Below are positions 1-62,885 of a stretch of DNA of 62,885 nucleotides, piece after piece; position 1 is the first letter of the stretch, and each line of letters opens with the position of its first letter. The stretch comes from Microscilla marina ATCC 23134. GTDB taxonomy: Bacteria > Bacteroidota > Bacteroidia > Cytophagales > Microscillaceae. The DNA lies in the NCBI RefSeq assembly GCF_000169175.1, contig NZ_AAWS01000053.1, forward strand, positions 1 through 62,885, read 5' to 3'. The position numbers and the translations under genes were made by a program. Under the pieces are notes generated by a model, which saw only the letters and a program-made list of their open reading frames with translations, was not told the origin of the DNA and made no database searches.

Positions 1-435
1 TACACGACTGTGTAAGGACTTCTGGGTTGGCAAGTAGGTCAGGCTAACGCCCAAAGACCCACACTGAGACGGTATTTTTGGTGAACTGCTTATGACGAGG
101 TTAAGGTAAAATAAGGCAAGAGAGCAGTTCACCCAACAAGTGTAATAGAGAAATGATCATTTGGAATGGGCACTAAAGTAAAAAACGAGACCCCTAACAG
201 AATCTCGTTTTTCTTTCCTAACCCACAAAAGCTTTATTAAAATATCTTTTGGTTTAGTATATATTCAAAACCAAAGACCAAAAAGCATTTTTAGCTTGAA
301 GAATATTTTTTAAGTGATTGATAATCAGTAAAATAAAATTTTATTTTTTTATTTTCACGGAAGTAGGTGAACTGCAAAAATAGTGATTTTTATACGTTAT
401 TTCGTAATGGTTTTGGTATTTCGTTAATGGGAACA
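1..435. repeat. Left-end tandem repeat, copy 1
   Basis: This block is repeated with many small indels at about 636-1056, offset 628-635 bp. It probably begins left of the window. It holds an 11-bp inverted repeat (80-90 with 123-133), nested short hairpins around 25-60, a terminator-like hairpin at 181-212 and an A/T-rich tail ending near ATTTCGTTAAT at about 419-429. No protein is supported. Most differences from copy 2 are one-base changes in homopolymers. Confidence 0.85.
181..212. terminator. Terminator-like hairpin in repeat copy 1
   Basis: AAAAACGAGA (181-190) pairs perfectly with TCTCGTTTTT (203-212). A/T runs on both sides make it able to act in either direction. The same hairpin is present in copy 2. 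Confidence 0.6.
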
Positions 436-456
436 ATCCCTTGTGGTTGCTCTCCT

Positions 457-530
457 TCGTGAAGGTCTTACCGCAGGGTGACCTGAGCAATTCCATTCGA
501 AACGTTGTGTACGACTTGTGTAAGAGCTTC
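457..530. repeat. Short internal repeat, first copy (second at 585-658)
   Basis: The segment starting CGTGAAGGTCTTACCGCAGG and running through CCATTCGAAAC to the ACGACTTGTGTAAG stretch occurs at about 457-530 and again at 585-658, offset 128 bp. It contains an AGGTC/GACCT hairpin. The second occurrence leads straight into copy 2 of the larger repeat, so the unit probably starts here and the upstream part of copy 1 lies outside the window. Confidence 0.75.
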
Positions 531-584
531 TAACAGTTTGTCGTGCTTGTTCAATCGCATAGCAACCAACTCCAATACTACCCT

Positions 585-850
585 CCGTGAAGGTCTTACC
601 GCAGGGTGACCTGAGCAGTGCCATTCGAAACACCATACACGACTTGTGTAAGGACTTCTGGGTTGGCAAGTAGGTCAGGCTAACGCCCAAAGACCCACAC
701 CTGAGACGGTATTTTTTGGTTGAACTGCCTATGACGAGGTTAAGGTAAAATAAGGCAAGAGAGCAGTTCAACCAACAAGTGTAATAGAGAAATGATCATT
801 TGGAATGGGCACTAAAGTAAAAAACGAGACCCTAACAGAATCTCGTTTTT
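585..850 (+). ncRNA. Candidate structured RNA ending in a terminator
   Basis: The segment carries several nested hairpins: AGGTC/GACCT near 590-613, TACAC/GTGTA near 636-650, GGTC-GGC/GCC-GACC near 670-695, and a 13-bp perfect stem at 716-728 with 763-775. It ends in the hairpin 820-850 followed by T residues. The equivalent stem in copy 1 keeps perfect pairing although both arms differ, which suggests RNA structure. The strand is a guess because the terminator hairpin is symmetric. No known RNA family was recognised. Confidence 0.35.
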
Positions 851-1056
851 CTTTCCTAACCACAAAGCTTATTAAATATCTTTGATTAGTATATATTCAA
901 ACCAAAGACCAAAAGCATTTTGGCGTGAAAAATATTTTTTAAGTAATTGATAATCAGTGCAATAAAATTTTATTTTTTTATTTTCATGCAAGTAGGAAAG
1001 GTGCAAAATAGTAGATTTTATACGTTATTTCGTAATGAGTACGGTATTTCATTAAT
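636..1056. repeat. Left-end tandem repeat, copy 2
   Basis: Second copy of the block at 1-435. Its right end (ACGTTATTTCGTAATGAG at about 1022-1039) reaches the stop codon of the minus-strand radical SAM gene, so the repeat forms that gene's 3' flank. It shares with copy 1 the long stem, the terminator hairpin and the A/T-rich tail. Confidence 0.85.
820..850. terminator. Terminator-like hairpin in repeat copy 2
   Basis: The arms AAAAACGAGA (820-829) and TCTCGTTTTT (841-850) are perfect. The stem is conserved from copy 1 while the loop differs by one base. Confidence 0.6.
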
Positions 1057-1855
1057 TTATTCCCACCTTTTTTGCCGAAAAACCATCTTTACCCTCACTG
1101 AGTTCAGGTAGATACTCCCTAAGTATTTTAATGGTCTCCCGATACTTCTGATCGTTCCAACCCATCTTTTCCATCATTTTAAGTGCATCTTCGCGAGTAT
1201 TTGCCACAAACTTGCCTTTGCCCATGTGAAAATTTTGTGCAATGTATTTGGTGATTCCTGTATTTGCCATTTGTTGAGCAAAAGTATGGGCACTGGCTAC
1301 TGGCAATAGGGGAGTCAGGCTAATACAACTCTCAACCCCTGCCTGGTGTACTTCAGCAATTGCTTTTAAGCGAGTTTTGTTAGAAGGACACAAAGGCTCA
1401 AATGCTTTTCTTACCGTCTCATCATCTGTGGTAACGGTCATATTTACCTGCACCTTGTCGAACTTCTGTAACAAATCTATATCACGGGTTACCAGTGGGC
1501 TCCGGGTTTGGATAAGCAGCGTAACCTGATGGTAATCGAGTAACTCTTGTAGCAATTGGCGGGTCAGTTTTAGCGAACGCTCTACTGGTTGGTAGGGGTC
1601 AGTAACACTGCTTAGGTAGATTACCTTGTCAATCAAGGGTTTTTTACGCCACTTGGTAAGTAATTGTAAAGCATTGTCTTTTACCTTGATCCAATAGCCC
1701 CAGTTGTCACGGTTTTGTTGGGTAGTGGCAAAAAAGGCCGCATAGCAATAGTTGCAGCCAAACGAGCAACCCGAATAAGGGTTGAGGCTGTAGTCGTAGC
1801 TAGACAAAAAACCTTTGGTAGGAGTCAATATAGAGGAAGCATCGGTATAAGCCAC
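1052..1855 (-). CDS. SPL-family (COG1533-like) radical SAM protein, N-terminus probably frameshifted
   Basis: The radical SAM [4Fe-4S] motif CxxxCxxC is visible as CSFGCNYC (Cys30, 34 and 37 of this frame), followed by a SPASM-less TIM-barrel-like region with a QTRSPLVTRD segment. The family includes spore-photoproduct-lyase-like proteins, but the substrate is unknown. In this frame the only start is GTG at 1855. A better start, ATG at 1938 (MQQNLFPESS), is in another frame that ends at a TAG just after a run of eight A residues (1876-1883 on the plus strand). One extra A would join the frames into a 295-residue protein, so a homopolymer sequencing error or slippage is likely. The gene ends inside left-end repeat copy 2. 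Confidence 0.8.
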   Translation of the reverse strand: MAYTDASSILTPTKGFLSSYDYSLNPYSGCSFGCNYCYAAFFATTQQNRDNWGYWIKVKDNALQLLTKWRKKPLIDKVIYLSSVTDPYQPVERSLKLTRQLLQELLDYHQVTLLIQTRSPLVTRDIDLLQKFDKVQVNMTVTTDDETVRKAFEPLCPSNKTRLKAIAEVHQAGVESCISLTPLLPVASAHTFAQQMANTGITKYIAQNFHMGKGKFVANTREDALKMMEKMGWNDQKYRETIKILREYLPELSEGKDGFSAKKVGIN

Positions 1856-2051
1856 ACTTGCTTGTCCTATGTTGGTTTTTTTTGTGGGTTTTGGCTAGGA
1901 GTGTTAGGCGAAGATTCAGGAAAAAGGTTTTGTTGCATTTTAGGGCATATTTTGAGTGTACAGTCTGTTTACAAAAATAATTGTATGTGGGCACATTGCC
2001 AAAGCCCAATCATAAAGAATGATCACTTACCTTTAAACTAAATGTGATGGA

Positions 2052-2762
2052 TTAATCACTAGTAAATACTTCAAGGTATTTACCATCTTTATAATACATT
2101 ATCTTACTCGATTTACCATAAAGCATATAGTTAAAGGCTTCATTTTTTAGTATCAATGGTTTACTAGGGTCATACGTCTTTACTTTGCCTGCAGGTTGTA
2201 GGCTAATCCCTGCCCCCAAACTTGCTTTGCCCTCAATTTTGCCTTCGTCCGACACCTTAATTGCTTCGTAGCCATCATCAGTTTTATGAAATACCATCAA
2301 ACGTGCTTCGTTGGCTTTGTTTATAAAAAAACCAGCGCAATCTTCTTTACCATCACCATTAAAATCCCCTTTTACCACAATACTTTTTTCGTATTTGATC
2401 AGGGTATCACTTGGGTCAATTACCTTTTTAAAATCGTTGCTTAACCATTGTTGAGGAGTGACCAATGCCCAACCTTTCATATTAGCTTGCATGTATTTGT
2501 AAAGTTCAGGAGCAAGGTATTCTTCATCGGCAGTAAAGCCATTGTGCTCATCACCCCCTGTATACCCAGTAGAGGAAGGGTCTACCTGAGTGCTTGTAGT
2601 ATCACTACTTTGTTGGTTACCTTCATTGTTTGAGGTAGTGTTGCTTGTGGTGTCGCTAGAGGTAGTATCTGTGTTTTCAGTGTTTCCGCCTTCTCTAGTG
2701 CCTCCACAACTTGCACAAACAGCAAGTAAAATACACAATGTCAATGTGTTAAGATAGTTCAT
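2052..2762 (-). CDS. Lipoprotein with low-complexity Ser/Thr linker, paralogue 1
   Basis: A 236-residue exported lipoprotein: the signal peptide ends in LLAVCASCGG, with the lipidated Cys probably at the CASC position. A Thr/Ser/Asn-rich linker (about residues 20-70) follows, then a globular C-terminal domain containing KGDFNGDGKEDCAGFF, a calcium-loop or FG-GAP-like DxDGxxD segment. No enzyme motif is seen. It is about 80 percent identical by eye to the paralogue at 3296-3994 and differs mainly by a short linker expansion and the last 30 residues. Both are products of a tandem duplication. Function unknown; a surface location is inferred from the lipobox. Confidence 0.8.
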   Translation of the reverse strand: MNYLNTLTLCILLAVCASCGGTREGGNTENTDTTSSDTTSNTTSNNEGNQQSSDTTSTQVDPSSTGYTGGDEHNGFTADEEYLAPELYKYMQANMKGWALVTPQQWLSNDFKKVIDPSDTLIKYEKSIVVKGDFNGDGKEDCAGFFINKANEARLMVFHKTDDGYEAIKVSDEGKIEGKASLGAGISLQPAGKVKTYDPSKPLILKNEAFNYMLYGKSSKIMYYKDGKYLEVFTSD

Positions 2763-2789
2763 AAGATTGTTCGATTTTTGATAAAATAA

Positions 2790-2821
2790 AAAAGCAGCAA
2801 AAGAGTTTCTCTTGCTGCTTT
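2790..2821 (-). terminator. Terminator downstream of prohibitin remnant
   Basis: AAAGCAGCAA and TTGCTGCTTT form a 10-bp stem. Read on the minus strand it is followed by TTTTTTA. The same structure lies at 4025-4053 after the intact prohibitin gene, so it was duplicated with the block. Confidence 0.65.
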
Positions 2822-2862
2822 AATTTAATAAATGTGACGGTCTTTCAATGCCGATTTAAATT

Positions 2863-3283
2863 TTATCTTCTTTTACCCACAGCGATAATGTCAAAAAAGC
2901 CTCCACTGCCTTTTTCACCCATTGATATCGGCATTACTCCATTCCATTTTTCTATAGCTTTTAACTGTGATTTTTATAAGTTGTTGGAAATCAATGTGAT
3001 ACGAAAGTGTAGTTACCTGTGAACCGAATCTACAGCAGTTTGCTGTGATGAGCTCAACGCAGTTAAACAGGGTCTAGCACCGATATTCATCGGTATCTAA
3101 GGACTTGCGACTTGTCGCTTAAAGCTTGCTCCCTGTCTGGGCTTTTAACTGAATCAATTGGTCACTTACCGATTCACACAATAGTTCTTGAGACCTTGCC
3201 TGAGCCTTGGCAATTTCTATTGGTGCACTGGCTTGTTCTGCTTCAGTTTTAATCCGATTCAGGTCATTCTTTACTTTTAAGCG
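2863..3283 (-). pseudogene. 3' fragment of SPFH/prohibitin gene, interrupted by repeat A
   Basis: This stretch matches the last roughly 250 bp of the intact prohibitin gene at 4095-4961. It retains the stop codon region, lacks about 24 bp near 3227 (equivalent to about 4276-4299), and has lost all upstream coding sequence. At 2968-3151 it is split by a 184-bp copy of repeat family A. It is a by-product of the tandem duplication that made the two lipoprotein genes. It cannot encode a working protein. Confidence 0.85.
2957..3151. repeat. Repeat family A, copy A1 (insertion with exact ends)
   Basis: The intact prohibitin gene reads ...TATAGCTTTTAGCTGAATC..., while here GCTTTTAACTG (2957-2967) is followed by 184 extra bases that end in a second GCTTTTAACTG (3141-3151). 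Modules in order: m1 TGATTTTTATAAG..., m2 CTGTGATGAGCTCAACGCAG (hairpin), m3 ACCGAT-ATTC-ATCGGT (hairpin), m4 GCGAC-TT-GTCGC (hairpin), m5 CTCCCTGTCTGGGC. The flanking direct repeat may be a target duplication or a shared element end. Confidence 0.85.
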
Positions 3284-3295
3284 AAATGTTATGGA

Positions 3296-3994
3296 CTAAT
3301 CTCTGGTAAATGCTTTTACATATTTACCATCTTTATAAGAGATGATATTATCTGATTTACCATAAGTCATATAGACAAATGACTCATTTTTGAGAACAAA
3401 AGATTCACTGGGGTCATACATCTCTATTTTACCTGGAGGTTGTAGTCTAAGCCCCAGTCCTAAACTTGCTTTGCCCTCAATTTTACCTTCGTCCGACACT
3501 TTAATTGCCTCATAGCCATCATCAGTTTTATGAAATATCATCAAACGTGCTTCGTTGGCTTTGTTTATAAAAAAACCAGCACAATCTTCTTTACCGTCGC
3601 CATTAAAATCTCCCTTTACTACAATATCCTTTTCATATATAATGGCGGTATCACCTGGATCTACTACTTTCTTGGCATCATTACTCAACCATTTCTCACG
3701 AGTTATTAGCGCCCAGCCTTTCATATTGGCTTGCATGTATTTGTAAAGCTCAGGCGCGAGTAATACCTCATCGGCAGTAAAGCCATTGGGCTCATCGCCT
3801 CCTGTATATCCTGTAGAGGAAGGGTTTGCCTTGGTGCCTGTAGTATCACTATTTTGTTGGTTACCTTCATTGTTTGGGGTAGTGTTGCTAGAGGTGGTAT
3901 CTGTATTTTCAGTGTTTCCACCTTCTTTAGCGCCTCCACAACTTGTACAAACAGCAAGTAAAATGCACAATGTCAGTATGTTAAGATAGTTCAT
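3296..3994 (-). CDS. Lipoprotein with low-complexity linker, paralogue 2
   Basis: A 232-residue paralogue of the protein at 2052-2762. The signal peptide ends in LLAVCTSCGG, then a Thr/Ser/Asn-rich linker, then the conserved domain with KGDFNGDGKEDCAGFF. The tail diverges after about residue 195. It lies directly downstream of the prohibitin gene in the same direction, separated by a terminator, so this is probably the ancestral position and the other copy the derivative. Function unknown. Confidence 0.8.
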   Translation of the reverse strand: MNYLNILTLCILLAVCTSCGGAKEGGNTENTDTTSSNTTPNNEGNQQNSDTTGTKANPSSTGYTGGDEPNGFTADEVLLAPELYKYMQANMKGWALITREKWLSNDAKKVVDPGDTAIIYEKDIVVKGDFNGDGKEDCAGFFINKANEARLMIFHKTDDGYEAIKVSDEGKIEGKASLGLGLRLQPPGKIEMYDPSESFVLKNESFVYMTYGKSDNIISYKDGKYVKAFTRD

Positions 3995-4024
3995 AAGATT
4001 GTTTGATTTTTGATAAAATAAAAA

Positions 4025-4053
4025 AACAGCAAAAGAGTTTCTCTTGCTGCTTT
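4025..4053 (-). terminator. Terminator of the prohibitin gene
   Basis: CAGCAA and TTGCTG form the core of a stem with inner AGAG/CTCT, followed on the minus strand by a long T run. It sits between the prohibitin stop (4095) and the lipoprotein start (3994). Confidence 0.65.
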
Positions 4054-4094
4054 AATTTAATCAATGTGATGATCTTTCAATACCGATTCAAATT

Positions 4095-4961
4095 TTATCT
4101 TCTTTTACCCACAGCGGTAATGTCAAAAAAGCCTCCACTGCCTTTTTCTCCCATCGATACGGGCATTACTCCATTCCATTTTTCTATAGCTTTTAGCTGA
4201 ATCAATTGATCGCTTACCGATTCACGCAATAGTTCTTGAGACCTTGCCTGAGCCTTGGCAATTTCTATTTGTGCATCGGCTTCCCCTTTGGCTTTAGCCT
4301 TGGCTTGCTCTGCTTCGGTTTTAATCCGGTTCAGGTCATTTTTAGCTGTCAAAGCGCGTTGTTCGGCAATTTGTTTTTTCTCAATGGCATCGTTAAAGTT
4401 GGGCGAAAACTTAAAATCTACAATAGAAAAATCAGTGACAATGATATTGCTTTTTGCCAAACGTTTTTTGATATAAGTAAACACATCCTGCTTTACCTTA
4501 GGGCGTGACGTGATGAGTTGTTCGGCGTTGTAGCGTGCTGTAGCAGATTTGATAGACTCTTGCACAGTAGGTTGAATAATGGTGTGTTGGTAGTCCATGC
4601 CCAGGTCTTGGTAAATCACGTTGGCTTTTTCTTTAGACAAATAAAAATTGAGGGCAACTTTAGAAGTCACCGTTTGTAAGTCTTTAGATGAAGCGGTTGC
4701 GTTTGCTTCCATTTTTTGGATTCGTACATTTAGTTTTACTACTTTCGTCCGAAACGGCATGACAGTATGAATGCCCTCACCCAAAATGTGTTTTTGTACT
4801 GCACCAAAGTGAGTAACTACTCCCACATAGCCCGAAGGCACCGTTTTAACCACCGAAAAAAGGCTGAATATTAGAAATAATACCAGTACTCCTACGGCTA
4901 CTTTTAATCCATTACTTCTCAGTGCTGAAGCTGCGGCGTTTGTTTTACCAGATTTACTCAT
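4095..4961 (-). CDS. SPFH/Band 7 (prohibitin or HflC-like) membrane protein
   Basis: A 288-residue protein with a short hydrophilic N-terminus, one transmembrane segment (about residues 20-43, VAVGVLVLFLIFSLFSVV), then the SPFH core starting TVPSGYVGVVTHFG. A long Ala/Lys/Glu-rich helix at about 195-255 (AEQRALTAKNDLNRIKTEAE) is predicted coiled coil. Proteins of this family form ring or cage oligomers at membrane microdomains and often associate with FtsH-type proteases; that role is inferred here. Length fits the family. Downstream are the two lipoprotein paralogues; upstream is a copy of repeat B. Confidence 0.9.
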   Translation of the reverse strand: MSKSGKTNAAASALRSNGLKVAVGVLVLFLIFSLFSVVKTVPSGYVGVVTHFGAVQKHILGEGIHTVMPFRTKVVKLNVRIQKMEANATASSKDLQTVTSKVALNFYLSKEKANVIYQDLGMDYQHTIIQPTVQESIKSATARYNAEQLITSRPKVKQDVFTYIKKRLAKSNIIVTDFSIVDFKFSPNFNDAIEKKQIAEQRALTAKNDLNRIKTEAEQAKAKAKGEADAQIEIAKAQARSQELLRESVSDQLIQLKAIEKWNGVMPVSMGEKGSGGFFDITAVGKRR

Positions 4962-5010
4962 GTTGTATAGGTTTAGGGTTATTTACAGTTTTATATAATC
5001 AATACTCCGC

Positions 5011-5218
5011 AGTGATTTTAGTCAAAGTTGTTTGCTGGTTCTCAGTTATTTACGAATTTAAAAACTATTTAATTGGGTGTTTGGGCGTAAAACCGACACA
5101 CTTTTAAAAATAAATTGAGTAAGCAATCTTAATATAAAATACTGGTTTACAGCATTTAACAAGGTAAACATTTACTCGTATCAGCTACCGACTATCGACT
5201 AAATACTATGGACTATTG
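5011..5218. repeat. Repeat family B, copy B1
   Basis: 208 bp closely matching 32059-32266 with no net length change. It starts AGTGATTTTAGTCAAAG and ends with the CTATCGACTATCGACTAAAT / CTATGGACTATTG segment. It fills most of the 293-bp space between the prohibitin gene and the LAS peptidase gene. Confidence 0.85.
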
Positions 5219-5255
5219 ATAATATTAATCAATTTTAAGCATAAATGATATCTTT

Positions 5256-6092
5256 TTAATAGACACTTACGTGCAAATGGTCGTCGTGTCGTACTGCTTG
5301 ACATCCATGAAAACCAATTTTGGCATAATTTACCCCCCAACGGGTTTTTAGGTAGGGCTCCATATACATTACTTGTACCTGTGGTTGAAACGCGAATAAT
5401 TGCATCATTTTACGTGTTCGTGGTACGTCAATGTCAATATTCTTTTGAAGCCATTTGGGGTATATTCTTCGTAGAATATTGTACTGCCAAAAACCTTGTT
5501 GAGCGCATATTTTTGCCACATTATACTCTCCTTTTCGGGGTGTTTCGCAACCTCCATACCCTATCAGGCTTTTGGCAGTTTGCGGTAGATATTTTTGGGT
5601 AGTGGCATCTTTATACAAAAAAGCAAGGTCTATTTTTTTTCCGTCATTATGACTCAAGTGTGGCCAAAGTGGGTATCCTTTTTTGAATGGAAAGTTAGCA
5701 TCCATATACGCAATGATGGTAGCAGGATATTGTTTTCTTAGTTGTTTGCTTACAGTCTGCAATATATGTATTAGTTGTGGGCGCACGTAGTGTCGGTTGC
5801 ATAGCCAGGTAAAAGTGTTTAAAGGCTTGATACCTGCGTGGCTGTTGATGGGCAGGGGAACTCTGCCAAAGTAGCGGGCAATTGGAGGCAAAACCAATAA
5901 GATGATGGCTAAATAACTAACAAAGTGTATACCTATGTTTAAGAGGTGTTTTTTCCAACGGGTGCTAAAAGAGCGTGTGAGTAGGGGAACTATGGGCAGG
6001 AGTAATAAATAGATAAGCCCTCCTATTTGAGTAAATAAGGTAAGCAGGGCTGCAGTGAGCAGGTATCCTATGTATTTTAGTAGTTTGATCAT
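5256..6092 (-). CDS. Membrane-anchored LAS-type (VanY/MepA-like) metallopeptidase candidate
   Basis: A 278-residue protein. The first 75 residues are hydrophobic with two or three membrane segments. The soluble part carries SHNDGKKIDL (His148, Asp155) and near the C-terminus HDDHLHV (His272, His274). The HxxGxxxD plus HxH arrangement is the zinc and catalytic signature of LAS peptidases, which cut peptidoglycan stem peptides or crosslinks. No homologue was searched, so the assignment rests on the motif. Activity on the periplasmic face of the inner membrane is inferred from the anchor. It lacks the usual cleavable signal peptide. Confidence 0.65.
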   Translation of the reverse strand: MIKLLKYIGYLLTAALLTLFTQIGGLIYLLLLPIVPLLTRSFSTRWKKHLLNIGIHFVSYLAIILLVLPPIARYFGRVPLPINSHAGIKPLNTFTWLCNRHYVRPQLIHILQTVSKQLRKQYPATIIAYMDANFPFKKGYPLWPHLSHNDGKKIDLAFLYKDATTQKYLPQTAKSLIGYGGCETPRKGEYNVAKICAQQGFWQYNILRRIYPKWLQKNIDIDVPRTRKMMQLFAFQPQVQVMYMEPYLKTRWGVNYAKIGFHGCQAVRHDDHLHVSVY

Positions 6093-6282
6093 CTACCTGA
6101 AATTAAAATTTATCTGAATACAATTGTGTTGACTTATAGCAATGTACAAAGATTATACGGTTTGCTTGCCCAAACAGTTATGTAACATTGGTAGCCAAAG
6201 CAGACAATTTATTACAGTTGAATAAGACTTTTGCGGCATGTTTTTTAGGAAGCAGTGTGGGCACGCAATAAGGAGCCGTGTA

Positions 6283-6696
6283 TTAACTGATCGTTTCTTT
6301 TACCGAGCCCACCAACCATTGCAAGGCATCTTCTTCGTTGGTAAAATACTGAGATGGAATAAGTGGGGTTTGCTGGGCTGACTGAAAGATAAGCTCGGCA
6401 CTGATGACCGTGGCACTTTTATTTACATTTATTTTTTTAAAAAGATTGAGCAATTGTTCTTGTTGCCAGGTTTGGAGGTCAGACGAAATCTTGAATTTAT
6501 TTTGGGCGTTATTGAAGAGCCAATAATCGGGCGAATACTTTTCTACAGTTTTGATCACATGGGTCAACTCTTTTTTATAAACTGCCTCTTGTTGGAGAGT
6601 GGTTTCGGGCAATGCTACCATTTTTAAGAGTGAATGTCTGGCATCGAAATAAACGGTATTGAAGCTACTTGAATATATTTTTTGGAAGTTATACAT
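6283..6696 (-). CDS. Small SpoIIAA/STAS-like protein
   Basis: A 137-residue soluble protein with no signal peptide or membrane segment. The pattern resembles SpoIIAA-like domain proteins common in Cytophagales: an early strand with NTVYFDARHSLLKM, a central PDYWLFNNAQNKFKIS strand, and a helical C-terminus ending EEDALQWLVGSVKE. The family assignment is tentative and no active-site residue can be named. It is a separate transcription unit with about 185 bp on each side. Confidence 0.55.
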   Translation of the reverse strand: MYNFQKIYSSSFNTVYFDARHSLLKMVALPETTLQQEAVYKKELTHVIKTVEKYSPDYWLFNNAQNKFKISSDLQTWQQEQLLNLFKKINVNKSATVISAELIFQSAQQTPLIPSQYFTNEEDALQWLVGSVKETIS

Positions 6697-6882
6697 GGTG
6701 TCAGCAAATGGTTTTGTGGTTAACCATATACAAAACTAACGTTTAGTTAAGAAATTAGTTGATTCATTACATTAAGGAATTATCAATTTTATCTCAATAC
6801 GCCATTATTCTTAGCAGGGGGAATAGGTAGCATCTATTGAGGCAAATAAATGCTACCAAAAAGCTTTTGTTAGGCAAGAGAA

Positions 6883-8061
6883 CTATTTCATAACAGGCGC
6901 TTTCTCAAAGACTGCATTTTTGTCAAACAGCAACCTGTAAGTCGTGTGTGTTTTTATAATTTTAAAACCAAACAGGCGACACATTTTTACCATAGTGGTA
7001 TTAAAATCCCCGATCCAGTTTAGCTCAAGGTTTTTGTACTTATAGTGAGGCAACCAACCTGTACACCTTCCCCAAGATACTGCCAGCGCAGTTTCTACAC
7101 CTTTTCCCTGAAAGTCGGGCACCACCCCAAATACCAAACCCAATGCTGTATCACAAACCCCACGGTTTTTGTAATACAAAAACTTAAGTTTGCCCAAAAG
7201 GTTGAGCTTTCCATTGACATACTTAAAAATGTGATTGACCTCAGGCACCATGACAAACATACCAATGGGGCGATCGTTGTGATAGCCAAACCATACCAAT
7301 TCTTCTTCGAGAATGGGTTTCATTTGTGCCACTGTAGCCCTGGCGCGTTCTTTGTCCATTTTGTCTACTCCACTGTGGTTTGCCCAGGCTTGATTGTAAA
7401 TCTCTCTTAAGTCGTCAGTGTATTTATCCAGGTGTTTTTTAACCAATGGCTTAAATGTGTACTCTTTTTGTGGGATAATCCTGTCGGCTAATTTAACCAA
7501 TCGTGCTGGAAAGTCAGCCTGAGTACCTATAATCCTACCAAAAGTGTATTGCTGAAAATAATCTTTAAACCCATACGCTTCGAAAAAAGGTTTGTAATAA
7601 GGGAAGTGGTAGTTCATTCCATAATTTTGAGGAATATAACCTTCGGTAAGCAAGCCCCAAAATTTTTCGCGGTTTCCAAAATTAATTGGGCCATCCATGG
7701 CTTCCATTCCTTGGGCTTGATTCCATTCTTTGCAAGCATCAAATAACTTAAAAGCCACCCCCTGATTGTCTATGCACTCAAAAAAACCCATTCCACCAGT
7801 AGCTTGTTTGTTTCCCTTATCAGAGGTTTGTGTATTTACAAAAGCCGCTACCCTTCCTATGGTTTTACCTGCATCATCTTGCAAAATCCAGCGTATGCAT
7901 TTTCCATGGTTAAAATAAGGGTTTTCATTAGGATCAAATACCGCCGCTACTTCTTTGTCTATAGGGCGAATCCAGTTTTTGTCATTTTTATACAATCTTA
8001 CAGGAAGCTGTATAAACTCCTTTGCCAGTCTTTTATCGTTTTTTACTTCTAACAATCTCAT
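6883..8061 (-). CDS. GNAT-fold N-acetyltransferase family protein
   Basis: A 392-residue cytosolic protein. It opens with RLLEVKNDKRLAKEFIQLP and NKNWIRP-like features typical of a large GNAT-related family. The acetyl-CoA-binding motif is visible near residue 320 as VVPDFQGKGVETAL (Q/R-x-x-G-x-G/A type). The middle contains GPINFGNREKFWGLL and NYHFPYYKPFFEAYGF, conserved in this family. Substrate unknown. The gene is alone, and its 5' side faces a strong hairpin and the IS110 element. Confidence 0.75.
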   Translation of the reverse strand: MRLLEVKNDKRLAKEFIQLPVRLYKNDKNWIRPIDKEVAAVFDPNENPYFNHGKCIRWILQDDAGKTIGRVAAFVNTQTSDKGNKQATGGMGFFECIDNQGVAFKLFDACKEWNQAQGMEAMDGPINFGNREKFWGLLTEGYIPQNYGMNYHFPYYKPFFEAYGFKDYFQQYTFGRIIGTQADFPARLVKLADRIIPQKEYTFKPLVKKHLDKYTDDLREIYNQAWANHSGVDKMDKERARATVAQMKPILEEELVWFGYHNDRPIGMFVMVPEVNHIFKYVNGKLNLLGKLKFLYYKNRGVCDTALGLVFGVVPDFQGKGVETALAVSWGRCTGWLPHYKYKNLELNWIGDFNTTMVKMCRLFGFKIIKTHTTYRLLFDKNAVFEKAPVMK

Positions 8062-8169
8062 TCCTGTTCGGGCTCAATGTATACTATGATTTGAAAAGGC
8101 GAAAGATAATAATTCTTTAGGCTAAAGAAATTAAGAGCGAAGAGATTTTGATAAGATAGGTGACTTCAG

Positions 8170-8207
8170 GTCGTAAGCAAGGCAGTATTTTATACCTTGC
8201 TTATGAC
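8170..8207. terminator. Strong hairpin between GNAT gene and IS110 element
   Basis: GTCGTAAGCAAGG (8170-8182) pairs with CCTTGCTTATGAC (8195-8207), 12 of 13 bp, loop of 12. It could terminate minus-strand transcription leaving the IS110 transposase gene before the GNAT gene. T runs are modest. Confidence 0.5.
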
Positions 8208-8291
8208 TTGGGTTCTTTTCTAATAGTACTTAGTCAATACTTACTTTTAACTACCGATTTCATAAGTACCCTGTTTATCAGCACTTTAATT

Positions 8292-9671
8292 TTATATTTT
8301 TTCTAGTTTCAAGCCCATTTTTCGGGCTTGTCTTTCTAAGGCTTTGAGTTTTCGTTTTCTGTTTTGCTCTTGATATTCCTCTGCTGTTTTTCCCCGATAT
8401 GGTGTTTTGTATTTCATCATATTGTAAAAAATAGTAGCTAGTTTTCGGGCAACTGCCTGAACAGCAATCCCTGAACCTTTTCTAAGACTTAGGTTCCGAT
8501 ATAAGGCTCCCAAGTGACATTTGCTATTATTGAGCCCCCAAGCAGCTAATTTAAATGCTTGATGTATCCGACTGTTATTCATATTTTTAAAATGCCCCAA
8601 GAGTTTATCTCCTGATATTTTTCTTCTGGGTGCAAGCCCTGCCCAACTCGTGAAATGTTTAGCATTTTTCCAATGACTCATATCAATTCCTGTTTCTGCT
8701 AAAATGTTGATAATCGTATTTTCTGAAAAACCATCTACTTCTGTTAAATCGACCCCAGTAATATCTTTGAGATAAGAAGCAGAATCAAATGAATATTCAT
8801 TCTTCCTCTTTGTTTTTTTTTTTACTCGGCTTTGCCAATCTTCCTTTGCCACAATTTCTCCTGTATCCCATTTATGGAGTATTTGCTCTATTTCTGTCTC
8901 ACATTCATTGATTTGTTTCAGGACAAAATCATAGGCACTAAGCGCTTGTTGGAGAGAAAATAAGTGCGCTTTACGAAAGTTCCCTTCAAGTGATAAAGTA
9001 AACTCTTCTTTGGTGGCTTTGAGTGTTTTATTATGAAGTTTTGCCAGTTCTACACTGGAGTGCTCTCCTGCTGCAATAGCACGAATAACCTTCATTCCTA
9101 GTTTACCTTCAATATCTGAAATCACATTCTGTATTTTGACATTCATCAGCTGCAAGGCTTTACCTACATGTTGCATGTGTTGCACTTTTTGCTTGGTCAA
9201 TTGTTGCCGCTGGCGTACATAGGTGCGAAACTCTCTGACATCCTGTGTAGGAATAAAAGAAGCAGGCAATAATCCATAACTATGTAATGTATGTATCCAA
9301 CTACAATCAGAAACATCACTTTTGCGTCCACTTACATTTTTAGGATAACGAGCGTTTACTAAGACCACATCAAAACCTCTGTCCTCAAGAATTTCATATA
9401 AACTTTGCCAATATATACCTGTGGCTTCCATTGCCACACTTTCTATCCCCAGTTCACTAAACCAATCTGCCATGCGATGCAAGTCTGCGGTAAAAGCACC
9501 AAAGTTTCTGATGTTATCTTTTGTCAGGTGTGGTGAAACAGCTGTATAATGTATATTGTTTGCAATATCTACCCCGGCCACTTTTAACCTAACCTTGGTT
9601 AGCTCATCAGACAAATTCACCTTTTTAGAGGCTTTGCTACTTTTTATTTTAGTCTCCGATTTTTTCATCAC
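8292..9671 (-). CDS. IS110-family DEDD transposase/recombinase
   Basis: 459 residues. The N-terminal RuvC-like DEDD domain shows VAGVDIANNIHY (first Asp), VAMEATGIYW (Glu) and NARYPKNVSGRKSDVSD (Asp pair). The C-terminal Transposase_20 domain shows LKDITGVDLTEVDGFS and FTSWAGLAPRRKISGDKLLG, which holds the candidate catalytic Ser. IS110 enzymes act with a bridge RNA encoded in the element to choose donor and target. The frame is intact and the length normal, so the element may be active. Internal linker residues are Lys-rich. Confidence 0.95.
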   Translation of the reverse strand: MMKKSETKIKSSKASKKVNLSDELTKVRLKVAGVDIANNIHYTAVSPHLTKDNIRNFGAFTADLHRMADWFSELGIESVAMEATGIYWQSLYEILEDRGFDVVLVNARYPKNVSGRKSDVSDCSWIHTLHSYGLLPASFIPTQDVREFRTYVRQRQQLTKQKVQHMQHVGKALQLMNVKIQNVISDIEGKLGMKVIRAIAAGEHSSVELAKLHNKTLKATKEEFTLSLEGNFRKAHLFSLQQALSAYDFVLKQINECETEIEQILHKWDTGEIVAKEDWQSRVKKKTKRKNEYSFDSASYLKDITGVDLTEVDGFSENTIINILAETGIDMSHWKNAKHFTSWAGLAPRRKISGDKLLGHFKNMNNSRIHQAFKLAAWGLNNSKCHLGALYRNLSLRKGSGIAVQAVARKLATIFYNMMKYKTPYRGKTAEEYQEQNRKRKLKALERQARKMGLKLEKI

Positions 9672-9699
9672 AGATTAATGCACTAAATTGAACCTTTAT

Positions 9700-9890
9700 T
9701 GAGTAAAAAGAGGGTTTGACAATAGGTTATATACATGTAATATTCTTTTAAGCGGGGTAAAGTCTCTGTCAAGACTTTCCACCATTAGGGGAATCATTGA
9801 ACCTATTTGCACCAAGCTTTTAAGCGAGCTTTAAAGCATCACTGCACTAACGGTGTCTGACAAACCCTCTTCTTTACAAATATCTATACT
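9700..9890 (-). ncRNA. Candidate IS110 bridge RNA
   Basis: Read on the minus strand, the leader upstream of the transposase folds into nested pairings: AAGAGGGTTTG with CAAACCCTCTT (outer stem, arms near 9862-9872 and 9709-9719), AATAGGTT with AACCTATT, and an inner AAAGTCT-TGACAG-AGACTTT hairpin. GCTTTAAAGC is a further self-pairing block. The enclosed length of about 170 nt matches known bridge RNAs. The words AGGTTCAAT and TTAGTGCA each occur twice in the leader. The guide loops are not identified. Confidence 0.55.
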
Positions 9891-9988
9891 ATTTGAAGTA
9901 ATCAAATAATACTGCAACTTAATAAGCTACTTGTCTTGGCTATACGAATCCTTAGGTAGTTGCCTGGGGAACAGGCAAACCTGTCGGG

Positions 9989-10112
9989 GCTTTTAACTAC
10001 GCTTTTCATAAATCACTGAAAATCAACGTGATATAAAAGTGTAGTTACTTGTGGAACAGGGTCTAGCTTGCGACTTGTCGCTTAAAGCTTGCCCCCTGTC
10101 GGGGCTTTTAAC
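9989..10112. repeat. Repeat family A, copy A2 (short form)
   Basis: Starts GCTTTTAACTACGCTTTTCA (m1), passes through GTTACTTGTGGAACAGGGTC, and ends with m4 GCGACTTGTCGC and m5 GCCCCCTGTCGGGGC, then TTTTAACT. It lacks modules m2 and m3. It shares its terminal GCTTTTAACT with the start of the next copy, so the two are in tandem. Confidence 0.8.
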
Positions 10113-10264
10113 TATGATTTTTGTAAGTCACTGAAGGTCAATGTGATATGAAAGTACAGTTTGCTGTGATGAGCTCAACACAGTTAAACAGGGTGTAACT
10201 TGCGACTTGTCGCTTGAAGCACCGATATTCATCGGCATCTAAGGACTTGCCCCCTGTGGGGGCT
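10103..10264. repeat. Repeat family A, copy A3 (modules reordered)
   Basis: m1 (CTTTTAACTATGATTTTTGT) is followed by m2 CTGTGATGAGCTCAACACAG, then m4 GCGACTTGTCGC, then m3 ACCGATATTCATCGGC, then m5 GCCCCCTGTGGGGGC. The order m4-m3 is the reverse of copies A1 and A4. It ends just before the stop codon of the OmpA-family gene. Confidence 0.8.
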
Positions 10265-10269
10265 AAGTA

Positions 10270-11154
10270 CTAATCTTTGATAGGAGAAGGATTGGTGAGT
10301 ATTCGTTTTGGGGTATTCTTTTGAATAATGGGTAATTGAGCACCTGTCTCCAGAATGGTATAACTCGACACTGTACATACCCGGCGGCGGTGGTCGTTTT
10401 GTTGAGGGTTACGTAGTTTAGGGGGCAGTTGTTCTCCTTTGCCTTCTGCGTTTATGTCAAGCATTACTTCCTTGTCAGCGTTGGCAAACTTTTGATTTAA
10501 AACTATTGACAGGTATTGTTTGATGGCTGTGGCGCGATTGAGCGATAGCAAACGGTTTTTTTCTTTACGTTGTTGGTCACTTTCCCCTTTTACAAATCCT
10601 TGTTCGTCGGCATAACCCGTAATATTGAGTTTTACTTGCATTTGTGCACGATAAACAGTCAATACTTTGTGCTTAAAATACTGGGCAAACTGGTTAAGCG
10701 ATACCACCCCAGCTGCCCTGAGTTGGGCACTGCCTACCTCAAACAACACATCAGACTTTAGTACATGTTCGGTACCATTGAGAATATGTTGGTTGGTTTT
10801 GTTAAGTAGCTGATGGGTGCTGTGTAGTGCACGTTTTATTTTCCTTATTTCATAGAGGGGCATTGCCTGGTTACTGGCAATCTGACACCGCAACTTGTGA
10901 TGGATTTTGCTCAGTTTTTTACTTACGTTATCCAATACTGGGTAAAAGTTTTTGGCTACACTATGTGGGTTGAGTTTAATCCTGCGGTCTACCAGTAGTT
11001 TGAGCTGAGCAGTTTTAGATAAATGTTGTTTGGTTTTCCAGACATACTTATCCAGTGTTTTTTGTTGGTAGCGGGCAAAGTAGGCAGAACGGCAGCTTAC
11101 CATAAGTAAAGCAACTATACAAAAATGGGCAACAACACTTATTTTTTTAGGCAT
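10270..11154 (-). CDS. OmpA-family lipoprotein
   Basis: 294 residues. The signal peptide ends in the lipobox LLMVSC. The middle (about 35-130) is helical and basic. The C-terminal OmpA-like peptidoglycan-binding domain covers about 133-262: VLFEVGSAQLRAAGVVSLNQ, then LNITGYADEQG, then LSLNRATAIKQYL and a closing NDHRRRVCTVSSY. It is predicted to sit in the outer membrane and hold peptidoglycan. It is preceded by its own intergenic region and abuts repeat A3 at its 3' end. Confidence 0.85.
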   Translation of the reverse strand: MPKKISVVAHFCIVALLMVSCRSAYFARYQQKTLDKYVWKTKQHLSKTAQLKLLVDRRIKLNPHSVAKNFYPVLDNVSKKLSKIHHKLRCQIASNQAMPLYEIRKIKRALHSTHQLLNKTNQHILNGTEHVLKSDVLFEVGSAQLRAAGVVSLNQFAQYFKHKVLTVYRAQMQVKLNITGYADEQGFVKGESDQQRKEKNRLLSLNRATAIKQYLSIVLNQKFANADKEVMLDINAEGKGEQLPPKLRNPQQNDHRRRVCTVSSYTILETGAQLPIIQKNTPKRILTNPSPIKD

Positions 11155-11339
11155 GATGTTTCTATCAGGGTCATTGATGTAACTCAGAAGCTAAATATAG
11201 TCATTTTTCATACATAGTTAAAAAAGGCGGATGGGTTTCTGCGACGAAACCCAGTAAAGGCTATTACTCTTAACAGCTAAAACTTGTTGTGTAAACAGTG
11301 CTGATTTTTTTCCTGTAAAACCTGAAAACTTGCCTGTTG

Positions 11340-12482
11340 TCAAAGACCCAACAACTTTGTACTTTTAGGCAGTCGCCTGAGGCGAATACTCTCCCAGTCG
11401 ATAAAAAATAAATAGACCAACATCCAAGGGGAGTAATACCACCCAATACCAAATAATAAAAAGGTGCCTAAGTGAAAGAGGGTGCCAGTCAACAAAAACG
11501 TTAATTTAAGCCTGGGATACAAAATAATTGTGATAAACCCCAACTGAAACAACATGGCTGTTAATGGCAACACAGTACACCAAAAATCACTGGTAGCAAT
11601 CCAAGCACCAAGTGTGGTAGGGTGGAGGTACAAATAACTGCGAAAACTATGGGGAGATGCCCAGCCAATACCACCAATGAGGAGTTTTTCTAGCCCTGCC
11701 TGAAAGTAGGTAAAAGCAATGCTGAACTGCATCAAACGCCAAGGCCAGGCCGCTACTTGTTTTTGGGACTTTAACTGTCCTTTTTGGTAGTGCCAGGCAA
11801 GTATAGGTACAAGCAAAGCCACTTGGGTAAGTGTAGCATACGTATGGTCTGTTTTGTGAAAACAATACATGTACCCTTGTAGTAAAACAAACAAAGTCAC
11901 GCTTACAATGCTTGCCCAAACTACCCTAAATTTACACAAAAGTGCAAAGTTGGCAAACAAAAAAACACTATATAACACAAGCAACCAAAAAGGAGACGGG
12001 AAGGGTAAATGGAGCAAACGATAGGGGAAGATAGGGGTATAGAAAACAGTGGCATTGCCAAGTTTATTCAAGTAAATGTACCAGTCCCAGGTAAACAAAA
12101 ACAGGATACCCGTAAAAACCTGCAGTTGTCTTTGTACATTGTAAACCGTGGTGGGGCGGTTCCAGTAGTGCTGAATTTTTTGGCGCAAGCCAACCTTGTA
12201 TTGATATAGGTATATAAAGCTTAAACTCCCCAGGCTTATGAGGGCAAACCGCCCCACTACCTGATCGGCTTTGTCAAGGAAAAACTCTAGAGGAAAACGC
12301 TGCTTCTCTACTCCAAACCTAGGATAAATACGCTGTACTAGCGTTTGGAACCATTCAGGGGCTTGTTGTTGGTAGGCAAGGGTTACCCAATGACGCCACT
12401 CTAGCCAGTAAGCAAGCAATAAAGTGCTCAATAGTAGGGCAATACCCCAGTATATGTACAAGGGTGTTTTTTTATGGTGCAT
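11340..12482 (-). CDS. HTTM-like (vitamin-K-dependent gamma-carboxylase-related) membrane protein
   Basis: A 380-residue polytopic protein with roughly eight hydrophobic segments. The segment FQAGLEKLLIGGIGWASPHS is typical of the HTTM domain, as is the following Trp/Tyr-rich TM pair ending YSPWMLVYLFFIDW. HTTM proteins resemble vitamin-K-dependent gamma-glutamyl carboxylase, but the bacterial role is mostly unknown. Its start overlaps the end of the upstream small gene (12472-12897) by 11 bp, so the two are translationally coupled and probably work together. Confidence 0.65.
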   Translation of the reverse strand: MHHKKTPLYIYWGIALLLSTLLLAYWLEWRHWVTLAYQQQAPEWFQTLVQRIYPRFGVEKQRFPLEFFLDKADQVVGRFALISLGSLSFIYLYQYKVGLRQKIQHYWNRPTTVYNVQRQLQVFTGILFLFTWDWYIYLNKLGNATVFYTPIFPYRLLHLPFPSPFWLLVLYSVFLFANFALLCKFRVVWASIVSVTLFVLLQGYMYCFHKTDHTYATLTQVALLVPILAWHYQKGQLKSQKQVAAWPWRLMQFSIAFTYFQAGLEKLLIGGIGWASPHSFRSYLYLHPTTLGAWIATSDFWCTVLPLTAMLFQLGFITIILYPRLKLTFLLTGTLFHLGTFLLFGIGWYYSPWMLVYLFFIDWESIRLRRLPKSTKLLGL

Positions 12483-12897
12483 CGGGTGTATAAGTTTCTA
12501 CCAGGCTGCTGTCTTTGCTTACCTGGTGTAGGTTGTTCAGTTTTTTGGTGACTACTATCTTGTATAATTGCCAGGTTTTGAACTCTAGCCTGGGGCTTTG
12601 CCTAAAATATATAGATGAAACTGCTTTCAGAAAAAAAACAGTCTGACTTTTGTAATAGTAGTTTCGAGCAATGTATAGAAACTGGTTTTCATCGAAACCA
12701 ATGCTTTGTGGAGAAAAATAATGAGTTTTGCCTTGGACATCTTTGCAGTATACCCTGAATTGCTCGGTTTGCACCTGACTTTTTACTGGTTCGGCAAACA
12801 TTCCAAAACGCCAAAAAGGATATAAGTTGCTGAGCATTATAAAAGGTATGCACATACAAAAAAACATTGTCCAGATGGTAGTATTTTTAAAATTCAT
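12472..12897 (-). CDS. Small exported or anchored protein coupled to HTTM protein
   Basis: 141 residues with one N-terminal hydrophobic segment (TIWTMFFCMCIPFIMLS) and a periplasmic-looking domain starting LYPFWRFGMFAEPV. Proteins with a YPFWRFGMFAEP-type start beside HTTM genes are a recurrent pairing in Bacteroidota as I recall it, but no named function exists. The start lies 60 bp from the divergent TPR kinase-like gene, so the two promoters share this gap. Confidence 0.65.
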   Translation of the reverse strand: MNFKNTTIWTMFFCMCIPFIMLSNLYPFWRFGMFAEPVKSQVQTEQFRVYCKDVQGKTHYFSPQSIGFDENQFLYIARNYYYKSQTVFFLKAVSSIYFRQSPRLEFKTWQLYKIVVTKKLNNLHQVSKDSSLVETYTPDAP

Positions 12898-12957
12898 TAT
12901 TTACTTTGAAGCTAGATTGCGTTGCCAATACAAAATTAGAAAATAATAACAGGGATT

Positions 12958-15486
12958 ATGCGTTCAGGATGGATATGTTTTTTGTGTTTTTGGGCAAATC
13001 TGGGAGTTTTGTTATGTAGTACTACTACCAACAGCTTTGCCCAGCAAAACCGATCTTATAGAATTGTTGCTAACCAAAATGCTTTGCCCACAATAACGGC
13101 TGATACAATGAAGGTTAAAGTATTGAATCAATTGTCGGAAGACATTCAGTATACCAACGGAGTAAAAGCGTTGAATTATGCCCGTGAAGCTTTGGTGCTT
13201 GCCCAAAAAATGAAAGATACTTTGGCTATAGCCTGTAGTCAAAAAAATATGGGCAATGCATATTATCGACTTAAAAACTTTAATCGCGCGCCTGTATTTT
13301 TGCAGCAGGCATTGAGCAACTACACAAAACTAAACAACAAAGCAGGAGAAGCCGACGCGCTCAATGGTTTGGCAAGTGTGGCCATAGAAGATACCCCTGA
13401 CAAAGCCCCTGACTACCTCAAAAAAGCCCTACAGACTGCCCAAGATGCCAATTATAGCCGAGGCATTATGACTGCCCATCAAAACGAAGGAGATTATTAT
13501 GTCAGCCAGGGAGATGACAAAGCCTTGCAACAGTACCAAAAAGCAGTAGACACTCCGTTGGACTCCACTGGAGGGCTTCAGCAAAAAGCTGATATTTACC
13601 GTACAATGGGTGACTATCAAAAAAAGAAACAGAAGTATGACGAGGCACTGGAGTACTATGAGCAAGAGCTAAAAACCAGAGACAAAGCCGGAGACAAGGT
13701 AGCACTGACCGAAACATTACAAAATATAGGGGGTGTATATCAACAAAACAAAAAAGATGACGAGAAGGCGCTTGAGTACTTTTTTCAGGCTTTTGTGGTT
13801 GCCAAAGATTACAACGATCAATTTGATGGACAGCGCATGGCAGGAGCCCTTGAAGGGATTGTAGACAGTTATGGCACATTAGCCGAAACCAAACAAGACC
13901 AAGGTAAACTAAAAGAAGCCCGCGAATACCGTAAACTGTACAAGGCATACAAGGCAAGACTGGAAGCTGTAAGAAACAATCCTAAAAATACTAAAATAAA
14001 AACGGTATATGTACCCAAATACATCACCAAAAGCGCTGGCAACAATAATAATAACAATCCCATGCCTGAAAGCCAGCGGGTACGTTTGCTGGAAATAGAG
14101 AAGCGTCGTTTGTTGGTAGACAACCTGGTAAAAAGCAAGCGCATTGGCATACTCGAAGCGGCTAAAAAACGGGCAGAGTTGATCAATCAAGAGGATTCTA
14201 TTCGTTTATTGCGCAAAGACAAAATTATTAGCTTGCTTAAAAAAGATACTACTGACAAGGCAGAAACGATTACTACCCTTAGTCAGGAAAAAGAGGAAAT
14301 AGAAGCAGAGAAAAACCGTCGCCTGTGGTGGTTGATTGGCTTGGCAATCGTTGCTTTGTTGTTAGTATTGTTCTTGTTGTTGCGTAAGCGCCAGATCAAG
14401 AAAAAAGCAGCCAAAGAAATAGAGTTGCATAAAAATAAATCGGTGAATCAGATCAACTCACAACGGAGAGAAATTAATGAGCAAAAATCTGCTTTGCTCA
14501 GACAAACCGAAGAATTGAACACCGCCAAAATACAACTAGAGGAAGTAAGCAAAGAAAAAGAAGGCTTAAACAAAATATTAAAAGAAGACATTGCCCCACC
14601 TACCCGCACGGTGGTTGATTTGCTCAAACCTAACGCAAGCGAAAATCTAAACCGGGCAATGGTGTATCAGTCGGGAGTACAGATCATGAACTTGCTCGAC
14701 AACGTAGACCAGGTGCAGGTAGTCGATGATGCCACTATTATTTTACATAAAGAAAATCATTCTATTTACAAAGTGTCGCGCAGTGCGCTCGACAAAGTTT
14801 CAGACCTGGTAACGGCTAAAGGCATTGAGGTAGACAACCAGATTAAACCTTTCTTTTATGCCGCCTTTGACTATGAAATTGTAGAGCGTATATTTTTAAA
14901 CTTTTTTGCCAATGCCCTCAAATACACTCCAGAGGGAGGTAAGGTGTCGTTGAACGCTCAACCTGTAACCCGCGAAGATAAAGATGTGCTGGAGGTGACC
15001 TTTCGTGACAATGGGGTGGCAGTGCCCGAAGACAAATTACATCGGGTATTTGATAATTTTCCACCCGAAGTGGCACGCCCTGCCGGGTCGTCCTGGGCTT
15101 TTAACAAAAAAATGATTGAAGCTCACGGTGGCAAGGTAGAAGTGTTGCCAGCTGATGAAGGTTTGCATGTCACGTTTACTTTGTTAGACGCCAAGTCGCT
15201 CGAAGATGTAGATTACAGCGATTTGCTGGGAGTAAAAGACAGTTCACCTGAAATAGTAGAGGTAGACATTGATTCGCTGGAATTTACCAAAGAAGAAAAG
15301 GAAATCATGCAGCCTTTTATGGAAGAATTTGCCCAGTTAGAATATTACGAAACAAGTGCTCTTAAGGCAGTATTGAATAGAATTGACCCTCAAGGAAATA
15401 GCAATTTGACCAAGTGGAAGAAGGCTTTGGAGCAGGCGATATTGTATTTAGATGAAGAAAGTTACACAAAGTTGACCCAACTATAG
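12958..15486 (+). CDS. TPR-repeat membrane sensor with degenerate histidine-kinase domain
   Basis: 842 residues: signal peptide, TPR repeats (about 58-300), an Asn-rich linker, helical region, one TM segment (about 455-476, LWWLIGLAIVALLLVLFLLL), coiled coil, then a GHKL-like ATPase domain. The N-box is recognisable (FLNFFANALKYTPEGG, about 647-662) and the G1 box is partial (FRDNG). The phosphorylatable His is absent where HxxRxPL should be (LKEDIAPPTRTVV), and the G2 box reads GSSWAFN instead of GxGLGL. It is predicted to be a non-phosphorylating pseudo-kinase. Its stop is 8 bp before the ATG of the next gene, so they form an operon and probably signal together. Confidence 0.8.
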   Translation: MRSGWICFLCFWANLGVLLCSTTTNSFAQQNRSYRIVANQNALPTITADTMKVKVLNQLSEDIQYTNGVKALNYAREALVLAQKMKDTLAIACSQKNMGNAYYRLKNFNRAPVFLQQALSNYTKLNNKAGEADALNGLASVAIEDTPDKAPDYLKKALQTAQDANYSRGIMTAHQNEGDYYVSQGDDKALQQYQKAVDTPLDSTGGLQQKADIYRTMGDYQKKKQKYDEALEYYEQELKTRDKAGDKVALTETLQNIGGVYQQNKKDDEKALEYFFQAFVVAKDYNDQFDGQRMAGALEGIVDSYGTLAETKQDQGKLKEAREYRKLYKAYKARLEAVRNNPKNTKIKTVYVPKYITKSAGNNNNNNPMPESQRVRLLEIEKRRLLVDNLVKSKRIGILEAAKKRAELINQEDSIRLLRKDKIISLLKKDTTDKAETITTLSQEKEEIEAEKNRRLWWLIGLAIVALLLVLFLLLRKRQIKKKAAKEIELHKNKSVNQINSQRREINEQKSALLRQTEELNTAKIQLEEVSKEKEGLNKILKEDIAPPTRTVVDLLKPNASENLNRAMVYQSGVQIMNLLDNVDQVQVVDDATIILHKENHSIYKVSRSALDKVSDLVTAKGIEVDNQIKPFFYAAFDYEIVERIFLNFFANALKYTPEGGKVSLNAQPVTREDKDVLEVTFRDNGVAVPEDKLHRVFDNFPPEVARPAGSSWAFNKKMIEAHGGKVEVLPADEGLHVTFTLLDAKSLEDVDYSDLLGVKDSSPEIVEVDIDSLEFTKEEKEIMQPFMEEFAQLEYYETSALKAVLNRIDPQGNSNLTKWKKALEQAILYLDEESYTKLTQL

Positions 15487-15493
15487 CGTGCCC

Positions 15494-17710
15494 ATGGAAA
15501 AATACAATGTGCTGGTTGTAAATCAGGATTTTAAAAGTTTGCATACCATTTTTGACTATTTAGAAGATGAAGGTAAATACAATGTAATGAACGCCACCAA
15601 TGCTCAAATGGTGCAGCGAATTATCCGTAAAAAATCTCTAGATGTAGTGTTGTTAGACTGGGAAACGTCTATAGCGTCAGAACTGGAGGTATACCATTAT
15701 TTACAACAACAAGCGTCTACCCGTGAGGTACCCATTGTGATCTCAAGCCACCCTGCCCGTACCCAAACAATCAATGAAATAATTACTACTCATATATCGG
15801 CGTTTGTACCTAAACCCATCGAGCGTACCTTGTTGATTCAATGTATTATACAGGCTATAGCTGGACACAAACAGGCTAAAGAGCAAAAGTTAGCTGAAGA
15901 AGACGCCCTGGAAACAGCCCGCCAAAAAATGCTGGAAGAGGAAGCACGCATTGCTCAGGAGAAGCAAAAGGTGGAAAGTAAGAAAAATGCTGTGCTGGAA
16001 GAACAAAAGCGCCTAAAGGAGGAGCTTGAGCAGGAAAAAACGCGTTTGTCAGAAACCAAAGCTCAGCTGGAAACCCAAAAAAAGCAAATACATCAAAACC
16101 AAAATTCTATAGAGGCCACTAAGGGCAAAATTGAAGAAACTCAGGAGAGTCTGCAGCAAAAGGCCGGAGAGTTACAAAAAGCACAAGAGGAATTGTTGCA
16201 AGATAAAGAAGTCCTGTTGAATGAAAAACAGATGTTTGCCAAATCTAAAGAAACGCTTTTTAAAGAGAGGGAGAGGGCATTAAAGGATACTCAACAGCAG
16301 CAACAACGACTGGACACCCAAAGTAAGGCGCTGGAAGAGGCAAGAGCTACCTTGCAGCAAGAAAAAAAACGCCTGAAGCAAGAAAAAGAAAGTGTACAAG
16401 CCGAACAGCAACGTTTGAAACAACAACAACAAGCCCTAAAGGTGGCAAAAGACAAAGTAGCACAAGAAGAAGCGTTGCTCAAAACTGCTTCGCAAGAATT
16501 GCAACAAGTACCAACAAAGGCTTTGACCACCAGGAATGAAGAGAATACCCAGATGGCTAAAGATGTTGTTGCGCCAGCGAATACTCCGATAGTGCACAGG
16601 TCAATCAATGAAAAACAGGAAACGAAAGTAGTAGATAAACACTCAGAAGAAACATTGAATAGTACAACTGACCTTACCCCCAATGCTTTGCAAATGGAGC
16701 GAGACCAGTTAGAGCAGGCAAGGCAGCAGTTGTTGAAGGCAAAAGAACGTTTTGAGCAGGAAAGAGAAGACTTTTTAAACAACCGTGACCAGTTGTTGAT
16801 GGAAAATACCAAAGCCCGTGAAAAAGGCAACGACTTGGCGCACTTGCAAAAATCGGTATTGGCGACAAAAGCCCAACTAAGTAAACTAGAAGAAGAGCTT
16901 ACCCACAAGCAAGCCCACCTTAAGCTGATAGAAATGGAAGAAAAGGCGGCAAAACGTACCAATTCGGCTATTCCGGAAAAAATACAGGAATCGTTGCAAG
17001 CAGTAATGACAGACGAGGCTCCTTTGAGCATACAAGGGGAGAGTTTTTCGAAGCTACTGGAAAAGGAAGCCGCTCGATTGCATACTTCATCGTTGATGCA
17101 GTACATCTTGCCCGAAGAAATTGCCCGTGACCTGGAAGAAGCAGATTATGTGCATGTAAATTATCACCCAAGTGTGAGTATTTTGTATCTGGGCTTTGAA
17201 GATTTGATGAACACAGTGCTCAAAACTGACCGTAGTCGCCTGATCAATGAGCTTGAAGTATTTTTTAAAGCGATTAATGACCTGGTGCAGCAATATGGGT
17301 TGGAACGGGTGCGCACCAAAAATAATATGTATGCCTGTGCTCACCGAACCTTGGGTACTGGAGATCCAATGCCTTTGCTCAAGGCGAGCCTTGATATTCG
17401 CCAGATGGCACTCAATTATGAGGCTGATTCACAAGAGGTAAACAACTTGATCAAAAAAATGTATTTGGGTATCAATACCACCGATGTAGTAGCCGGAGAC
17501 ACCCATCACAAACGTTTTGCTTATGACATCTGGAGCGACATTATTCAGACAACCCACCACCTAAAAAAGAACTTGGACATTCCGATACATTTGCTTCAGA
17601 ACACCTACCGACTAGTGCACGATCAAGTAGACTGCGAGCACGTGGGCAAAATAAGAACTAACCGTCGGGGCGATTGGCAAGTATATGAATTAGTAGCAGT
17701 ACATGGGTAG
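15494..17710 (+). CDS. Receiver domain, long coiled coil and degenerate class III cyclase domain
   Basis: 738 residues from ATG 15494 (GTG at 15488 is possible). Receiver domain about 1-125 keeps the acceptor Asp55 (VVLLDWE) and the Lys in FVPKP; the acidic pair is reduced to NQD. A long Gln/Glu/Lys-rich coiled coil covers about 125-510. The C-terminus aligns with class III nucleotide cyclases (LPEEIARDLEEADYVHV, FFKAINDLVQQYGLERVRT, KRFAYDIWSD). Both metal Asp residues are lost: FTDF becomes LGFE and GDAYM becomes NNMYA. The N..R transition-state residues are replaced too. Predicted to be catalytically dead, perhaps a scaffold or ligand sensor. Confidence 0.8.
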   Translation: MEKYNVLVVNQDFKSLHTIFDYLEDEGKYNVMNATNAQMVQRIIRKKSLDVVLLDWETSIASELEVYHYLQQQASTREVPIVISSHPARTQTINEIITTHISAFVPKPIERTLLIQCIIQAIAGHKQAKEQKLAEEDALETARQKMLEEEARIAQEKQKVESKKNAVLEEQKRLKEELEQEKTRLSETKAQLETQKKQIHQNQNSIEATKGKIEETQESLQQKAGELQKAQEELLQDKEVLLNEKQMFAKSKETLFKERERALKDTQQQQQRLDTQSKALEEARATLQQEKKRLKQEKESVQAEQQRLKQQQQALKVAKDKVAQEEALLKTASQELQQVPTKALTTRNEENTQMAKDVVAPANTPIVHRSINEKQETKVVDKHSEETLNSTTDLTPNALQMERDQLEQARQQLLKAKERFEQEREDFLNNRDQLLMENTKAREKGNDLAHLQKSVLATKAQLSKLEEELTHKQAHLKLIEMEEKAAKRTNSAIPEKIQESLQAVMTDEAPLSIQGESFSKLLEKEAARLHTSSLMQYILPEEIARDLEEADYVHVNYHPSVSILYLGFEDLMNTVLKTDRSRLINELEVFFKAINDLVQQYGLERVRTKNNMYACAHRTLGTGDPMPLLKASLDIRQMALNYEADSQEVNNLIKKMYLGINTTDVVAGDTHHKRFAYDIWSDIIQTTHHLKKNLDIPIHLLQNTYRLVHDQVDCEHVGKIRTNRRGDWQVYELVAVHG

Positions 17711-17827
17711 TGGGCATTACTGACAGTCATTGACTCACCTTCTTGTTTGCCCAGCGTTTATTTTGGGCAAATAAGTTTGTACAAATAAACGTTGATAATT
17801 ACCATTTTACCTAACATCAAAGTAAAA

Positions 17828-18604
17828 ATGTCGCGAATATTTACCAATGATCGAGTCATCTTTATTGCGCTGCAAATCAACATACTTGTGTTGTTTTTGT
17901 TGTCTTTCAGCAGCCTCAAGGCAGAGTTTGTCATTTTTGAATACATTGACCTGAGCTGTACCCTGTTCTTTTTGATAGAGGCAGTTGTCAAGATTAAGCA
18001 ATATTCGTGGCGGGGCTATATCAGTTCTAATTGGAATAAGCTTGATTTTTTGATTGTAATGTTAACCACCCCCTCGTTACTCATCTTATTTTTACCTATT
18101 CCCGACTTTACTTTTTTGCTGGTGCTCAGGGCATTTAGGGTGGCAAAGTTTTTTCGTTTTTTACAATTTATTCCTCACCTGCAAGACTTACTCATAGGGG
18201 TAGGGCGTGCCCTCAAAGCTTCGTTATTTGTGTTGTTAGGGTTCTTTTTTTACAACGTCATTGTCTCTTTGTTTACCTATTATCTCTTTCGGGAAATGGC
18301 ACCCAAATACTTTACCAATGGTTTTGAGGCATTTTATATCATCTTCAAAATATTTACAATGGAGGGCTGGTATGACATACCCGATGCCATAGCCAAAAGC
18401 GGAGCTGCCTGGATGGGAGTGGCTACCCGCGTTTATTTTATGTTGATTGTGCTTACCGGGGGCATTTTTGGGTTCTCTATTGTCAATGCCATTTTTGTAG
18501 AAGAAATGATCAGCAACGAAAGCGAAGAACTTGAAGAGCGTATGAAAAGGGTAGAGCGAAAGCTGGATTTTTTGATAGAAAAACTAGAAGATCGAGAAGA
18601 GTAA
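17828..18604 (+). CDS. NaChBac-like voltage-gated cation channel
   Basis: 258 residues from ATG 17828 (an in-frame TTG at 17792 is less likely). Six TM segments fit one voltage-gated channel subunit. S4 has spaced arginines (LRAFRVAKFFRFLQF). The pore loop reads FKIFTMEGWYDI, comparable to the TxESW filter of NaChBac-type sodium channels; the Glu is kept. The C-terminus is an acidic/basic coiled coil (SEELEERMKRVERKLDF), which in this family assembles tetramers. Ion preference cannot be read with certainty. It follows the cyclase-like gene by about 115 bp on the same strand. Confidence 0.85.
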   Translation: MSRIFTNDRVIFIALQINILVLFLLSFSSLKAEFVIFEYIDLSCTLFFLIEAVVKIKQYSWRGYISSNWNKLDFLIVMLTTPSLLILFLPIPDFTFLLVLRAFRVAKFFRFLQFIPHLQDLLIGVGRALKASLFVLLGFFFYNVIVSLFTYYLFREMAPKYFTNGFEAFYIIFKIFTMEGWYDIPDAIAKSGAAWMGVATRVYFMLIVLTGGIFGFSIVNAIFVEEMISNESEELEERMKRVERKLDFLIEKLEDREE

Positions 18605-18653
18605 ATAGTTGTGTGAAGTATGGTCATAGACCACCTGCAAGCTCTTAGATATA

Positions 18654-18959
18654 TTACTAAGGAACCTGTTCAACATAAGTGTCGAGATTGAGGGCGTATA
18701 CTCGAGGCTGGCTGAGGCACTTTTTGCAGTCGTAGCCATAGCTACGGCGAAAACCGATGGCTGCAGCCCTGCTGCGCCGAGCTCTGCCAAAGGCTAAAAA
18801 TAACAAAAGGCAGTAATGAGAACCGCAGAATGAAGTTCAAGCTCTGCGAAGCTAATATGTTCTAAACCGGACAGCTTCAAAGTCCCGATTTCTTATCGGG
18901 GTTATTGTTGAGGGCTATGCCCGAAATCCCGTTTACGGGGCGAACATGTTCCTAAGTAA
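18654..18959. mobile_element. MITE-like element with 18-bp terminal inverted repeats
   Basis: TTACTAAGGAACCTGTTC (18654-18671) and the reverse complement of GAACATGTTCCTAAGTAA (18942-18959) match at 16 of 18 positions. The 306-bp interior has no ORF of note. It has several hairpins: CGTAGC-CATA-GCTACG, and CCCGAT-TTCTT-ATCGGG. It is non-autonomous, and no matching transposase is in the window. No clear target duplication was found. Confidence 0.65.
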
Positions 18960-18963
18960 AATG

Positions 18964-18990
18964 CTGCTGTGATGAACTCTACACAGTTAA
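18964..18990. repeat. Isolated m2 module of repeat family A
   Basis: CTGCTGTGATGAACTCTACA followed by CAGTTAA matches module m2, with CTGTG/CACAG stem ends and two substitutions. It lies immediately right of the MITE-like element. Confidence 0.5.
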
Positions 18991-19020
18991 TCTTACTTAC
19001 ATAAGCAGAATAGTAAAGTA

Positions 19021-19054
19021 AGACCACTGGCAATCAATTGACTGCCAGTGGTCT
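19021..19054. terminator. Terminator hairpin of serine hydrolase gene
   Basis: AGACCACTGGCA pairs perfectly with TGCCAGTGGTCT across a 10-nt loop. It lies 22 bp past the stop codon of the minus-strand serine hydrolase. The T tail is weak. Confidence 0.55.
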
Positions 19055-19075
19055 ACTCGGTGGTTAGTCGCTGTT

Positions 19076-20179
19076 CTATTCCCAATAATGATGAGCTACT
19101 TTCTCGATTATCTTATGAGGAGAACTACCTGTTAAATTTGTCAAAAGAATAATTGTCAATTTATCTTTTGGATAAATAATTAAAGCTGCTCGTCCACCAC
19201 CAATGGGCGCAATTCCGGGATGCTTCTCTCTCATTATCACTGGCCATCCGTATCCATAACCATTTAGAAAACCACCAAACCCTCCATATTTATTGTTGTT
19301 TAATGGTACAGCTGTCCACATTTCTTTAATACTTTTTTTGGAGATAAACGTGCCTTTATCCAAAGCCATTAGCCACTTTTTCAATGCATTTGCTGTTGAG
19401 AATGCACCAGCGTCCGCCCAAACAATAGGAGCAAAATCTTCTGATATTTCGTACAACTTTTCTCCTTTTATGTATTTGTTTGTCAGCTTATTTTTTTTAT
19501 AAAAACTATAAGTAGTGCTTTTGTTTTGAACAACATCAAAAGAACTTCCAAAATATAGGTTTTTAGTTATTCCAATTTTGTCAAACTGGCTTGTTTGTAA
19601 AAACTTTAAATAACTTTTTCCACTGATTTTTTCAATCAGTTTTTGAATTAAAACATAGTTTGTTTGAATGTAGTCAAAGTATTTACCTGCTTTAAATTTA
19701 ATCTTCTTCTTTTTTACTTTTTCCCAGGCAAACTTCTCTCCTTTTCCACCAATTAGCCCACCGTTTTTTGTATCCTCTATATCAGGTAGCCCAGATGTAT
19801 GACTCAACAGTTGTCGTATTGTTATTTTCTGCCATTGAGTGGGCAAGCCATCCAAATAATCTGAAATAGGATTTGATAGATTAACCTTCTTATCTTCTAC
19901 CAATTTCATAACAGCTGTACCGGCAAACATTTTTGAAAGCGAATTAATGGAAAAAATCGTGGCATTGTCAACTGGTACAGAAAATGCAACATCAGCCAGT
20001 CCTACCGACGTTGAAATGATTGTTTTGCCATTTTTAATGACAACTATTCCACAACCTGGTATTTTTTCATTTTTAATTTCCTGCTTTAATTCAGTTAAGA
20101 ATTTTTCTTTTTTTTCTTGAGCTATAGATGAATTCATCACCATAAAAAAAGCTATCAAAGCCCAAAGTAGTTTGTTCAT
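19076..20179 (-). CDS. Class C beta-lactamase-like serine hydrolase
   Basis: 367 residues with a cleavable signal peptide (ends NSSIAQ). The SxxK motif is SLSK (Ser80, Lys83). The second motif is YIQ within FDYIQTNY, where family members usually have YSN, so the Asn is changed to Gln. A C-terminal PIGGGRAAL stands where HTG/KTG is usual. HTSGLP is present. It is a periplasmic esterase or peptidase of the beta-lactamase/PBP4* type; resistance function is not implied. The gene looks more A/T-rich and Lys/Asn-rich than its neighbours and is flanked by repeats, so acquisition by transfer is possible. Confidence 0.85.
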   Translation of the reverse strand: MNKLLWALIAFFMVMNSSIAQEKKEKFLTELKQEIKNEKIPGCGIVVIKNGKTIISTSVGLADVAFSVPVDNATIFSINSLSKMFAGTAVMKLVEDKKVNLSNPISDYLDGLPTQWQKITIRQLLSHTSGLPDIEDTKNGGLIGGKGEKFAWEKVKKKKIKFKAGKYFDYIQTNYVLIQKLIEKISGKSYLKFLQTSQFDKIGITKNLYFGSSFDVVQNKSTTYSFYKKNKLTNKYIKGEKLYEISEDFAPIVWADAGAFSTANALKKWLMALDKGTFISKKSIKEMWTAVPLNNNKYGGFGGFLNGYGYGWPVIMREKHPGIAPIGGGRAALIIYPKDKLTIILLTNLTGSSPHKIIEKVAHHYWE

Positions 20180-20420
20180 AAACTTAGTTTTTTAATTGAC
20201 GATAACAAAGAGAGCCTTGATATAGTCCCCTTGGTTATAATTTCATTTGCGCAGCGTCTTCCATCATCTACTTTTTTGTGATGATATCCAAGACTGCAAC
20301 TTATTATTTAATTCCTTTAAATGTAATTTAATTTTGGCTACTGGGCTTAACTTTTGCCTTTTTTAAGTCTCATTTAACAATTTCAGGAATCGGTGTGTTA
20401 AAAATCGTTAATGGCTTGTG

Positions 20421-20448
20421 ACACCGACATTCATCGGCATCTAAGAAC
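20421..20448. repeat. Isolated m3 module of repeat family A
   Basis: ACACCGACATTCATCGGCAT followed by CTAAGAAC matches module m3 (hairpin CCGA..TCGG plus ATCTAAG). It lies in the 357-bp gap between the serine hydrolase and the sortilin-like gene. The rest of that gap (20180-20420) shows nothing recognisable. Confidence 0.55.
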
Positions 20449-20485
20449 CATTATTAAAAGTCGGGATGACTTCAGGCATAAAAAA

Positions 20486-20517
20486 TCCCCTATTAAAATT
20501 TATATTTCAATAGGGGA
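20486..20517 (-). terminator. Terminator of the sortilin-like gene
   Basis: TCCCCTATT and AATAGGGGA form a 9-bp stem, followed on the minus strand by TTTTTTATG. It is 20 bp past the stop codon of the large minus-strand gene. Confidence 0.75.
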
Positions 20518-20537
20518 GTATAGTATGGTGTAGAATC

Positions 20538-23500
20538 TTACCTTTTATAAAAACGCTTGGTTGCCCATCTGCCATCTTCCAGCAATAGCTGCAATAGGTA
20601 TACACCCGTAGGCAACGACGATACATCAATGCTGAATTGGTGTTGCGGCGTGTTTGAGCGCTCTATCAATGACTTTACCTGTGCCCCCTGCGCGTTAAAT
20701 ATTTTAAATTGAGCGTTCCCTAACTTCTGTTGAAAGCGTAGCCTTAGTTGCTTACTTACCGGGTTAGGGTACAGTGCCAGTTGGTAGCTTAATGAAGCAC
20801 TTAAATCAGTACTTGGGTCAAAGCTAAAGTCGGGCGACGACGTTGGACAACCACTCTTGACAATACTTACCTTGTATACTCCAGGCTGAGTAGCCTCCAA
20901 AGTACTGCTGGTGGCATTGGCTATAGCTTCTCCGTTCAAAAACCAAGTATAGGTGGTCGCATCGTTTACCGAAGCCATCAAAGTATTGCCCTGATGGCTG
21001 ATACTTACACTAAGATTGGTATTGTTATAATCATAAGATGCAGAAGAGCGACTACACCCATTAGAGTAGTTGGTTTGTACCGTATAAGTACCGCAATTGG
21101 TGGGTGTATAAGTACTATTGGTGGCGCCACTGATGGCTGCTCCACTTTTGAACCATTGATAGTTGGCACCAGCGATTTCTGCGGTAGATAAAGCCCCATT
21201 ACTTTCTTGTATAACAGGCAGTGGACTAGACTTTACAAGGACTTGTATTGTTTGCGAAGCCACAGTTATTCCATTGCTGGTCACCAATACTTTATATGCT
21301 CCGGCAGTATTTGTTTCGTAACTATCGCTGGTGGCGTTGGCAATGTCAACGCCGTCTTTTTGCCATTGGTGAGTGTAGCCCGCCCCGGTATTTGCCTGAA
21401 AAGTAACCTTGCCTCCATCGCAAAACTCGGTGGCGCCAGAGGCATTGATAGACGCAAAGTGAGAGGCCTCATTATTGGGACCATTTACCTCAAAATCGTC
21501 TATCATGATACCGTCTATTGCGTAGCCATTTTCGTGGTTTGATGAGATCTGAAACACAAAACGAAACGCTACACTTGATTTACCAGCCAGCGCCGAAGCA
21601 TCATATACTGTAGTAACATTGTTCCCGTCAAAACTCCAGGATTTTTTTGAATCTGTAACAGCATTTGTTCCACAGCTTTGCCCTTCTTTACTAGGGCCTT
21701 GTTGATACCAGTTGCTACTACTTATAGGGTTGCCAGTGGCTGCCCCTAATACTTGCCAGGTGACCCCGTTATCGGTAGAGTACTCCAGGTTGGCGCCTTG
21801 CGGGGCATTGCAAAACTGGGTTTCCATACTCATTTTAAACTGAATGGTGTAAGCGCCACTTGCCGAAAAGTTGAAATTAGGTGTTTGCAAAACACTTTTA
21901 TAATCTCCCTTTACAATGTCGGCATCCAAGTCGGTTTTCCAGGCATTGCTGCCCGAACTCAACATAGAAAGCGTATTGGAAGGAGTACCTCGCTCCCAGG
22001 GGTTGATAGAACCCTCTATAGCCTCTGCACCAAAATCGTTAAAGTTACTCTCAAAATTGCCACCTTGCGCCAAAGTATAAGGAGTACCATAATTGGGCAG
22101 AATATGCACCGCGTTATTAATGGTTTGAGTAGTGGTGCCGTTGATGGTAAGTTTTACATTGTACATACCTGCGGCAGTGTAAGCGTGGGTAGGGTTTTGC
22201 AGGGTAGAGGTAGTACCATCACCAAAGTCCCAGCTCCATGAGGTGGCTTTCGCCGATAGATCGGTAAACTTGACCCCAATGCCTGCATAGTTTAACCTTT
22301 TATTTACCAAAAAATTGGCAATGGGTGTACTGGCAAAAAAATCGGTGGAAAACATACCCCGTCCGTGGGTACCCGCAATGATCGTATTGTCTGAATCACG
22401 GATTTGTAACATATCTACCCGTACATTTGCCAAGCCATTGTTAGACGCCACCCAAGTAGTATTGATTCCCTTTATTTCTTCGGCAAACCACACGCCCAAT
22501 TCAGTAGCAAGCATGGCTTGTTTGCCGTTGTTGGGGTTAAACAACGCCCACCTTACCGGAATATCGGGCAAGTTACCTTCTACATTGAACCAAGTCGTTC
22601 CCCCGTCAGTGGTTTCCCACACACTGGTTACCCCGTAGTTTGAGTAGGTCACCAGTAAATGATTGTCGTTGCCTTTTTCTATAGCTACACAAGATACTGA
22701 AGCCGAAGCGGGCATACCTGCACCAGCATTGATAGTGGTAGCCGAAGGGCTACTTGTATGGGCATTGTCTACTCTTACTATATTGCCATTGTCTAGCCCA
22801 AAGAATACGCGATGAACGGTATTGGGCGATACCGCAATATGGGTGATGCTGGCACTTCCAAAAGCAGCCACATTTATTTCCGAGGTACTGTTACCCGTTT
22901 GCGGGTCGTTCCAGCGCAGGTAAGCGCCAGTATTAGTAGCTGCATATAGTATATTGGCATCATTGTCATAGTCGGTAGGGTTGATAAAAGAACCAGTGCC
23001 AGACAACGCATGGTTTACTTTAGTAAAAGTGAGTCCACCGTCTGACGAACGATACCAATTGTTGAAAGTAAAAGAAGTAAATTGATAAGTAGGTTCATTT
23101 TGATCTATGTGGGCAAAGCCTCCATCACCCCCGGTTACTTCTACCGATTTGCCCACCAATACATCGTTGAGCTTATGTGAGCCATTGTCTTGGGTGCCAC
23201 CCAGCATGTAGTTTTCTCCAGCAGTAGGGTGCAGGGCACAACTGTAAAACTGACTGGTGTTATAACCATTTTCTTTGCTTATAATAGTAGGTATTGCCTG
23301 GCTACCATCTTCGGTATAGTAAATACCTCCATCGTTGCCAAACAATATTTTATTGGAGTCAATAAAAATAATGGTATGGTGATCAGCGTGCACCAAGGGT
23401 ACATCCAGGCTTGCCAATAGATTGTTATTTGACCATTTAGAGATTTGAGTCCAGCTATCACCGCCATTGGTAGACTTAAATAAGTCTATGCCCCCCGTAA

Positions 23501-24626
23501 TTACGGTGTTTTCGTTATTGGGGTCTACCGCAATGATTAAGTCATACCAGGCTTGCTCTCTGGTAAAGTCCGACGCCGAAATATCAGTATCTGCATCTAC
23601 AGGTTTGGCACCCATGGCTGTCCAGTTGGCACCACCATCGATAGACTTGTAGCCCCCGTAAAAGCCCCTTCCACTGCCTTGCATCATGGCGTATAACACA
23701 TTGGCATTGCCCGGCGCTACGGCAAGCTCTACCCTTTGTATATCGCCCGATGCCGGAAACCCCACAGGAGTGTTCCAGTTAGCCCCTCCATTGGTAGAGT
23801 AACGATAACTACCTCCGGTAAAAATGCCCAAGCCTACGTGTATAGTACCATTGCTGCCAATTTCTACATCAGAGATTTTGTCTTGTGGCAAGCCCGCTAG
23901 TTTGGTCCAGTTGCCCCCTTGATTGGTAGATTTGAACAAACCCGAACGAGTACCTGCGTAGATTTCTCCGCTGGCACTAATGACAATTTTTTGGATGTAA
24001 CTGCCTCCGTCAAAAGGAGTTTTGCCCCAACTGATCCCTCCATCGGTTGTTTTCCAGATTCCTCCACCCCTTACCGCGTCAAAGTTTCCCCAGCCCTCGC
24101 CAGTACCAAAATAGATTACCTTAGGGTTAGAAGGGTCTGCCGCTATAGTTACAATGGCAAGGTTGTCAAAAAAGTCATCTACCTTGTTCCATACAGGTTT
24201 GTTTAAGGTAATATCGGTTGTTTTCCAGAGTCCACCCGATACCCCGGCAGCAAAAACTGTTTTGCCTGAGGCATCGTTGGGGTCTACCAATATGGCACGG
24301 GTTCGTCCTCCCACATTGCTTGGACCACGCTCTCGCCAGCGAATATCCGTGGATGTAGTACGGGAGGTTTTCCTAAGTTTTTCTTGTTTTTGGATAAAAC
24401 GATGACCTGCTTCAAGCCTATCTTTAGGAACGACTTTCAGGCTGGGGTCGCGAGTAAGCGCATACTCTTGTTTCCAGGCGAGGTCCATGCGGTCGTATTT
24501 ACTCATTTTTTTTGCTGGAGGTACGACCTTGGGTGCTTCCTGGCGTTCTTTTTTTGTATAGTTTGTACACCCGGCGAGCAAGCCGAGCCCTATGAAACCT
24601 AAAAACAGATAAAACCTGTGCATCAT
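20538..24626 (-). CDS. Sortilin/BNR-repeat protein with PKD and Ig-like domains and T9SS sorting domain
   Basis: 1362 residues from ATG 24626. The N-terminus is a lipoprotein-type signal (IGLGLLAGC). A VPS10/BNR beta-propeller (about 80-780) has many SxDGGxxW-type repeats (KTTDGGISW, KSTNGGDSW). Then come a PKD domain (WSWDFGDGTTSTLQNPTHAY), a jelly-roll-like region (about 880-1060), three Ig-like repeats with WxxxG cores, and a type A T9SS C-terminal domain (LYPNPVSKQLRLRF to the end). It is predicted to be a secreted or surface adhesin or glycosidase-like protein carried by T9SS. The combination of lipobox and T9SS signal is unusual. The longer reading to 24680 has no advantage. Confidence 0.88.
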   Translation of the reverse strand: MMHRFYLFLGFIGLGLLAGCTNYTKKERQEAPKVVPPAKKMSKYDRMDLAWKQEYALTRDPSLKVVPKDRLEAGHRFIQKQEKLRKTSRTTSTDIRWRERGPSNVGGRTRAILVDPNDASGKTVFAAGVSGGLWKTTDITLNKPVWNKVDDFFDNLAIVTIAADPSNPKVIYFGTGEGWGNFDAVRGGGIWKTTDGGISWGKTPFDGGSYIQKIVISASGEIYAGTRSGLFKSTNQGGNWTKLAGLPQDKISDVEIGSNGTIHVGLGIFTGGSYRYSTNGGANWNTPVGFPASGDIQRVELAVAPGNANVLYAMMQGSGRGFYGGYKSIDGGANWTAMGAKPVDADTDISASDFTREQAWYDLIIAVDPNNENTVITGGIDLFKSTNGGDSWTQISKWSNNNLLASLDVPLVHADHHTIIFIDSNKILFGNDGGIYYTEDGSQAIPTIISKENGYNTSQFYSCALHPTAGENYMLGGTQDNGSHKLNDVLVGKSVEVTGGDGGFAHIDQNEPTYQFTSFTFNNWYRSSDGGLTFTKVNHALSGTGSFINPTDYDNDANILYAATNTGAYLRWNDPQTGNSTSEINVAAFGSASITHIAVSPNTVHRVFFGLDNGNIVRVDNAHTSSPSATTINAGAGMPASASVSCVAIEKGNDNHLLVTYSNYGVTSVWETTDGGTTWFNVEGNLPDIPVRWALFNPNNGKQAMLATELGVWFAEEIKGINTTWVASNNGLANVRVDMLQIRDSDNTIIAGTHGRGMFSTDFFASTPIANFLVNKRLNYAGIGVKFTDLSAKATSWSWDFGDGTTSTLQNPTHAYTAAGMYNVKLTINGTTTQTINNAVHILPNYGTPYTLAQGGNFESNFNDFGAEAIEGSINPWERGTPSNTLSMLSSGSNAWKTDLDADIVKGDYKSVLQTPNFNFSASGAYTIQFKMSMETQFCNAPQGANLEYSTDNGVTWQVLGAATGNPISSSNWYQQGPSKEGQSCGTNAVTDSKKSWSFDGNNVTTVYDASALAGKSSVAFRFVFQISSNHENGYAIDGIMIDDFEVNGPNNEASHFASINASGATEFCDGGKVTFQANTGAGYTHQWQKDGVDIANATSDSYETNTAGAYKVLVTSNGITVASQTIQVLVKSSPLPVIQESNGALSTAEIAGANYQWFKSGAAISGATNSTYTPTNCGTYTVQTNYSNGCSRSSASYDYNNTNLSVSISHQGNTLMASVNDATTYTWFLNGEAIANATSSTLEATQPGVYKVSIVKSGCPTSSPDFSFDPSTDLSASLSYQLALYPNPVSKQLRLRFQQKLGNAQFKIFNAQGAQVKSLIERSNTPQHQFSIDVSSLPTGVYLLQLLLEDGRWATKRFYKR

Positions 24627-24847
24627 ACTTTGATCTTTTAAAAAAAATGTTTGCGTTCTCAAACGGTTGGCAATTAGCAATCTTTTAAACGAAACGCATA
24701 AATGTTGGGGAATGTTCTTAGGGAGGTTTAATTTATACGATGTGATAATAGATGCAGGAATATACGAATGAGCGATTGGGAGGGTATATTTTACTGTAAA
24801 AAACGAAAGCCAGTTGCCGCTATTGTATCTATAAGCAGTGGCAGGCT

Positions 24848-25558
24848 TTAAATCCCGTATTTATAATGTTCGCGGTAACGCAGGTAAAAGTCTATAGCCA
24901 TTTTGATAATGACTGACAAAGACAGCCAGGTAAGCGACCAACGGTATTCTAAGATAATGGCAGCCCCTCCTACAATCCACACTTGAGTAATAAATATTTG
25001 CCAGTAAGGAGCGCGCATAAGGTTGTCTATAGTCATTTTAATGTTTTCTTCTCCCTTCAGAAAATTCTGGCTAAAGGCCGTGGCGTGGCTTATCAGAATA
25101 AGTATATAGTTGTAAAATAAGAGATTGCCAGGGTTGAGTACTTGGTGGTTGAAGTAAGGCTTGAGGGTAAACTTCCAAATAGTACGAATGCCACTAGAGT
25201 CCAGAATCACCTGTTTATAGGCAGTGAGCACCGCCAAAATACCAATATAACATACCCCCAGAAAAACGGTAAAATGGATAATAAAAAACGGAACCATGAT
25301 AATTTTAAGGTATTTGGGTGCGCGTTGAGTACCCCTTACCCATAACAACTTTACCAGGTTAAAAAAGCCGATGACTACTACCTCAAAACCAAACAAGAAG
25401 AGCACATCTATAGTTTGCCATCCAAAAAACACTAAACCAAATAGAGGAGGTAGGTTGGCAAGAATCAAAATAGCCACATCTACCTTATAAAGTTCGCTGC
25501 GCAACTCATCAAGACGTACTTCCCGGTTAAATACTTTCGCTTTCTTGGTGATTTTCAA
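24848..25558 (-). CDS. DUF6498-like membrane protein, paralogue 1
   Basis: 236 residues, about six hydrophobic segments. The conserved start of the hydrophobic core is LILANLPPLFGLVFFGW, then FEVVVIGFFNLVKLL, then PFFIIHFTVFLGV with a membrane His. These features match the two upstream paralogues. Function of the family is unknown. Its start overlaps the end of the next paralogue by 32 bp, so the genes are cotranscribed. Confidence 0.7.
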   Translation of the reverse strand: MKITKKAKVFNREVRLDELRSELYKVDVAILILANLPPLFGLVFFGWQTIDVLFLFGFEVVVIGFFNLVKLLWVRGTQRAPKYLKIIMVPFFIIHFTVFLGVCYIGILAVLTAYKQVILDSSGIRTIWKFTLKPYFNHQVLNPGNLLFYNYILILISHATAFSQNFLKGEENIKMTIDNLMRAPYWQIFITQVWIVGGAAIILEYRWSLTWLSLSVIIKMAIDFYLRYREHYKYGI

Positions 25559-26240
25559 TACTTTTTTTATTTGGTTGATATTTCAATCTTTCCTGGATGT
25601 GTGCTCTGAAATCAAGAAAGATTTTTAAAACTACTAACAATACGACAAAAACCATATTATTCCCCCCTAAAGCCAGCAACAAAAATGTACCGCCAATGAC
25701 CAAAAACTGTTGCAGGAAAATGCGCTTATAAGGTTGAAACATGAGTTCAAGCAGTACTACATTTTTATTTTCTCCTTCTACCAGGTAGTTTTTCACAAAA
25801 GAATATAAATGGCTGAGCACAATAGACAGGTAGGCAACGCTCAGCAAACTATTGAACTGTAGTATACCCAATAGGTAGTCTTGTGCCGATACAGTATAAC
25901 CGCTACCCGATGGGGTGGTCATAAAATTGGCGTTGTTGAGTTCGGGCAGTAGCACAAAAGAGATGATAAAAAATCCTTGGATACCCACAAAAACATTGTA
26001 ATGCACAATAAAAAAAGGCACAAGAAATATTTTCATACAGCCAGGCATGTCATCGTCTGTACCGGCAAAAATCATTTTAAAAACATTGAAAACTCCCACC
26101 ACAAAGGTTTCAAAGACATACAACATGACTACATCAGATACTTTCCAATGGAGCACCAATACCCCAAATATGGGCAAGAGGTTTACTAGTATGACAATGA
26201 TAACGGAAGATCTGACATTTTCTCTGGCTTTGTGCTGCAT
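25527..26240 (-). CDS. DUF6498-like membrane protein, paralogue 2
   Basis: 237 residues, about six TM segments. It shares with its neighbours VILVNLLPIFGVLVLHW, YVFETFVVGVFNVFKM, VPFFIVHYNVFVG and IVLSHLYSFVKNYL. The His-containing PFFIVHYN and LSHLYSF segments are the most conserved parts and may bind a metal or haem, though nothing proves this. It is the middle gene of a three-gene tandem family. Confidence 0.7.
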   Translation of the reverse strand: MQHKARENVRSSVIIVILVNLLPIFGVLVLHWKVSDVVMLYVFETFVVGVFNVFKMIFAGTDDDMPGCMKIFLVPFFIVHYNVFVGIQGFFIISFVLLPELNNANFMTTPSGSGYTVSAQDYLLGILQFNSLLSVAYLSIVLSHLYSFVKNYLVEGENKNVVLLELMFQPYKRIFLQQFLVIGGTFLLLALGGNNMVFVVLLVVLKIFLDFRAHIQERLKYQPNKKSIENHQESESI

Positions 26241-26253
26241 CTGAAATAATGGT

Positions 26254-26937
26254 TTATTGTAGGTTGTTTCCTTGTTCTTCTTGAGTTGCTCGATACTTTT
26301 CCATCATTTTTTTGTACTGAGACCTCTCCAGCAAATGACCCAAAAAGTCAAAAAATGTTTTGAGCACCACCAGCAATACAAGCAATGCCATACTTTTATT
26401 GCCCGAAGATGCCAGAAAGTAGCCACCACTAAGTGCCAGCAATTGTTGGACCGCAACCCGCATATAAGGCATAATCATTTGAGCGCCACTATCTGTATAT
26501 TTGTATTCGCCTGCGATCAGGTAGTTTTTGACAAAAGAATATAAATGACTGAGCACAATAGAGAGGTAGGCGATTCCTAGCAGGGTAAGCCCTGGAACTA
26601 TTTCGCGAGAAATTGCTTCTTGAGTTCCATTGTTTTTTTCAAGGTGAGAGATAAGGTCAAAGATAAAAAAGAACTGAATGGCGATGAAGCCGTTGTAGTG
26701 TATGATAAAAAATCCAGCCAGAAAAAAGTTAGAGCAACCAGGGAGTTCTTTGTTGGTACCTGCCAATACTACTTTAAAAATGTTGAATACACCTACAATA
26801 AATGTTTCAAAAACATAGAGCAGTATTACATTTGACACTGACCATTGAAGGTAAATTACCCCAAATATAGGTACCAGATTTACAATGATAAGTACAAGCA
26901 CTGAAGAGTTAAGGCTTTTGGAGGCTTTGAGTGACAT
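26254..26937 (-). CDS. DUF6498-like membrane protein, paralogue 3
   Basis: 227 residues from ATG 26937 (MSLKASKSLN). The frame is open further upstream, but that extension does not match the paralogues. It shares LIIVNLVPIFGVIYLQW, YVFETFIVGVFNIFKV, FFIIHYNGFIA and IVLSHLYSFVKNYLIAGE with paralogue 2. It is the first gene of the tandem cluster and the closest to paralogue 2, so the cluster grew by local duplication. Confidence 0.7.
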   Translation of the reverse strand: MSLKASKSLNSSVLVLIIVNLVPIFGVIYLQWSVSNVILLYVFETFIVGVFNIFKVVLAGTNKELPGCSNFFLAGFFIIHYNGFIAIQFFFIFDLISHLEKNNGTQEAISREIVPGLTLLGIAYLSIVLSHLYSFVKNYLIAGEYKYTDSGAQMIMPYMRVAVQQLLALSGGYFLASSGNKSMALLVLLVVLKTFFDFLGHLLERSQYKKMMEKYRATQEEQGNNLQ

Positions 26938-27063
26938 AGGTACCTGGGGGTAAATTATTCTAAAGTAGAAGTTCGCAACCCAAAATAATGTTTTTTTACC
27001 TAAAGTTTTGTATTTGATTGTTTTTATTGAAAAAGGGGAGCTTGGGTACATCAGTAAAAAAAG

Positions 27064-27086
27064 GTCCAAGTTCAACGAACTTGGAC
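27064..27086 (-). terminator. Strong terminator hairpin
   Basis: GTCCAAGTTC-AAC-GAACTTGGAC is a perfect 10-bp stem with a 3-nt loop, followed on the minus strand by CTTTTTTT. It would stop minus-strand transcripts coming from the acyltransferase operon before the DUF6498 cluster. Confidence 0.8.
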
Positions 27087-27542
27087 TTTTCCTGATACTA
27101 CGAATGTAAAGAAAGGTTTCAGCAAGTTTGGCGGTTTCAAGACCAAACCAGTCAATACGGTTGATAGTACGTCAATAAACGTATGATACAACTTTATTGA
27201 ATCTCTGCATTGTAGTTTTAGATAATTTGAGTGTACGAACTTACGAGGGGACTAGCAAATATGCAAATTTTGTGACACAGATTGTAGAAATGTAATCACA
27301 TTTAGTGTAAGTATTGCTAATATAATGAGGTAAATTGTAATTAATACGAGTTAAAATACTCAGTGGCTTACCTTAACGATTGAGAGGAGTTTGTACTTTA
27401 TTCCCCGGCAGTCTTGTCATATTTTTGGTTATTTTTAGGGGTTTGCACAGCAATATTGAACCACCTTAACAAAAAGCCACCAAAGGCTTAAGGGCTTGAT
27501 TTTAGAAGTAACTGAGTATGAATACGATAAAATATGATGCAG
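27087..27542. other. Intergenic stretch with no recognised feature
   Basis: 456 bp between the terminator and the MBOAT gene. It is A/T-rich with no ORF, no match to repeat families A or B and no clear promoter. It may be the 3' region of the acyltransferase operon transcript. Confidence 0.6.
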
Positions 27543-29018
27543 TTAAAATTGAAAATAGATGAAAGGCTGTACGTTTTCAGTTTGAAACTGTAAAATTAAT
27601 TGGATGACTAACACAAATATGGCTGCCTTGGCAAGCACAGGCAAGGTGCCAAAGTATTCGGCCATGCGTTCTTTGTCTTTTTCAGAAATGAAATGAATAG
27701 CAAAGCCTATTACCATCATTGCGAGTAGTGCCCCACGAGTTTGCATAAAAGGTATCAGGTAAGCCCAGTCAGTATGGAAAGCCATTTGGGTAATAGATTT
27801 GAAGGCTACAACAAAACTTTCGGCACGGAAAAACACCCACAATAATGCCACAAAATGGAAGGTAACAAACCAGTCGAGCGGTCGTAAAACTTGGCGGTTG
27901 AAGCCCATATCTTTTACTGTTTTGCTAAAAATCTTGTGCACAAACAAACCGGCTCCATGCATAGCTCCCCAAAAGACAAATTTCCAGGAGGCACCGTGCC
28001 AAAACCCCCCAATGAGCATGGTCAGCATCAAAAACAACCACTGCTTTTCTTCCCCTTTACGGTTGCCCCCCATAGGTATATAAATATAGTCGCGTAGCCA
28101 GGTAGACAGCGAAATGTGCCAACGGCGCCAAAACTCAGTAATGCTGAGCGAGTTGTAAGGGCTACGGAAGTTATCGGGTAGGCGAAAGCCCATCAATAGA
28201 GCAAGCCCGATTGCCATGTCAGAATACCCCGAAAAATCGCAATAAATCTGCAACGTATATGCATACATTGCCATAAGATTTTCGAACCCCGAATAAGTAC
28301 CCGGTGCCCCGTAAATAAGGTCGGCGTATTGTGCCACATAATTGGCAATCAGTGCTTTTTTTACCAACCCTTTCAAAATCATAAATAAGCCGTCACCCAT
28401 CTGATCGCGACGAAATACAATGTCTTGGTTGATTTGAGGTAAAAAGTCTTTAGCCCGTACAATAGGACCCGCTACCAGTTGAGGGAAAAAACTCAGGTAA
28501 AACCCAAAGTCCATCAGGTTGCGGCAAGGCTTAATTTCTCCTTTGTATACATCTACCAAATAACTAATCGTTTGGAAAGTATAAAAAGATACCCCGATGG
28601 GCAGGAAAATATCTAGTTTTTTAAAGTCTTTTTGAGCCAGGTAGGCGATATTATCCAGGATAAAGTTGGTATACTTAAAATACAGCAAAAAGCTGAGGTT
28701 AAAAATAATAAGCAACACCAACCAAAGCTTTCGGCGGGGATGCTCCTTGGCTGGACTAAGCCAGAGCGCGGCATAATAATCGACTACTGCCAGTACTACC
28801 AAGTTAAGCACATATATACCGCTTGATTTGTAGTAAAAAAACAAGCTAAACGCCAATACATACAACACCCTGGCAAACTTGTGTTTGTAGATAAGCAAAT
28901 AAATACTTAAAAACGCAGTAAACAACACCAAAAACTCTCCACTATTAAATAGTAAAGGGGCTTTTTTGTCGTAAGCAAACATTTGAGCTATATTTTCCAG
29001 CAATGGATGATCCAGCAT
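27543..29018 (-). CDS. MBOAT-family O-acyltransferase (AlgI/DltB/PatA-like)
   Basis: 491 residues, about eleven TM segments. MBOAT signatures: FDFGFYLSFFPQLVAGPI-like region at about 175-195, YCDFSGYSDMAIG (about 262-274), FWRRWHISLSTWLRDYIYIPMGG (about 295-317), and the catalytic His in GGFWHGASWKFVFWG (about 340). It moves acyl groups, usually acetyl, across the inner membrane for transfer to a polysaccharide or peptidoglycan. Downstream of three SGNH hydrolases on the same strand, which fits an AlgIJX or PatA/PatB-like system. The polymer is unknown and no glycan synthase is nearby. Confidence 0.93.
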   Translation of the reverse strand: MLDHPLLENIAQMFAYDKKAPLLFNSGEFLVLFTAFLSIYLLIYKHKFARVLYVLAFSLFFYYKSSGIYVLNLVVLAVVDYYAALWLSPAKEHPRRKLWLVLLIIFNLSFLLYFKYTNFILDNIAYLAQKDFKKLDIFLPIGVSFYTFQTISYLVDVYKGEIKPCRNLMDFGFYLSFFPQLVAGPIVRAKDFLPQINQDIVFRRDQMGDGLFMILKGLVKKALIANYVAQYADLIYGAPGTYSGFENLMAMYAYTLQIYCDFSGYSDMAIGLALLMGFRLPDNFRSPYNSLSITEFWRRWHISLSTWLRDYIYIPMGGNRKGEEKQWLFLMLTMLIGGFWHGASWKFVFWGAMHGAGLFVHKIFSKTVKDMGFNRQVLRPLDWFVTFHFVALLWVFFRAESFVVAFKSITQMAFHTDWAYLIPFMQTRGALLAMMVIGFAIHFISEKDKERMAEYFGTLPVLAKAAIFVLVIQLILQFQTENVQPFIYFQF

Positions 29019-29083
29019 GTGGTAGTTTTTTTATAAGCGCTATCAGTGATTAGCCCTTGATTCTTGGCAATGGTATTGATTAA

Positions 29084-29818
29084 TTATTGTGAGTTGTGGG
29101 CCTGTAGCTTGTCGTTTGGGCTTTGAACCTTGTCAGGTACTTTCATCAAAATCTTTTGTTTGCTTTCAGTCATAATCCAACCCGATATGGCATTTGCCCA
29201 TTTTTCGTATTCTTTCCATCGAGGGTGTATGCCGTCTCCGGCGCGCTTCAGTACCAAATCTTGGGAAGGGAAAAATCTGCCTTCACCCACCCCCTCTGCC
29301 AATACTCCAGTCAGACCGTTGTCTTTGCGCCAATTGGGTGGTCCAATCCAAATAAAATTAACTTCACCTATTTGGTCAACAATGCGTTTTACAAACTTTT
29401 TATATGCGTCAAGTTGGCGGGTAAACAATTCATTTGAGCCTAACGATACCATGACATAAGTGGGTTTTAACTCCTCTATGAGTGCCTTCATACGTTTGCC
29501 TTGCCAGGCTAGAATACTTGAACTGGTTTTGGCAACCGCGGTAAACTTGTGCCCGTTCTGTTTGGCCAGCAACGAAAAAGGGTGTCGCAAACCATCTGCC
29601 ATCGAGTCGCCAATCAGTAATACATGTTGCGCACTGCTATCAATCAACATTGATGAATCTACCTTGTTGGCTTCTATATATGCCTGAAGCGTCAGGTCAA
29701 GCGGAGTGTATATTACCTCACCTTCGGGTAAGTTTTCTTCGCAGCCCCACACCATAGCAAGCAATAAGCCTAGGAATAAGCTATGGGCACCTCTTCTGAT
29801 AAAGTATTTTATTGTCAT
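29084..29818 (-). CDS. SGNH/GDSL hydrolase lipoprotein, paralogue 1
   Basis: 244 residues. Lipobox LLLAMVWGC. SGNH block I is VLLIGDSMADGL, block III is SLGSNELF, and the C-terminal catalytic pair is in DGIHPRWKEY. An unusual insert LTGVLAEGVGEGRFFPS precedes it. It is the most divergent of three tandem SGNH genes and is next to the MBOAT gene (66 bp). It is likely to transfer or remove acyl groups in the periplasm; whether it is a transferase or an esterase cannot be told. Confidence 0.85.
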   Translation of the reverse strand: MTIKYFIRRGAHSLFLGLLLAMVWGCEENLPEGEVIYTPLDLTLQAYIEANKVDSSMLIDSSAQHVLLIGDSMADGLRHPFSLLAKQNGHKFTAVAKTSSSILAWQGKRMKALIEELKPTYVMVSLGSNELFTRQLDAYKKFVKRIVDQIGEVNFIWIGPPNWRKDNGLTGVLAEGVGEGRFFPSQDLVLKRAGDGIHPRWKEYEKWANAISGWIMTESKQKILMKVPDKVQSPNDKLQAHNSQ

Positions 29819-29840
29819 TTTTGTAAAGTAGTATCCGTTG

Positions 29841-30623
29841 TTATTTTTTGAATATTTTTTTGCTTGATTTTCTGCGTGCGATTGCTGGATTCTCCAACCT
29901 GATTTTATGTTTACTTTCCGTCATAATCCATTTACTTAAAGCATCAGACCAAGCCACACTGCCACGAAGGTTAGGGTGAATGCCATCACTTTGCCGGGTA
30001 ATTTTGACGTTTTCTGAGGGGAAGAACCGGTCTTTGCCCACCACAGCGAGAATGGCTTCATTAATACCCGTGTCTTTGCGCCAATTGGGTGGTCCTGCCC
30101 ATATCACTGGAGTATCTCCCGCCTGTTTTATAATATCTTTAATATACTCCTTTCTCTGAGGTATATCTTGTACAAACAACTCATTGGCACCCAACACGAC
30201 AATCACATAAGTAGGTTTATGAATCGCAATGGCTGTTTTGAGTTGTTTGCTTGTGCTCCAGCCTGCCGTATGCGAACTGGCTTGCGATACCACCGTCAGG
30301 CGATGTCCATTGTATGCCGCATATTTTCTAAAGCCATATTCTAACCCGGCCGCCCCTGCCATTGAATCGCCAATCAATAAAATGTGTTGAGCCTGACGGT
30401 TTACTTTGGTTTGCTCCACTGCTTTTTGGGGTGTTTTGGCTGGTTGGGTCACTTGTGCAGGCATGGCGGCTGATTTATTGAGTGCTGCACGAGCCTGTTT
30501 TGTTTTTTCATCGTGGTTATGGCGAGACGCTGGTTCTTCGCAGCTCCACACTGCCAATAAAATGAACCACCCTCCCAAAAAACAGCGATGACCTATTCTT
30601 ATAAACAAATTTTTTGTCCTCAT
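29841..30623 (-). CDS. SGNH/GDSL hydrolase lipoprotein, paralogue 2
   Basis: 260 residues. Signal peptide with lipobox LLAVWSC. After a Thr/Gln/Lys linker come block I ILLIGDSMAGAAGLEYGFRK, block III VLGANELFVQDIPQRKEYI and DGIHPNLRGSVAW. It is very like paralogue 3 over the catalytic domain. Its ATG overlaps the TGA of the upstream gene (ATGA, 30620-30623), so translation is coupled. Confidence 0.85.
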   Translation of the reverse strand: MRTKNLFIRIGHRCFLGGWFILLAVWSCEEPASRHNHDEKTKQARAALNKSAAMPAQVTQPAKTPQKAVEQTKVNRQAQHILLIGDSMAGAAGLEYGFRKYAAYNGHRLTVVSQASSHTAGWSTSKQLKTAIAIHKPTYVIVVLGANELFVQDIPQRKEYIKDIIKQAGDTPVIWAGPPNWRKDTGINEAILAVVGKDRFFPSENVKITRQSDGIHPNLRGSVAWSDALSKWIMTESKHKIRLENPAIARRKSSKKIFKK

Positions 30624-31630
30624 TTTTGTGAAGTAGTATCTGTTTTCCTGTTTGTAGAGTCTTTGCTTGTTTTAGCTTTATCTTTTTTGGGTAGTTTAAT
30701 TCTTGCTGCAATTGGGTTAATCAACCTTATTTTGTGTTTGCTGGCATACATAATCCAGGTGGTGAGCGTATCAGTCCAGGTAACACTCCCCTTAATATCA
30801 GGGTGGATGCCGTCGTACTGGCGACTCATTTTGATGTGTTCAGACAAGAAAAAACGATCTTTGCCTACAATAGAGCGAATAGCAGCATTAATGCCAGTAT
30901 CTTTACGCCAGTTGGGCGGTCCTACCCATATCACTGGAATGTTTCCAGCTTGTTTTAATATATCTCTGATGTATTTTTTTCTTTGGGGTATGTCTCGTAC
31001 AAACAGTTCGTTGGCTCCCAGGCCAATAATGATAAAGGTAGGTTTGTAAGTAGCTATTGCCGCTTTGAGTTTTTTTTGCTGACTCCAAAGAGCAGTGGTA
31101 GAGCTGGGTTGTGATATCACCGTTAGGCGATGCCCGTTATACATAGCGTATTTTCTAAAGCCATATTCCAGCCCGGCAGCCCCAGCCATTGAGTCGCCAG
31201 CAAGCAATATATGTTGGGTCTTGGTGTTTACCCCGGCGGGCATAACTACGTTTAGTGGTATTCCTCGTTTTTTGGCTATTTTGAGGTTAGTTTCCAGATT
31301 GCCCGATCCGGCAGGTACATTGTTTACCTTGGTAGCATCGGCTTTGGCTTTGTTTCCTTTGTTGGCTGTTTGGTTAATTGAATCGGCTTTTGCCAATGAA
31401 TCTTCACGTAATTTTTTATCAATAAAAGCAGTGATTTTGTCGGTTACAGGTTTCCAGAGTATGTCTTCCTGAGGCTCAAGGTTCAAAAAAGCCTTCATTC
31501 TGGTTTGCTTTATCTCTACATTCAAAGACAAGGGTTTGTCCCAAAGCGAATAAGCCAATAGTGATCCTATGATTAACAAAAAGAGGGCTATTACTTCTAG
31601 TAAAGGTTTACGTTCCTTGATATATTCCAT
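30620..31630 (-). CDS. Membrane-anchored SGNH/GDSL hydrolase, paralogue 3
   Basis: 336 residues. An N-terminal TM anchor (VIALFLLIIGSLLAYSLW) replaces the lipid anchor of the other two. A linker of about 100 residues is followed by the catalytic domain: ILLAGDSMAGAAGLEYGFRK, GLGANELFVRDIPQRKKYI and DGIHPDIKGSVTW. It is the first gene of the four-gene operon. It resembles AlgJ/AlgX/PatB-type partners of MBOAT proteins. The long Lys-rich tail (about 310-336) is low complexity. Confidence 0.85.
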   Translation of the reverse strand: MEYIKERKPLLEVIALFLLIIGSLLAYSLWDKPLSLNVEIKQTRMKAFLNLEPQEDILWKPVTDKITAFIDKKLREDSLAKADSINQTANKGNKAKADATKVNNVPAGSGNLETNLKIAKKRGIPLNVVMPAGVNTKTQHILLAGDSMAGAAGLEYGFRKYAMYNGHRLTVISQPSSTTALWSQQKKLKAAIATYKPTFIIIGLGANELFVRDIPQRKKYIRDILKQAGNIPVIWVGPPNWRKDTGINAAIRSIVGKDRFFLSEHIKMSRQYDGIHPDIKGSVTWTDTLTTWIMYASKHKIRLINPIAARIKLPKKDKAKTSKDSTNRKTDTTSQK

Positions 31631-31819
31631 GTAATACGAGCAATCAACATTGCATTGAGTGTTTCAATAATCTATTCAAACGATAAATTTTGAAAGCTGT
31701 AAATACAAATGTATGTTAAAGCAACTTTTTATAAAAATTTCAACCACCTTTAATCATTAATTGTACCTTTTACAATAGTCTGCGGCATTTAGCCCATAGC
31801 CCCAACAAGGTTCTAGGTA

Positions 31820-31862
31820 CCCCCTGTTTAACTCCGTTGAGCTCATCACAGCAAACTGCTGC
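31820..31862 (-). repeat. Repeat family A fragment (m2 module, reverse orientation)
   Basis: CCCCTGTTTAACTCCGTTGA followed by GCTCATCACAGCAAACTGCT is the reverse complement of module m2 and its flanks (AGTTTGCTGTGATGAGCTCA). It is followed by a CCCGAT/ATCGGG hairpin to about 31885. The remaining sequence of 31631-31819 holds nothing I recognise. Confidence 0.65.
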
Positions 31863-32058
31863 CCCGATAAATATAAATCGGGATTTAGAAATAGATTGGG
31901 TTTATAGGCAACTAACAAACTCATAGTGTGCTTACTTTCAGTGGTTTACGAATTGGTGAGTTAAAAAAACAAAACAGCTTAGAGATAGGACAGGAGAAAA
32001 AATATATAAAGGTCTATTGTGGGGCATTTTATCTGTAGTATTCAGCCCAATATTCTGT

Positions 32059-32266
32059 AGTGATTTTAGTCAAAGTTGTTTGCTGGTTATCAGTTATTGA
32101 TGAATTTAAAAACTATTTAATTGGATGTTTAGGCGTAAAGCCGAAACACTTTTAAAAATAAAGCGAGTACGCAATATTAATATAAAATACTGGTTTACAG
32201 TATTTAACAAGGTGAACATTTACTCGAATCAGCTATCGACTATCGACTAAATACTATGGACTATTG
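32059..32266. repeat. Repeat family B, copy B2
   Basis: 208 bp aligned with copy B1 at 5011-5218 at a constant offset of 27048 bp at both ends. Differences are scattered substitutions. It lies in the 770-bp space upstream of lspA. Confidence 0.85.
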
Positions 32267-32399
32267 TAGCCGCAGCTCTGGCTAATTTTTTGAACTAAAC
32301 CCCCAACATTCCGTTTTTGTAGATATTGAATAAGCCCTCAATGATCACTTTTGGAGATAGAGAAGTTGTTTAACTAATTGTGTAGTTATATATTGCGTT

Positions 32400-33026
32400 A
32401 TGAAGAAAAACCATTTATATTATGCCTATGCTCTTCGCATTGTTTTGCTCGATCAACTGTTAAAACTATTAGTTCATTTCAATATGCAGCAAGAGCAGGA
32501 GGTTGCCTTGATTGGCAACTGGTTCAAGCTTCATTATACGCTTAACCCTGGTATGGCATTTGGTTTTGAGTTTGGGTCGTTTTACGGTAAACTGTTACTT
32601 ACTATTTTTCGACTTGCCATCATCTTAGGCATAGGGTGGTATCTGCACAAATTGATTCAACGCAAAGCCCACAAAGGCTTAATCTGGAGCCTGGTATTAA
32701 TTTTTGCCGGAGGGTTAGGCAACCTGATTGACAGTATTTTTTATGGGGCGTTTCTTGGGCTTGCCACCTTTGACGCCGCCACTCCCTGGTTACACGGGCA
32801 AGTAATAGACATGCTTTTTATAGATGTAGGCCCTATAGCTTTGCCCCATTGGGTGCCTAAGTTTGGCGGACTTACCGTATCAGCGCCTATTTTCAATATT
32901 GCTGATATATCGGCTTTTGTGGGCATTGTCATGGTGGTAATCTTACATCGACGATTTTTTATCACTGAAGAGCCTTCTCCCTCCACACCTCCACCTTCTA
33001 CAGATCTTCAGCAACAACCTAAGTAG
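32400..33026 (+). CDS. lspA: Signal peptidase II (prolipoprotein peptidase)
   Basis: 208 residues, four TM segments. Conserved boxes: DQLLK at the start, LNPGMAFGF, AGGLGNLIDSIFYG with catalytic Asp111, VIDML and FNIADISAFVG with catalytic Asp169. The GMAFG form and the loop insertion between boxes are normal for Bacteroidota. It cleaves signal peptides of lipidated prolipoproteins in the inner membrane, and this window alone holds many likely substrates. ATG start at 32400. Its terminator follows at 33062. Confidence 0.96.
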   Translation: MKKNHLYYAYALRIVLLDQLLKLLVHFNMQQEQEVALIGNWFKLHYTLNPGMAFGFEFGSFYGKLLLTIFRLAIILGIGWYLHKLIQRKAHKGLIWSLVLIFAGGLGNLIDSIFYGAFLGLATFDAATPWLHGQVIDMLFIDVGPIALPHWVPKFGGLTVSAPIFNIADISAFVGIVMVVILHRRFFITEEPSPSTPPPSTDLQQQPK

Positions 33027-33061
33027 GCTTTTCAATAAAAAATAATGTCTAAGAATTTAAC

Positions 33062-33096
33062 AAAAGCCTTGGTGTAATTTACATCAGGGCTTTTTG
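33062..33096 (+). terminator. Terminator of lspA
   Basis: AAAGCCTTGGTGTAA pairs with TTACATCAGGGCTTT apart from two mismatched or wobble positions, followed by T residues. It is 36 bp after the lspA stop and resembles the hairpin at 37072-37101. Confidence 0.75.
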
Positions 33097-33222
33097 ATTG
33101 TTTTAGTTGGTTGGATATGTTGTTTTTTATAATCTTAATAGTTAAAAATTTTAATCAAAATGTTTTATTTATTAATTTTTTTAATTCTTTTGCATTTATA
33201 AAACAACAATTAGCCAAGCCAT

Positions 33223-35424
33223 ATGTCCAAAAACCTGATATCAAAAGGCGTAGCCAACCATCTCATTGAAATTGCTGACGATCAAAGACAAATTACCTAT
33301 TTGCACCAAAATAAAAAGCGGAATTACACTTATCCCGAAGAGCAAGTGCAGGCGGTTACTTTTCTTAAACTCGTATTGATTTATGGTTATCCAGTAGAGC
33401 AAGTAAGGTTATTGGTACCCATAAAAATCGGAGCAGGCAGAAAAAAAGAGGCAGACATGGTGGTATACAGCGATACGGCGTGTACTGTGCCCCATATAGT
33501 AGTAGAATGCAAAAAAGCCGATGCCTCGGAAATGGAGTTCAAAGAAGGCGTTGCCCAAGCCTATAGCTATGCTTGTGGCATATCAAAAAAACCGATGTAT
33601 GCCTGGATCACTTCTGGTACTAAAAATCAAACCTTTTTTATTGGAGACGAAAACACCGTGATGACCACCAAGCCCGATATTCCCCGGTATGGCAATGTGG
33701 GGGTAGAAGCATATAAATATGCCAAAGGTGGGCGTAAGGGCAATGAAGACTCGCTGGGTGACAATATCAAGCAAAAGTTTTTTGATATAGAAACAGTCAG
33801 TGAAAGTGACCTTACCCGCCGTTTCAAGCTGGCACATAATGCTTTATGGGCAGGAGGGGAACTCAACCCTTCTACAGCGTTTGACGAGCTCGATAAGTTG
33901 ATCTTTTGCAAAATATGGGATGAACGCAAACTAAGAAAAAAAGGAGAGGCGTATGACTTTCAAGTGTTTAATACGTCGTTGCCCAAAAATGCTACTTCAG
34001 AGCAAATTACCCGCGCTGAGCACAAAAATTCAAATGAGTTATTTGCCCGGATTAAAAAGCTATATGCCGAAGGCAAACGTCAAGACCCAGAAGTATTTAA
34101 AGATGACATCAGGCTTAAGCCTGTTAAAGTAAAAGCAGTGGTGGGGTACCTGGAAGGGATAAATCTGAAAGATACCGACCTGGACAGCAAAGGAAAAGCA
34201 TTTGAAACCTTTATGGGTTCTTATTTTCGTGGCGACTTTGGGCAATACTTTACCCCTCGCAACATTGTTCAGTTTATTATTAATGTATTGCCCATTACCA
34301 ACCACTCACGGGTGTTAGATACGTCTTGTGGCAGTGGAGGTTTTTTGTTGTATACCCTTGAAAAAATAAGAAAACAGGCAGATGAGTATTTTGAAAATCA
34401 AAAAGGAGACCCTGAAAACGACATTGCCGAGGGAGCAGATCATCATCGTTACTGGCACGACTTTGTGTCAAAAAAACTATTTGGGATAGAAATCAATGAG
34501 CAAATTGCCCGCACTGCCAAAATGAATATGATTATTCATAACGATGGGCAAACCAATGTGATAGCTGCCGATGGTTTGCTCAAAGATGAAGCCTTGCGTC
34601 AAAGAAGCCATAATCGTGAATTTAAATACAATAGTTTTGATTTTATTGTAACCAACCCACCCTTTGGAAGTGTAGTAAAACAGCTCGAAAAAGCCTATTT
34701 GCATCAATACAAGTTAGGCAATAAAGACGTAAGCTGGCTGGATACCAAAAACTCAGCAGTGCAGGGGCGTGCCAACCAAAGCACCGAGGTGCTTTTTATT
34801 GAACAATGTTGGTATTTTCTCAAAGAAGGCGGCACGCTGGCTATAGTAGTGCCTGATGGCATACTTACCAATAGTAGCCTGCAATATGTGCGTGATCGTA
34901 TAGAAGAGTGGTACCGTATAGTGGCAGTAGTATCTATGCCGCAAACTGCCTTTGCGCATACCGGAGCTGGGGTAAAAAGCTCAGTGTTGTTTCTAAAAAA
35001 ATGGGACAAAGCCACTACTGAGTCGTTGCAAAGTATAAAAGATCGCCTTAAGAATAATATAAAAACTACCCACCATTACGAGGCTACTATTGAACGTATC
35101 GAAAAAGAAAAAAAGGATATCATCAAAGCACATCGGGGCTTTGAAAATACCACTTCCGAAACAGACAGAAAAGCCATAGCAAAAACACCTGCCTTTAAAG
35201 CTTGGAAAAAAGGCATTCAGCAGAAGTACACCAATGCTATCAACCAACTCAAAACCAACTTACACGATCAATATATACAGCAAAAACAAATTGTATTGCC
35301 TGATTACAGCATTTTTATGGCTATAGCCGAAGACATTGGCTATGATGCCACTGGCAAAACCACCCCCAACAATGAGTTGGTAGCAATTGGCGAAGCATTG
35401 GAAAAGTTTATGGCGACTTTATAG
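33223..35424 (+). CDS. N6-adenine DNA methylase fused to HsdR-N-like nuclease domain
   Basis: 733 residues. The N-terminus (about 1-190) resembles the type I HsdR N-terminal domain and has a PD-(D/E)xK pattern: Asp78 in KEADMVVY and Glu95-x-Lys97 in VECKK. The methylase part (about 310-620) has QYFTPRNIVQFI, motif I VLDTSCGSGGF (about 364) and motif IV NPPF (Asn478). No helicase motifs are present and no separate hsdR is in the window. With the downstream HsdS it resembles BcgI-type (nuclease-methylase plus specificity) restriction systems more than classical type I. The distance to hsdS is 159 bp and holds repeat B sequence. Confidence 0.85.
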   Translation: MSKNLISKGVANHLIEIADDQRQITYLHQNKKRNYTYPEEQVQAVTFLKLVLIYGYPVEQVRLLVPIKIGAGRKKEADMVVYSDTACTVPHIVVECKKADASEMEFKEGVAQAYSYACGISKKPMYAWITSGTKNQTFFIGDENTVMTTKPDIPRYGNVGVEAYKYAKGGRKGNEDSLGDNIKQKFFDIETVSESDLTRRFKLAHNALWAGGELNPSTAFDELDKLIFCKIWDERKLRKKGEAYDFQVFNTSLPKNATSEQITRAEHKNSNELFARIKKLYAEGKRQDPEVFKDDIRLKPVKVKAVVGYLEGINLKDTDLDSKGKAFETFMGSYFRGDFGQYFTPRNIVQFIINVLPITNHSRVLDTSCGSGGFLLYTLEKIRKQADEYFENQKGDPENDIAEGADHHRYWHDFVSKKLFGIEINEQIARTAKMNMIIHNDGQTNVIAADGLLKDEALRQRSHNREFKYNSFDFIVTNPPFGSVVKQLEKAYLHQYKLGNKDVSWLDTKNSAVQGRANQSTEVLFIEQCWYFLKEGGTLAIVVPDGILTNSSLQYVRDRIEEWYRIVAVVSMPQTAFAHTGAGVKSSVLFLKKWDKATTESLQSIKDRLKNNIKTTHHYEATIERIEKEKKDIIKAHRGFENTTSETDRKAIAKTPAFKAWKKGIQQKYTNAINQLKTNLHDQYIQQKQIVLPDYSIFMAIAEDIGYDATGKTTPNNELVAIGEALEKFMATL

Positions 35425-35429
35425 TAAGT

Positions 35430-35559
35430 AGCAGCAAGCAATTAGCTATAAGCTACAAGTAAACAAATTTAATATACGCCATTGGTTTACAATGATTAAT
35501 AAGGTAAACATTTACTCGAATCAGCTATGGACTACGGACTAAATGCTATGGACTATTGA
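35430..35559. repeat. Partial repeat B (copy B3) with a second short repeat
   Basis: 35469-35559 matches the right part of repeat B (TTGGTTTACAATGATTAATA through CTATGGACTATTG). Just before it, AGCAGCAAGCAATTAGCTAT at 35430-35449 plus AAGCTACAAGTAA matches 60864-60896 (27 of 33 by eye). The block separates the methylase and specificity genes. Confidence 0.7.
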
Positions 35560-35583
35560 CATAAGATCATCAACAAAAAGTAT

Positions 35584-37059
35584 ATGAGCAATTTTGTATT
35601 AAGCGATCAAGTGAATCAAGAAAAAGTGTTTTTGTTGCGACACTCACAGGTTATAGAACGGCTCGATCCTATTTACTATCAATCTGTAGACAATTTACCC
35701 CTTGTTAAACAAACTGTTTACCCTGTGTATAAGCTGTTAGATGTTATAAAAACGCAACGGGGAAGGTTTGGGCATAGACCCAGAAATGATCCAGCGTTTT
35801 ATGGGGGCAAATACCCTTTTATTCAAACTGGCGATATAGTGAAAGCAAGCCAAAGCGATGGTAAAGTGGTTTATAGTCAGACTTTAAATGAAAAAGGGGT
35901 AAATACAAGTAGGTTGTTTCAACCAAATGTGTTGGTAATGACGATTGCTGCAAACATTGGAGATACGGCTATTTTAGACTATCCAGCTTGTTTTCCTGAT
36001 AGCTTAATTGCACTTTATCCAAAGGATAAGCGCCTGAATATAAACTATTTAAATGTTTATTTTAAATTTATCAAACCGTATCTTGAAAAGCTGGCGCCAC
36101 AGTCTGCACAAAAGAATATCAACATTCAGCAGTTATCGTCTATACCCATCATAGTTCCGCCAGAAGATAGGCAACGGCAAATATGCCTGAAGTATGATAA
36201 AGTGGTACACGTAAAGCAACAAAAACTAGAGCAAGCCCAACAGCTATTGGTAGGCATTAATCACTATTTACTGAAAGAGTTGGGGATTGTATTGCCCAAA
36301 AAAGATACCTCTTTGCAAAGCAGAATATTTACTGTGCCTATGCGAGCGGTAAGTGGAGGGCGGTTTGATCCTAAAAGATACGATAAAAATGTAAAAGACC
36401 TTAAAGGAGCCATTGAAGGGAATAGGTTTGATTCTACAAAGCTCAAAACGTTGATCGTATCCAGTAGGGCAGGAGATTGGGGGAAGGATGAAAATACAAA
36501 CCCAGGTAGTGAGTATTGCAGGTGTTTGGTAGTTCGGGCTACAGAATTTGACAATGTATACAATTTGAAATTAAAGAATAACCGGGTAAAGCATAGGCTT
36601 ATACATCAAGAAAAGATAAAAGAGATAGATATTCGTCCCAACGATTTATTAATAGAAAAATCTGGAGGTAGTCAGGATCAGCCGGTAGGGAGAGTAGCCA
36701 TTCTCAGGGAAGAGTTATTGGTAAAAGAGCAAATATGTTACAGTAATTTTATTCATAAAATAAGAGTCAATAGCCAAAAAGTATTGCCTGAGTATTTATT
36801 TTGCTTTTTAAAAACCGTACATCATATCAAATTAACCGATGCTATGCAAAGTCAAACCAATGGAATTAGAAACTTGATTATGCCTGATTATTTAGAGCAA
36901 ACCATTCCCCTGCCTAACCTTGCCAAACAAAGCGCAATAGTAGCTCATATTCAAGACCTGAGAGATCGGGCAAAACAGCTACAGGCTGAGGCAAACCAAG
37001 CATTGGCGCAAGCCAAACAAGAAATAGAACAGATGATATTAGGAGACAGCAGACAATAA
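35584..37059 (+). CDS. Restriction-modification specificity subunit (HsdS)
   Basis: 491 residues with the two-half layout of HsdS. Target recognition domain 1 covers about 40-200, with FIQTGDI and an IPIIVPPEDRQRQI-type end, then a conserved helix (VKQQKLEQAQQLLVGIN). Domain 2 covers about 265-455 and ends IPLPNLAKQSAIVAHIQ with a second conserved helix rich in Gln and Ala. Each half reads part of a split DNA site. It pairs with the methylase upstream; the gap holds a repeat but no terminator, so cotranscription is likely. The recognition sequence cannot be predicted. Confidence 0.9.
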   Translation: MSNFVLSDQVNQEKVFLLRHSQVIERLDPIYYQSVDNLPLVKQTVYPVYKLLDVIKTQRGRFGHRPRNDPAFYGGKYPFIQTGDIVKASQSDGKVVYSQTLNEKGVNTSRLFQPNVLVMTIAANIGDTAILDYPACFPDSLIALYPKDKRLNINYLNVYFKFIKPYLEKLAPQSAQKNINIQQLSSIPIIVPPEDRQRQICLKYDKVVHVKQQKLEQAQQLLVGINHYLLKELGIVLPKKDTSLQSRIFTVPMRAVSGGRFDPKRYDKNVKDLKGAIEGNRFDSTKLKTLIVSSRAGDWGKDENTNPGSEYCRCLVVRATEFDNVYNLKLKNNRVKHRLIHQEKIKEIDIRPNDLLIEKSGGSQDQPVGRVAILREELLVKEQICYSNFIHKIRVNSQKVLPEYLFCFLKTVHHIKLTDAMQSQTNGIRNLIMPDYLEQTIPLPNLAKQSAIVAHIQDLRDRAKQLQAEANQALAQAKQEIEQMILGDSRQ

Positions 37060-37071
37060 TGGCAAAACAAA

Positions 37072-37101
37072 AAGCCCTGATGTAGCATTACATCAGGGCT
37101 T
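37072..37101. terminator. Bidirectional terminator between hsdS and CAP gene
   Basis: AAGCCCTGATGTA and TACATCAGGGCTT form a perfect 13-bp stem with a 4-nt loop in the 66-bp gap between convergent genes. Confidence 0.85.
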
Positions 37102-37125
37102 GAATTGTTATATTAATAAGTTTAT

Positions 37126-37734
37126 TTATTTGCTTTTTCCTAGTACCATTGTCCAGTAATTACCAGTGGCAGACCTGGCAATGCCTATCTCGTTAGAGTT
37201 TCCGTTCATTATGTTGTTACAGTGTCCGGTGCTTTCCAACCAACCTTTAATTACTGCTTCTTCACTACTATACCCCCAGGCAATGTTTTCACCCGTGGGG
37301 AATCCTGTATAACCAGCATCTTTGGCGCGTTCGCTGAATTTAGAACCGTTTTTTCCTGTGTGGCTAAAGTAATCCTGCGCTTGCATATCGTTGCTATGGT
37401 CTAAAGCTGCTTTTGCCAGCTCATCATTCCACTTAATTGCTGTCACTGGAGGTTTTGCGTTACTTCCGCAAGTAGTCCCTTTGGTTCGGGCTTCATTTAC
37501 CAAGGCCAATATTTTGTCCTTGTCTAGGTTGAAGCTGGTAGAGCCAGACGAGCCGCCGCTATTTCCATTGTTGTTGTCATCGTCGCCGCCTCCACTATTA
37601 TCGTTATCATCAGTGCCACCATTGTTTCCACTATTGGTAGTGGTATTATCTGGTTCAACATCTTGCTTGACACAGGAGGCAGTCATGAACACAATACAAA
37701 AAATAAGCAGGGTAGTATAGTTAAGCTTTAACAT
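37126..37734 (-). CDS. CAP-domain (SCP/PR-1-like) lipoprotein
   Basis: 202 residues. Lipobox FMTASC, then a Gly/Asn/Asp-rich spacer (about 28-68), then a CAP domain: LVNEART, WNDELAKAALDHSNDM with the first His, YFSHTGKNGSKFSERAKDAGY, GENIAWG, and KGWLESTGHCNNIMN with the second His. Surface-anchored bacterial CAP proteins have poorly known roles. The acidic spacer holds the domain away from the membrane. Two Cys in the domain may pair. Confidence 0.88.
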   Translation of the reverse strand: MLKLNYTTLLIFCIVFMTASCVKQDVEPDNTTTNSGNNGGTDDNDNSGGGDDDNNNGNSGGSSGSTSFNLDKDKILALVNEARTKGTTCGSNAKPPVTAIKWNDELAKAALDHSNDMQAQDYFSHTGKNGSKFSERAKDAGYTGFPTGENIAWGYSSEEAVIKGWLESTGHCNNIMNGNSNEIGIARSATGNYWTMVLGKSK

Positions 37735-37840
37735 AATACAAAGGGTTTATATGTAATTTAGATACACAAAAATATACGTTTAAATCGTTTTTTAGATTCG
37801 CCATGTACCTTTATTTGCATTAAACCACTGTAGTAGATAT

Positions 37841-38737
37841 TCAGGTTTCTAATTGTGGGTTCGCCGACAAGTTATTGAGGTACTTCTGTGGCATTTGTGC
37901 CCAGCTGTGTTGATTTGGTTTTTTGTTTTTGAGCATTTTCAGCAGAGAAGCCATCTCTTGCTTATCGTCTTTGAGCAAACTGGTAACCACCAACTTATAT
38001 TTATTGCTTTTGGCAGGGCTTAAGTCTTTATAGCTGTTTTTCAAGCTGCTCAAATATTTTTGTCCCTGTTTGGTTACCCGGTCAAGCTTTGCTACGTGTG
38101 TAATGAGCATCATACCCAACATACCTACAAACAACAAGCTCCAAATACCTGTCCGGGCTTTTTCGGTTCCTAATAAATAACGATAAGAACCTAGGGTCAG
38201 TGTAAAAAGAATAAAAATACCTCGCAACTTATTTAGCCGATTGAGCACAGGCTGAGGGTAAAGTAAGTTAAAATTGGTCAATTGGGTCTCCATAGTTGCT
38301 TCGGTTTTCCACAAGTCTTCGTGTAGTTCCTGGTGATTGATAATCTTATGCCATGACTCGTTTGAGGCAGCATAATGAAAAATAGTTTGTTCGACTTTAC
38401 TCAAGTCTTTGACTGGAGGGTGTGTAGCAGTAGCTTTTACTTTGTAGCCAAACCAGTGCCTCTTGGGCTTGGTGAGGTAGCCTTCTTGTATCAATTGGAA
38501 CAATACTGTACGAATATAGCCAGGTAAACCATTGTTTAAATAGGCTATTTGTAAAGGGCTTGAAATTTTGATATGTTGTTGAGTCGCTTTCTTATAGTAA
38601 TTGTCTTTAATTTTTTTGCTTACAATTATAAGCAAAGAAAGCATTGCCAGAATGGCAAGTATATACAATGCGATAAATTTATAGAAAGATATCGATAGTA
38701 TATTATTATCGAGGGTTAATATTATGTTTGTCATCAC
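37841..38737 (-). CDS. TIGR04222-like membrane protein
   Basis: 298 residues with one N-terminal TM segment (about 18-40) and two more near 170-210. The segment ISSPLQIAYLNNGLPGYIRTV followed by LIQEGYL matches the hallmark of TIGR04222 proteins (a short AYLxGG motif before a winged-helix-like stretch). No catalytic residues are evident. It stands alone with its own upstream region. Family call is moderate. Confidence 0.55.
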   Translation of the reverse strand: MMTNIILTLDNNILSISFYKFIALYILAILAMLSLLIIVSKKIKDNYYKKATQQHIKISSPLQIAYLNNGLPGYIRTVLFQLIQEGYLTKPKRHWFGYKVKATATHPPVKDLSKVEQTIFHYAASNESWHKIINHQELHEDLWKTEATMETQLTNFNLLYPQPVLNRLNKLRGIFILFTLTLGSYRYLLGTEKARTGIWSLLFVGMLGMMLITHVAKLDRVTKQGQKYLSSLKNSYKDLSPAKSNKYKLVVTSLLKDDKQEMASLLKMLKNKKPNQHSWAQMPQKYLNNLSANPQLET

Positions 38738-38920
38738 TTACTTATTTTGGTGTTACTACATTGAACGCGAATTTACCCTCTATTGTTCCTGTTTTTAACT
38801 GTTATTCCAAATAAAAAAATGCATATACTTATTTATATGTTTTTTATTTGGAATAATTGTATTTTTTGGAATAAAATTTTATTGCATAAGCAAACTAATA
38901 TCTCTATACAGGGCATAAAA

Positions 38921-38946
38921 AAACTCACAACCAAGGCTGTGAGTTT
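38921..38946 (-). terminator. Terminator of bifunctional-nuclease gene
   Basis: AAACTCACA and TGTGAGTTT form a 9-bp stem; minus-strand reading ends in TTTTTTT. It is 39 bp past the stop codon of the 38985-39578 gene. Confidence 0.8.
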
Positions 38947-38984
38947 GTTCCCCCGCAGGAGGGATGATATTTTTTTGGCAACAA

Positions 38985-39578
38985 CTAATTACGACGATTC
39001 ATTTCATCACGAATTTGGGCTGCTCTTTCGTAATCTTCATTTTCCAGGGCCTCATCAAGTAACTCCTGCAGTTTGTCGCTGGTGTAATCCTTGATTTGCT
39101 CGGTAGACGATAGTTCGCTTACTTCTTCTTCCTCTGGTATGATCGAGTCTTCTTCGCCTTCTTCAGATTCCGACAATACAATGCCCGCTTCTGACATAAT
39201 GGTTTCATAAGTGTATATAGGTACACTAAACCTTAAGCCTATAGCGATGGCGTCTGAAGGACGGGCATCTACTTCTACTGTTTGAGTGCCATCCGTACAA
39301 ACAATCTTGGCATAAAAAACGCCTTCACGCAGATCGGATATGAGAATTTCTAATACTGAAAAGTTAAACGATTCAGCAAATGATTTGAACAAGTCATGGG
39401 TCATTGGACGATTGGGAACGATTTTCTCAATTTCGATGGCAATGGCTTGAGCTTCGAACATTCCAATGATAATAGGAAGGCGTCTGTTTCCTTTAGACTC
39501 TCCCATAACCAAAGCAAATGAACCAGATTGTGATTGACTAGATGATAGGCCAAGAATTTTAAGTTTTATCTTACTCAC
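38985..39578 (-). CDS. Bifunctional nuclease (DUF151) protein with C-terminal UVR motif
   Basis: 197 residues. The BFN domain (about 1-135) shows LPIIIGMFEAQAIAIEIE and the closing VDARPSDAIAIGLR signature. An acidic linker (EEGEEDSIIPEEEEVSE) leads to a UvrB/UvrC-like UVR helix pair (KLQELLDEALENEDYERAAQ). BFN proteins have DNase and RNase activity in plants and are broadly conserved in bacteria. The BFN-UVR fusion is common in Bacteroidota and suggests protein contacts in DNA repair or clamp adaptors; this is inference. Confidence 0.88.
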   Translation of the reverse strand: MSKIKLKILGLSSSQSQSGSFALVMGESKGNRRLPIIIGMFEAQAIAIEIEKIVPNRPMTHDLFKSFAESFNFSVLEILISDLREGVFYAKIVCTDGTQTVEVDARPSDAIAIGLRFSVPIYTYETIMSEAGIVLSESEEGEEDSIIPEEEEVSELSSTEQIKDYTSDKLQELLDEALENEDYERAAQIRDEMNRRN

Positions 39579-39797
39579 TGTGCTTGAAAACGGCTTTAGT
39601 ATTTAATCGAATAAATTTCAGATGTAAAGGTATAAAAACTTACTACAATAATTATTGAATACCCTTGAATTTTCAGGAAGTTAATTAAACATTACTGTAT
39701 AGGATTAACTTCTGGTAAGTGGAATACCAAACAAATATACAAGAAATTTGTCCCTAATCAAATTTAAGCAATTTTGTATGTGTTTTTTGCAAAATAA

Positions 39798-39839
39798 AAC
39801 CTCTTGACAGCCAGCTAAGGTGCTTTTTGTCAAGAGGTT
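39798..39839 (-). terminator. Terminator of the etfB-etfA operon
   Basis: AACCTCTTGACA and TGTCAAGAGGTT form a perfect 12-bp stem with an 18-nt loop, followed on the minus strand by TTTTATTTT. It is 28 bp past the etfA stop. Confidence 0.8.
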
Positions 39840-39866
39840 AAATATTTAAAATGAGTTATACAGCCT

Positions 39867-40835
39867 TTATTTGGCTGATTTTACTGCGTCAATCAACTTA
39901 GGTACTATTTCAAAAGCATCGCCTACAATACCATAGTCTGCTGCTTTAAAAAATGGTGCTTCCGGGTCTTTATTGATAACTACAATGGTTTTAGAAGAGC
40001 TTACCCCAGCAAGGTGTTGGATGGCTCCTGAAATACCCACTGCAATATACAAACTAGGAGAAACCTTTACTCCGGTTTGTCCTACGTGCTCGTGGTGAGG
40101 TCTCCAGTCCATGTCAGACACAGGCTTAGAGCAACCAGTAGCCGCGCCTAGTTCGTCGGCAAGTTCTTCAATCATTCCCCAGTTTTCTGGTCCTTTCAAA
40201 CCACGTCCACCCGATACTACAAGGTCAGCTTCTGGTAATAAGATTTGTCCAGTTACTTTATCGGTTTTAGTGATTTTCACATTAAAGTCAGCTTCTTCAA
40301 TGTTTACGGTAGTATCTACCACCTCTGCAGTGGCATCAGTAGGCTCAGGTGCATAAGCGCCTTTTTTAAGGGCAAGGATTTTCTTGTCAGAAGTCATGTT
40401 CGTAAACTGGAATGCTTTACCAGTATATACACTTCTTTTTACCTTAAATCCAGCCGATGTATCTGGCAAACTTACTACATTAGAAGCCAATCCGGCTTTC
40501 AAACGAGCGGCTACACGTGCCGATACAGCATCGCCTAAAGACGATTTGGCAAGTACAATTACGTTGGCATTTTGTTGCTCAGCTACTTGATGCATTACGC
40601 TGGCATACGCCTGAATCACTCCATTGTTCAAACGCTCATCCGAAACGTTTAACACTTTGTTGATTCCGTAGTTTCCTATAGTAGCCAATTTATCTGCACC
40701 TACAGTATTTCCCAATACCAAGGCGTTGGCTTCTGTTCCTAACATTTTGGCTACTTCAGCTCCGTAACCAACAGCTTCAAGTGATGAACCTCTTAGTTCA
40801 CCATCGGCGAGTTCTACAAAAACTAGTACTGACAT
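39867..40835 (-). CDS. etfA: Electron transfer flavoprotein subunit alpha
   Basis: 322 residues. N-terminal domain starts [21 protein letters not shown]. The FAD-binding C-terminal domain has the standard [20 protein letters not shown], then [14 protein letters not shown], the [20 protein letters not shown] signature, and [18 protein letters not shown]. With EtfB it carries electrons from acyl-CoA dehydrogenases to ETF-quinone oxidoreductase during fatty acid oxidation. It follows etfB by 128 bp. Confidence 0.96.
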
Positions 40836-40963
40836 ATATTTTTATTACGTAGTAATTTCTAAAAAAAAATTAGGGTTTGGGTGCTAGGGATTAGGTACTT
40901 GGCTTGAATGAGGGATTTTACTATGTGACAATCCCCAGCTCCTAGTACCTAAAACCTAGTACC

Positions 40964-41701
40964 TTATATAACTTTAGCCTCGTTTTTCAACAAGCTTACC
41001 AATTCAGCAGTATTATCTGCATCAATTAGTTTTACGTCGGTACGAGGAGCGGGCAATTCGTAAGACTCAGGAGCTGTAAGGGTGTCGTTGTTGGCAGGAG
41101 TAATCACCTTAAGGGGCTTCTTACGGGCACCCATGATACCTCTCATGTTTGGAATCTTCCATTCAGCAATTGGTTCCTGACAACCCAATACCAATGGTAG
41201 TGAAGCTTCTAAGTATTCTTTTCCACCTTCTATTTCACGGGCCATTTTCGCCACTCCTTTGTCAATGTCCAGTTTCATTACTGGTGAAAGTGAAGGTATG
41301 CCTAACATTTCGCCTACCATTCCGTGCACTTGTCCTCCATTATAGTCACTAGACTCTCTACCCATCATGATTAAGTCATAGTTTTCTGCTTTGGCTACTT
41401 CTGCTATTTGTTGGGCAACAAAATAAGCATCTGTTGGTTCAGCGTCTATGCGAATGGCATCATCGGCACCAATAGCCAAGGCTTTGCGGATGGTTGGTTC
41501 AGTGTCTTGTTGCCCTACATTCAACGCCGTTATTGTACCTCCCAATTGTTCTTTTATTTCAACTGCGCGAGCTATTGCATAGTCATCATAAGGACCAATC
41601 ACAAACTGCAATCCACCTTTATCAAGCTCAGTGTTGTCGTTAGTAAAAGTGATTTTAGAAGTTGTATCGGGAACATGCGTAATACAAACTAATATTTTCA
41701 T
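40964..41701 (-). CDS. etfB: Electron transfer flavoprotein subunit beta
   Basis: 245 residues from ATG 41701 (MKILVCITHVPDTTSK); the frame extends 11 codons upstream, but that start is not conserved. The AMP-binding and adenine-nucleotide loop region has FVIGPYDDYAIARAVEIKE, RESSDYNGGQVHGMVGEMLG and EGGKEYLEASLPLVLGCQEP. First gene of the etfBA pair. The space to etfA holds a palindromic TAGGTACT/AGTACCTA stretch that may be an RNA hairpin. Confidence 0.96.
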   Translation of the reverse strand: MKILVCITHVPDTTSKITFTNDNTELDKGGLQFVIGPYDDYAIARAVEIKEQLGGTITALNVGQQDTEPTIRKALAIGADDAIRIDAEPTDAYFVAQQIAEVAKAENYDLIMMGRESSDYNGGQVHGMVGEMLGIPSLSPVMKLDIDKGVAKMAREIEGGKEYLEASLPLVLGCQEPIAEWKIPNMRGIMGARKKPLKVITPANNDTLTAPESYELPAPRTDVKLIDADNTAELVSLLKNEAKVI

Positions 41702-41734
41702 TCGTATAGAAATTTTAAAATGTTGATAAATCAC

Positions 41735-42246
41735 CTCACTTATCCCTTACTTCAAGTTGTTACAAAAACAAAAGAAGTATCAGTACGATGAGTAAGGGTA
41801 AAATGGAAACATTCAGATAAATTTTTTGTTCAAGCCTTATGTTATACCTAAAACTAAAAAATTACCAGGCGTTTCATTTATATTATGTTTTATTGTATTA
41901 ACTGTTTTAAATTGGTGTGAATTTAGGCAATATTCCTTGAATAATATAGGTAATCATGGGGTAATTTTAGTATGCGTGCATACCTTTTTTTGCATCGAAA
42001 GGACTAATGATAGTTTTAGTTGTACAATTCAATGGAGTAGACTTGTCTTGAGTGATTTTCTTAGGTTTCAATGGACTATTTGGCGTTCTTCATTCTTGTT
42101 TATTTTACTCCTAATTGTAGGTGATGTAAGTTAAAAAAGAATGGCAAGTACTCAAAAGTAGCTATATAAGACCAAAGATGATTATTTATGATGAGTGCAC
42201 AAGCTGAAATTTAGTTTAACTTAATATTCTAAAAACAAAATTTTAT
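41735..42246. other. Divergent intergenic region of etfB and a TPR gene
   Basis: About 510 bp of A/T-rich sequence. It should hold the promoters of both flanking genes, but no motif is clear enough to mark. A 102-codon plus-strand ORF (41826-42134) has improbable composition and is not called. Confidence 0.5.
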
Positions 42247-42573
42247 ATGTCACAATCTCGCTTAGAGCAATTACTTGGCTTTTTGGAAGAAGAACCCAAC
42301 GAACCGTTTAATATATATGCTATAGCTTTGGAGTATACCAAACACAAACCTTTGGAGGCGTTGGTTTATTTTGAAAAATTACTGCAAAACCATCCTGCTT
42401 ATGTGCCTACCTACTATCATGCGGGCAAACTTTATGAAGAACTTGAAGAGGAAGCAAAAGCCGAAGCAGTGTATAAGAAAGGGGTAGAGGTAGCTACTGC
42501 GCAAAACGAGACGTTGGCGTTGCGCGAATTGCAAAATGCCTATCAGGAATTTCTGGATTTTAAAGATATGTAG
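42247..42573 (+). CDS. Small tetratricopeptide-repeat protein
   Basis: 108 residues, all helical, no signal peptide. Two TPR-like helix pairs: EPFNIYAIALEYTKHKPLEALVYFEKLL (as separated helices) and PAYVPTYYHAGKLYEELEEEAKAEAVYKKG. Cytosolic TPR adaptors of this size are common in Cytophagales and usually bind protein partners. Its 3' side is followed by two MITE copies. Confidence 0.8.
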   Translation: MSQSRLEQLLGFLEEEPNEPFNIYAIALEYTKHKPLEALVYFEKLLQNHPAYVPTYYHAGKLYEELEEEAKAEAVYKKGVEVATAQNETLALRELQNAYQEFLDFKDM

Positions 42574-42591
42574 TGGCTATAAACAGGCACA

Positions 42592-42756
42592 TTAGTGATC
42601 TGGAAAAAATAAGATGTGCCAATTTAAGAAAATATATTGTTCTCAGACGATTCAAAAAAAACGGTGCATAGCCAAAGCTATGAGGCTTTTTTTTTGAGAA
42701 GAATGAGGGCAATAGATACACTTTAATGGCTCAAATTATTTATGAAAGATCACTTA
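42592..42756. mobile_element. MITE-like element, copy 1
   Basis: A 165-bp element with ends TTAGTGATC and GATCACTTA. The interior carries an AAAAAACGGTGCATAGCC... hairpin with a long T run. It is a near-identical copy of 42819-42983; differences are few substitutions. No ORF. Confidence 0.75.
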
Positions 42757-42778
42757 TTTACCAAAAGGCAATAAAAAA

Positions 42779-42800
42779 ACTCCCTGAGTTTTCAGGGAGT
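42779..42800 (-). terminator. Terminator between the two MITE copies
   Basis: ACTCCCTGA and TCAGGGAGT form a 9-bp stem; minus-strand reading ends in TTTTTTTATT. It most likely belongs to the outer-membrane gene at 42994-43776, from which MITE copy 2 now separates it. Confidence 0.75.
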
Positions 42801-42818
42801 TGGTTATATTTTTTATCG

Positions 42819-42983
42819 TAAGTGATCTGGAAAAAATAAGATGTGCTAATTCAAGAAAATATATTGTTCTCAGACGATTCAAAAAAAACGGTGCATAGCC
42901 GAAGCTATGAAGCTTTTTTTTTGAGAAGAATGAGGGTAATAGATACACTTTAATGGCTCAAATTATTTATAAAAGATCACTAA
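42819..42983. mobile_element. MITE-like element, copy 2
   Basis: A 165-bp copy with ends TAAGTGATC and GATCACTAA, the same size as copy 1. It sits between the stop codon of the outer-membrane gene (42994) and that gene's probable terminator. Confidence 0.75.
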
Positions 42984-42993
42984 ACGTTTTTGA

Positions 42994-43776
42994 TTATAAC
43001 TTAATTACAATACCTATATTAGCCATAATCATATCGGTACGGGATGTGCGAGGTTGTATGTTGTTTCCACCAACTGTAGAACCTAACTCATTATTACTAG
43101 TACCATTGTCAGTAGTGATAGTTACATCAAAATCTCGAATGTCTTCACGAGTATAATAAGAGGCTTGTCCACCTAGTAAATAGCGAGCCCCCAGGTTTAA
43201 ACCAAACTGTCCACCCCCAAACATAATATGAAAGCCACCTCCAAATCCATAACTTAAAGCAGTGCTTTGTTGTAAAGTTTCCCCTGCAATTTCAGAGTTT
43301 CTTTGCAATTCTTCTACATTGATTATATTACTGGTAGAAGTAATGTTTTTGATAGAAGTACGGGTATAAAAGTGTTTAAAACCGATCAATCCTTCAAAAT
43401 AAGGTTGCACTAATGGCAAAGGGATTTTAGTTCTTAAAATTGCGTGACCATTAATCAGGTTGTTACTGGTAGCAATATCAAAATTGATTGGAATACTAGT
43501 ATTGATGATATTTACATTGATGTTTTTTTGTATGTTTCGTGTACCCATTCCCTGAAAACCAAAATCTAAACCAATATACACTGGTACTTGAGGGGCAAAA
43601 GGAAAAAAGGCATTTAGGTTTATGCCTACTCCAGTATTGGGGTTTTGTGCTTGAAACTCATTTAAGGGGAACCCTCCTGAGACATCAAATCCAAAATGAA
43701 TTTGTGCCTGTGAAGTATTTGTAGTGCATAAGGCAAACAGACCTAGTAAACACAATGTGAAGATACTTTTTCTCAT
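42994..43776 (-). CDS. Outer-membrane beta-barrel protein
   Basis: 260 residues from ATG 43776 (MRKSIFTLCL); the earlier in-frame start is not plausible. Cleavable signal peptide ending SQAQ. The mature part alternates short strands with polar loops, includes GFDVSGGFPLNEF, GLDFGFQGMG and GLNLGARYLLGGQ, and ends MIMANIGIVIKL, a terminal aromatic-poor but barrel-like strand. Function unknown. The 3' end adjoins MITE copy 2. Confidence 0.78.
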   Translation of the reverse strand: MRKSIFTLCLLGLFALCTTNTSQAQIHFGFDVSGGFPLNEFQAQNPNTGVGINLNAFFPFAPQVPVYIGLDFGFQGMGTRNIQKNINVNIINTSIPINFDIATSNNLINGHAILRTKIPLPLVQPYFEGLIGFKHFYTRTSIKNITSTSNIINVEELQRNSEIAGETLQQSTALSYGFGGGFHIMFGGGQFGLNLGARYLLGGQASYYTREDIRDFDVTITTDNGTSNNELGSTVGGNNIQPRTSRTDMIMANIGIVIKL

Positions 43777-44065
43777 AATGTCGTTTTTAATTTGTAAGGT
43801 ATTGTAAAAAATTTGTGAAATAAAATCATTTATATGAAACAATGTGACGTATAAAAAAGGCTCAAATATAGTGCCCTCAAACCTCCACCAGCAGTCTCTA
43901 TATTTTGTTTACTCATGAACTAGTAGTAAACGTTTTAAATATTATACAAACCCCGGTTGTGGTTATATTTTTCAAGTATTTAGGTATTGGCAAAGTTAGC
44001 ATAATATACCACATTTCCTCGTGTGAGTTTATGAATTGCCATCATGAGTTTACCAACTGCAATTA

Positions 44066-44545
44066 TTACTTAATAGTGATCATTCTGGATTCGGGAATTT
44101 TATCAAATTTATACTTAGTATATTTGTCGCCTTCTTTTTTATACCTGCCTACTGCTGCCCGTCTTATATTGAAAGCTTTGATGGGGTGTACATAAAATTC
44201 TTTTTCGCTGCCATATGATACATCGTTTTTGCCTACTTGGTGGGCGTGGTAGTAAAACTTTTTTCCAGATACATTGAGCCATATAGACTTGCCTTGCTTT
44301 ACCTTATACCAGCCTTTGCTATAAAAACAGCGTCCGCCCATAGTGCGGGGGTCGTTGTCGTAGTAGGCAACTGCCACATACATGTCTTTTTCCGATTTGT
44401 TTTTGAAAGTTACTTTATAGGTTTTGCCTTTGAGACTACCACTGGTAGTTTGTTGTATTATCTTGCCCCCCTTTTTTTGTGCTTGGGCGGCAAACACTGC
44501 CCACGAAAAAAATAGTAGTAGGAATAGTGTTTTTTTAGTTTTCAT
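44066..44545 (-). CDS. Secreted DUF1036-like protein
   Basis: 159 residues from ATG 44545. Signal peptide ending AAQAQ. The mature part has YKVTFKNKSEKDMYVAVAYYD and GRCFYSKGWYKVKQGKSIWL, the layout of DUF1036 proteins (an Ig-like beta domain with GWY and a YYHA strand). Function unknown. It ends with a lysine-rich tail. Confidence 0.6.
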   Translation of the reverse strand: MKTKKTLFLLLFFSWAVFAAQAQKKGGKIIQQTTSGSLKGKTYKVTFKNKSEKDMYVAVAYYDNDPRTMGGRCFYSKGWYKVKQGKSIWLNVSGKKFYYHAHQVGKNDVSYGSEKEFYVHPIKAFNIRRAAVGRYKKEGDKYTKYKFDKIPESRMITIK

Positions 44546-44554
44546 AATTGTCAA

Positions 44555-45278
44555 TGTTTAGAGTAAAGAAATGTTTGAAAATAAAGAAGCGTCAAGGAAA
44601 AAGGCCACCTTTAAGCTTGAAAGTTACTTTTGTCCATTCCTTAGAGAGTGACTGTAAATAATTACTTTTGTACAATGAAAAAAACAGTGGTGAGTAGCCC
44701 CGAAAGGGATAGTTTTCAAGTCTTTAGATATCGATGTATATCAGTGCAACACCCTGCGCTACAAGCAGCCATGATATAGTACGTTGATTTTTAATGCTTT
44801 ATAAAATTCGTAGATGGACGTAAAATGAACTATTTGCTACTCATTGGTAAAAGCTTAGGAATGGTGTAAAAATAAAGTTCTATAGTAACGCCAAAATATT
44901 TTGTTGGCAGGAGAGGCAGGGCAACATCCAGTGGATATTGAGCCAGCCCTGCGGGACGGCGGCATAGCAGCGCTACGTCAAGTTTTTTTAACGAATTCTG
45001 TCAGCGAAAGATGACGTTAAAAATGTAAATTTATTTTGGTACTATTCCTAAGACAAGTCAAGTAATACACCGTATACGAATTGACCCCTTGGGGGAGTGA
45101 AAAATTGGTTGAATTTTTTTGAATAAAGTACTTATTTTAGTGATTGAGTAGTAATAAATGGTTAGCCATAAGCTATTAAGTGTTCTTAAGCCACTCATAA
45201 TAAATTAATTACATATAGCAATTAGATGTATTTAATTGTGACTCAGCACTTAATTAAAAAGAACTGTTACTAAGCAGA
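44555..45278. other. Long intergenic region with a degenerate repeat
   Basis: About 720 bp. 44745-44820 resembles 58106-58185 (TACG(C/T)TGATTTTTAA...TTTATAAAAT). 44900-45000 is a G/C-rich patch (CCAGCCCTGCGGGACGGCGG) unlike the flanking A/T-rich sequence. No ORF, promoter or RNA is clear. The rest shows nothing recognisable. Confidence 0.5.
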
Positions 45279-46031
45279 TCACCAATCTTCGTCATTGTCT
45301 TGGGGCAGTAGCCCTTCAAAAAATGCTTCAAGGTCAATTTCCTGGAAAATGTGCACAAATCCCTGATGAGCAAATCGATTGATGCGGAGCAACTCCTCAT
45401 AAGTAGGTATGTGTACATCTTTGGGTACTTTACGCAAGCGAGGGTCGGTTTTGTCAAAGGGGCTGTTTACCTTAGAATCAAACAACATGTTCCAGAGAGT
45501 AACGGAGGCAGCGTAAATAATTCGTTCGGCATCATCTGTCACTTCCCAGTCGGTTATTTTTTGATTAATATCTTCAAAAAAATCTACAGTATTTTGCAGA
45601 CGTACCCTTGAGCCGTATTTAGATTTGCCTTTGGTTTTGAGGTGGTTACCCTGAAACTTTCCTTGTTTTTTGCGGACCATGTATTTACGTATGACCTTAT
45701 GATTGGTCATTTCGCCTTCTTCAAAGTACCCCAGGGCGGCATTGCCTGCCTGAATGAGCAACATCAAATAGTTGGGAATGGTTGTAGATACTTTCTCGAA
45801 ATAAGTTTGGGGTGTTTCTGCTTCACCCAGCGTGTTTTCGTTAATCGCTGGATAAGGCAAAGGAAAACGAAACTCAAAAATGGGGTCAAAGTGATTGTCT
45901 AGGGCCATCAATGCATTTTTTTTGACATTTAATTGCAGGTTTAAATCATCTCTTTCTGTGAGCAGGTAGTCAAAAAACTGGTACGCCTGATCATAATTTA
46001 GTTGGTGGGGTTTGTCGTTGGTGAGTTCCAT
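45279..46031 (-). CDS. Vms1-like release factor 1 (VLRF1) domain protein, candidate
   Basis: 250 residues, cytosolic. Residues about 111-150 read HKVIRKYMVRKKQGKFQGNH and then LKTKGKSKYGSRVRLQN, which parallels the Vms1/ANKZF1 segment H/KRYTVRRKQGGSQS..KGK..S.G..LRR.N. The catalytic Gln (Q127) is kept while the second Gly of GGxQ is Lys. VLRF1 proteins act on peptidyl-tRNA stalled on ribosomes. The assignment is by motif resemblance recalled from the family. It has a helical N-terminus and acidic C-terminus and no signal peptide. Confidence 0.6.
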   Translation of the reverse strand: MELTNDKPHQLNYDQAYQFFDYLLTERDDLNLQLNVKKNALMALDNHFDPIFEFRFPLPYPAINENTLGEAETPQTYFEKVSTTIPNYLMLLIQAGNAALGYFEEGEMTNHKVIRKYMVRKKQGKFQGNHLKTKGKSKYGSRVRLQNTVDFFEDINQKITDWEVTDDAERIIYAASVTLWNMLFDSKVNSPFDKTDPRLRKVPKDVHIPTYEELLRINRFAHQGFVHIFQEIDLEAFFEGLLPQDNDEDW

Positions 46032-46095
46032 GAATACTACTTGATTTTTTTAATGATTGATTTATACGATCTTCACGAGGATAAAATTTTAAAAA

Positions 46096-47028
46096 ATGAA
46101 AAAACTTTTGATACTAATGATGGCTAGTTTGATTGCGTGTCCAGGCATATTGGCTCAACTCCAGGTGGCCATTACAATAGATGATGTGCCCAATACCAAA
46201 GCCTACAATGCTTCGCTGACGTTGGTACGGCAATTAGACCAGAAGAAAGTACCCACAGCTATTTTTATCAACGAAAGTAAGCTTCAGTTTTCCAAAAATC
46301 AAGGCTTTTTTGCCAATGTAGGCTTGCTTATGCACTGGGGCAATCCACCTTACAATACTTTGGGCAACCATACCTATAGTCATTTGCGGTATTCGGCAGT
46401 GGGGTACCAGGCGTTTACCCAAGACTTGGTAAAAGGGGAAGAGTTTACTGAGAAACTTGCCAAAAAATACCACAAAAAATTGCGTTATTTTCGGTTTCCT
46501 TACAACGACTTAGGCAAAGACTCTAGCCAACACCACCAAATTGTACATTACCTGCAAGCCAATAACTATATATTGACTCCTTTTACTGTAGAAAGTTCCG
46601 ACTGGATGTTTAATTATTTGTATGAACACTACCAAAAACAGGGCAAGCCCAAAGAAGCTCAACGCATAGGCAATTTGTATATACAAAAGACCCTGGAGTA
46701 TTTTACTTTTTTTGAAAAAATGGCCATGGCTCAATACAAACGTCCGGTGCGTCATATTTACTTGTGTCATGACAATCCCCTCAACGCCGATTACATAGGC
46801 TTATTATTGAGCAAGTTGCGGCAACGTAAGTACAGTTTTATTAGTTTGACCAAGGCAATGCAAGACCCTGTTTACCAACAAACTGATGTTTACTACAAAA
46901 AATGGGGAGTGTCTTGGATGTACCGCTGGATGAAAGATGGCAAAGCACGTAGTCAATTGATGAAAACCGAACCTGATATAATGTCAGTGTACCAAGAATA
47001 CCAAAAAGTACTTAAGGCAAAGCATTAG
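46096..47028 (+). CDS. Polysaccharide deacetylase (CE4 family)
   Basis: 310 residues with signal peptide (ends GILAQ). NodB-homology motifs: TIDDVPN (metal Asp), GNHTYSHLRY (HxxxH) and FRFPYND (RxPY). It is predicted to remove N- or O-acetyl groups from an extracellular glycan or chitin-like polymer. The last codons overlap by 4 bp the convergent small gene at 47025-47303. Length is normal for a single-domain CE4 enzyme. Confidence 0.9.
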   Translation: MKKLLILMMASLIACPGILAQLQVAITIDDVPNTKAYNASLTLVRQLDQKKVPTAIFINESKLQFSKNQGFFANVGLLMHWGNPPYNTLGNHTYSHLRYSAVGYQAFTQDLVKGEEFTEKLAKKYHKKLRYFRFPYNDLGKDSSQHHQIVHYLQANNYILTPFTVESSDWMFNYLYEHYQKQGKPKEAQRIGNLYIQKTLEYFTFFEKMAMAQYKRPVRHIYLCHDNPLNADYIGLLLSKLRQRKYSFISLTKAMQDPVYQQTDVYYKKWGVSWMYRWMKDGKARSQLMKTEPDIMSVYQEYQKVLKAKH

Positions 47029-47303
47029 TCGGCAAGCAGTGATAAAATAAACCCCAAAAATATCACTGTGCCCCATATTGCCAAATATACTGTCCAAATA
47101 TTTACTTTTTGGGGAGGGGTGTTTACAGGTATGGTTGGTACCGAACCATCGATAGGCGGTTTAGTAGCATTCTCTTGTTGTTTGGCTTTAGACCTGGCCA
47201 ATAGCTGATGATAGTTTCGCCAAAAAACTGTAGCCTGAGAACGGGTGAAACCTTGCCAGAGTTTGAGTGCCTGGCCTTCTATATTTTGAGAGGAATCTTG
47301 CAT
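47025..47303 (-). CDS. Small tail-anchored membrane protein
   Basis: 92 residues. Soluble part starts with ALKLWQGFTRSQATVFWRNYH, then a Pro-rich stretch, then one C-terminal TM segment (WTVYLAIWGTVIFLGFILSLL). It converges with the deacetylase gene. A related sequence fragment lies just upstream (47314-47528). Function unknown; the C-terminal TM fits a tail-anchored protein. Confidence 0.65.
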   Translation of the reverse strand: MQDSSQNIEGQALKLWQGFTRSQATVFWRNYHQLLARSKAKQQENATKPPIDGSVPTIPVNTPPQKVNIWTVYLAIWGTVIFLGFILSLLAD

Positions 47304-47313
47304 TTGTGTTACA

Positions 47314-47528
47314 TTATTTCAGTGAGAGTTTGGCGGTAAGCTTCTTACGGTTAAAGCGTTCGTGTTTTTTGCCCGTTTGATCAAGCAACCTTAAGCTTTT
47401 CAAAAACAAATCTTCCTCTTGTACAGAAAATTTATTCCAGAGTTTATGCGCCTTATTTTCTGATTTGTTACTCTTTTGCGTAAAGCAAGAGAATTGAAAC
47501 TTGCCAGGAGTGTAAGCTTTGGTTTATA
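47314..47528 (-). pseudogene. Fragment related to the small tail-anchored protein
   Basis: An open frame on the minus strand ends at TAA 47314-47316. It reads ...NKAHKLWNKFSVQEEDLFLKS..., comparable to ALKLWQGFTRSQATVFWRNY of the neighbour. No ATG is present before the frame is closed upstream by a stop, so it is either a remnant or starts at a rare codon. Too weak to call a gene. Confidence 0.3.
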
Positions 47529-47610
47529 TTGAAAATGAATTTTGGATACAAAACCAAGCTAAAAACTACCAACTAAAAGCCTACATTTGTATTCAACTAA
47601 TTAAAAAAAT

Positions 47611-47958
47611 ATGCCACATTTTGTGATTGAATGCAATCAAAGCATTATAGAAAGAAAAAAGCCCGAAGAGGTAGTCCAAGCCGTTTTTGATGTTGCTAAT
47701 GCCAGCGGCTTGTTCGATGTACAGAATATTAAAGTAAGGCTCAACCCTTATCAGTATTATCTAACTGCCAACACTCAGGCAGACTTTATCCATGTATTTG
47801 CCCGTATTATGGAGGGGCGAACCACTGAAATGAAAAGTATATTGGCTAAAAAAATAACTGCCTGCCTGGTAGAAATGTTCCCCAATGTAGCGTCTGTCTC
47901 GGTAGATGTAAGCGATTTGGAGAAGGCAACTTATTGTAATAAACGCATGCTTTCATGA
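47611..47958 (+). CDS. CHMI (5-carboxymethyl-2-hydroxymuconate isomerase)-family protein
   Basis: 115 residues. It starts PHFVIECNQ, the N-terminal Pro being the catalytic base typical of the tautomerase superfamily after Met removal. It has KVRLNPYQYYL, FIHVFARIMEGRTTEMK and a closing DVSDLEKATYCNKRML. Family members isomerise aromatic-degradation intermediates; no other gene of that pathway is nearby, so the substrate is open. Confidence 0.82.
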   Translation: MPHFVIECNQSIIERKKPEEVVQAVFDVANASGLFDVQNIKVRLNPYQYYLTANTQADFIHVFARIMEGRTTEMKSILAKKITACLVEMFPNVASVSVDVSDLEKATYCNKRMLS

Positions 47959-48047
47959 GGTGGATTCCTTACCTTAGCTAAGGGTGACCTAACCGTTGGA
48001 CTGCTTGCCCTCGTTTATAAAGAGATAAATTAATGGCCTAAAAAGAT

Positions 48048-48617
48048 ATGAAACAGATTACATACTTAATGATATGCCTATGGGCAGGGTGTGCCCTGAT
48101 GTCGTGTAATAGCAATGCTCCCGAAAAACTGGACAAAGAAGATTTTACTCTGGTAAAAATACCAGGTAAATATAGTATACAAATACCCAAGTATATGAAA
48201 CGATCCATTGGACTCAATCAATATGCATCGTTGCAATACCAAAATACTACCAAAGGGATGTATGTGATTGTGATAGACGAAGATACTACAGCAAAAAAGA
48301 TATTGTCAAAAGCAATGGAGTTGAGCGGAGGATCGGTATTGAGCTATTACCGCAAACAAAAAATGGAACAGTTGGGGCAAGACCTGAAAATAAGCAAAAA
48401 GCATGACGGTAAGCTGATAAAAATAAATGGCTTAGAGGCAGAAACAGTAAACATAGATGCCAGTACTAAAGAAATAGAGACAGATGTAGCTTATTTTTTC
48501 ACTTTTATAGAAGGTAAAAAAAGCTTGTATATGTTGATGGGCTGGACGATGGCAAGCCAGCGGAAAAAATATCAAGGTACTTTTGGTCAGGTAGCCAAAT
48601 CATTTCAGGAACTGTAG
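48048..48617 (+). CDS. Lipoprotein of unknown function
   Basis: 189 residues. Lipobox CALMSC. The mature part has FTLVKIPGKYSIQIPKYM, MKRSIGLNQYASLQYQN, and a VDVAYFFTFIEGKKSLYMLMGWT strand pair, a compact alpha/beta fold that resembles PsbP-like proteins, but the match is weak. A terminator follows at 48651. Outer membrane or periplasm. Confidence 0.75.
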   Translation: MKQITYLMICLWAGCALMSCNSNAPEKLDKEDFTLVKIPGKYSIQIPKYMKRSIGLNQYASLQYQNTTKGMYVIVIDEDTTAKKILSKAMELSGGSVLSYYRKQKMEQLGQDLKISKKHDGKLIKINGLEAETVNIDASTKEIETDVAYFFTFIEGKKSLYMLMGWTMASQRKKYQGTFGQVAKSFQEL

Positions 48618-48650
48618 TTGTTTTGCGCCTGGTTTTTGAAAATTAAAAGC

Positions 48651-48682
48651 AAGCCTTGGTACCTGAACCAAGGCTTTTTTAT
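48651..48682 (+). terminator. Terminator of the 48048-48617 lipoprotein gene
   Basis: AAGCCTTGGT and ACCAAGGCTT form a perfect 10-bp stem with a 6-nt loop and TTTTTT tail. Confidence 0.85.
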
Positions 48683-48815
48683 TAGGTTGCAAATACAAAG
48701 TGGGTTTGCTATATTTAATCAAGAAATATGATTGCAGGTGTCGTTCATCACGACAATGTATTCATTCTTAGTTGCTTGCCAGCCAACACCTTTATTAAAT
48801 CAACCATTTGTGAGA

Positions 48816-51401
48816 ATGAAAAGATACCTGGATTTTGAAGCAGCTCTGAAAGAGGCTGCCATAGTGCAAGACTTGTTTTATGGGCATAAAAAGCTCAAGA
48901 CATTGGATGATAGGGTGGGAGACTTTCCTGGTTTGCTTAAACTGGGCATTAACCACAATCGCCTCAAAACCTTGCCTGCCTCTTTTGCCCGGCTCGATAA
49001 ACTTGAATATCTTGACATTAACAAAAACTATTTTGTTGACCTGCCCGATGTATTGTTTGAAAACAAAAGTCTTAAGGTACTCATTGCCAAGCATAACCGC
49101 ATCAAAGTAGTGTCGCCCAGAATAGCCGAATGGCAGGCGCTCGAAAAGCTCGATTTACGAGATAACTTACTTAAGAAACTGCCCGAAGCATTGGGGACTT
49201 TGCCTTGCCTCAAAGAAGTGGTTTTGCAAAAAAACTTTGGTTTAGATTTGGAGCAAGCAATAGAGGTATTGTGCCAACTGCCCCAAGGTTTGCACTTAAG
49301 TCTGAACGACTGTAACCTAAGAAAGCTCCCAGCTAATTTTACCAAATTACAAAATGTAACCTCGCTTGATATTTCAGCTAACTTTGACCTGGATTTGGGG
49401 CATACGATCAAACAGCTCACTAAGTTGAAAAATCTTGAGTGTTTGTATTTTTGTCATCCTATGGAAGCTGACGAAAAACTACCCACACGTTTTACCCGGC
49501 TCAAACACCTTAAAGTGCTACATTTGTTTCCAAGTGCCAATATTGCCGATATTTTGCCTGAGTTTACCCAGTTGACCGTACTTGATATGGCGCGTTGGGG
49601 CTGGTTTGACAACGCCCCTGACACGTTGCCTGAATGGATGTTGGCATTGGATAAACTGGAGTACTTGAGTTTGCACGAAAACAGGTTTACCTATTTGACA
49701 CCCGGTATTGCCCGTCTGCATCGTTTGCGTTGCCTCGATTTAGACGGTAACCTGATGAAAGACATGCCCCCTGGACTTGCCGATATTTTTCATCAGTTAG
49801 ATACGTTAGTTTTCACAAAGAATACTTCTCCTTATACTAAAAAGCAAGCCTTCTTTCTTCAAGAGTTGCAAGCCCTAAAGCAGCAATTATCGCCTGATAC
49901 AATAAAAATAGCTTTTTACCTTTACCAAAACCATTGGCAGCAAGCCCAGGAAATGTGCCACAATGTGTATGATCTTATACCTTTACTGGAGCTTAAAACT
50001 ACACATGTGGTAAAATATACCCTGACTTTGATAGAGCAATACATTGTGACACAGCGCCAAGTGCCAATTACTGCCGAAAGTGTGCTTTTTTTGGCGGGTA
50101 AAGCTACCCAGTACGAGGTCAAGGAAGTGAAAAGGGTGCTCAAAACACAACAAGTAAAAATAAGTGCCACGTTGCATGCCCAAGTTACCCATGTGGTATT
50201 GGCACCAGGATTTAAAGACAAAGAAGCCTTGTTGCAGCAGCATCTAAATAGGTATCCACAGACACAGTGTTTTACCGAAGGCTTGCTGAAGCAATGGTAT
50301 CAGCAGCAAATGGTGAGCTTGCCCCTGATGTCTGACAAGAACCTTGAAAAAATCACGCATTTATTGCTCAGTAGCGATACCAGAAATATAATGTTGGGTC
50401 TTTCGTTGATGCAAAATTTTGTAATACCCCCAGCGCTGTATAGCAACCTGGCAGCCCTCTACTTGTACACAGAACACGACAAGGCGTTGCATAAGTTGGT
50501 CAAAAAACTGTTTGCCCAATACTTGCCTGCTTTGCTACAGGCGTTGGTGTTGGGGTATGCCAGCAGTGCTTCTGCTTTTGATCAGGCTCGCATCCAACAA
50601 ATTGGACAAGTGTATGCGTCATTTTCTGTTGAGCGCTTTATAGACCACGCTTTTGCTTGTAAAGAATATGGCAAAGAGAAGATATTTGAACAAGGAGGAC
50701 GTTTTTTTGCCAGGGTGATAGAGTGCCTGACAACGAAAGAATACAAAAACAATCAGGCGATTCCTTGGCTTACGGTTAATTTTGAAGTGGCTAAAGTGGC
50801 TGACCAAATCAAAGACATTGCCCATATCCAGCGACTTAAGTTTGAAACATTCAACAATCAGGCAGCGCGTTCGTTGCTTATTCCAACGGGCATAGAGCGC
50901 CTGCCTAATCTTACCCACCTGTATTTTACTTATTGGTACAGCCCGCAAATACCTCAACGATTGACCCAGTTCAGGCAACTGGAAGAGTTAAGTATGAACT
51001 TTCACCAATTGACAGCCATACCAGCGCATATCAGTAAGTTTACAAAGTTGCGTGTGTTGATATTGTCACATGGGCAAATCAACCAGATTGCGCCAAGTAT
51101 TACTCAACTGGGTCGGTTAGAGAAGCTGGATTTGATGGATAATAAGTTGACTGAAGTGCCTGGCTTTATTGGACAAATGACTTCGCTTGAATCACTTATT
51201 CTAAGAGATAATCAGCTCACCACCCTACCACCCGAAATAGGGCAACTCACTCAGTTGCGTGTATTGAATCTGGGCAATAATCCGTTGACTGCGTTGCCCG
51301 AAGAATTGACACGTCTTACCAATCTCATTTATGTAAATGTGTCGGATAAAACACTTGCCAGGCAAGTGAAAAAATGGTTGCCCAACTGTAGGGTAAACTA
51401 A
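48816..51401 (+). CDS. Large leucine-rich-repeat protein
   Basis: 861 residues from ATG 48816 (MKRYLDFEAALKEA). Upstream in-frame starts (ATG 48759, TTG 48732) are possible. LRRs of the LxxLxLxxNxLxxLP type fill about 30-310, then a helical region without clear motif (about 310-680), then a second LRR block (about 690-850; LDLMDNKLTEVPGFIGQM, LILRDNQLTTLPPEIGQL). No kinase or GTPase domain was found. Such proteins are probably protein-binding scaffolds. Confidence 0.85.
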   Translation: MKRYLDFEAALKEAAIVQDLFYGHKKLKTLDDRVGDFPGLLKLGINHNRLKTLPASFARLDKLEYLDINKNYFVDLPDVLFENKSLKVLIAKHNRIKVVSPRIAEWQALEKLDLRDNLLKKLPEALGTLPCLKEVVLQKNFGLDLEQAIEVLCQLPQGLHLSLNDCNLRKLPANFTKLQNVTSLDISANFDLDLGHTIKQLTKLKNLECLYFCHPMEADEKLPTRFTRLKHLKVLHLFPSANIADILPEFTQLTVLDMARWGWFDNAPDTLPEWMLALDKLEYLSLHENRFTYLTPGIARLHRLRCLDLDGNLMKDMPPGLADIFHQLDTLVFTKNTSPYTKKQAFFLQELQALKQQLSPDTIKIAFYLYQNHWQQAQEMCHNVYDLIPLLELKTTHVVKYTLTLIEQYIVTQRQVPITAESVLFLAGKATQYEVKEVKRVLKTQQVKISATLHAQVTHVVLAPGFKDKEALLQQHLNRYPQTQCFTEGLLKQWYQQQMVSLPLMSDKNLEKITHLLLSSDTRNIMLGLSLMQNFVIPPALYSNLAALYLYTEHDKALHKLVKKLFAQYLPALLQALVLGYASSASAFDQARIQQIGQVYASFSVERFIDHAFACKEYGKEKIFEQGGRFFARVIECLTTKEYKNNQAIPWLTVNFEVAKVADQIKDIAHIQRLKFETFNNQAARSLLIPTGIERLPNLTHLYFTYWYSPQIPQRLTQFRQLEELSMNFHQLTAIPAHISKFTKLRVLILSHGQINQIAPSITQLGRLEKLDLMDNKLTEVPGFIGQMTSLESLILRDNQLTTLPPEIGQLTQLRVLNLGNNPLTALPEELTRLTNLIYVNVSDKTLARQVKKWLPNCRVN

Positions 51402-51900
51402 GTAGCAGGGCAATTTAAACGATATTTTTGATCAATGGTTTGAAAAAATGGGCTTATTTTCTCTTTTGGAGTAAATGGTTTTAATTGATATAAAACCTTA
51501 CATCCTGTTTTTCCTTGTTCAAGAGGGAGGGCTTTGGGGTGGAGCAGCAGTTTTTTCATTGATTTTGCTCAAACTATATAAGTTTCCACAAAGTACCTGT
51601 ACTTATAAGTTTGTCTGTAGTGTGGATGGTTACGATGCGACCTCAGACGTAAGTTTATATGGGTTTTGGTTTGATTTTCAGGGTTTTTTCGGAACCAGCA
51701 GCCCTTCATTCCTTTTGGGTGACTCACCCAATCAACCAAGTAAATATAGTGTACATTGCTATGAGTTGTAACTAACTGTTAGTCAGTTTTTTATGCTACA
51801 TTCAATTTGTTACTTTATGAACTTTTACATAACTGCTAAAATCATTACATTGTTATGGAAGTGATAAACAGATTGAAAAAAACACAATTTTAAATATTCA
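51402..51900. other. Intergenic stretch with no supported gene
   Basis: A/T-rich. A plus-strand ORF at 51475-51771 has no family features and is not called. The rest leads to the TonB-receptor promoter. Confidence 0.5.
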
Positions 51901-51916
51901 CATAAATTATGTAATC

Positions 51917-51948
51917 TTTTGACCATATATGTTATTATACTATATTTG
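51917..51948 (+). promoter_or_regulatory. Bacteroidota-type promoter of the TonB-receptor gene
   Basis: TTTTG at 51917-51921 and TATATTTG at 51941-51948 are 19 bp apart. They match the -33 TTTG and -7 TAnnTTTG boxes of the primary Bacteroidota sigma factor. The predicted start is near 51955, 55 nt before the ATG. Confidence 0.6.
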
Positions 51949-52009
51949 AAATTAGGAATAGTACAAAATTTTACAATTTATACACAAAAACAAATTAAAT
52001 TTTTAGTTT

Positions 52010-54835
52010 ATGATGAAACATTTACGTAAACTTCTGTTTTCTATTTTTGTTTGCCTGTTATCTATTGCTTATGCCCAGGCACAAGTAACTTTGTCGGGGG
52101 TAGTAAAAGATAACAAGACCGGAGAAGGTCTGGTTGGGGTAAACATTGTTGTAGATGGAACAGTACAAGGAACCACCACCAGGGCAGATGGTTCTTTTAG
52201 TATGTCTGTAAGCCAACCAACACCTTTTAAACTCAAAATTTCTTACATAGGTTATGCTAGTCAAACTGTTGATATTACCGGAAGTAATAGTAACATTCAG
52301 GTAAGTCTCAAAGAAAGTAACAGTCTTATTGGAGAAGTAGTTGTATCTGCCTCAAGGGTGGAGGAAAAAATTCTGGAGTCTCCGGTAACGATTGAAAAGA
52401 TGGACATCATTGCCATTAAAAATACGGCGGCACCTGATTTTTATGATGGACTTGCCAACCTCAAAGGAGTACACATAAATAAGGGTAGTATGAACTTCGC
52501 TTCAATTAATACCCGTGGTTTTGCTACTATATCCAATGTGCGTATGGTACAGTTGATGGATGGAATGGACAATGCTGCGCCTTTGTTAAACTTCCCTACG
52601 GGTAATGTGGTAGGTATCTCGGAGCTAGACATGGAAAGCATGGAACTGGTACCAGGTGCTGCTTCGGCATTGTATGGTCCCAATGCCTTTAATGGAATTT
52701 TGATGATGAATAGTAAAAGCCCTTTTGAATACCAAGGCCTTAGTGTATTGGTAAAAGGAGGGGTGGCCACTTCAAACACTGCCAAAGACGGTGCTACTGC
52801 TTATGGCAATCAGCCATTATATAACACTTCTATCCGTTATGCCAAATCTTTCCTTAAAGACAAGCTTGCTTTTAAGGTAAACTTCTCTTTGTCTCAGGCA
52901 CAAGATTGGCGGTCTAACGATTATGTAACGCACCGTACCGATGTAACTACGCTAAGAAATGAAACCCAGCCTACCATTGGTGATCCTTCCTTTGATGGTT
53001 TGAACAGCTACGGAGACGAAGTGCCTATTGTAGCTCCTTTTGGAACAGCTTCGTTTGCCAATACAGTGGCATTGGGTGTTATTAACAACCCTGCTTTTGC
53101 CGCTACTTTGGCAAGTCAGTTTGGAGGCAATACCGCACTGGCACAAGGGGTGGTAGCCAATGGTCTGCAGTCTTTAGGAACGGTACCATTGCGAAGGTTA
53201 GGCTACAAAGAAGAAGAAATGTTAGAGTCTTTTGATGCCCGCAGTATGAAAATTAGCGCAGCTTTGCATTATCGTATCACACCTAAGATAGAAGCCAGTT
53301 TCAGTTTCCGTCGTGGTTCTGGTTCTTCGGTATACCAGGGAGGTGAGCGTTATGCTTTGAGAGACTTTACTCAAACTTATTACAAGGCAGAGGTAAAAGG
53401 GGCTAACTTTTTTGCCAGAGCGTATATGTCTGAAACCGATGACGGAGATTCTTACAATATGACGGCTATGGGTCTTTTGACTACTTCTACGCTTGCACCT
53501 ACTTATATTGGTACTTATGCCAGTGCTTTATTGCCTACTTTATTGGCAGGCAATACGCCTACCGCTGAACAGGTTGCTGCAGCACAAACTGCTGCTTATG
53601 CTGCCGTACAACCGGGTACAAGCAACGGTTTGGCAGAGTCTACTTTGAAAACAGTAAGAGAGGGTGTTTTTCAGAGAGGGGGCGCTGGGTTTATAGATAA
53701 TTCCCGCCTTTACCATGCAGAGTTCAATTATAACTTTAGCGATATGATTGATTTTGCCGAGATTCAGGTAGGGGGTAACTACCGTCAGTACGACTTGTTT
53801 TCTGATGGGACTGTATTTAACGAAAACCGAGGGAATGGCACTTTTGAACGGATTAAAATTGGTGAATTTGGTGTATATACTCAGGTTTCTAAAAAACTGT
53901 TGAAAGATCGCTTAAAAATAACTGCTTCTATTCGTTTTGATAAAAACGAAAACTTTGACGGGCAAATCACGCCACGTGCTTCTTTGGTATATTCGGCGGG
54001 TAAAGAACGTGAGCATAACTTCAGAGCTTCATTCCAGACTGGTTTCCGTAACCCTGACACTCAGGCACAATTTATTTACTTCCCAAGTACTTCAGGTATT
54101 TTATTGGGTAGTACCAAAGCCAACGCCGAACAGTATGGTTTGTTTCAGGGAGGCGCCACAGATAGTAAAGGCAATACTGTAAACCTTGAGTTTATCCAAC
54201 CAGAGCAACTGACCGCTTTTGAAGTAGGGTACAAAGGATTGATTGCCAATAAGGTATTGATTGATATCAATGGATACTTTAACCAATACAACAATTTTAT
54301 GGACCAGCAGACAGTGTTTGCCAAAAATGCAGGTACTGCCCCTACCGGAAGCTGGGCAGCCGGAACTGCTTTCCGTCCTTATATCAACTCTAAAGTACCA
54401 GTAAACTCACAGGGTCTGGGAATTGGCGTAAGCTACAAATTGCCCAAAAACTTTATTGTAACGGGTAACTATAGCGCAGCGCTTTTCAGTGCTGATATTG
54501 ATCCGGACGACGAATTTCAGATTGCGTTTAACACGCCAGGCGATCGTTACAAACTGGGTCTCATCAACCGTGGTGGACTGATTAAAAACTTAGGTTTTTC
54601 TATCAACTACCGTTGGCAAGACCGTTTCTTGTGGAGATCTGCCTTTGGTCACGGGTATATACCTGCTTATGGAGTGTTAGATGCTCAGGTAAACTACAAA
54701 ATCAAATCTTTGAAGTCTATCGTGAAGTTAGGTGCGTCTAACATTGGCAACAATGATTATCGCACCAGTTTTGGTGCCCCTTTCATTGGTCAAATGTATT
54801 ATTTGTCTATCACGTTTGATCAGGCGCTTAACTAA
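52010..54835 (+). CDS. TonB-dependent outer-membrane receptor
   Basis: 941 residues. Signal peptide ends YAQAQ. CarboxypepD_reg-like N-terminal domain (about 26-108: LSGVVKDNKTGEGLVGVNI), plug domain (about 118-240: VVSASRVEEKILESPVTIEK), then a large beta barrel ending YLSITFDQALN. Imports a ligand using the inner-membrane TonB-ExbBD energy. It is followed by an SGNH lipoprotein 97 bp later, so the pair may handle one substrate. Ligand unknown. Has its own promoter (51917-51948). Confidence 0.94.
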   Translation: MMKHLRKLLFSIFVCLLSIAYAQAQVTLSGVVKDNKTGEGLVGVNIVVDGTVQGTTTRADGSFSMSVSQPTPFKLKISYIGYASQTVDITGSNSNIQVSLKESNSLIGEVVVSASRVEEKILESPVTIEKMDIIAIKNTAAPDFYDGLANLKGVHINKGSMNFASINTRGFATISNVRMVQLMDGMDNAAPLLNFPTGNVVGISELDMESMELVPGAASALYGPNAFNGILMMNSKSPFEYQGLSVLVKGGVATSNTAKDGATAYGNQPLYNTSIRYAKSFLKDKLAFKVNFSLSQAQDWRSNDYVTHRTDVTTLRNETQPTIGDPSFDGLNSYGDEVPIVAPFGTASFANTVALGVINNPAFAATLASQFGGNTALAQGVVANGLQSLGTVPLRRLGYKEEEMLESFDARSMKISAALHYRITPKIEASFSFRRGSGSSVYQGGERYALRDFTQTYYKAEVKGANFFARAYMSETDDGDSYNMTAMGLLTTSTLAPTYIGTYASALLPTLLAGNTPTAEQVAAAQTAAYAAVQPGTSNGLAESTLKTVREGVFQRGGAGFIDNSRLYHAEFNYNFSDMIDFAEIQVGGNYRQYDLFSDGTVFNENRGNGTFERIKIGEFGVYTQVSKKLLKDRLKITASIRFDKNENFDGQITPRASLVYSAGKEREHNFRASFQTGFRNPDTQAQFIYFPSTSGILLGSTKANAEQYGLFQGGATDSKGNTVNLEFIQPEQLTAFEVGYKGLIANKVLIDINGYFNQYNNFMDQQTVFAKNAGTAPTGSWAAGTAFRPYINSKVPVNSQGLGIGVSYKLPKNFIVTGNYSAALFSADIDPDDEFQIAFNTPGDRYKLGLINRGGLIKNLGFSINYRWQDRFLWRSAFGHGYIPAYGVLDAQVNYKIKSLKSIVKLGASNIGNNDYRTSFGAPFIGQMYYLSITFDQALN

Positions 54836-54932
54836 CATTAAGCTTGCCAAAGGTTGTTTGTGCTTAGTATTGGCAACCTGCTTTTCAATTATTCAGATTC
54901 AAAAACATTCAAAATATATTAAGATTAAAACA

Positions 54933-56279
54933 ATGATAGTTATGAGAAAAAACCCTATCATTTTAGTTCTTATCGGACTATTGTTTATAGGCTTTACCTC
55001 GTGCAAAGAGGTAACCCCTTCGCCTACTCCTACATTGCCTACTGCAGCATCGGCCGGAACCGCTGATTTTAGCAAATACATAGCGGTGGGTAATTCGCTT
55101 ACCGCTGGGTTGACCAATGGTGGGTTATACAACGATGGTATGCAATATGCTTTTCCAAACTTGTTGGCAGGGCAGTTTGCCCAGGTAAGTGGCGGTGCTT
55201 TTGTACAGCCTACTTTTGGTGCAGGCAAAGAAAATGGCTCAGGCTTTTTGAAACTTACTGATCTAAAGCCTACCATTGTGAACGAAACCAGTAACCTGGC
55301 AATCATAGGGGTGGGTGCCGATGGTAAAACCAATTTATTGGAAAAATACACCGGAGACTTGAATAACCTGGGCATACCGGGTATCAAAGTCGCTGAAATT
55401 ACCACAGCAGGTTATGGCTTTAACAACGCAGCTGGTTTCAACAACTACTTTGAGCGTTTGCTGGGCACCAGCGATGCTACCAGTAATTATGTAGACTTTG
55501 TGACAGCTAAGTCTTCAGGGGTGACGTTTTTTAGTTGCTGGATGGGAGGCAACGATGTACTTAGGTATGCAGTAGATGGAGGCGCTGCTCCGGAGTTTAT
55601 AACCCCTACTGCTATGTTTGAAACAAACTACAAGAGTTTATTAGACAAGTTTGGGAGTGCCAAAGGCATATTGATTACTATTCCTAAGCTTACTTTTGCT
55701 GCTCATTTTACTACGGTAACATTAGTGAGCCTACAAGCTGCAGTAAAAGCGGGTGGGGGACCAGACAATGCTGATATTTACATTACTGAAGGCACCGGGG
55801 CTACAGTGCGTAAAGCTACTATAGAAGATTTCTTCTTGTTGGGTAAACAAACCAATTATGCTTCTTTGGGTAAGACAGATGCTGGAGCAAACAATGGTTT
55901 TCCTTATGGGTTACACCCTAGCAATCCTTTGGGTACTGACCTGGTATTGGATAAAACAGAAGCTGCTGCTTGTAACACTGCTGTTGACGCATACAATGCT
56001 ATTATCAAAACAGAGGCAGACACCAGAGGCTTGGCCTATTTGGATATTAATGTAACACTGGGGCAAGCTGCCACTGCTGATGGAGTCACACTCAATGGGA
56101 TTACTTACCGTACAACCTTTATTCAAGGAGGTATTTTTAGTTTAGATGGTATTCATTTGACTCCTGCCGGAAATGCGGTAGCTACCAATGAAATGATCAA
56201 GGTGATCAATGCTAAGTATGGTTCTACTATTCCGGAGTTGAACAATACCCTGTACAGCACTTTGATTTTATCTAAGTAA
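54933..56279 (+). CDS. SGNH/GDSL hydrolase lipoprotein
   Basis: 448 residues from ATG 54933 (ATG 54942 is equally plausible). Lipobox IGFTSC. Block I AVGNSLTAGL, a GNS variant of GDS with the Ser kept, block III WMGGNDVL, and block V LDGIHLTPAGN with Asp and His. Large lipases or esterases of this type next to TonB receptors are frequent in Bacteroidota; the substrate could be a lipid or glycan ester. It follows the receptor in the same direction and is followed by a terminator. Confidence 0.85.
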   Translation: MIVMRKNPIILVLIGLLFIGFTSCKEVTPSPTPTLPTAASAGTADFSKYIAVGNSLTAGLTNGGLYNDGMQYAFPNLLAGQFAQVSGGAFVQPTFGAGKENGSGFLKLTDLKPTIVNETSNLAIIGVGADGKTNLLEKYTGDLNNLGIPGIKVAEITTAGYGFNNAAGFNNYFERLLGTSDATSNYVDFVTAKSSGVTFFSCWMGGNDVLRYAVDGGAAPEFITPTAMFETNYKSLLDKFGSAKGILITIPKLTFAAHFTTVTLVSLQAAVKAGGGPDNADIYITEGTGATVRKATIEDFFLLGKQTNYASLGKTDAGANNGFPYGLHPSNPLGTDLVLDKTEAAACNTAVDAYNAIIKTEADTRGLAYLDINVTLGQAATADGVTLNGITYRTTFIQGGIFSLDGIHLTPAGNAVATNEMIKVINAKYGSTIPELNNTLYSTLILSK

Positions 56280-56315
56280 GGAATGGTGAAAAATAACTTT
56301 TTTTAAAAACTACCT

Positions 56316-56349
56316 GGGTTGTCGGTAAATTATCGGCAACCCTTTTTTT
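56316..56349 (+). terminator. Terminator of the TonB receptor-SGNH lipoprotein operon
   Basis: GGGTTGTCGG pairs with TCGGCAACCC through a long stem with wobble pairs (56316-56342), followed by seven T residues. 37 bp past the SGNH stop. Confidence 0.8.
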
Positions 56350-56554
56350 ATTTTTATACATTTGCAGCCACAAACTAATTGTCCAATGTTTTTGATGCCC
56401 ATAAAGTCAAACTGCCTATTATTTACTCTATAAAAATATGTTGAAGCTTTAATAAGGTAAGTAATATGAACAACGAAGATGACAGTGAAATGCTATGTAA
56501 ACTATTAGTTCTCAATATTTTGCTGGTACTCTATTATTTACATATAGCTATCGA

Positions 56555-56742
56555 CTTTTAACTACGCTTTTCATAAATCACTGAAAATCAACGTGATATA
56601 AAAGTGTAGTTACTTGTGAACCGAATCTACAGCTTGCTGTGATGAGCTCAACGGAGTTAAACAGGGTCTAGCACCGATATTCATCGGTATCTAAGGACTT
56701 GTGGCTTGTCGCTTGAAGCTTGCCCCTGCGGGTGCTATTAAC
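56555..56742. repeat. Repeat family A, copy A4
   Basis: Modules in the order m1 (CTTTTAACTACGCTTTTCAT), GAACCGAATCTACAGC, m2 CTGTGATGAGCTCAACGGAG, m3 ACCGATATTCATCGGT, m4 GTGGCTTGTCGC, m5 GCCCCTGCGGGTGC, ending ATTAAC. Same order as A1. Its left flank TATAGCTATCGA resembles the end of repeat B. Confidence 0.8.
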
Positions 56743-56782
56743 AAATACTATCTTGACTTGACATTTATAATAAGTTTATTGT

Positions 56783-57559
56783 ATGAATATTTTGATGATT
56801 GGCGCAGGAAATGTTGCCTGGCACCTGGCCACTGCGCTTGAGCAAAAAGGAAATCACATCAGTGTAGTCTATAGCCGTCACCTTGACAATGCCCAATTGC
56901 TGGCCCAGCAGCTCAACAATGCACTTGCTACCAACCATACCAATTTTAGCGAGGTAGGGGCTGACCTGGCCATTGTCGCGGTCAAAGATGATGCTATAGC
57001 TCCACTGGTAGCCCAAATGCAGTTGCCCCCTCAAACAATTATTGCGCATACGTCAGGCAATACTCCCTTACAAGTGTTTGAACACCTCAATGGTAACAAC
57101 GATTTTGGAGTTTTTTACCCCTTACAAACATTTAGCAAAAACTCTCCAGTAGACTTTACTGCCATTCCGTTTTGCATAGAAGGCATCAATGCCAATACTG
57201 AAACTATTTTGTTTGACCTGGCAAGCCAGCTTAGCCCCAACATACATTCTATCAATAGTTTTGAGCGCAAGGTGTTGCATGTAGCTGCCGTGATTGCCTG
57301 CAACTTTACCAACCACTTATTTGCTCAGTCGGCGCATATCTTACAGCGCGAAGACATTTCATTTGATCTGCTGAAGCCTTTGATTCAGGAAACCATTCAA
57401 AAAGCCTTAAACAATGATCCTCGTGAGACACAAACTGGTCCCGCAGTACGTAATGACACCAAGGTCATTCAAGACCATTTGCAATACCTTAAGAATAACC
57501 CGTCGGCAAATGCGTTGTATACCAGCCTTACCGACAGCATTTTGCAGTGGTACACTTAA
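56783..57559 (+). CDS. Rossmann-like and DUF2520 domain protein
   Basis: 258 residues. N-terminal NAD(P)-type Rossmann start NILMIGAGNVAWHLATALEQ with GxGNVA, then DLAIVAVKDDAI, HTSGNTP and GVFYPLQTFS. The C-terminal DUF2520 helical domain has RKVLHVAAVIACNFTNHLFA. Predicted oxidoreductase; substrate unknown. The following lipoprotein gene starts 12 bp after its stop and overlaps in no frame, so the two may be one operon. Confidence 0.88.
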   Translation: MNILMIGAGNVAWHLATALEQKGNHISVVYSRHLDNAQLLAQQLNNALATNHTNFSEVGADLAIVAVKDDAIAPLVAQMQLPPQTIIAHTSGNTPLQVFEHLNGNNDFGVFYPLQTFSKNSPVDFTAIPFCIEGINANTETILFDLASQLSPNIHSINSFERKVLHVAAVIACNFTNHLFAQSAHILQREDISFDLLKPLIQETIQKALNNDPRETQTGPAVRNDTKVIQDHLQYLKNNPSANALYTSLTDSILQWYT

Positions 57560-57570
57560 AAACTAAAGGA

Positions 57571-58068
57571 ATGAAGCATATTTTTAAAATATTTGTATTG
57601 ATAAGTTTGATTGTGGTAGGCGTGAGTTGCAAAAAGAAAGACGAAGCGGCTCCAGTAAGGGATCAATTGATAGGTAAATGGCAAGGTGAGACTGCTACCC
57701 CAAGCGTGAGTGCTTTTGGCATAGACTTGTCTGAAGTAAACCAACCTTTTAAGATAGATTCAGTCACGATAGACCTCATGGCAGATGGTTCTTTTAGTAG
57801 TACTACTGGTTCGCAAACCGTCAATGGTACCTGGTCATTGCAAAGCAACGATACTCAAATAAAACTAGACGGTTTTACCTTTACCTTACCCAATATTGGC
57901 AACTTTCCATTGACTGGGGTGAAAATTCCAGATACTTATACACTTCAGGAGGTAACTGATAGTCGCCTGGTATTGAAAGCTACCATTAGTCAAAGCATTA
58001 CCTTGCCTACTATCCCTTTGCCCATTACGGTCACTGGTGACCTAGAGTTGGTGTTTAATAAGAAGTAG
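57571..58068 (+). CDS. Lipocalin-like lipoprotein
   Basis: 165 residues from ATG 57571, chosen because AAAGGA lies 5 bp upstream; the longer reading from 57547 is unlikely. Lipobox VVGVSC. The mature part starts LIGKWQGETA and has MADGSFSSTTGSQTVNGTWSL, a lipocalin-like beta barrel pattern of Bacteroidota lipoproteins (GxW start). Probably ligand-binding or structural. Confidence 0.75.
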   Translation: MKHIFKIFVLISLIVVGVSCKKKDEAAPVRDQLIGKWQGETATPSVSAFGIDLSEVNQPFKIDSVTIDLMADGSFSSTTGSQTVNGTWSLQSNDTQIKLDGFTFTLPNIGNFPLTGVKIPDTYTLQEVTDSRLVLKATISQSITLPTIPLPITVTGDLELVFNKK

Positions 58069-58673
58069 GTATCCCCGCTCTCTCTACCAAGTGTGAGATT
58101 TTATCCCTTGCGCTGCGATTAGTTATGGGTTTTGCCGTACGCTGATTTTTAACGGTTTATAAAATCAGTGAATGAGCGTGGTTGATGTATCCCATTATTT
58201 TGCCTAGGCTGGAATAGTGGGATGATAGTAGGTGGGGTGGTAATAAACTTGAGTAGACAGGGTATTTTTTTTGAAAAATATGAATCGTATGATATTTTGT
58301 AAAAAAACGCAGTTTTTTTAGGCATCAAAATACCTGGTAATAGAAGTGACCCTGAAAATTAGTGACTTAAGGGTAAATTCGGTCGTTTTTCGGGTAAATC
58401 TGGTCAAATGAAACAGTGGAAATAGTTAGAGGGTTTCTTTGGTAATAATACATCGCAAAATATTTGTTTTATGCAAATTATCTGATTTAGGGCTGTATTT
58501 ATTACATCTTAGGCGCAAGGGTATATTAGCAAGCGACTGGAATAATGATTAAGTTTATATACCCAATGGTATTCGTAATGGTTTGTCAGGCGTAACTACA
58601 CAACCATTGCCTTTATCATTCCTTAGAGTTTATCAAACTATACTATACCTATACCACAAGTTTTAAAAGAAAG
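58069..58673. other. Intergenic region upstream of the histidine kinase
   Basis: About 600 bp. 58106-58185 resembles 44745-44820 and is a candidate degenerate repeat. The rest is A/T-rich with no ORF and no clear promoter. The histidine-kinase promoter must lie near its right end. Confidence 0.5.
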
Positions 58674-60839
58674 ATGTATACTTCCTACACCAAGGCAAAC
58701 TTGTCCATTGCTTGGCTGTGCCTTTTATTTACAACCCTTAATTGTTCGCTATTATTTGCCCAAACTACCCCAAAATCGCTCATTCATTTATCGCCAGGCT
58801 TTGAGGTGATGGATCTAACGACTGTCCATATCACTTGGTTGCCCGATGCCCGGCACCAACTTACTTTTCAAGATATTTTATCACCTGCCTACCAGCAAAA
58901 GTTCAAAAATATTCCGCGTTTGCACTGGGGCTATGACCGACAAACGCATTGGGTAAAAATTTGTCTGCGTCCCAACCAACGCTTGCACCAGGCGCTGGTA
59001 CTTGAGCTGTTTACCCGTATAGAGCAGGTGACGTTTTTTTATCAACAAAATACAAACAAAACTCCGCAGTGGGCAGCTAAAAAAGCAGGCATAGTAAACG
59101 GTGAATTTGATAGAAAATCATTGGTATTGTTTAATACCAACTTACCTTTTGTACTCAACAGCCAGGCAGATATAACCACTATTTACGTAAAACTACACTC
59201 TAGCACGACTGCTACCATTTTTCGGTTCAAACTATACGAGGCTGACCACTACAACCACTACCTCATAGAACAAAACATTATCAGTGCTTTGCTATATGGA
59301 GCAGTACTGGCACTTATTATTTACAACCTTTTTATATTTTTTGCTTTGCGAGAAGTGACCTACCTGCTATATGTAGTGTTAGAAGTGCTCAATGTTTTGA
59401 TAATGTTGGTTGTAAGTGGACATTTTGTGTCTATATTTTCCGCTCCAGACTTCTGGTGGTTTTCACTAGACCAACTGTTATTTTTGGTGATTTTTGTAAA
59501 TAGTATTTTTGCGGTGTACTTTCTTGATACGAGTCAACAATGTATGTTGAGTCATAAGGGAGTTTGGGCAATGGGAGCGGTGGCATTGGGTTTATTTGTG
59601 CTTGGGGGGTGGTTTCACTGGATGCCTTTTGCCATGTCTTTTTCGTTTGTTTGTGCTGTATTATTCATAGTCAATGCCATTTATTTGTATTTCAATGGGG
59701 TAAAAGTCGCCTATTATTACCTCATTGCCTGGATATTCTACGCAATGGGTTATTGGATTAAAGCTCTTCAGGTGTTTGATTTGATCTCTTCATCTTATTA
59801 CCTCATACATCAGGCTCCTTCGATTGGCATTGCATTACAGGTATTGTTTTTCTCCTTTGCTTTGGGTGATAAAATCAACCAAATAAAAAAAGACAGGTAT
59901 GAAGCCCAAGGCAAACTACTGCTGAAAACCCAGGAAAACGAGCAACTCGTGGTGTCGCAAAAAGAAATGCTGGAACAAAAGGTAGCTGAGCGTACCTACC
60001 AATTGGAAGAGTCTTACGAAGAAGTGCAACAGCAAAATCAAGCATTACAACTAGCGAGGCAAAAGCTTGAAAAACAACAGCGTTTGATTCAGCAACAAAA
60101 TCAGGACTTGCAACAAAGCACCCAAAAACTCAAAAAACTGAACCGTACCAAAGACCGTTTTTTTGGTATCATTGCCCACGACTTGCGAGGACCTTTAGCC
60201 TCTTTTCAAGAAGTAAATAACCTCATTCATCATTACCTGGATAAAAACAAACCTGAAAGAATAAAAAAGCTGGGGAATCAAATCCACCAATCGGCCAAAA
60301 GCTTGAACAACTTGCTCAATAACTTATTAAACTGGGCGCTTGTTCAGCAAAAGCTCATTTCTTATAACCCTGAGTTACTCGACTTAAGGGGAATCGTAGA
60401 AGATTGTTTGAATAACTTTAAAACGCTCATCGGTATACACCATATTCACATAAAACTATCTTTAGGCAATGATGGGCAGGTGTGGGCAGATAAACCCTCT
60501 ACCTCTAGCATGGTGCACAACCTCATCAGCAATGCGGTTAAGTTTACACCCGACAAAGGCACCATACACATAAGCATAGAGAGCCATCAAGATCAAGTAA
60601 CCCTGATGATTAAAGATTCGGGTACGGGCATGAATCAGGCAACCCTTGATGAGGCATTGGGGGCTGGTGAAGTACAAAGCCAGCAAGGAGTGAGAGGTGA
60701 AAAAGGCAGTGGACTTGGGCTGACCCTTTGTAGGGAATTTGCTCAGTTTAACCAATGCAAACTTACCGCCGAAAGTACCTTGGGTACGGGTACTACATTT
60801 TATCTGAGTTTTGTGAAAAATAACGGCTCTTTAGTTTAA
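58674..60839 (+). CDS. 7TMR-DISM sensor histidine kinase
   Basis: 721 residues. Signal peptide, extracellular DISMED2-like domain (about 40-190), seven TM segments (about 200-400; LYGAVLALIIYNLFIFFALRE), coiled coil (about 410-490) and a complete kinase core: H-box FFGIIAHDLRGPL with His502, N-box HNLISNAVKFTP, G1 IKDSGTGM, G2 GSGLGLTLC. It senses a ligand outside and phosphorylates a response regulator. The gene for a LytTR regulator follows after 341 bp, a likely partner. All motifs are intact, unlike the pseudo-kinase at 12958. Confidence 0.92.
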   Translation: MYTSYTKANLSIAWLCLLFTTLNCSLLFAQTTPKSLIHLSPGFEVMDLTTVHITWLPDARHQLTFQDILSPAYQQKFKNIPRLHWGYDRQTHWVKICLRPNQRLHQALVLELFTRIEQVTFFYQQNTNKTPQWAAKKAGIVNGEFDRKSLVLFNTNLPFVLNSQADITTIYVKLHSSTTATIFRFKLYEADHYNHYLIEQNIISALLYGAVLALIIYNLFIFFALREVTYLLYVVLEVLNVLIMLVVSGHFVSIFSAPDFWWFSLDQLLFLVIFVNSIFAVYFLDTSQQCMLSHKGVWAMGAVALGLFVLGGWFHWMPFAMSFSFVCAVLFIVNAIYLYFNGVKVAYYYLIAWIFYAMGYWIKALQVFDLISSSYYLIHQAPSIGIALQVLFFSFALGDKINQIKKDRYEAQGKLLLKTQENEQLVVSQKEMLEQKVAERTYQLEESYEEVQQQNQALQLARQKLEKQQRLIQQQNQDLQQSTQKLKKLNRTKDRFFGIIAHDLRGPLASFQEVNNLIHHYLDKNKPERIKKLGNQIHQSAKSLNNLLNNLLNWALVQQKLISYNPELLDLRGIVEDCLNNFKTLIGIHHIHIKLSLGNDGQVWADKPSTSSMVHNLISNAVKFTPDKGTIHISIESHQDQVTLMIKDSGTGMNQATLDEALGAGEVQSQQGVRGEKGSGLGLTLCREFAQFNQCKLTAESTLGTGTTFYLSFVKNNGSLV

Positions 60840-61180
60840 TCATTACAAGGAAATAGGGGTATGAGCAGTAAGTAATTATCTATAGGTTACAAGTAAGGGT
60901 AACTTACTCATAGTATGATAGTTATATTTAACCCTGCCGCAATGCTTATAACAAAATCATTACCTGAGGTTGAGCCAGTATTGAATGAAATGAGTGGACT
61001 GAGGGAGCGTTTTTTTTGCTTGTTTCGTATCTTTTTGTATAAGCAGTCAATCATTACGTATTTTTATAAAAACCTGTGAATATATGTTGCGTTCTTCAAC
61101 TATTGCGAGCATTGTTTTGTGTTTACATCTAAATAAAAAAATAACTCTTTTTGGAGTCTGTTAAAGTAAAATGATAACTT
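60840..61180. other. Intergenic gap between kinase and response regulator
   Basis: 341 bp. 60864-60896 (AGCAGTAAGTAATTATCTAT...) resembles 35430-35462 next to repeat B3. No terminator or promoter could be placed, so cotranscription is undecided. Confidence 0.5.
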
Positions 61181-61882
61181 ATGAAAGTTTTAATTATTGA
61201 GGATGACGATATTTATGCCAGCGCCCTGGAGATAATGATAGAAGATATGGGGTACCAAGTAGCGGGTATAGCTAATAACCCTACTGAAGCATTATGTTTG
61301 TTTAGAGCCACTAGTCCCGATTTGGTTTTGATGGATATTCAACTAAGAGGAGGCGGGAGTGGAATAGATACTGCCCGCCAAATGCCATCGGTACCCATTA
61401 TTTTTGTGACTGCTATGCAAGAAGATGAAGTGTTTGAGCAAGCTGTTCAAACCGATCCTTTTGCGTATATAAACAAGCCCGTAGATCGACTTGCCCTGGA
61501 ACGAAGCATTAGGTTAGCCATGCATAAATACAAAAATTCTCTTCGGTCGAACGATGGGTCTGCGCTTCACCTAAAGGTGGGAAGGCAAGTCCAAAAAGTG
61601 CCTATAGATTATATTTACTACCTAAAAGTAGAAAAAAAGCAAGTCATTATTGCCCTCACAGACCACCAACAAGTAAAAGTGCGTATGCCCTTGAGTAAAC
61701 TTACCAAACTATTGCCCAAGCAATATTTTATTCAAGTGCATCAATCGTATACAGTAAATATTAGAAGGGTAGATAAAGTAACCGAAAACTATGTGCAGAT
61801 AGGGGGGGAGCAGATACCGATAAGCCGAAGACTAAAAACGCCACTCATCGATGCCTTGGAAAAACTGAAGTTCAAGTTTTAG
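61181..61882 (+). CDS. LytTR-family response regulator
   Basis: 233 residues. Receiver domain with IIEDDD acidic pair, acceptor Asp52 in LVLMDIQ, TA in FVTAMQ and KP in NKPVD. The LytTR DNA-binding domain follows: YIYYLKVEKKQVIIAL, the PLSKLTKLLPKQYFIQVHQSYTVN segment and IPISRRLKTPL. It binds promoter DNA when phosphorylated, most likely by the kinase at 58674. Confidence 0.92.
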   Translation: MKVLIIEDDDIYASALEIMIEDMGYQVAGIANNPTEALCLFRATSPDLVLMDIQLRGGGSGIDTARQMPSVPIIFVTAMQEDEVFEQAVQTDPFAYINKPVDRLALERSIRLAMHKYKNSLRSNDGSALHLKVGRQVQKVPIDYIYYLKVEKKQVIIALTDHQQVKVRMPLSKLTKLLPKQYFIQVHQSYTVNIRRVDKVTENYVQIGGEQIPISRRLKTPLIDALEKLKFKF

Positions 61883-61905
61883 TGGGAATTCATCAAGTTT
61901 AAGTG

Positions 61906-61975
61906 AGGCTATCTCATAATATAAAAACGTTTTTCCTTCATAAAATTTGGCAACGTTTGAATTATGAGACAGCCT
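61906..61975. repeat. Long imperfect inverted repeat
   Basis: AGGCTATCTCATAAT (61906-61920) and ATTATGAGACAGCCT (61961-61975) match at 14 of 15 positions across a 40-base interior with AAACGT and ACGTTT inside. It could be a terminator after the response regulator or a tiny MITE; the GAGACAGCCT end is common in insertion-sequence TIRs. Confidence 0.5.
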
Positions 61976-61999
61976 TGTTATTTGAGTAAACTACTAAGC

Positions 62000-62885
62000 C
62001 TAGCGCTCATCTGTAAATACTACTTGTCCGCCTTTCCAGGTGCCACCACGGCGTCCGGCACCGTAGCCCGTAAGTAATAGCTCTTTATAAGATTGGGCTG
62101 TCTTCTTTAACTTAAAGTTATTGAAGCCCACGGCTTTACCATCACCCAGGTTTTTCTTAAACCCGATTTGGGCGGTGTTCCAGTCAAAAATCTTGCGGAT
62201 GGCATTTTCGTTGGTTTTGTTGCTGCTCCAGTCAATATAAGTTACTGTGAGGTCTTTTTCGTTGTAAGTACCTGGCAACTCGGCTACCATTACTGGCTTA
62301 CCTTCCAATTCTTTCTCGGCTTTTTTCCAAAACCTTTTTACATTACTTACCACTTGGCTTTTTATCAACTTGTTGATGTCTTTGCCTTTTACCTCTATCA
62401 ATTTGCCATTTTTAAACAATGACTTTACTATAGGCAAACTGGTGTAAATAGTAAAAAACTCACGGTCTTTGTCTTTGATTGGGAAAGCATCGAAAATGCT
62501 TTGAGGGTGTCCTAAAGGATTACCTACTGCTTGTCCCCACTGATTGACCATGTTGCCGTTGCGATCAGTATAAAAATAGTTGGTGCTGAAGTCTGGCCAC
62601 TGTACTTTTAACTTAGGATAGCGGAAAGACGCTTGGTGAATACCCAGCTCCAGCTCATCTACCTTGTTTGCCCACCATACTCTGGCGCGGCGTTTTTGGG
62701 CACGTACCGATATACCAATAGAAGAGTACAATACATAGTTTTGGTTCCATACTTTAGTCTTGATTCTTCTTCTTTTGTCGTGGTATTCGGTGCATTCTAC
62801 CTTAGGACCAAACACTTTTGTCCAAAGATTCTTTCTCAGGCTAGAGCACATTTTAAACTGAGTAGGGTCTACTCGTTGGTTAGTT
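62000..62885 (-). CDS. Unrecognised protein, 5' end outside the window
   Basis: The frame is open to the right edge of the window (TNQRVDPTQFKMCSS...), so the ATG at 62851 is probably internal and the gene longer. The visible part is basic and soluble, with Trp- and Tyr-rich strands (WANKVDELELGIHQASFRYP, DWNTAQIGFKK) and a Gly-rich tail (GYGAGRRGGTWKGG). No signal peptide can be seen and I recognise no family. Confidence 0.7.
   Translation of the reverse strand, partial: TNQRVDPTQFKMCSSLRKNLWTKVFGPKVECTEYHDKRRRIKTKVWNQNYVLYSSIGISVRAQKRRARVWWANKVDELELGIHQASFRYPKLKVQWPDFSTNYFYTDRNGNMVNQWGQAVGNPLGHPQSIFDAFPIKDKDREFFTIYTSLPIVKSLFKNGKLIEVKGKDINKLIKSQVVSNVKRFWKKAEKELEGKPVMVAELPGTYNEKDLTVTYIDWSSNKTNENAIRKIFDWNTAQIGFKKNLGDGKAVGFNNFKLKKTAQSYKELLLTGYGAGRRGGTWKGGQVVFTDER

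What the first reader, a model, noticed from the sequence alone, without database searches (positions are those of the whole stretch)
2957..56742. Modular palindromic repeat family A with reordered modules
At least four long copies (2957-3151, 9989-10112, 10103-10264, 56555-56742) and several fragments (18964, 20421, 31820 reversed) are built from the same five short modules, four of which are self-pairing. Module order and content differ: A2 lacks m2 and m3, A3 has m4 before m3. Copies share TTTTAACT at both ends and can lie in tandem. This is not a standard IS or REP unit and may be a mobile RNA or DNA cassette.
Basis: seen in the sequence. Interest (0 to 1): 0.72.

Follow-up and report, generated by a model that had tools for sequence, protein, structure and literature searches.

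The report
Nested hairpin mobile elements in Microscilla
A marine bacterium's genome carries many tiny gene-free DNA elements that land at a short, precise site, stack up in rows, and themselves collect even smaller hairpin inserts; their ends match those of an RNA-guided jumping gene beside them, which may be what moves them.

Summary
Units grow in steps by insertion of other palindromic units. The commonest, m3 (26 nt, 253 copies), sits at G^CTTG: 105 of 171 copies have an uninterrupted counterpart, against 0-1 when the cut is moved by 13 nt. One orthologous locus shows an empty site with only CT doubled. Right flanks fit CT-WTNRACTA, which the unit's own left end also matches, so tandem arrays follow. 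The IS110 (RNA-guided recombinase) copy at 8244-9989 shares these ends and sits at the left end of A-type units. Best reading: non-autonomous IS110-type elements moved in trans, carrying nested REP-like hairpins whose mover is unknown. Against it: the sister genome has many H1 copies but not this IS110. New variant of a known kind.

The parts
2958..3141 (+). A1: H1a hairpin, m2, m3 (3078-3103), m4, end stem; CT at 2958-2959 and 3142-3143
9990..10104 (+). A2: base unit of 115 bp without m2 and m3 (H1a, g, m4, end stem); tandem with A3
10105..10262 (+). A3: H1a (3' arm damaged), m2, m4, then m3 (10220-10245) at AAG^CTTGCCCC; right flank CT-AAGTACTA
56555..56734 (+). A4: H1a, m2, m3 (56672-56697), m4, end stem; right flank CT-ATTAACA
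8244..9989 (-). IS110 element that abuts the left CT of A2; its two ends resemble the left and right ends of the A family
8292..9671 (-). IS110 transposase gene, 459 aa (PF01548 + PF02371; NF033542 243 bits against a cut-off of 140)
9700..9870 (-). structured non-coding region upstream of the transposase, candidate bridge RNA (fold z -3.9); TTAAAAG, found next to the core on the left side of target and donor, occurs twice
   Evidence: guides not resolved
31790..31970 (-). degenerate family member: H1 remnant, mB, m2
   Evidence: limits approximate
   Evidence: limits approximate
20422..20447 (+). solitary degenerate m3 (3 mismatches)
18965..18990 (+). solitary m2-like tail

Best explanation
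Family A is a non-autonomous, site-specific mobile DNA element of IS110 type. Shown by sequence: the unit CT|TTTAACTA-hairpin-stem-CCTGTCGGGG|CT stands at CT-WTNRACTA and, at the one locus with an orthologous empty site, only CT is doubled. Its left end fits the same motif, so units can stand at the left of older ones and form tandem arrays, some of unlike members. Shown: a second layer of palindromic inserts (m3 above all, at G^CTTG; also m2, mX, mB) lies inside the units and in other repeats and makes unit lengths step up (117, 143, 160, 186, about 215 counting both CT). Inferred: the IS110 recombinase with its bridge RNA, whose circle junction resembles those of the A units, cuts and joins them in trans. 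Inferred with less support: m3 moves like a REP, as a single-stranded hairpin, by an enzyme not identified.
For: (1) Orthologous empty site: G000 L036 carries 214 bp (both CT counted). The joined flanks TATTTTCATTAC-CT-ATGTACTCCAAATAG match G001 TATTTTCACTACTTATGTACTTCAAATAG at full length with 3 mismatches; the right flank runs on without mismatch for the rest of the compared stretch, the left flank diverges further out. (2) Right flanks of 44 3' ends not followed by a recognised H1 in the G000 sample: A 40, C 41, T 37, A 33 of 44 at positions 5-8 after CT (the pattern itself required CT, and at least 2 of the 44 are followed by the IS end or A3). (3) The IS110 copies whose left flank was read in full and is not another IS (C53, C44, C67, C11: 4 of 4) abut the left end of an A-type unit; a fifth (C98) is cut by the contig end. 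IS-IS tandems have the same junction. (4) IS left-end interior against A2: 0 of 5000 letter shuffles reach the score. (5) 22-nt circle junctions of 34 of 34 complete G000 units differ from that of the IS by 1-5 bases, 12 of 12 in G001 by 2-4. The patterns that picked them build in part of this; out-of-context stretches fitting the same patterns give 1-5 in 819 of 20,000 pairings. (6) PMC11208160 (passages): IS110s insert as circles around a core, and a 22-bp donor works with the RNA in trans. PMC11187229 (passages): a mini-IS with 29- and 16-bp ends moved. (7) m3: 105 of 171 copies have an ungapped uninterrupted counterpart; controls. (8) H1 covariation: 86.0% of cells paired against 76.0% shuffled, 103 double-change cells against 39.1, 0 of 500. 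(9) 1 of 81 elements has its midpoint in an ORF of 120 aa or more, against 1207 of 1620 random points.
Against: G001 has at least 150 H1 hits (cap) but only one IS110 domain hit. That one is 36% identical to the window's protein and, read by eye, lies inside an A-like repeat rather than sharing its ends. One clean orthologous empty site for a whole unit was found among 11 syntenic pairs with 106,646 aligned bases; other loci in those pairs show larger composites or rearranged repeats. The IS right end matches the H1d arm only weakly (11 of 1000 shuffles as good). Bridge-RNA guides were not resolved. The ends are not terminal inverted repeats. In the covariation test two of five measures were not unusual (96 and 149 of 500 shuffles as high). 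For m3 no mover was found: 0 of 8 RAYT-like loci carry m3 in the flanks held.
Confidence: 0.6

Rival explanations
1. The A family is an independent REP/MITE-like family with its own unknown mover. The IS110 merely uses its left end as target, as IS621 and other ISs use REPs, and picked up A sequence as its own left end.
For: ISs, among them IS110 members, are known to target REPs (PMC1525189 abstract; PMC11208160 passages). The window IS sits at the same A site in four loci. The sister genome keeps many H1 copies without this IS. Three of four copies of another IS110 group lie in another repeat.
Against: The likeness reaches inside the IS on the left, the complete circle junctions are near that of the IS, and the one empty site shows only CT doubled, as expected of IS110.
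Confidence: 0.27
2. The modules are parts of one old long element, and the variants arose by deletion and recombination rather than by insertion.
For: Some copies are truncated (A3 H1 arm, fragments); H1 types are combined with the same downstream modules.
Against: m3 stands at several sites of one host unit and in other repeats with different flanks; 105 of 171 copies have uninterrupted counterparts; lengths cluster in steps.
Confidence: 0.05
3. Conserved RNA elements (terminators, processing or regulatory hairpins) kept by selection; dispersal is incidental.
For: Covariation in H1, intergenic placement, strong folding of A2 (z -4.8).
Against: Copy number, tandem arrays, the empty site and different units at the same orthologous site speak for mobility; no Rfam match in the window. 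A secondary RNA role is not excluded.
Confidence: 0.08

Closest known systems
IS110 family insertion sequences with bridge RNA / seekRNA (IS621, ISEc21, ISPpu9/10)
   Same: Core dinucleotide, no longer target duplication seen, fixed orientation, insertion next to palindromic repeats, tandem copies at a regenerated site
   Different: No gene and no recognised bridge RNA in the unit; 115-220 bp; many copies
Bacterial MITEs (e.g. MITECca01 of IS982, MITEPye1 of IS1182; NEMIS and RUP by name only)
   Same: Short, gene-free, intergenic, ends shared with a resident IS
   Different: No terminal inverted repeats; the putative parent is an RNA-guided IS110; carries nested smaller inserts
REP elements, REPINs and BIMEs with RAYT transposases
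   Same: m3 is a 26-nt hairpin unit with more than 100 copies at a short fixed site; REPs inserted within palindromes are reported (PMC3733652, passages)
   Different: No constant GTAG or CGTC tag; no RAYT-like gene found flanked by m3; layered inside other elements
BOX elements and Neisseria intergenic mosaic elements (recalled, not tested)
   Same: Intergenic repeats composed of optional subunits
   Different: Here m3 is an independent insertion with empty-site counterparts

Membership tests
IS110 family (the transposase gene 8292-9671) | DEDD domain PF01548 plus PF02371, and NF033542 above its cut-off | tested here: met
IS110 family (the transposase gene 8292-9671) | structured non-coding end with guides matching target and donor | tested here: inconclusive
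   fold z -3.9; TTAAAAG twice; right guides not found
IS110-type non-autonomous element (family A) | insertion doubles only a core dinucleotide | tested here: met
   one orthologous empty site
IS110-type non-autonomous element (family A) | ends shared with a resident IS110 | tested here: met
   G000. In G001 no IS110 with these ends was found
IS110-type non-autonomous element (family A) | mobilised in trans by the IS110 recombinase | not testable with these tools
   needs an in vivo assay
classical MITE | terminal inverted repeats | tested here: not met
   ends are TTTAACTA and CCTGTCGGGG
REP element (m3) | 20-40 nt palindrome, >100 copies | tested here: met
REP element (m3) | constant GTAG or CGTC tag at the foot of the hairpin | tested here: not met
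   GTAG stands before some copies as part of the target, but AAG (29), GAG (11) or GGG (9) of 112 before others; on the other strand the foot reads CTTAG
REP element (m3) | RAYT gene flanked by the same repeat | tested here: not met
   0 of 8 RAYT-like loci in the flanks held
known RNA families | Rfam match in the window | tested here: not met
   0 matches at gathering thresholds

The most novel reading that the evidence does not exclude
A bridge-RNA-guided recombinase builds and spreads arrays of gene-free modular hairpin cassettes in trans. The cassettes rebuild their own target at one end, so arrays grow in one direction, and they serve as landing pads for a second, separate class of 26-nt mobile hairpins that insert exactly at G^CTTG by an unknown enzyme.
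Probability: 0.4. Interest if true: 0.78.

Novelty: new variant of a known kind. Interest (0 to 1): 0.62.

Why it matters
If right, RNA-guided IS110 recombinases can support large families of tiny passive elements, which I did not find described in the literature searches listed. The natural variants of the 22-bp junction would be a ready-made catalogue of donors for bridge-RNA recombination. The m3 unit, 26 nt with uninterrupted counterparts for 105 of 171 copies, is a clean system for asking how REP-like hairpins move without a linked transposase.

Tried and rejected
Rejected: chance (reversed-pattern controls 0); decay of one long element; the RAYT-like genes found as movers of m3 (they have other palindromes or none, no m3 in 8 loci); the IS200-type Y1 genes (no m3 in L009-L013, about 1.5 kb on each side; in the 20-kb pieces L024 and L053 an m3 lies some kilobases away). 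Other transposase genes inside an H1 loop: one search returned one short double unit and no gene, but it also missed the window's own IS, so it is weak evidence. Integron attC was considered because of the arrays; its end motif was compared from memory by eye only and does not fit. A viral home for m3: 0 exact matches in IMG/VR. Covariance model R1 in relatives: besides the two Microscilla genomes, two same-family genomes gave one hit each at E 2.9e-4 and 5.4e-4, taken as chance (4 of 17 genomes with a hit). A guide-by-guide bridge-RNA reading was tried by eye and left unresolved.

Limits: the G000 sample is 1,238,804 bases, biased towards hits (and the window); the G001 sample was first 389,062, later 1,189,062 bases (total). 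Module patterns miss diverged copies (A1 was missed because of its loop). For one search I aligned 65 of 135 H1 candidates, chosen to span the types; one search used 96 of 135 (39 without the terminal motif dropped). In one search small shifts of the m3 cut (3-5 nt) still gave 68-96 of 171, and shifts of 26 and 40 nt gave 4 to 24, so that test places the site to within a few bases; the exact boundary comes from reading the flanks.
Full report
WHAT WAS CHECKED. The four copies and the fragments exist. In element coordinates the copies are A1 2958-3141, A2 9990-10104, A3 10105-10262 and A4 56555-56734. A2 and A3 are directly joined. None of the four overlaps an ORF of 100 aa or more. With A1 as query the own genome (G000, 9.77 Mb in 135 contigs) gives 56 matches, 40 of 404 candidates scored.

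WHERE IT LIVES. Gene content is that of Bacteroidota (my reading of the families). A1 as query hits 2 of 37 genomes, the own one and G001 of the same genus. G001 corresponds to a record named uncultured Microscilla sp. (contig lengths agree with those), so I place the window in Microscilla. The m3 unit occurs 253 times in G000 and 233 times in G001 with up to 3 mismatches, and in 2 of 291 genomes of the order, both of this genus (up to 2 mismatches). Exact m3+CTTG in the GTDB collection: 64 stretches, all in the uncultured Microscilla (the own genome may be left out there). IMG/VR: none.

ANATOMY. The base unit is CT-TTTAACTA, hairpin H1 with a conserved loop around CTGAAAATCA, then CCTGTGGAACAGGG ... 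m4 ... CCCCTGTCGGGG. H1 comes in four sequence types. Types a-c begin CT-TYTAACTA; type d begins CT-TCYATCTA, mostly lacks the end stem and is a more distant relative. In the clusters the G000 sample has 44 a, 11 b, 10 c and 17 d (recount). On 65 aligned members the stem holds by paired changes: 86.0% of cells paired against 76.0% in shuffles, 103 double-change cells against 39.1, covariation score 0.298 against 0.152, each 0 of 500; sliding the partner by 1-3 columns drops pairing to 29-55%. The counts of pairs with changes on both sides and of pair types were not unusual (96 and 149 of 500). Own arms pair better than arms of other types: means 11.7-12.7 of 14 against 8.8-10.7, with 9.5 for shuffled letters.

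STEPWISE GROWTH. Complete units in the G000 sample (34) have lengths 117 (seven), 118, 142-148 (eight), 156-160 (five), 169-170 (two), 182-187 (seven), 200 and 214-220 (three), counting both CT. The steps correspond to m3 (26), m2 (about 43), both, and mX (31). Architectures are many: 67 clusters in the G000 sample, 11 with more than one H1, some arrays joining different H1 types, for example a-c-c-a in L027 and a-a-a-b in L141. m2 replaces the simple CCTGTGGAACAGGG. Its tail GAGCTCAACGNAGTTAA also occurs in several other repeats, one of them about 165 bp from an IS200 gene (L053). Of 12 mX copies in the G000 sample 10 follow CCTAG and 9 lie after an m2 tail; all 5 mB copies lie within m2. m2, mX and mB were not tested by empty sites as m3 was.

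THE m3 UNIT. It is CACCGATATNCATCGGTATCTAAGGA. In the G000 sample of 1.24 Mb, 112 copies are preceded by G in 102 and have A at -2 in 95; they are followed by CTTG in 88, CTCG in 12 and CTTA in 5. They lie in several host repeats. In A units m3 occurs before m4, after m4 (A3) and inside m4; one G001 unit holds three copies at three G^CTTG sites (L164). Of 171 copies with flanks from both genomes, 105 have at least one ungapped uninterrupted counterpart (at least 85% identity, at least 13 nt on each side). Control: with the 26-nt cut moved by 13 nt the count is 1 and 0, by 26 nt 4 and 4, by 40 nt 17 and 24 (m3 copies 40 nt apart occur), at random positions 0 of 171; moved by only 3-5 nt it is still 68-96, so the test locates the site to a few bases. 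In one paralogous pair (L034:3286 and L044:14263) the 26 nt stand at GAG^CTC. I see no target duplication beyond an ambiguous single C.

HOW THE A UNIT INSERTS. At an orthologous locus G000 carries a 214-bp stretch (L036, both CT counted) and G001 (L166) an empty site: TATTTTCATTAC-CT-ATGTACTCCAAATAG against TATTTTCACTACTTATGTACTTCAAATAG, equal length, 3 mismatches, the right flank then continuing without mismatch. Further left the flanks are no longer alike. So only CT is doubled, and the sequence right of it belongs to the target. Right flanks of 44 3' ends not followed by a recognised H1 read CT-WTNRACTA (A 40, C 41, T 37, A 33 of 44 at positions 5-8); the search pattern required the CT, and at least two of the 44 are followed by the IS end or by A3. 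The 16 in G001 agree at positions 5-8 (15, 15, 13, 14) but often have G at position 1. The unit's own left end, CT-TTTAACTA, fits the motif, which explains tandem arrays. At another orthologous locus the same site holds one H1c unit in G000 and two H1a units in G001 (L026/L167). At two further loci one species lacks a larger composite (L145/L164, L048/L273), and at L038/L168 the repeats are rearranged.

THE IS110 LINK. The gene at 8292-9671 is an IS110 recombinase. Its element spans 8244-9989 and abuts A2. The four copies whose left flank was read in full and is not another IS copy sit at the left end of an A-type unit; a fifth is cut by its contig end; IS-IS tandems have the same junction. 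Inside the IS, the left end (GTAGTTGCCTGGGGAACAGGCAAACCTGTCGGGG) resembles the 3' half of A2: 0 of 5000 shuffles score as high. The right end resembles an H1d arm, less strongly (11 of 1000). The 22-nt junction that each complete unit would form as a circle differs from that of the IS by 1-5 bases in 34 of 34 in G000 and by 2-4 in 12 of 12 in G001. The patterns that select the units build in part of this likeness; stretches out of context that fit the same patterns give 1-5 differences in 819 of 20,000 random pairings, from 302 starts but only 20 ends. Published work says that a 22-bp donor works with the bridge RNA in trans (PMC11208160, passages) and that a mini-IS with 29- and 16-bp ends moves (PMC11187229, passages). 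The region upstream of the gene folds well (z -3.9) and holds TTAAAAG twice, as expected for two left guides; I could not identify the right guides.

WHAT SPEAKS AGAINST. G001 has one IS110 domain hit, a 36% relative that by eye lies inside an A-like repeat, yet it has at least 150 H1 hits. The parent may be lost or missing from that assembly of 760 contigs, or may be something else. ISs, IS110 members included, are known to insert in REPs (PMC1525189, abstract; PMC11208160, passages), and three of four copies of another IS110 group here lie in another repeat. Hence the rival that the IS only uses A as target stays open. For m3 I found no mover: the RAYT-like genes (8 loci read) have other palindromes or none, and no m3.

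COMPARISON. As a mechanism this works like a trans-mobilised IS110; as a class it is MITE-like but without terminal inverted repeats. m3 works like a REP but lacks a constant GTAG or CGTC tag and a linked RAYT. Insertion of REPs into palindromes is known (PMC3733652, passages). My searches for IS110 with MITE, for IS110 with non-autonomous and miniature, and for Microscilla marina with palindromic repeats gave 20, 10 and 3 papers. By titles and the starts of abstracts none is about a non-autonomous IS110 family or these repeats; of those papers I read passages of PMC9769881 (an IS982 MITE) and PMC11578231 (an IS1182 MITE). Wider searches were read as listings, apart from PMC11208160, PMC11187229 and PMC3733652 (passages) and PMC1525189 (abstract). 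I therefore call it a new variant of a known kind.

Noticed in passing
flanks of A units, e.g. L033:8953 and 9970, L164:7801, L162: Tracts with a period of about seven (GGACTATCGACTATTGACT...) lie around many A units and fit the CT-WTNRACTA target; they may be targets or footprints of repeated insertion and excision.
   Followed up: partly
L053:10140, L021:3068, L047:2412 and others: A repeat, in L053 beside an IS200 gene (Y1), carries AACCGAGCTTTTCGCGAGCTCAACGNAGTTAA, whose tail is shared with module m2.
   Followed up: partly
L283 (G000), L282 (G001); L281 (G000), L284 and L286 (G001): Two kinds of RAYT-like genes, shared by both Microscilla genomes, each flanked by its own REP-like palindromes, different from m3.
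   Followed up: partly
L080, L082, L083: A second IS110 group (350 aa) is inserted in another dispersed repeat, at GCTACGGACAAT / GCGGAACTGCCGGGG; a fourth copy (L081) lies elsewhere.
   Followed up: no
L098, about 1330 and 3320: The single IS110 found in the sister genome seems to interrupt the second stem of an A-like unit, a different site from that used by the window IS.
   Followed up: partly
G000 contigs C98 and C67 (L063, L065, L066, L070, L071): Tandem copies of the window IS110, some with broken reading frames.
   Followed up: no
window 2052-2762 and 3296-3994, minus strand: Two neighbouring proteins on either side of A1 hit the same weak Pfam family (New_glue, below cut-off), so A1 may lie in a gene duplication.
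   Followed up: no
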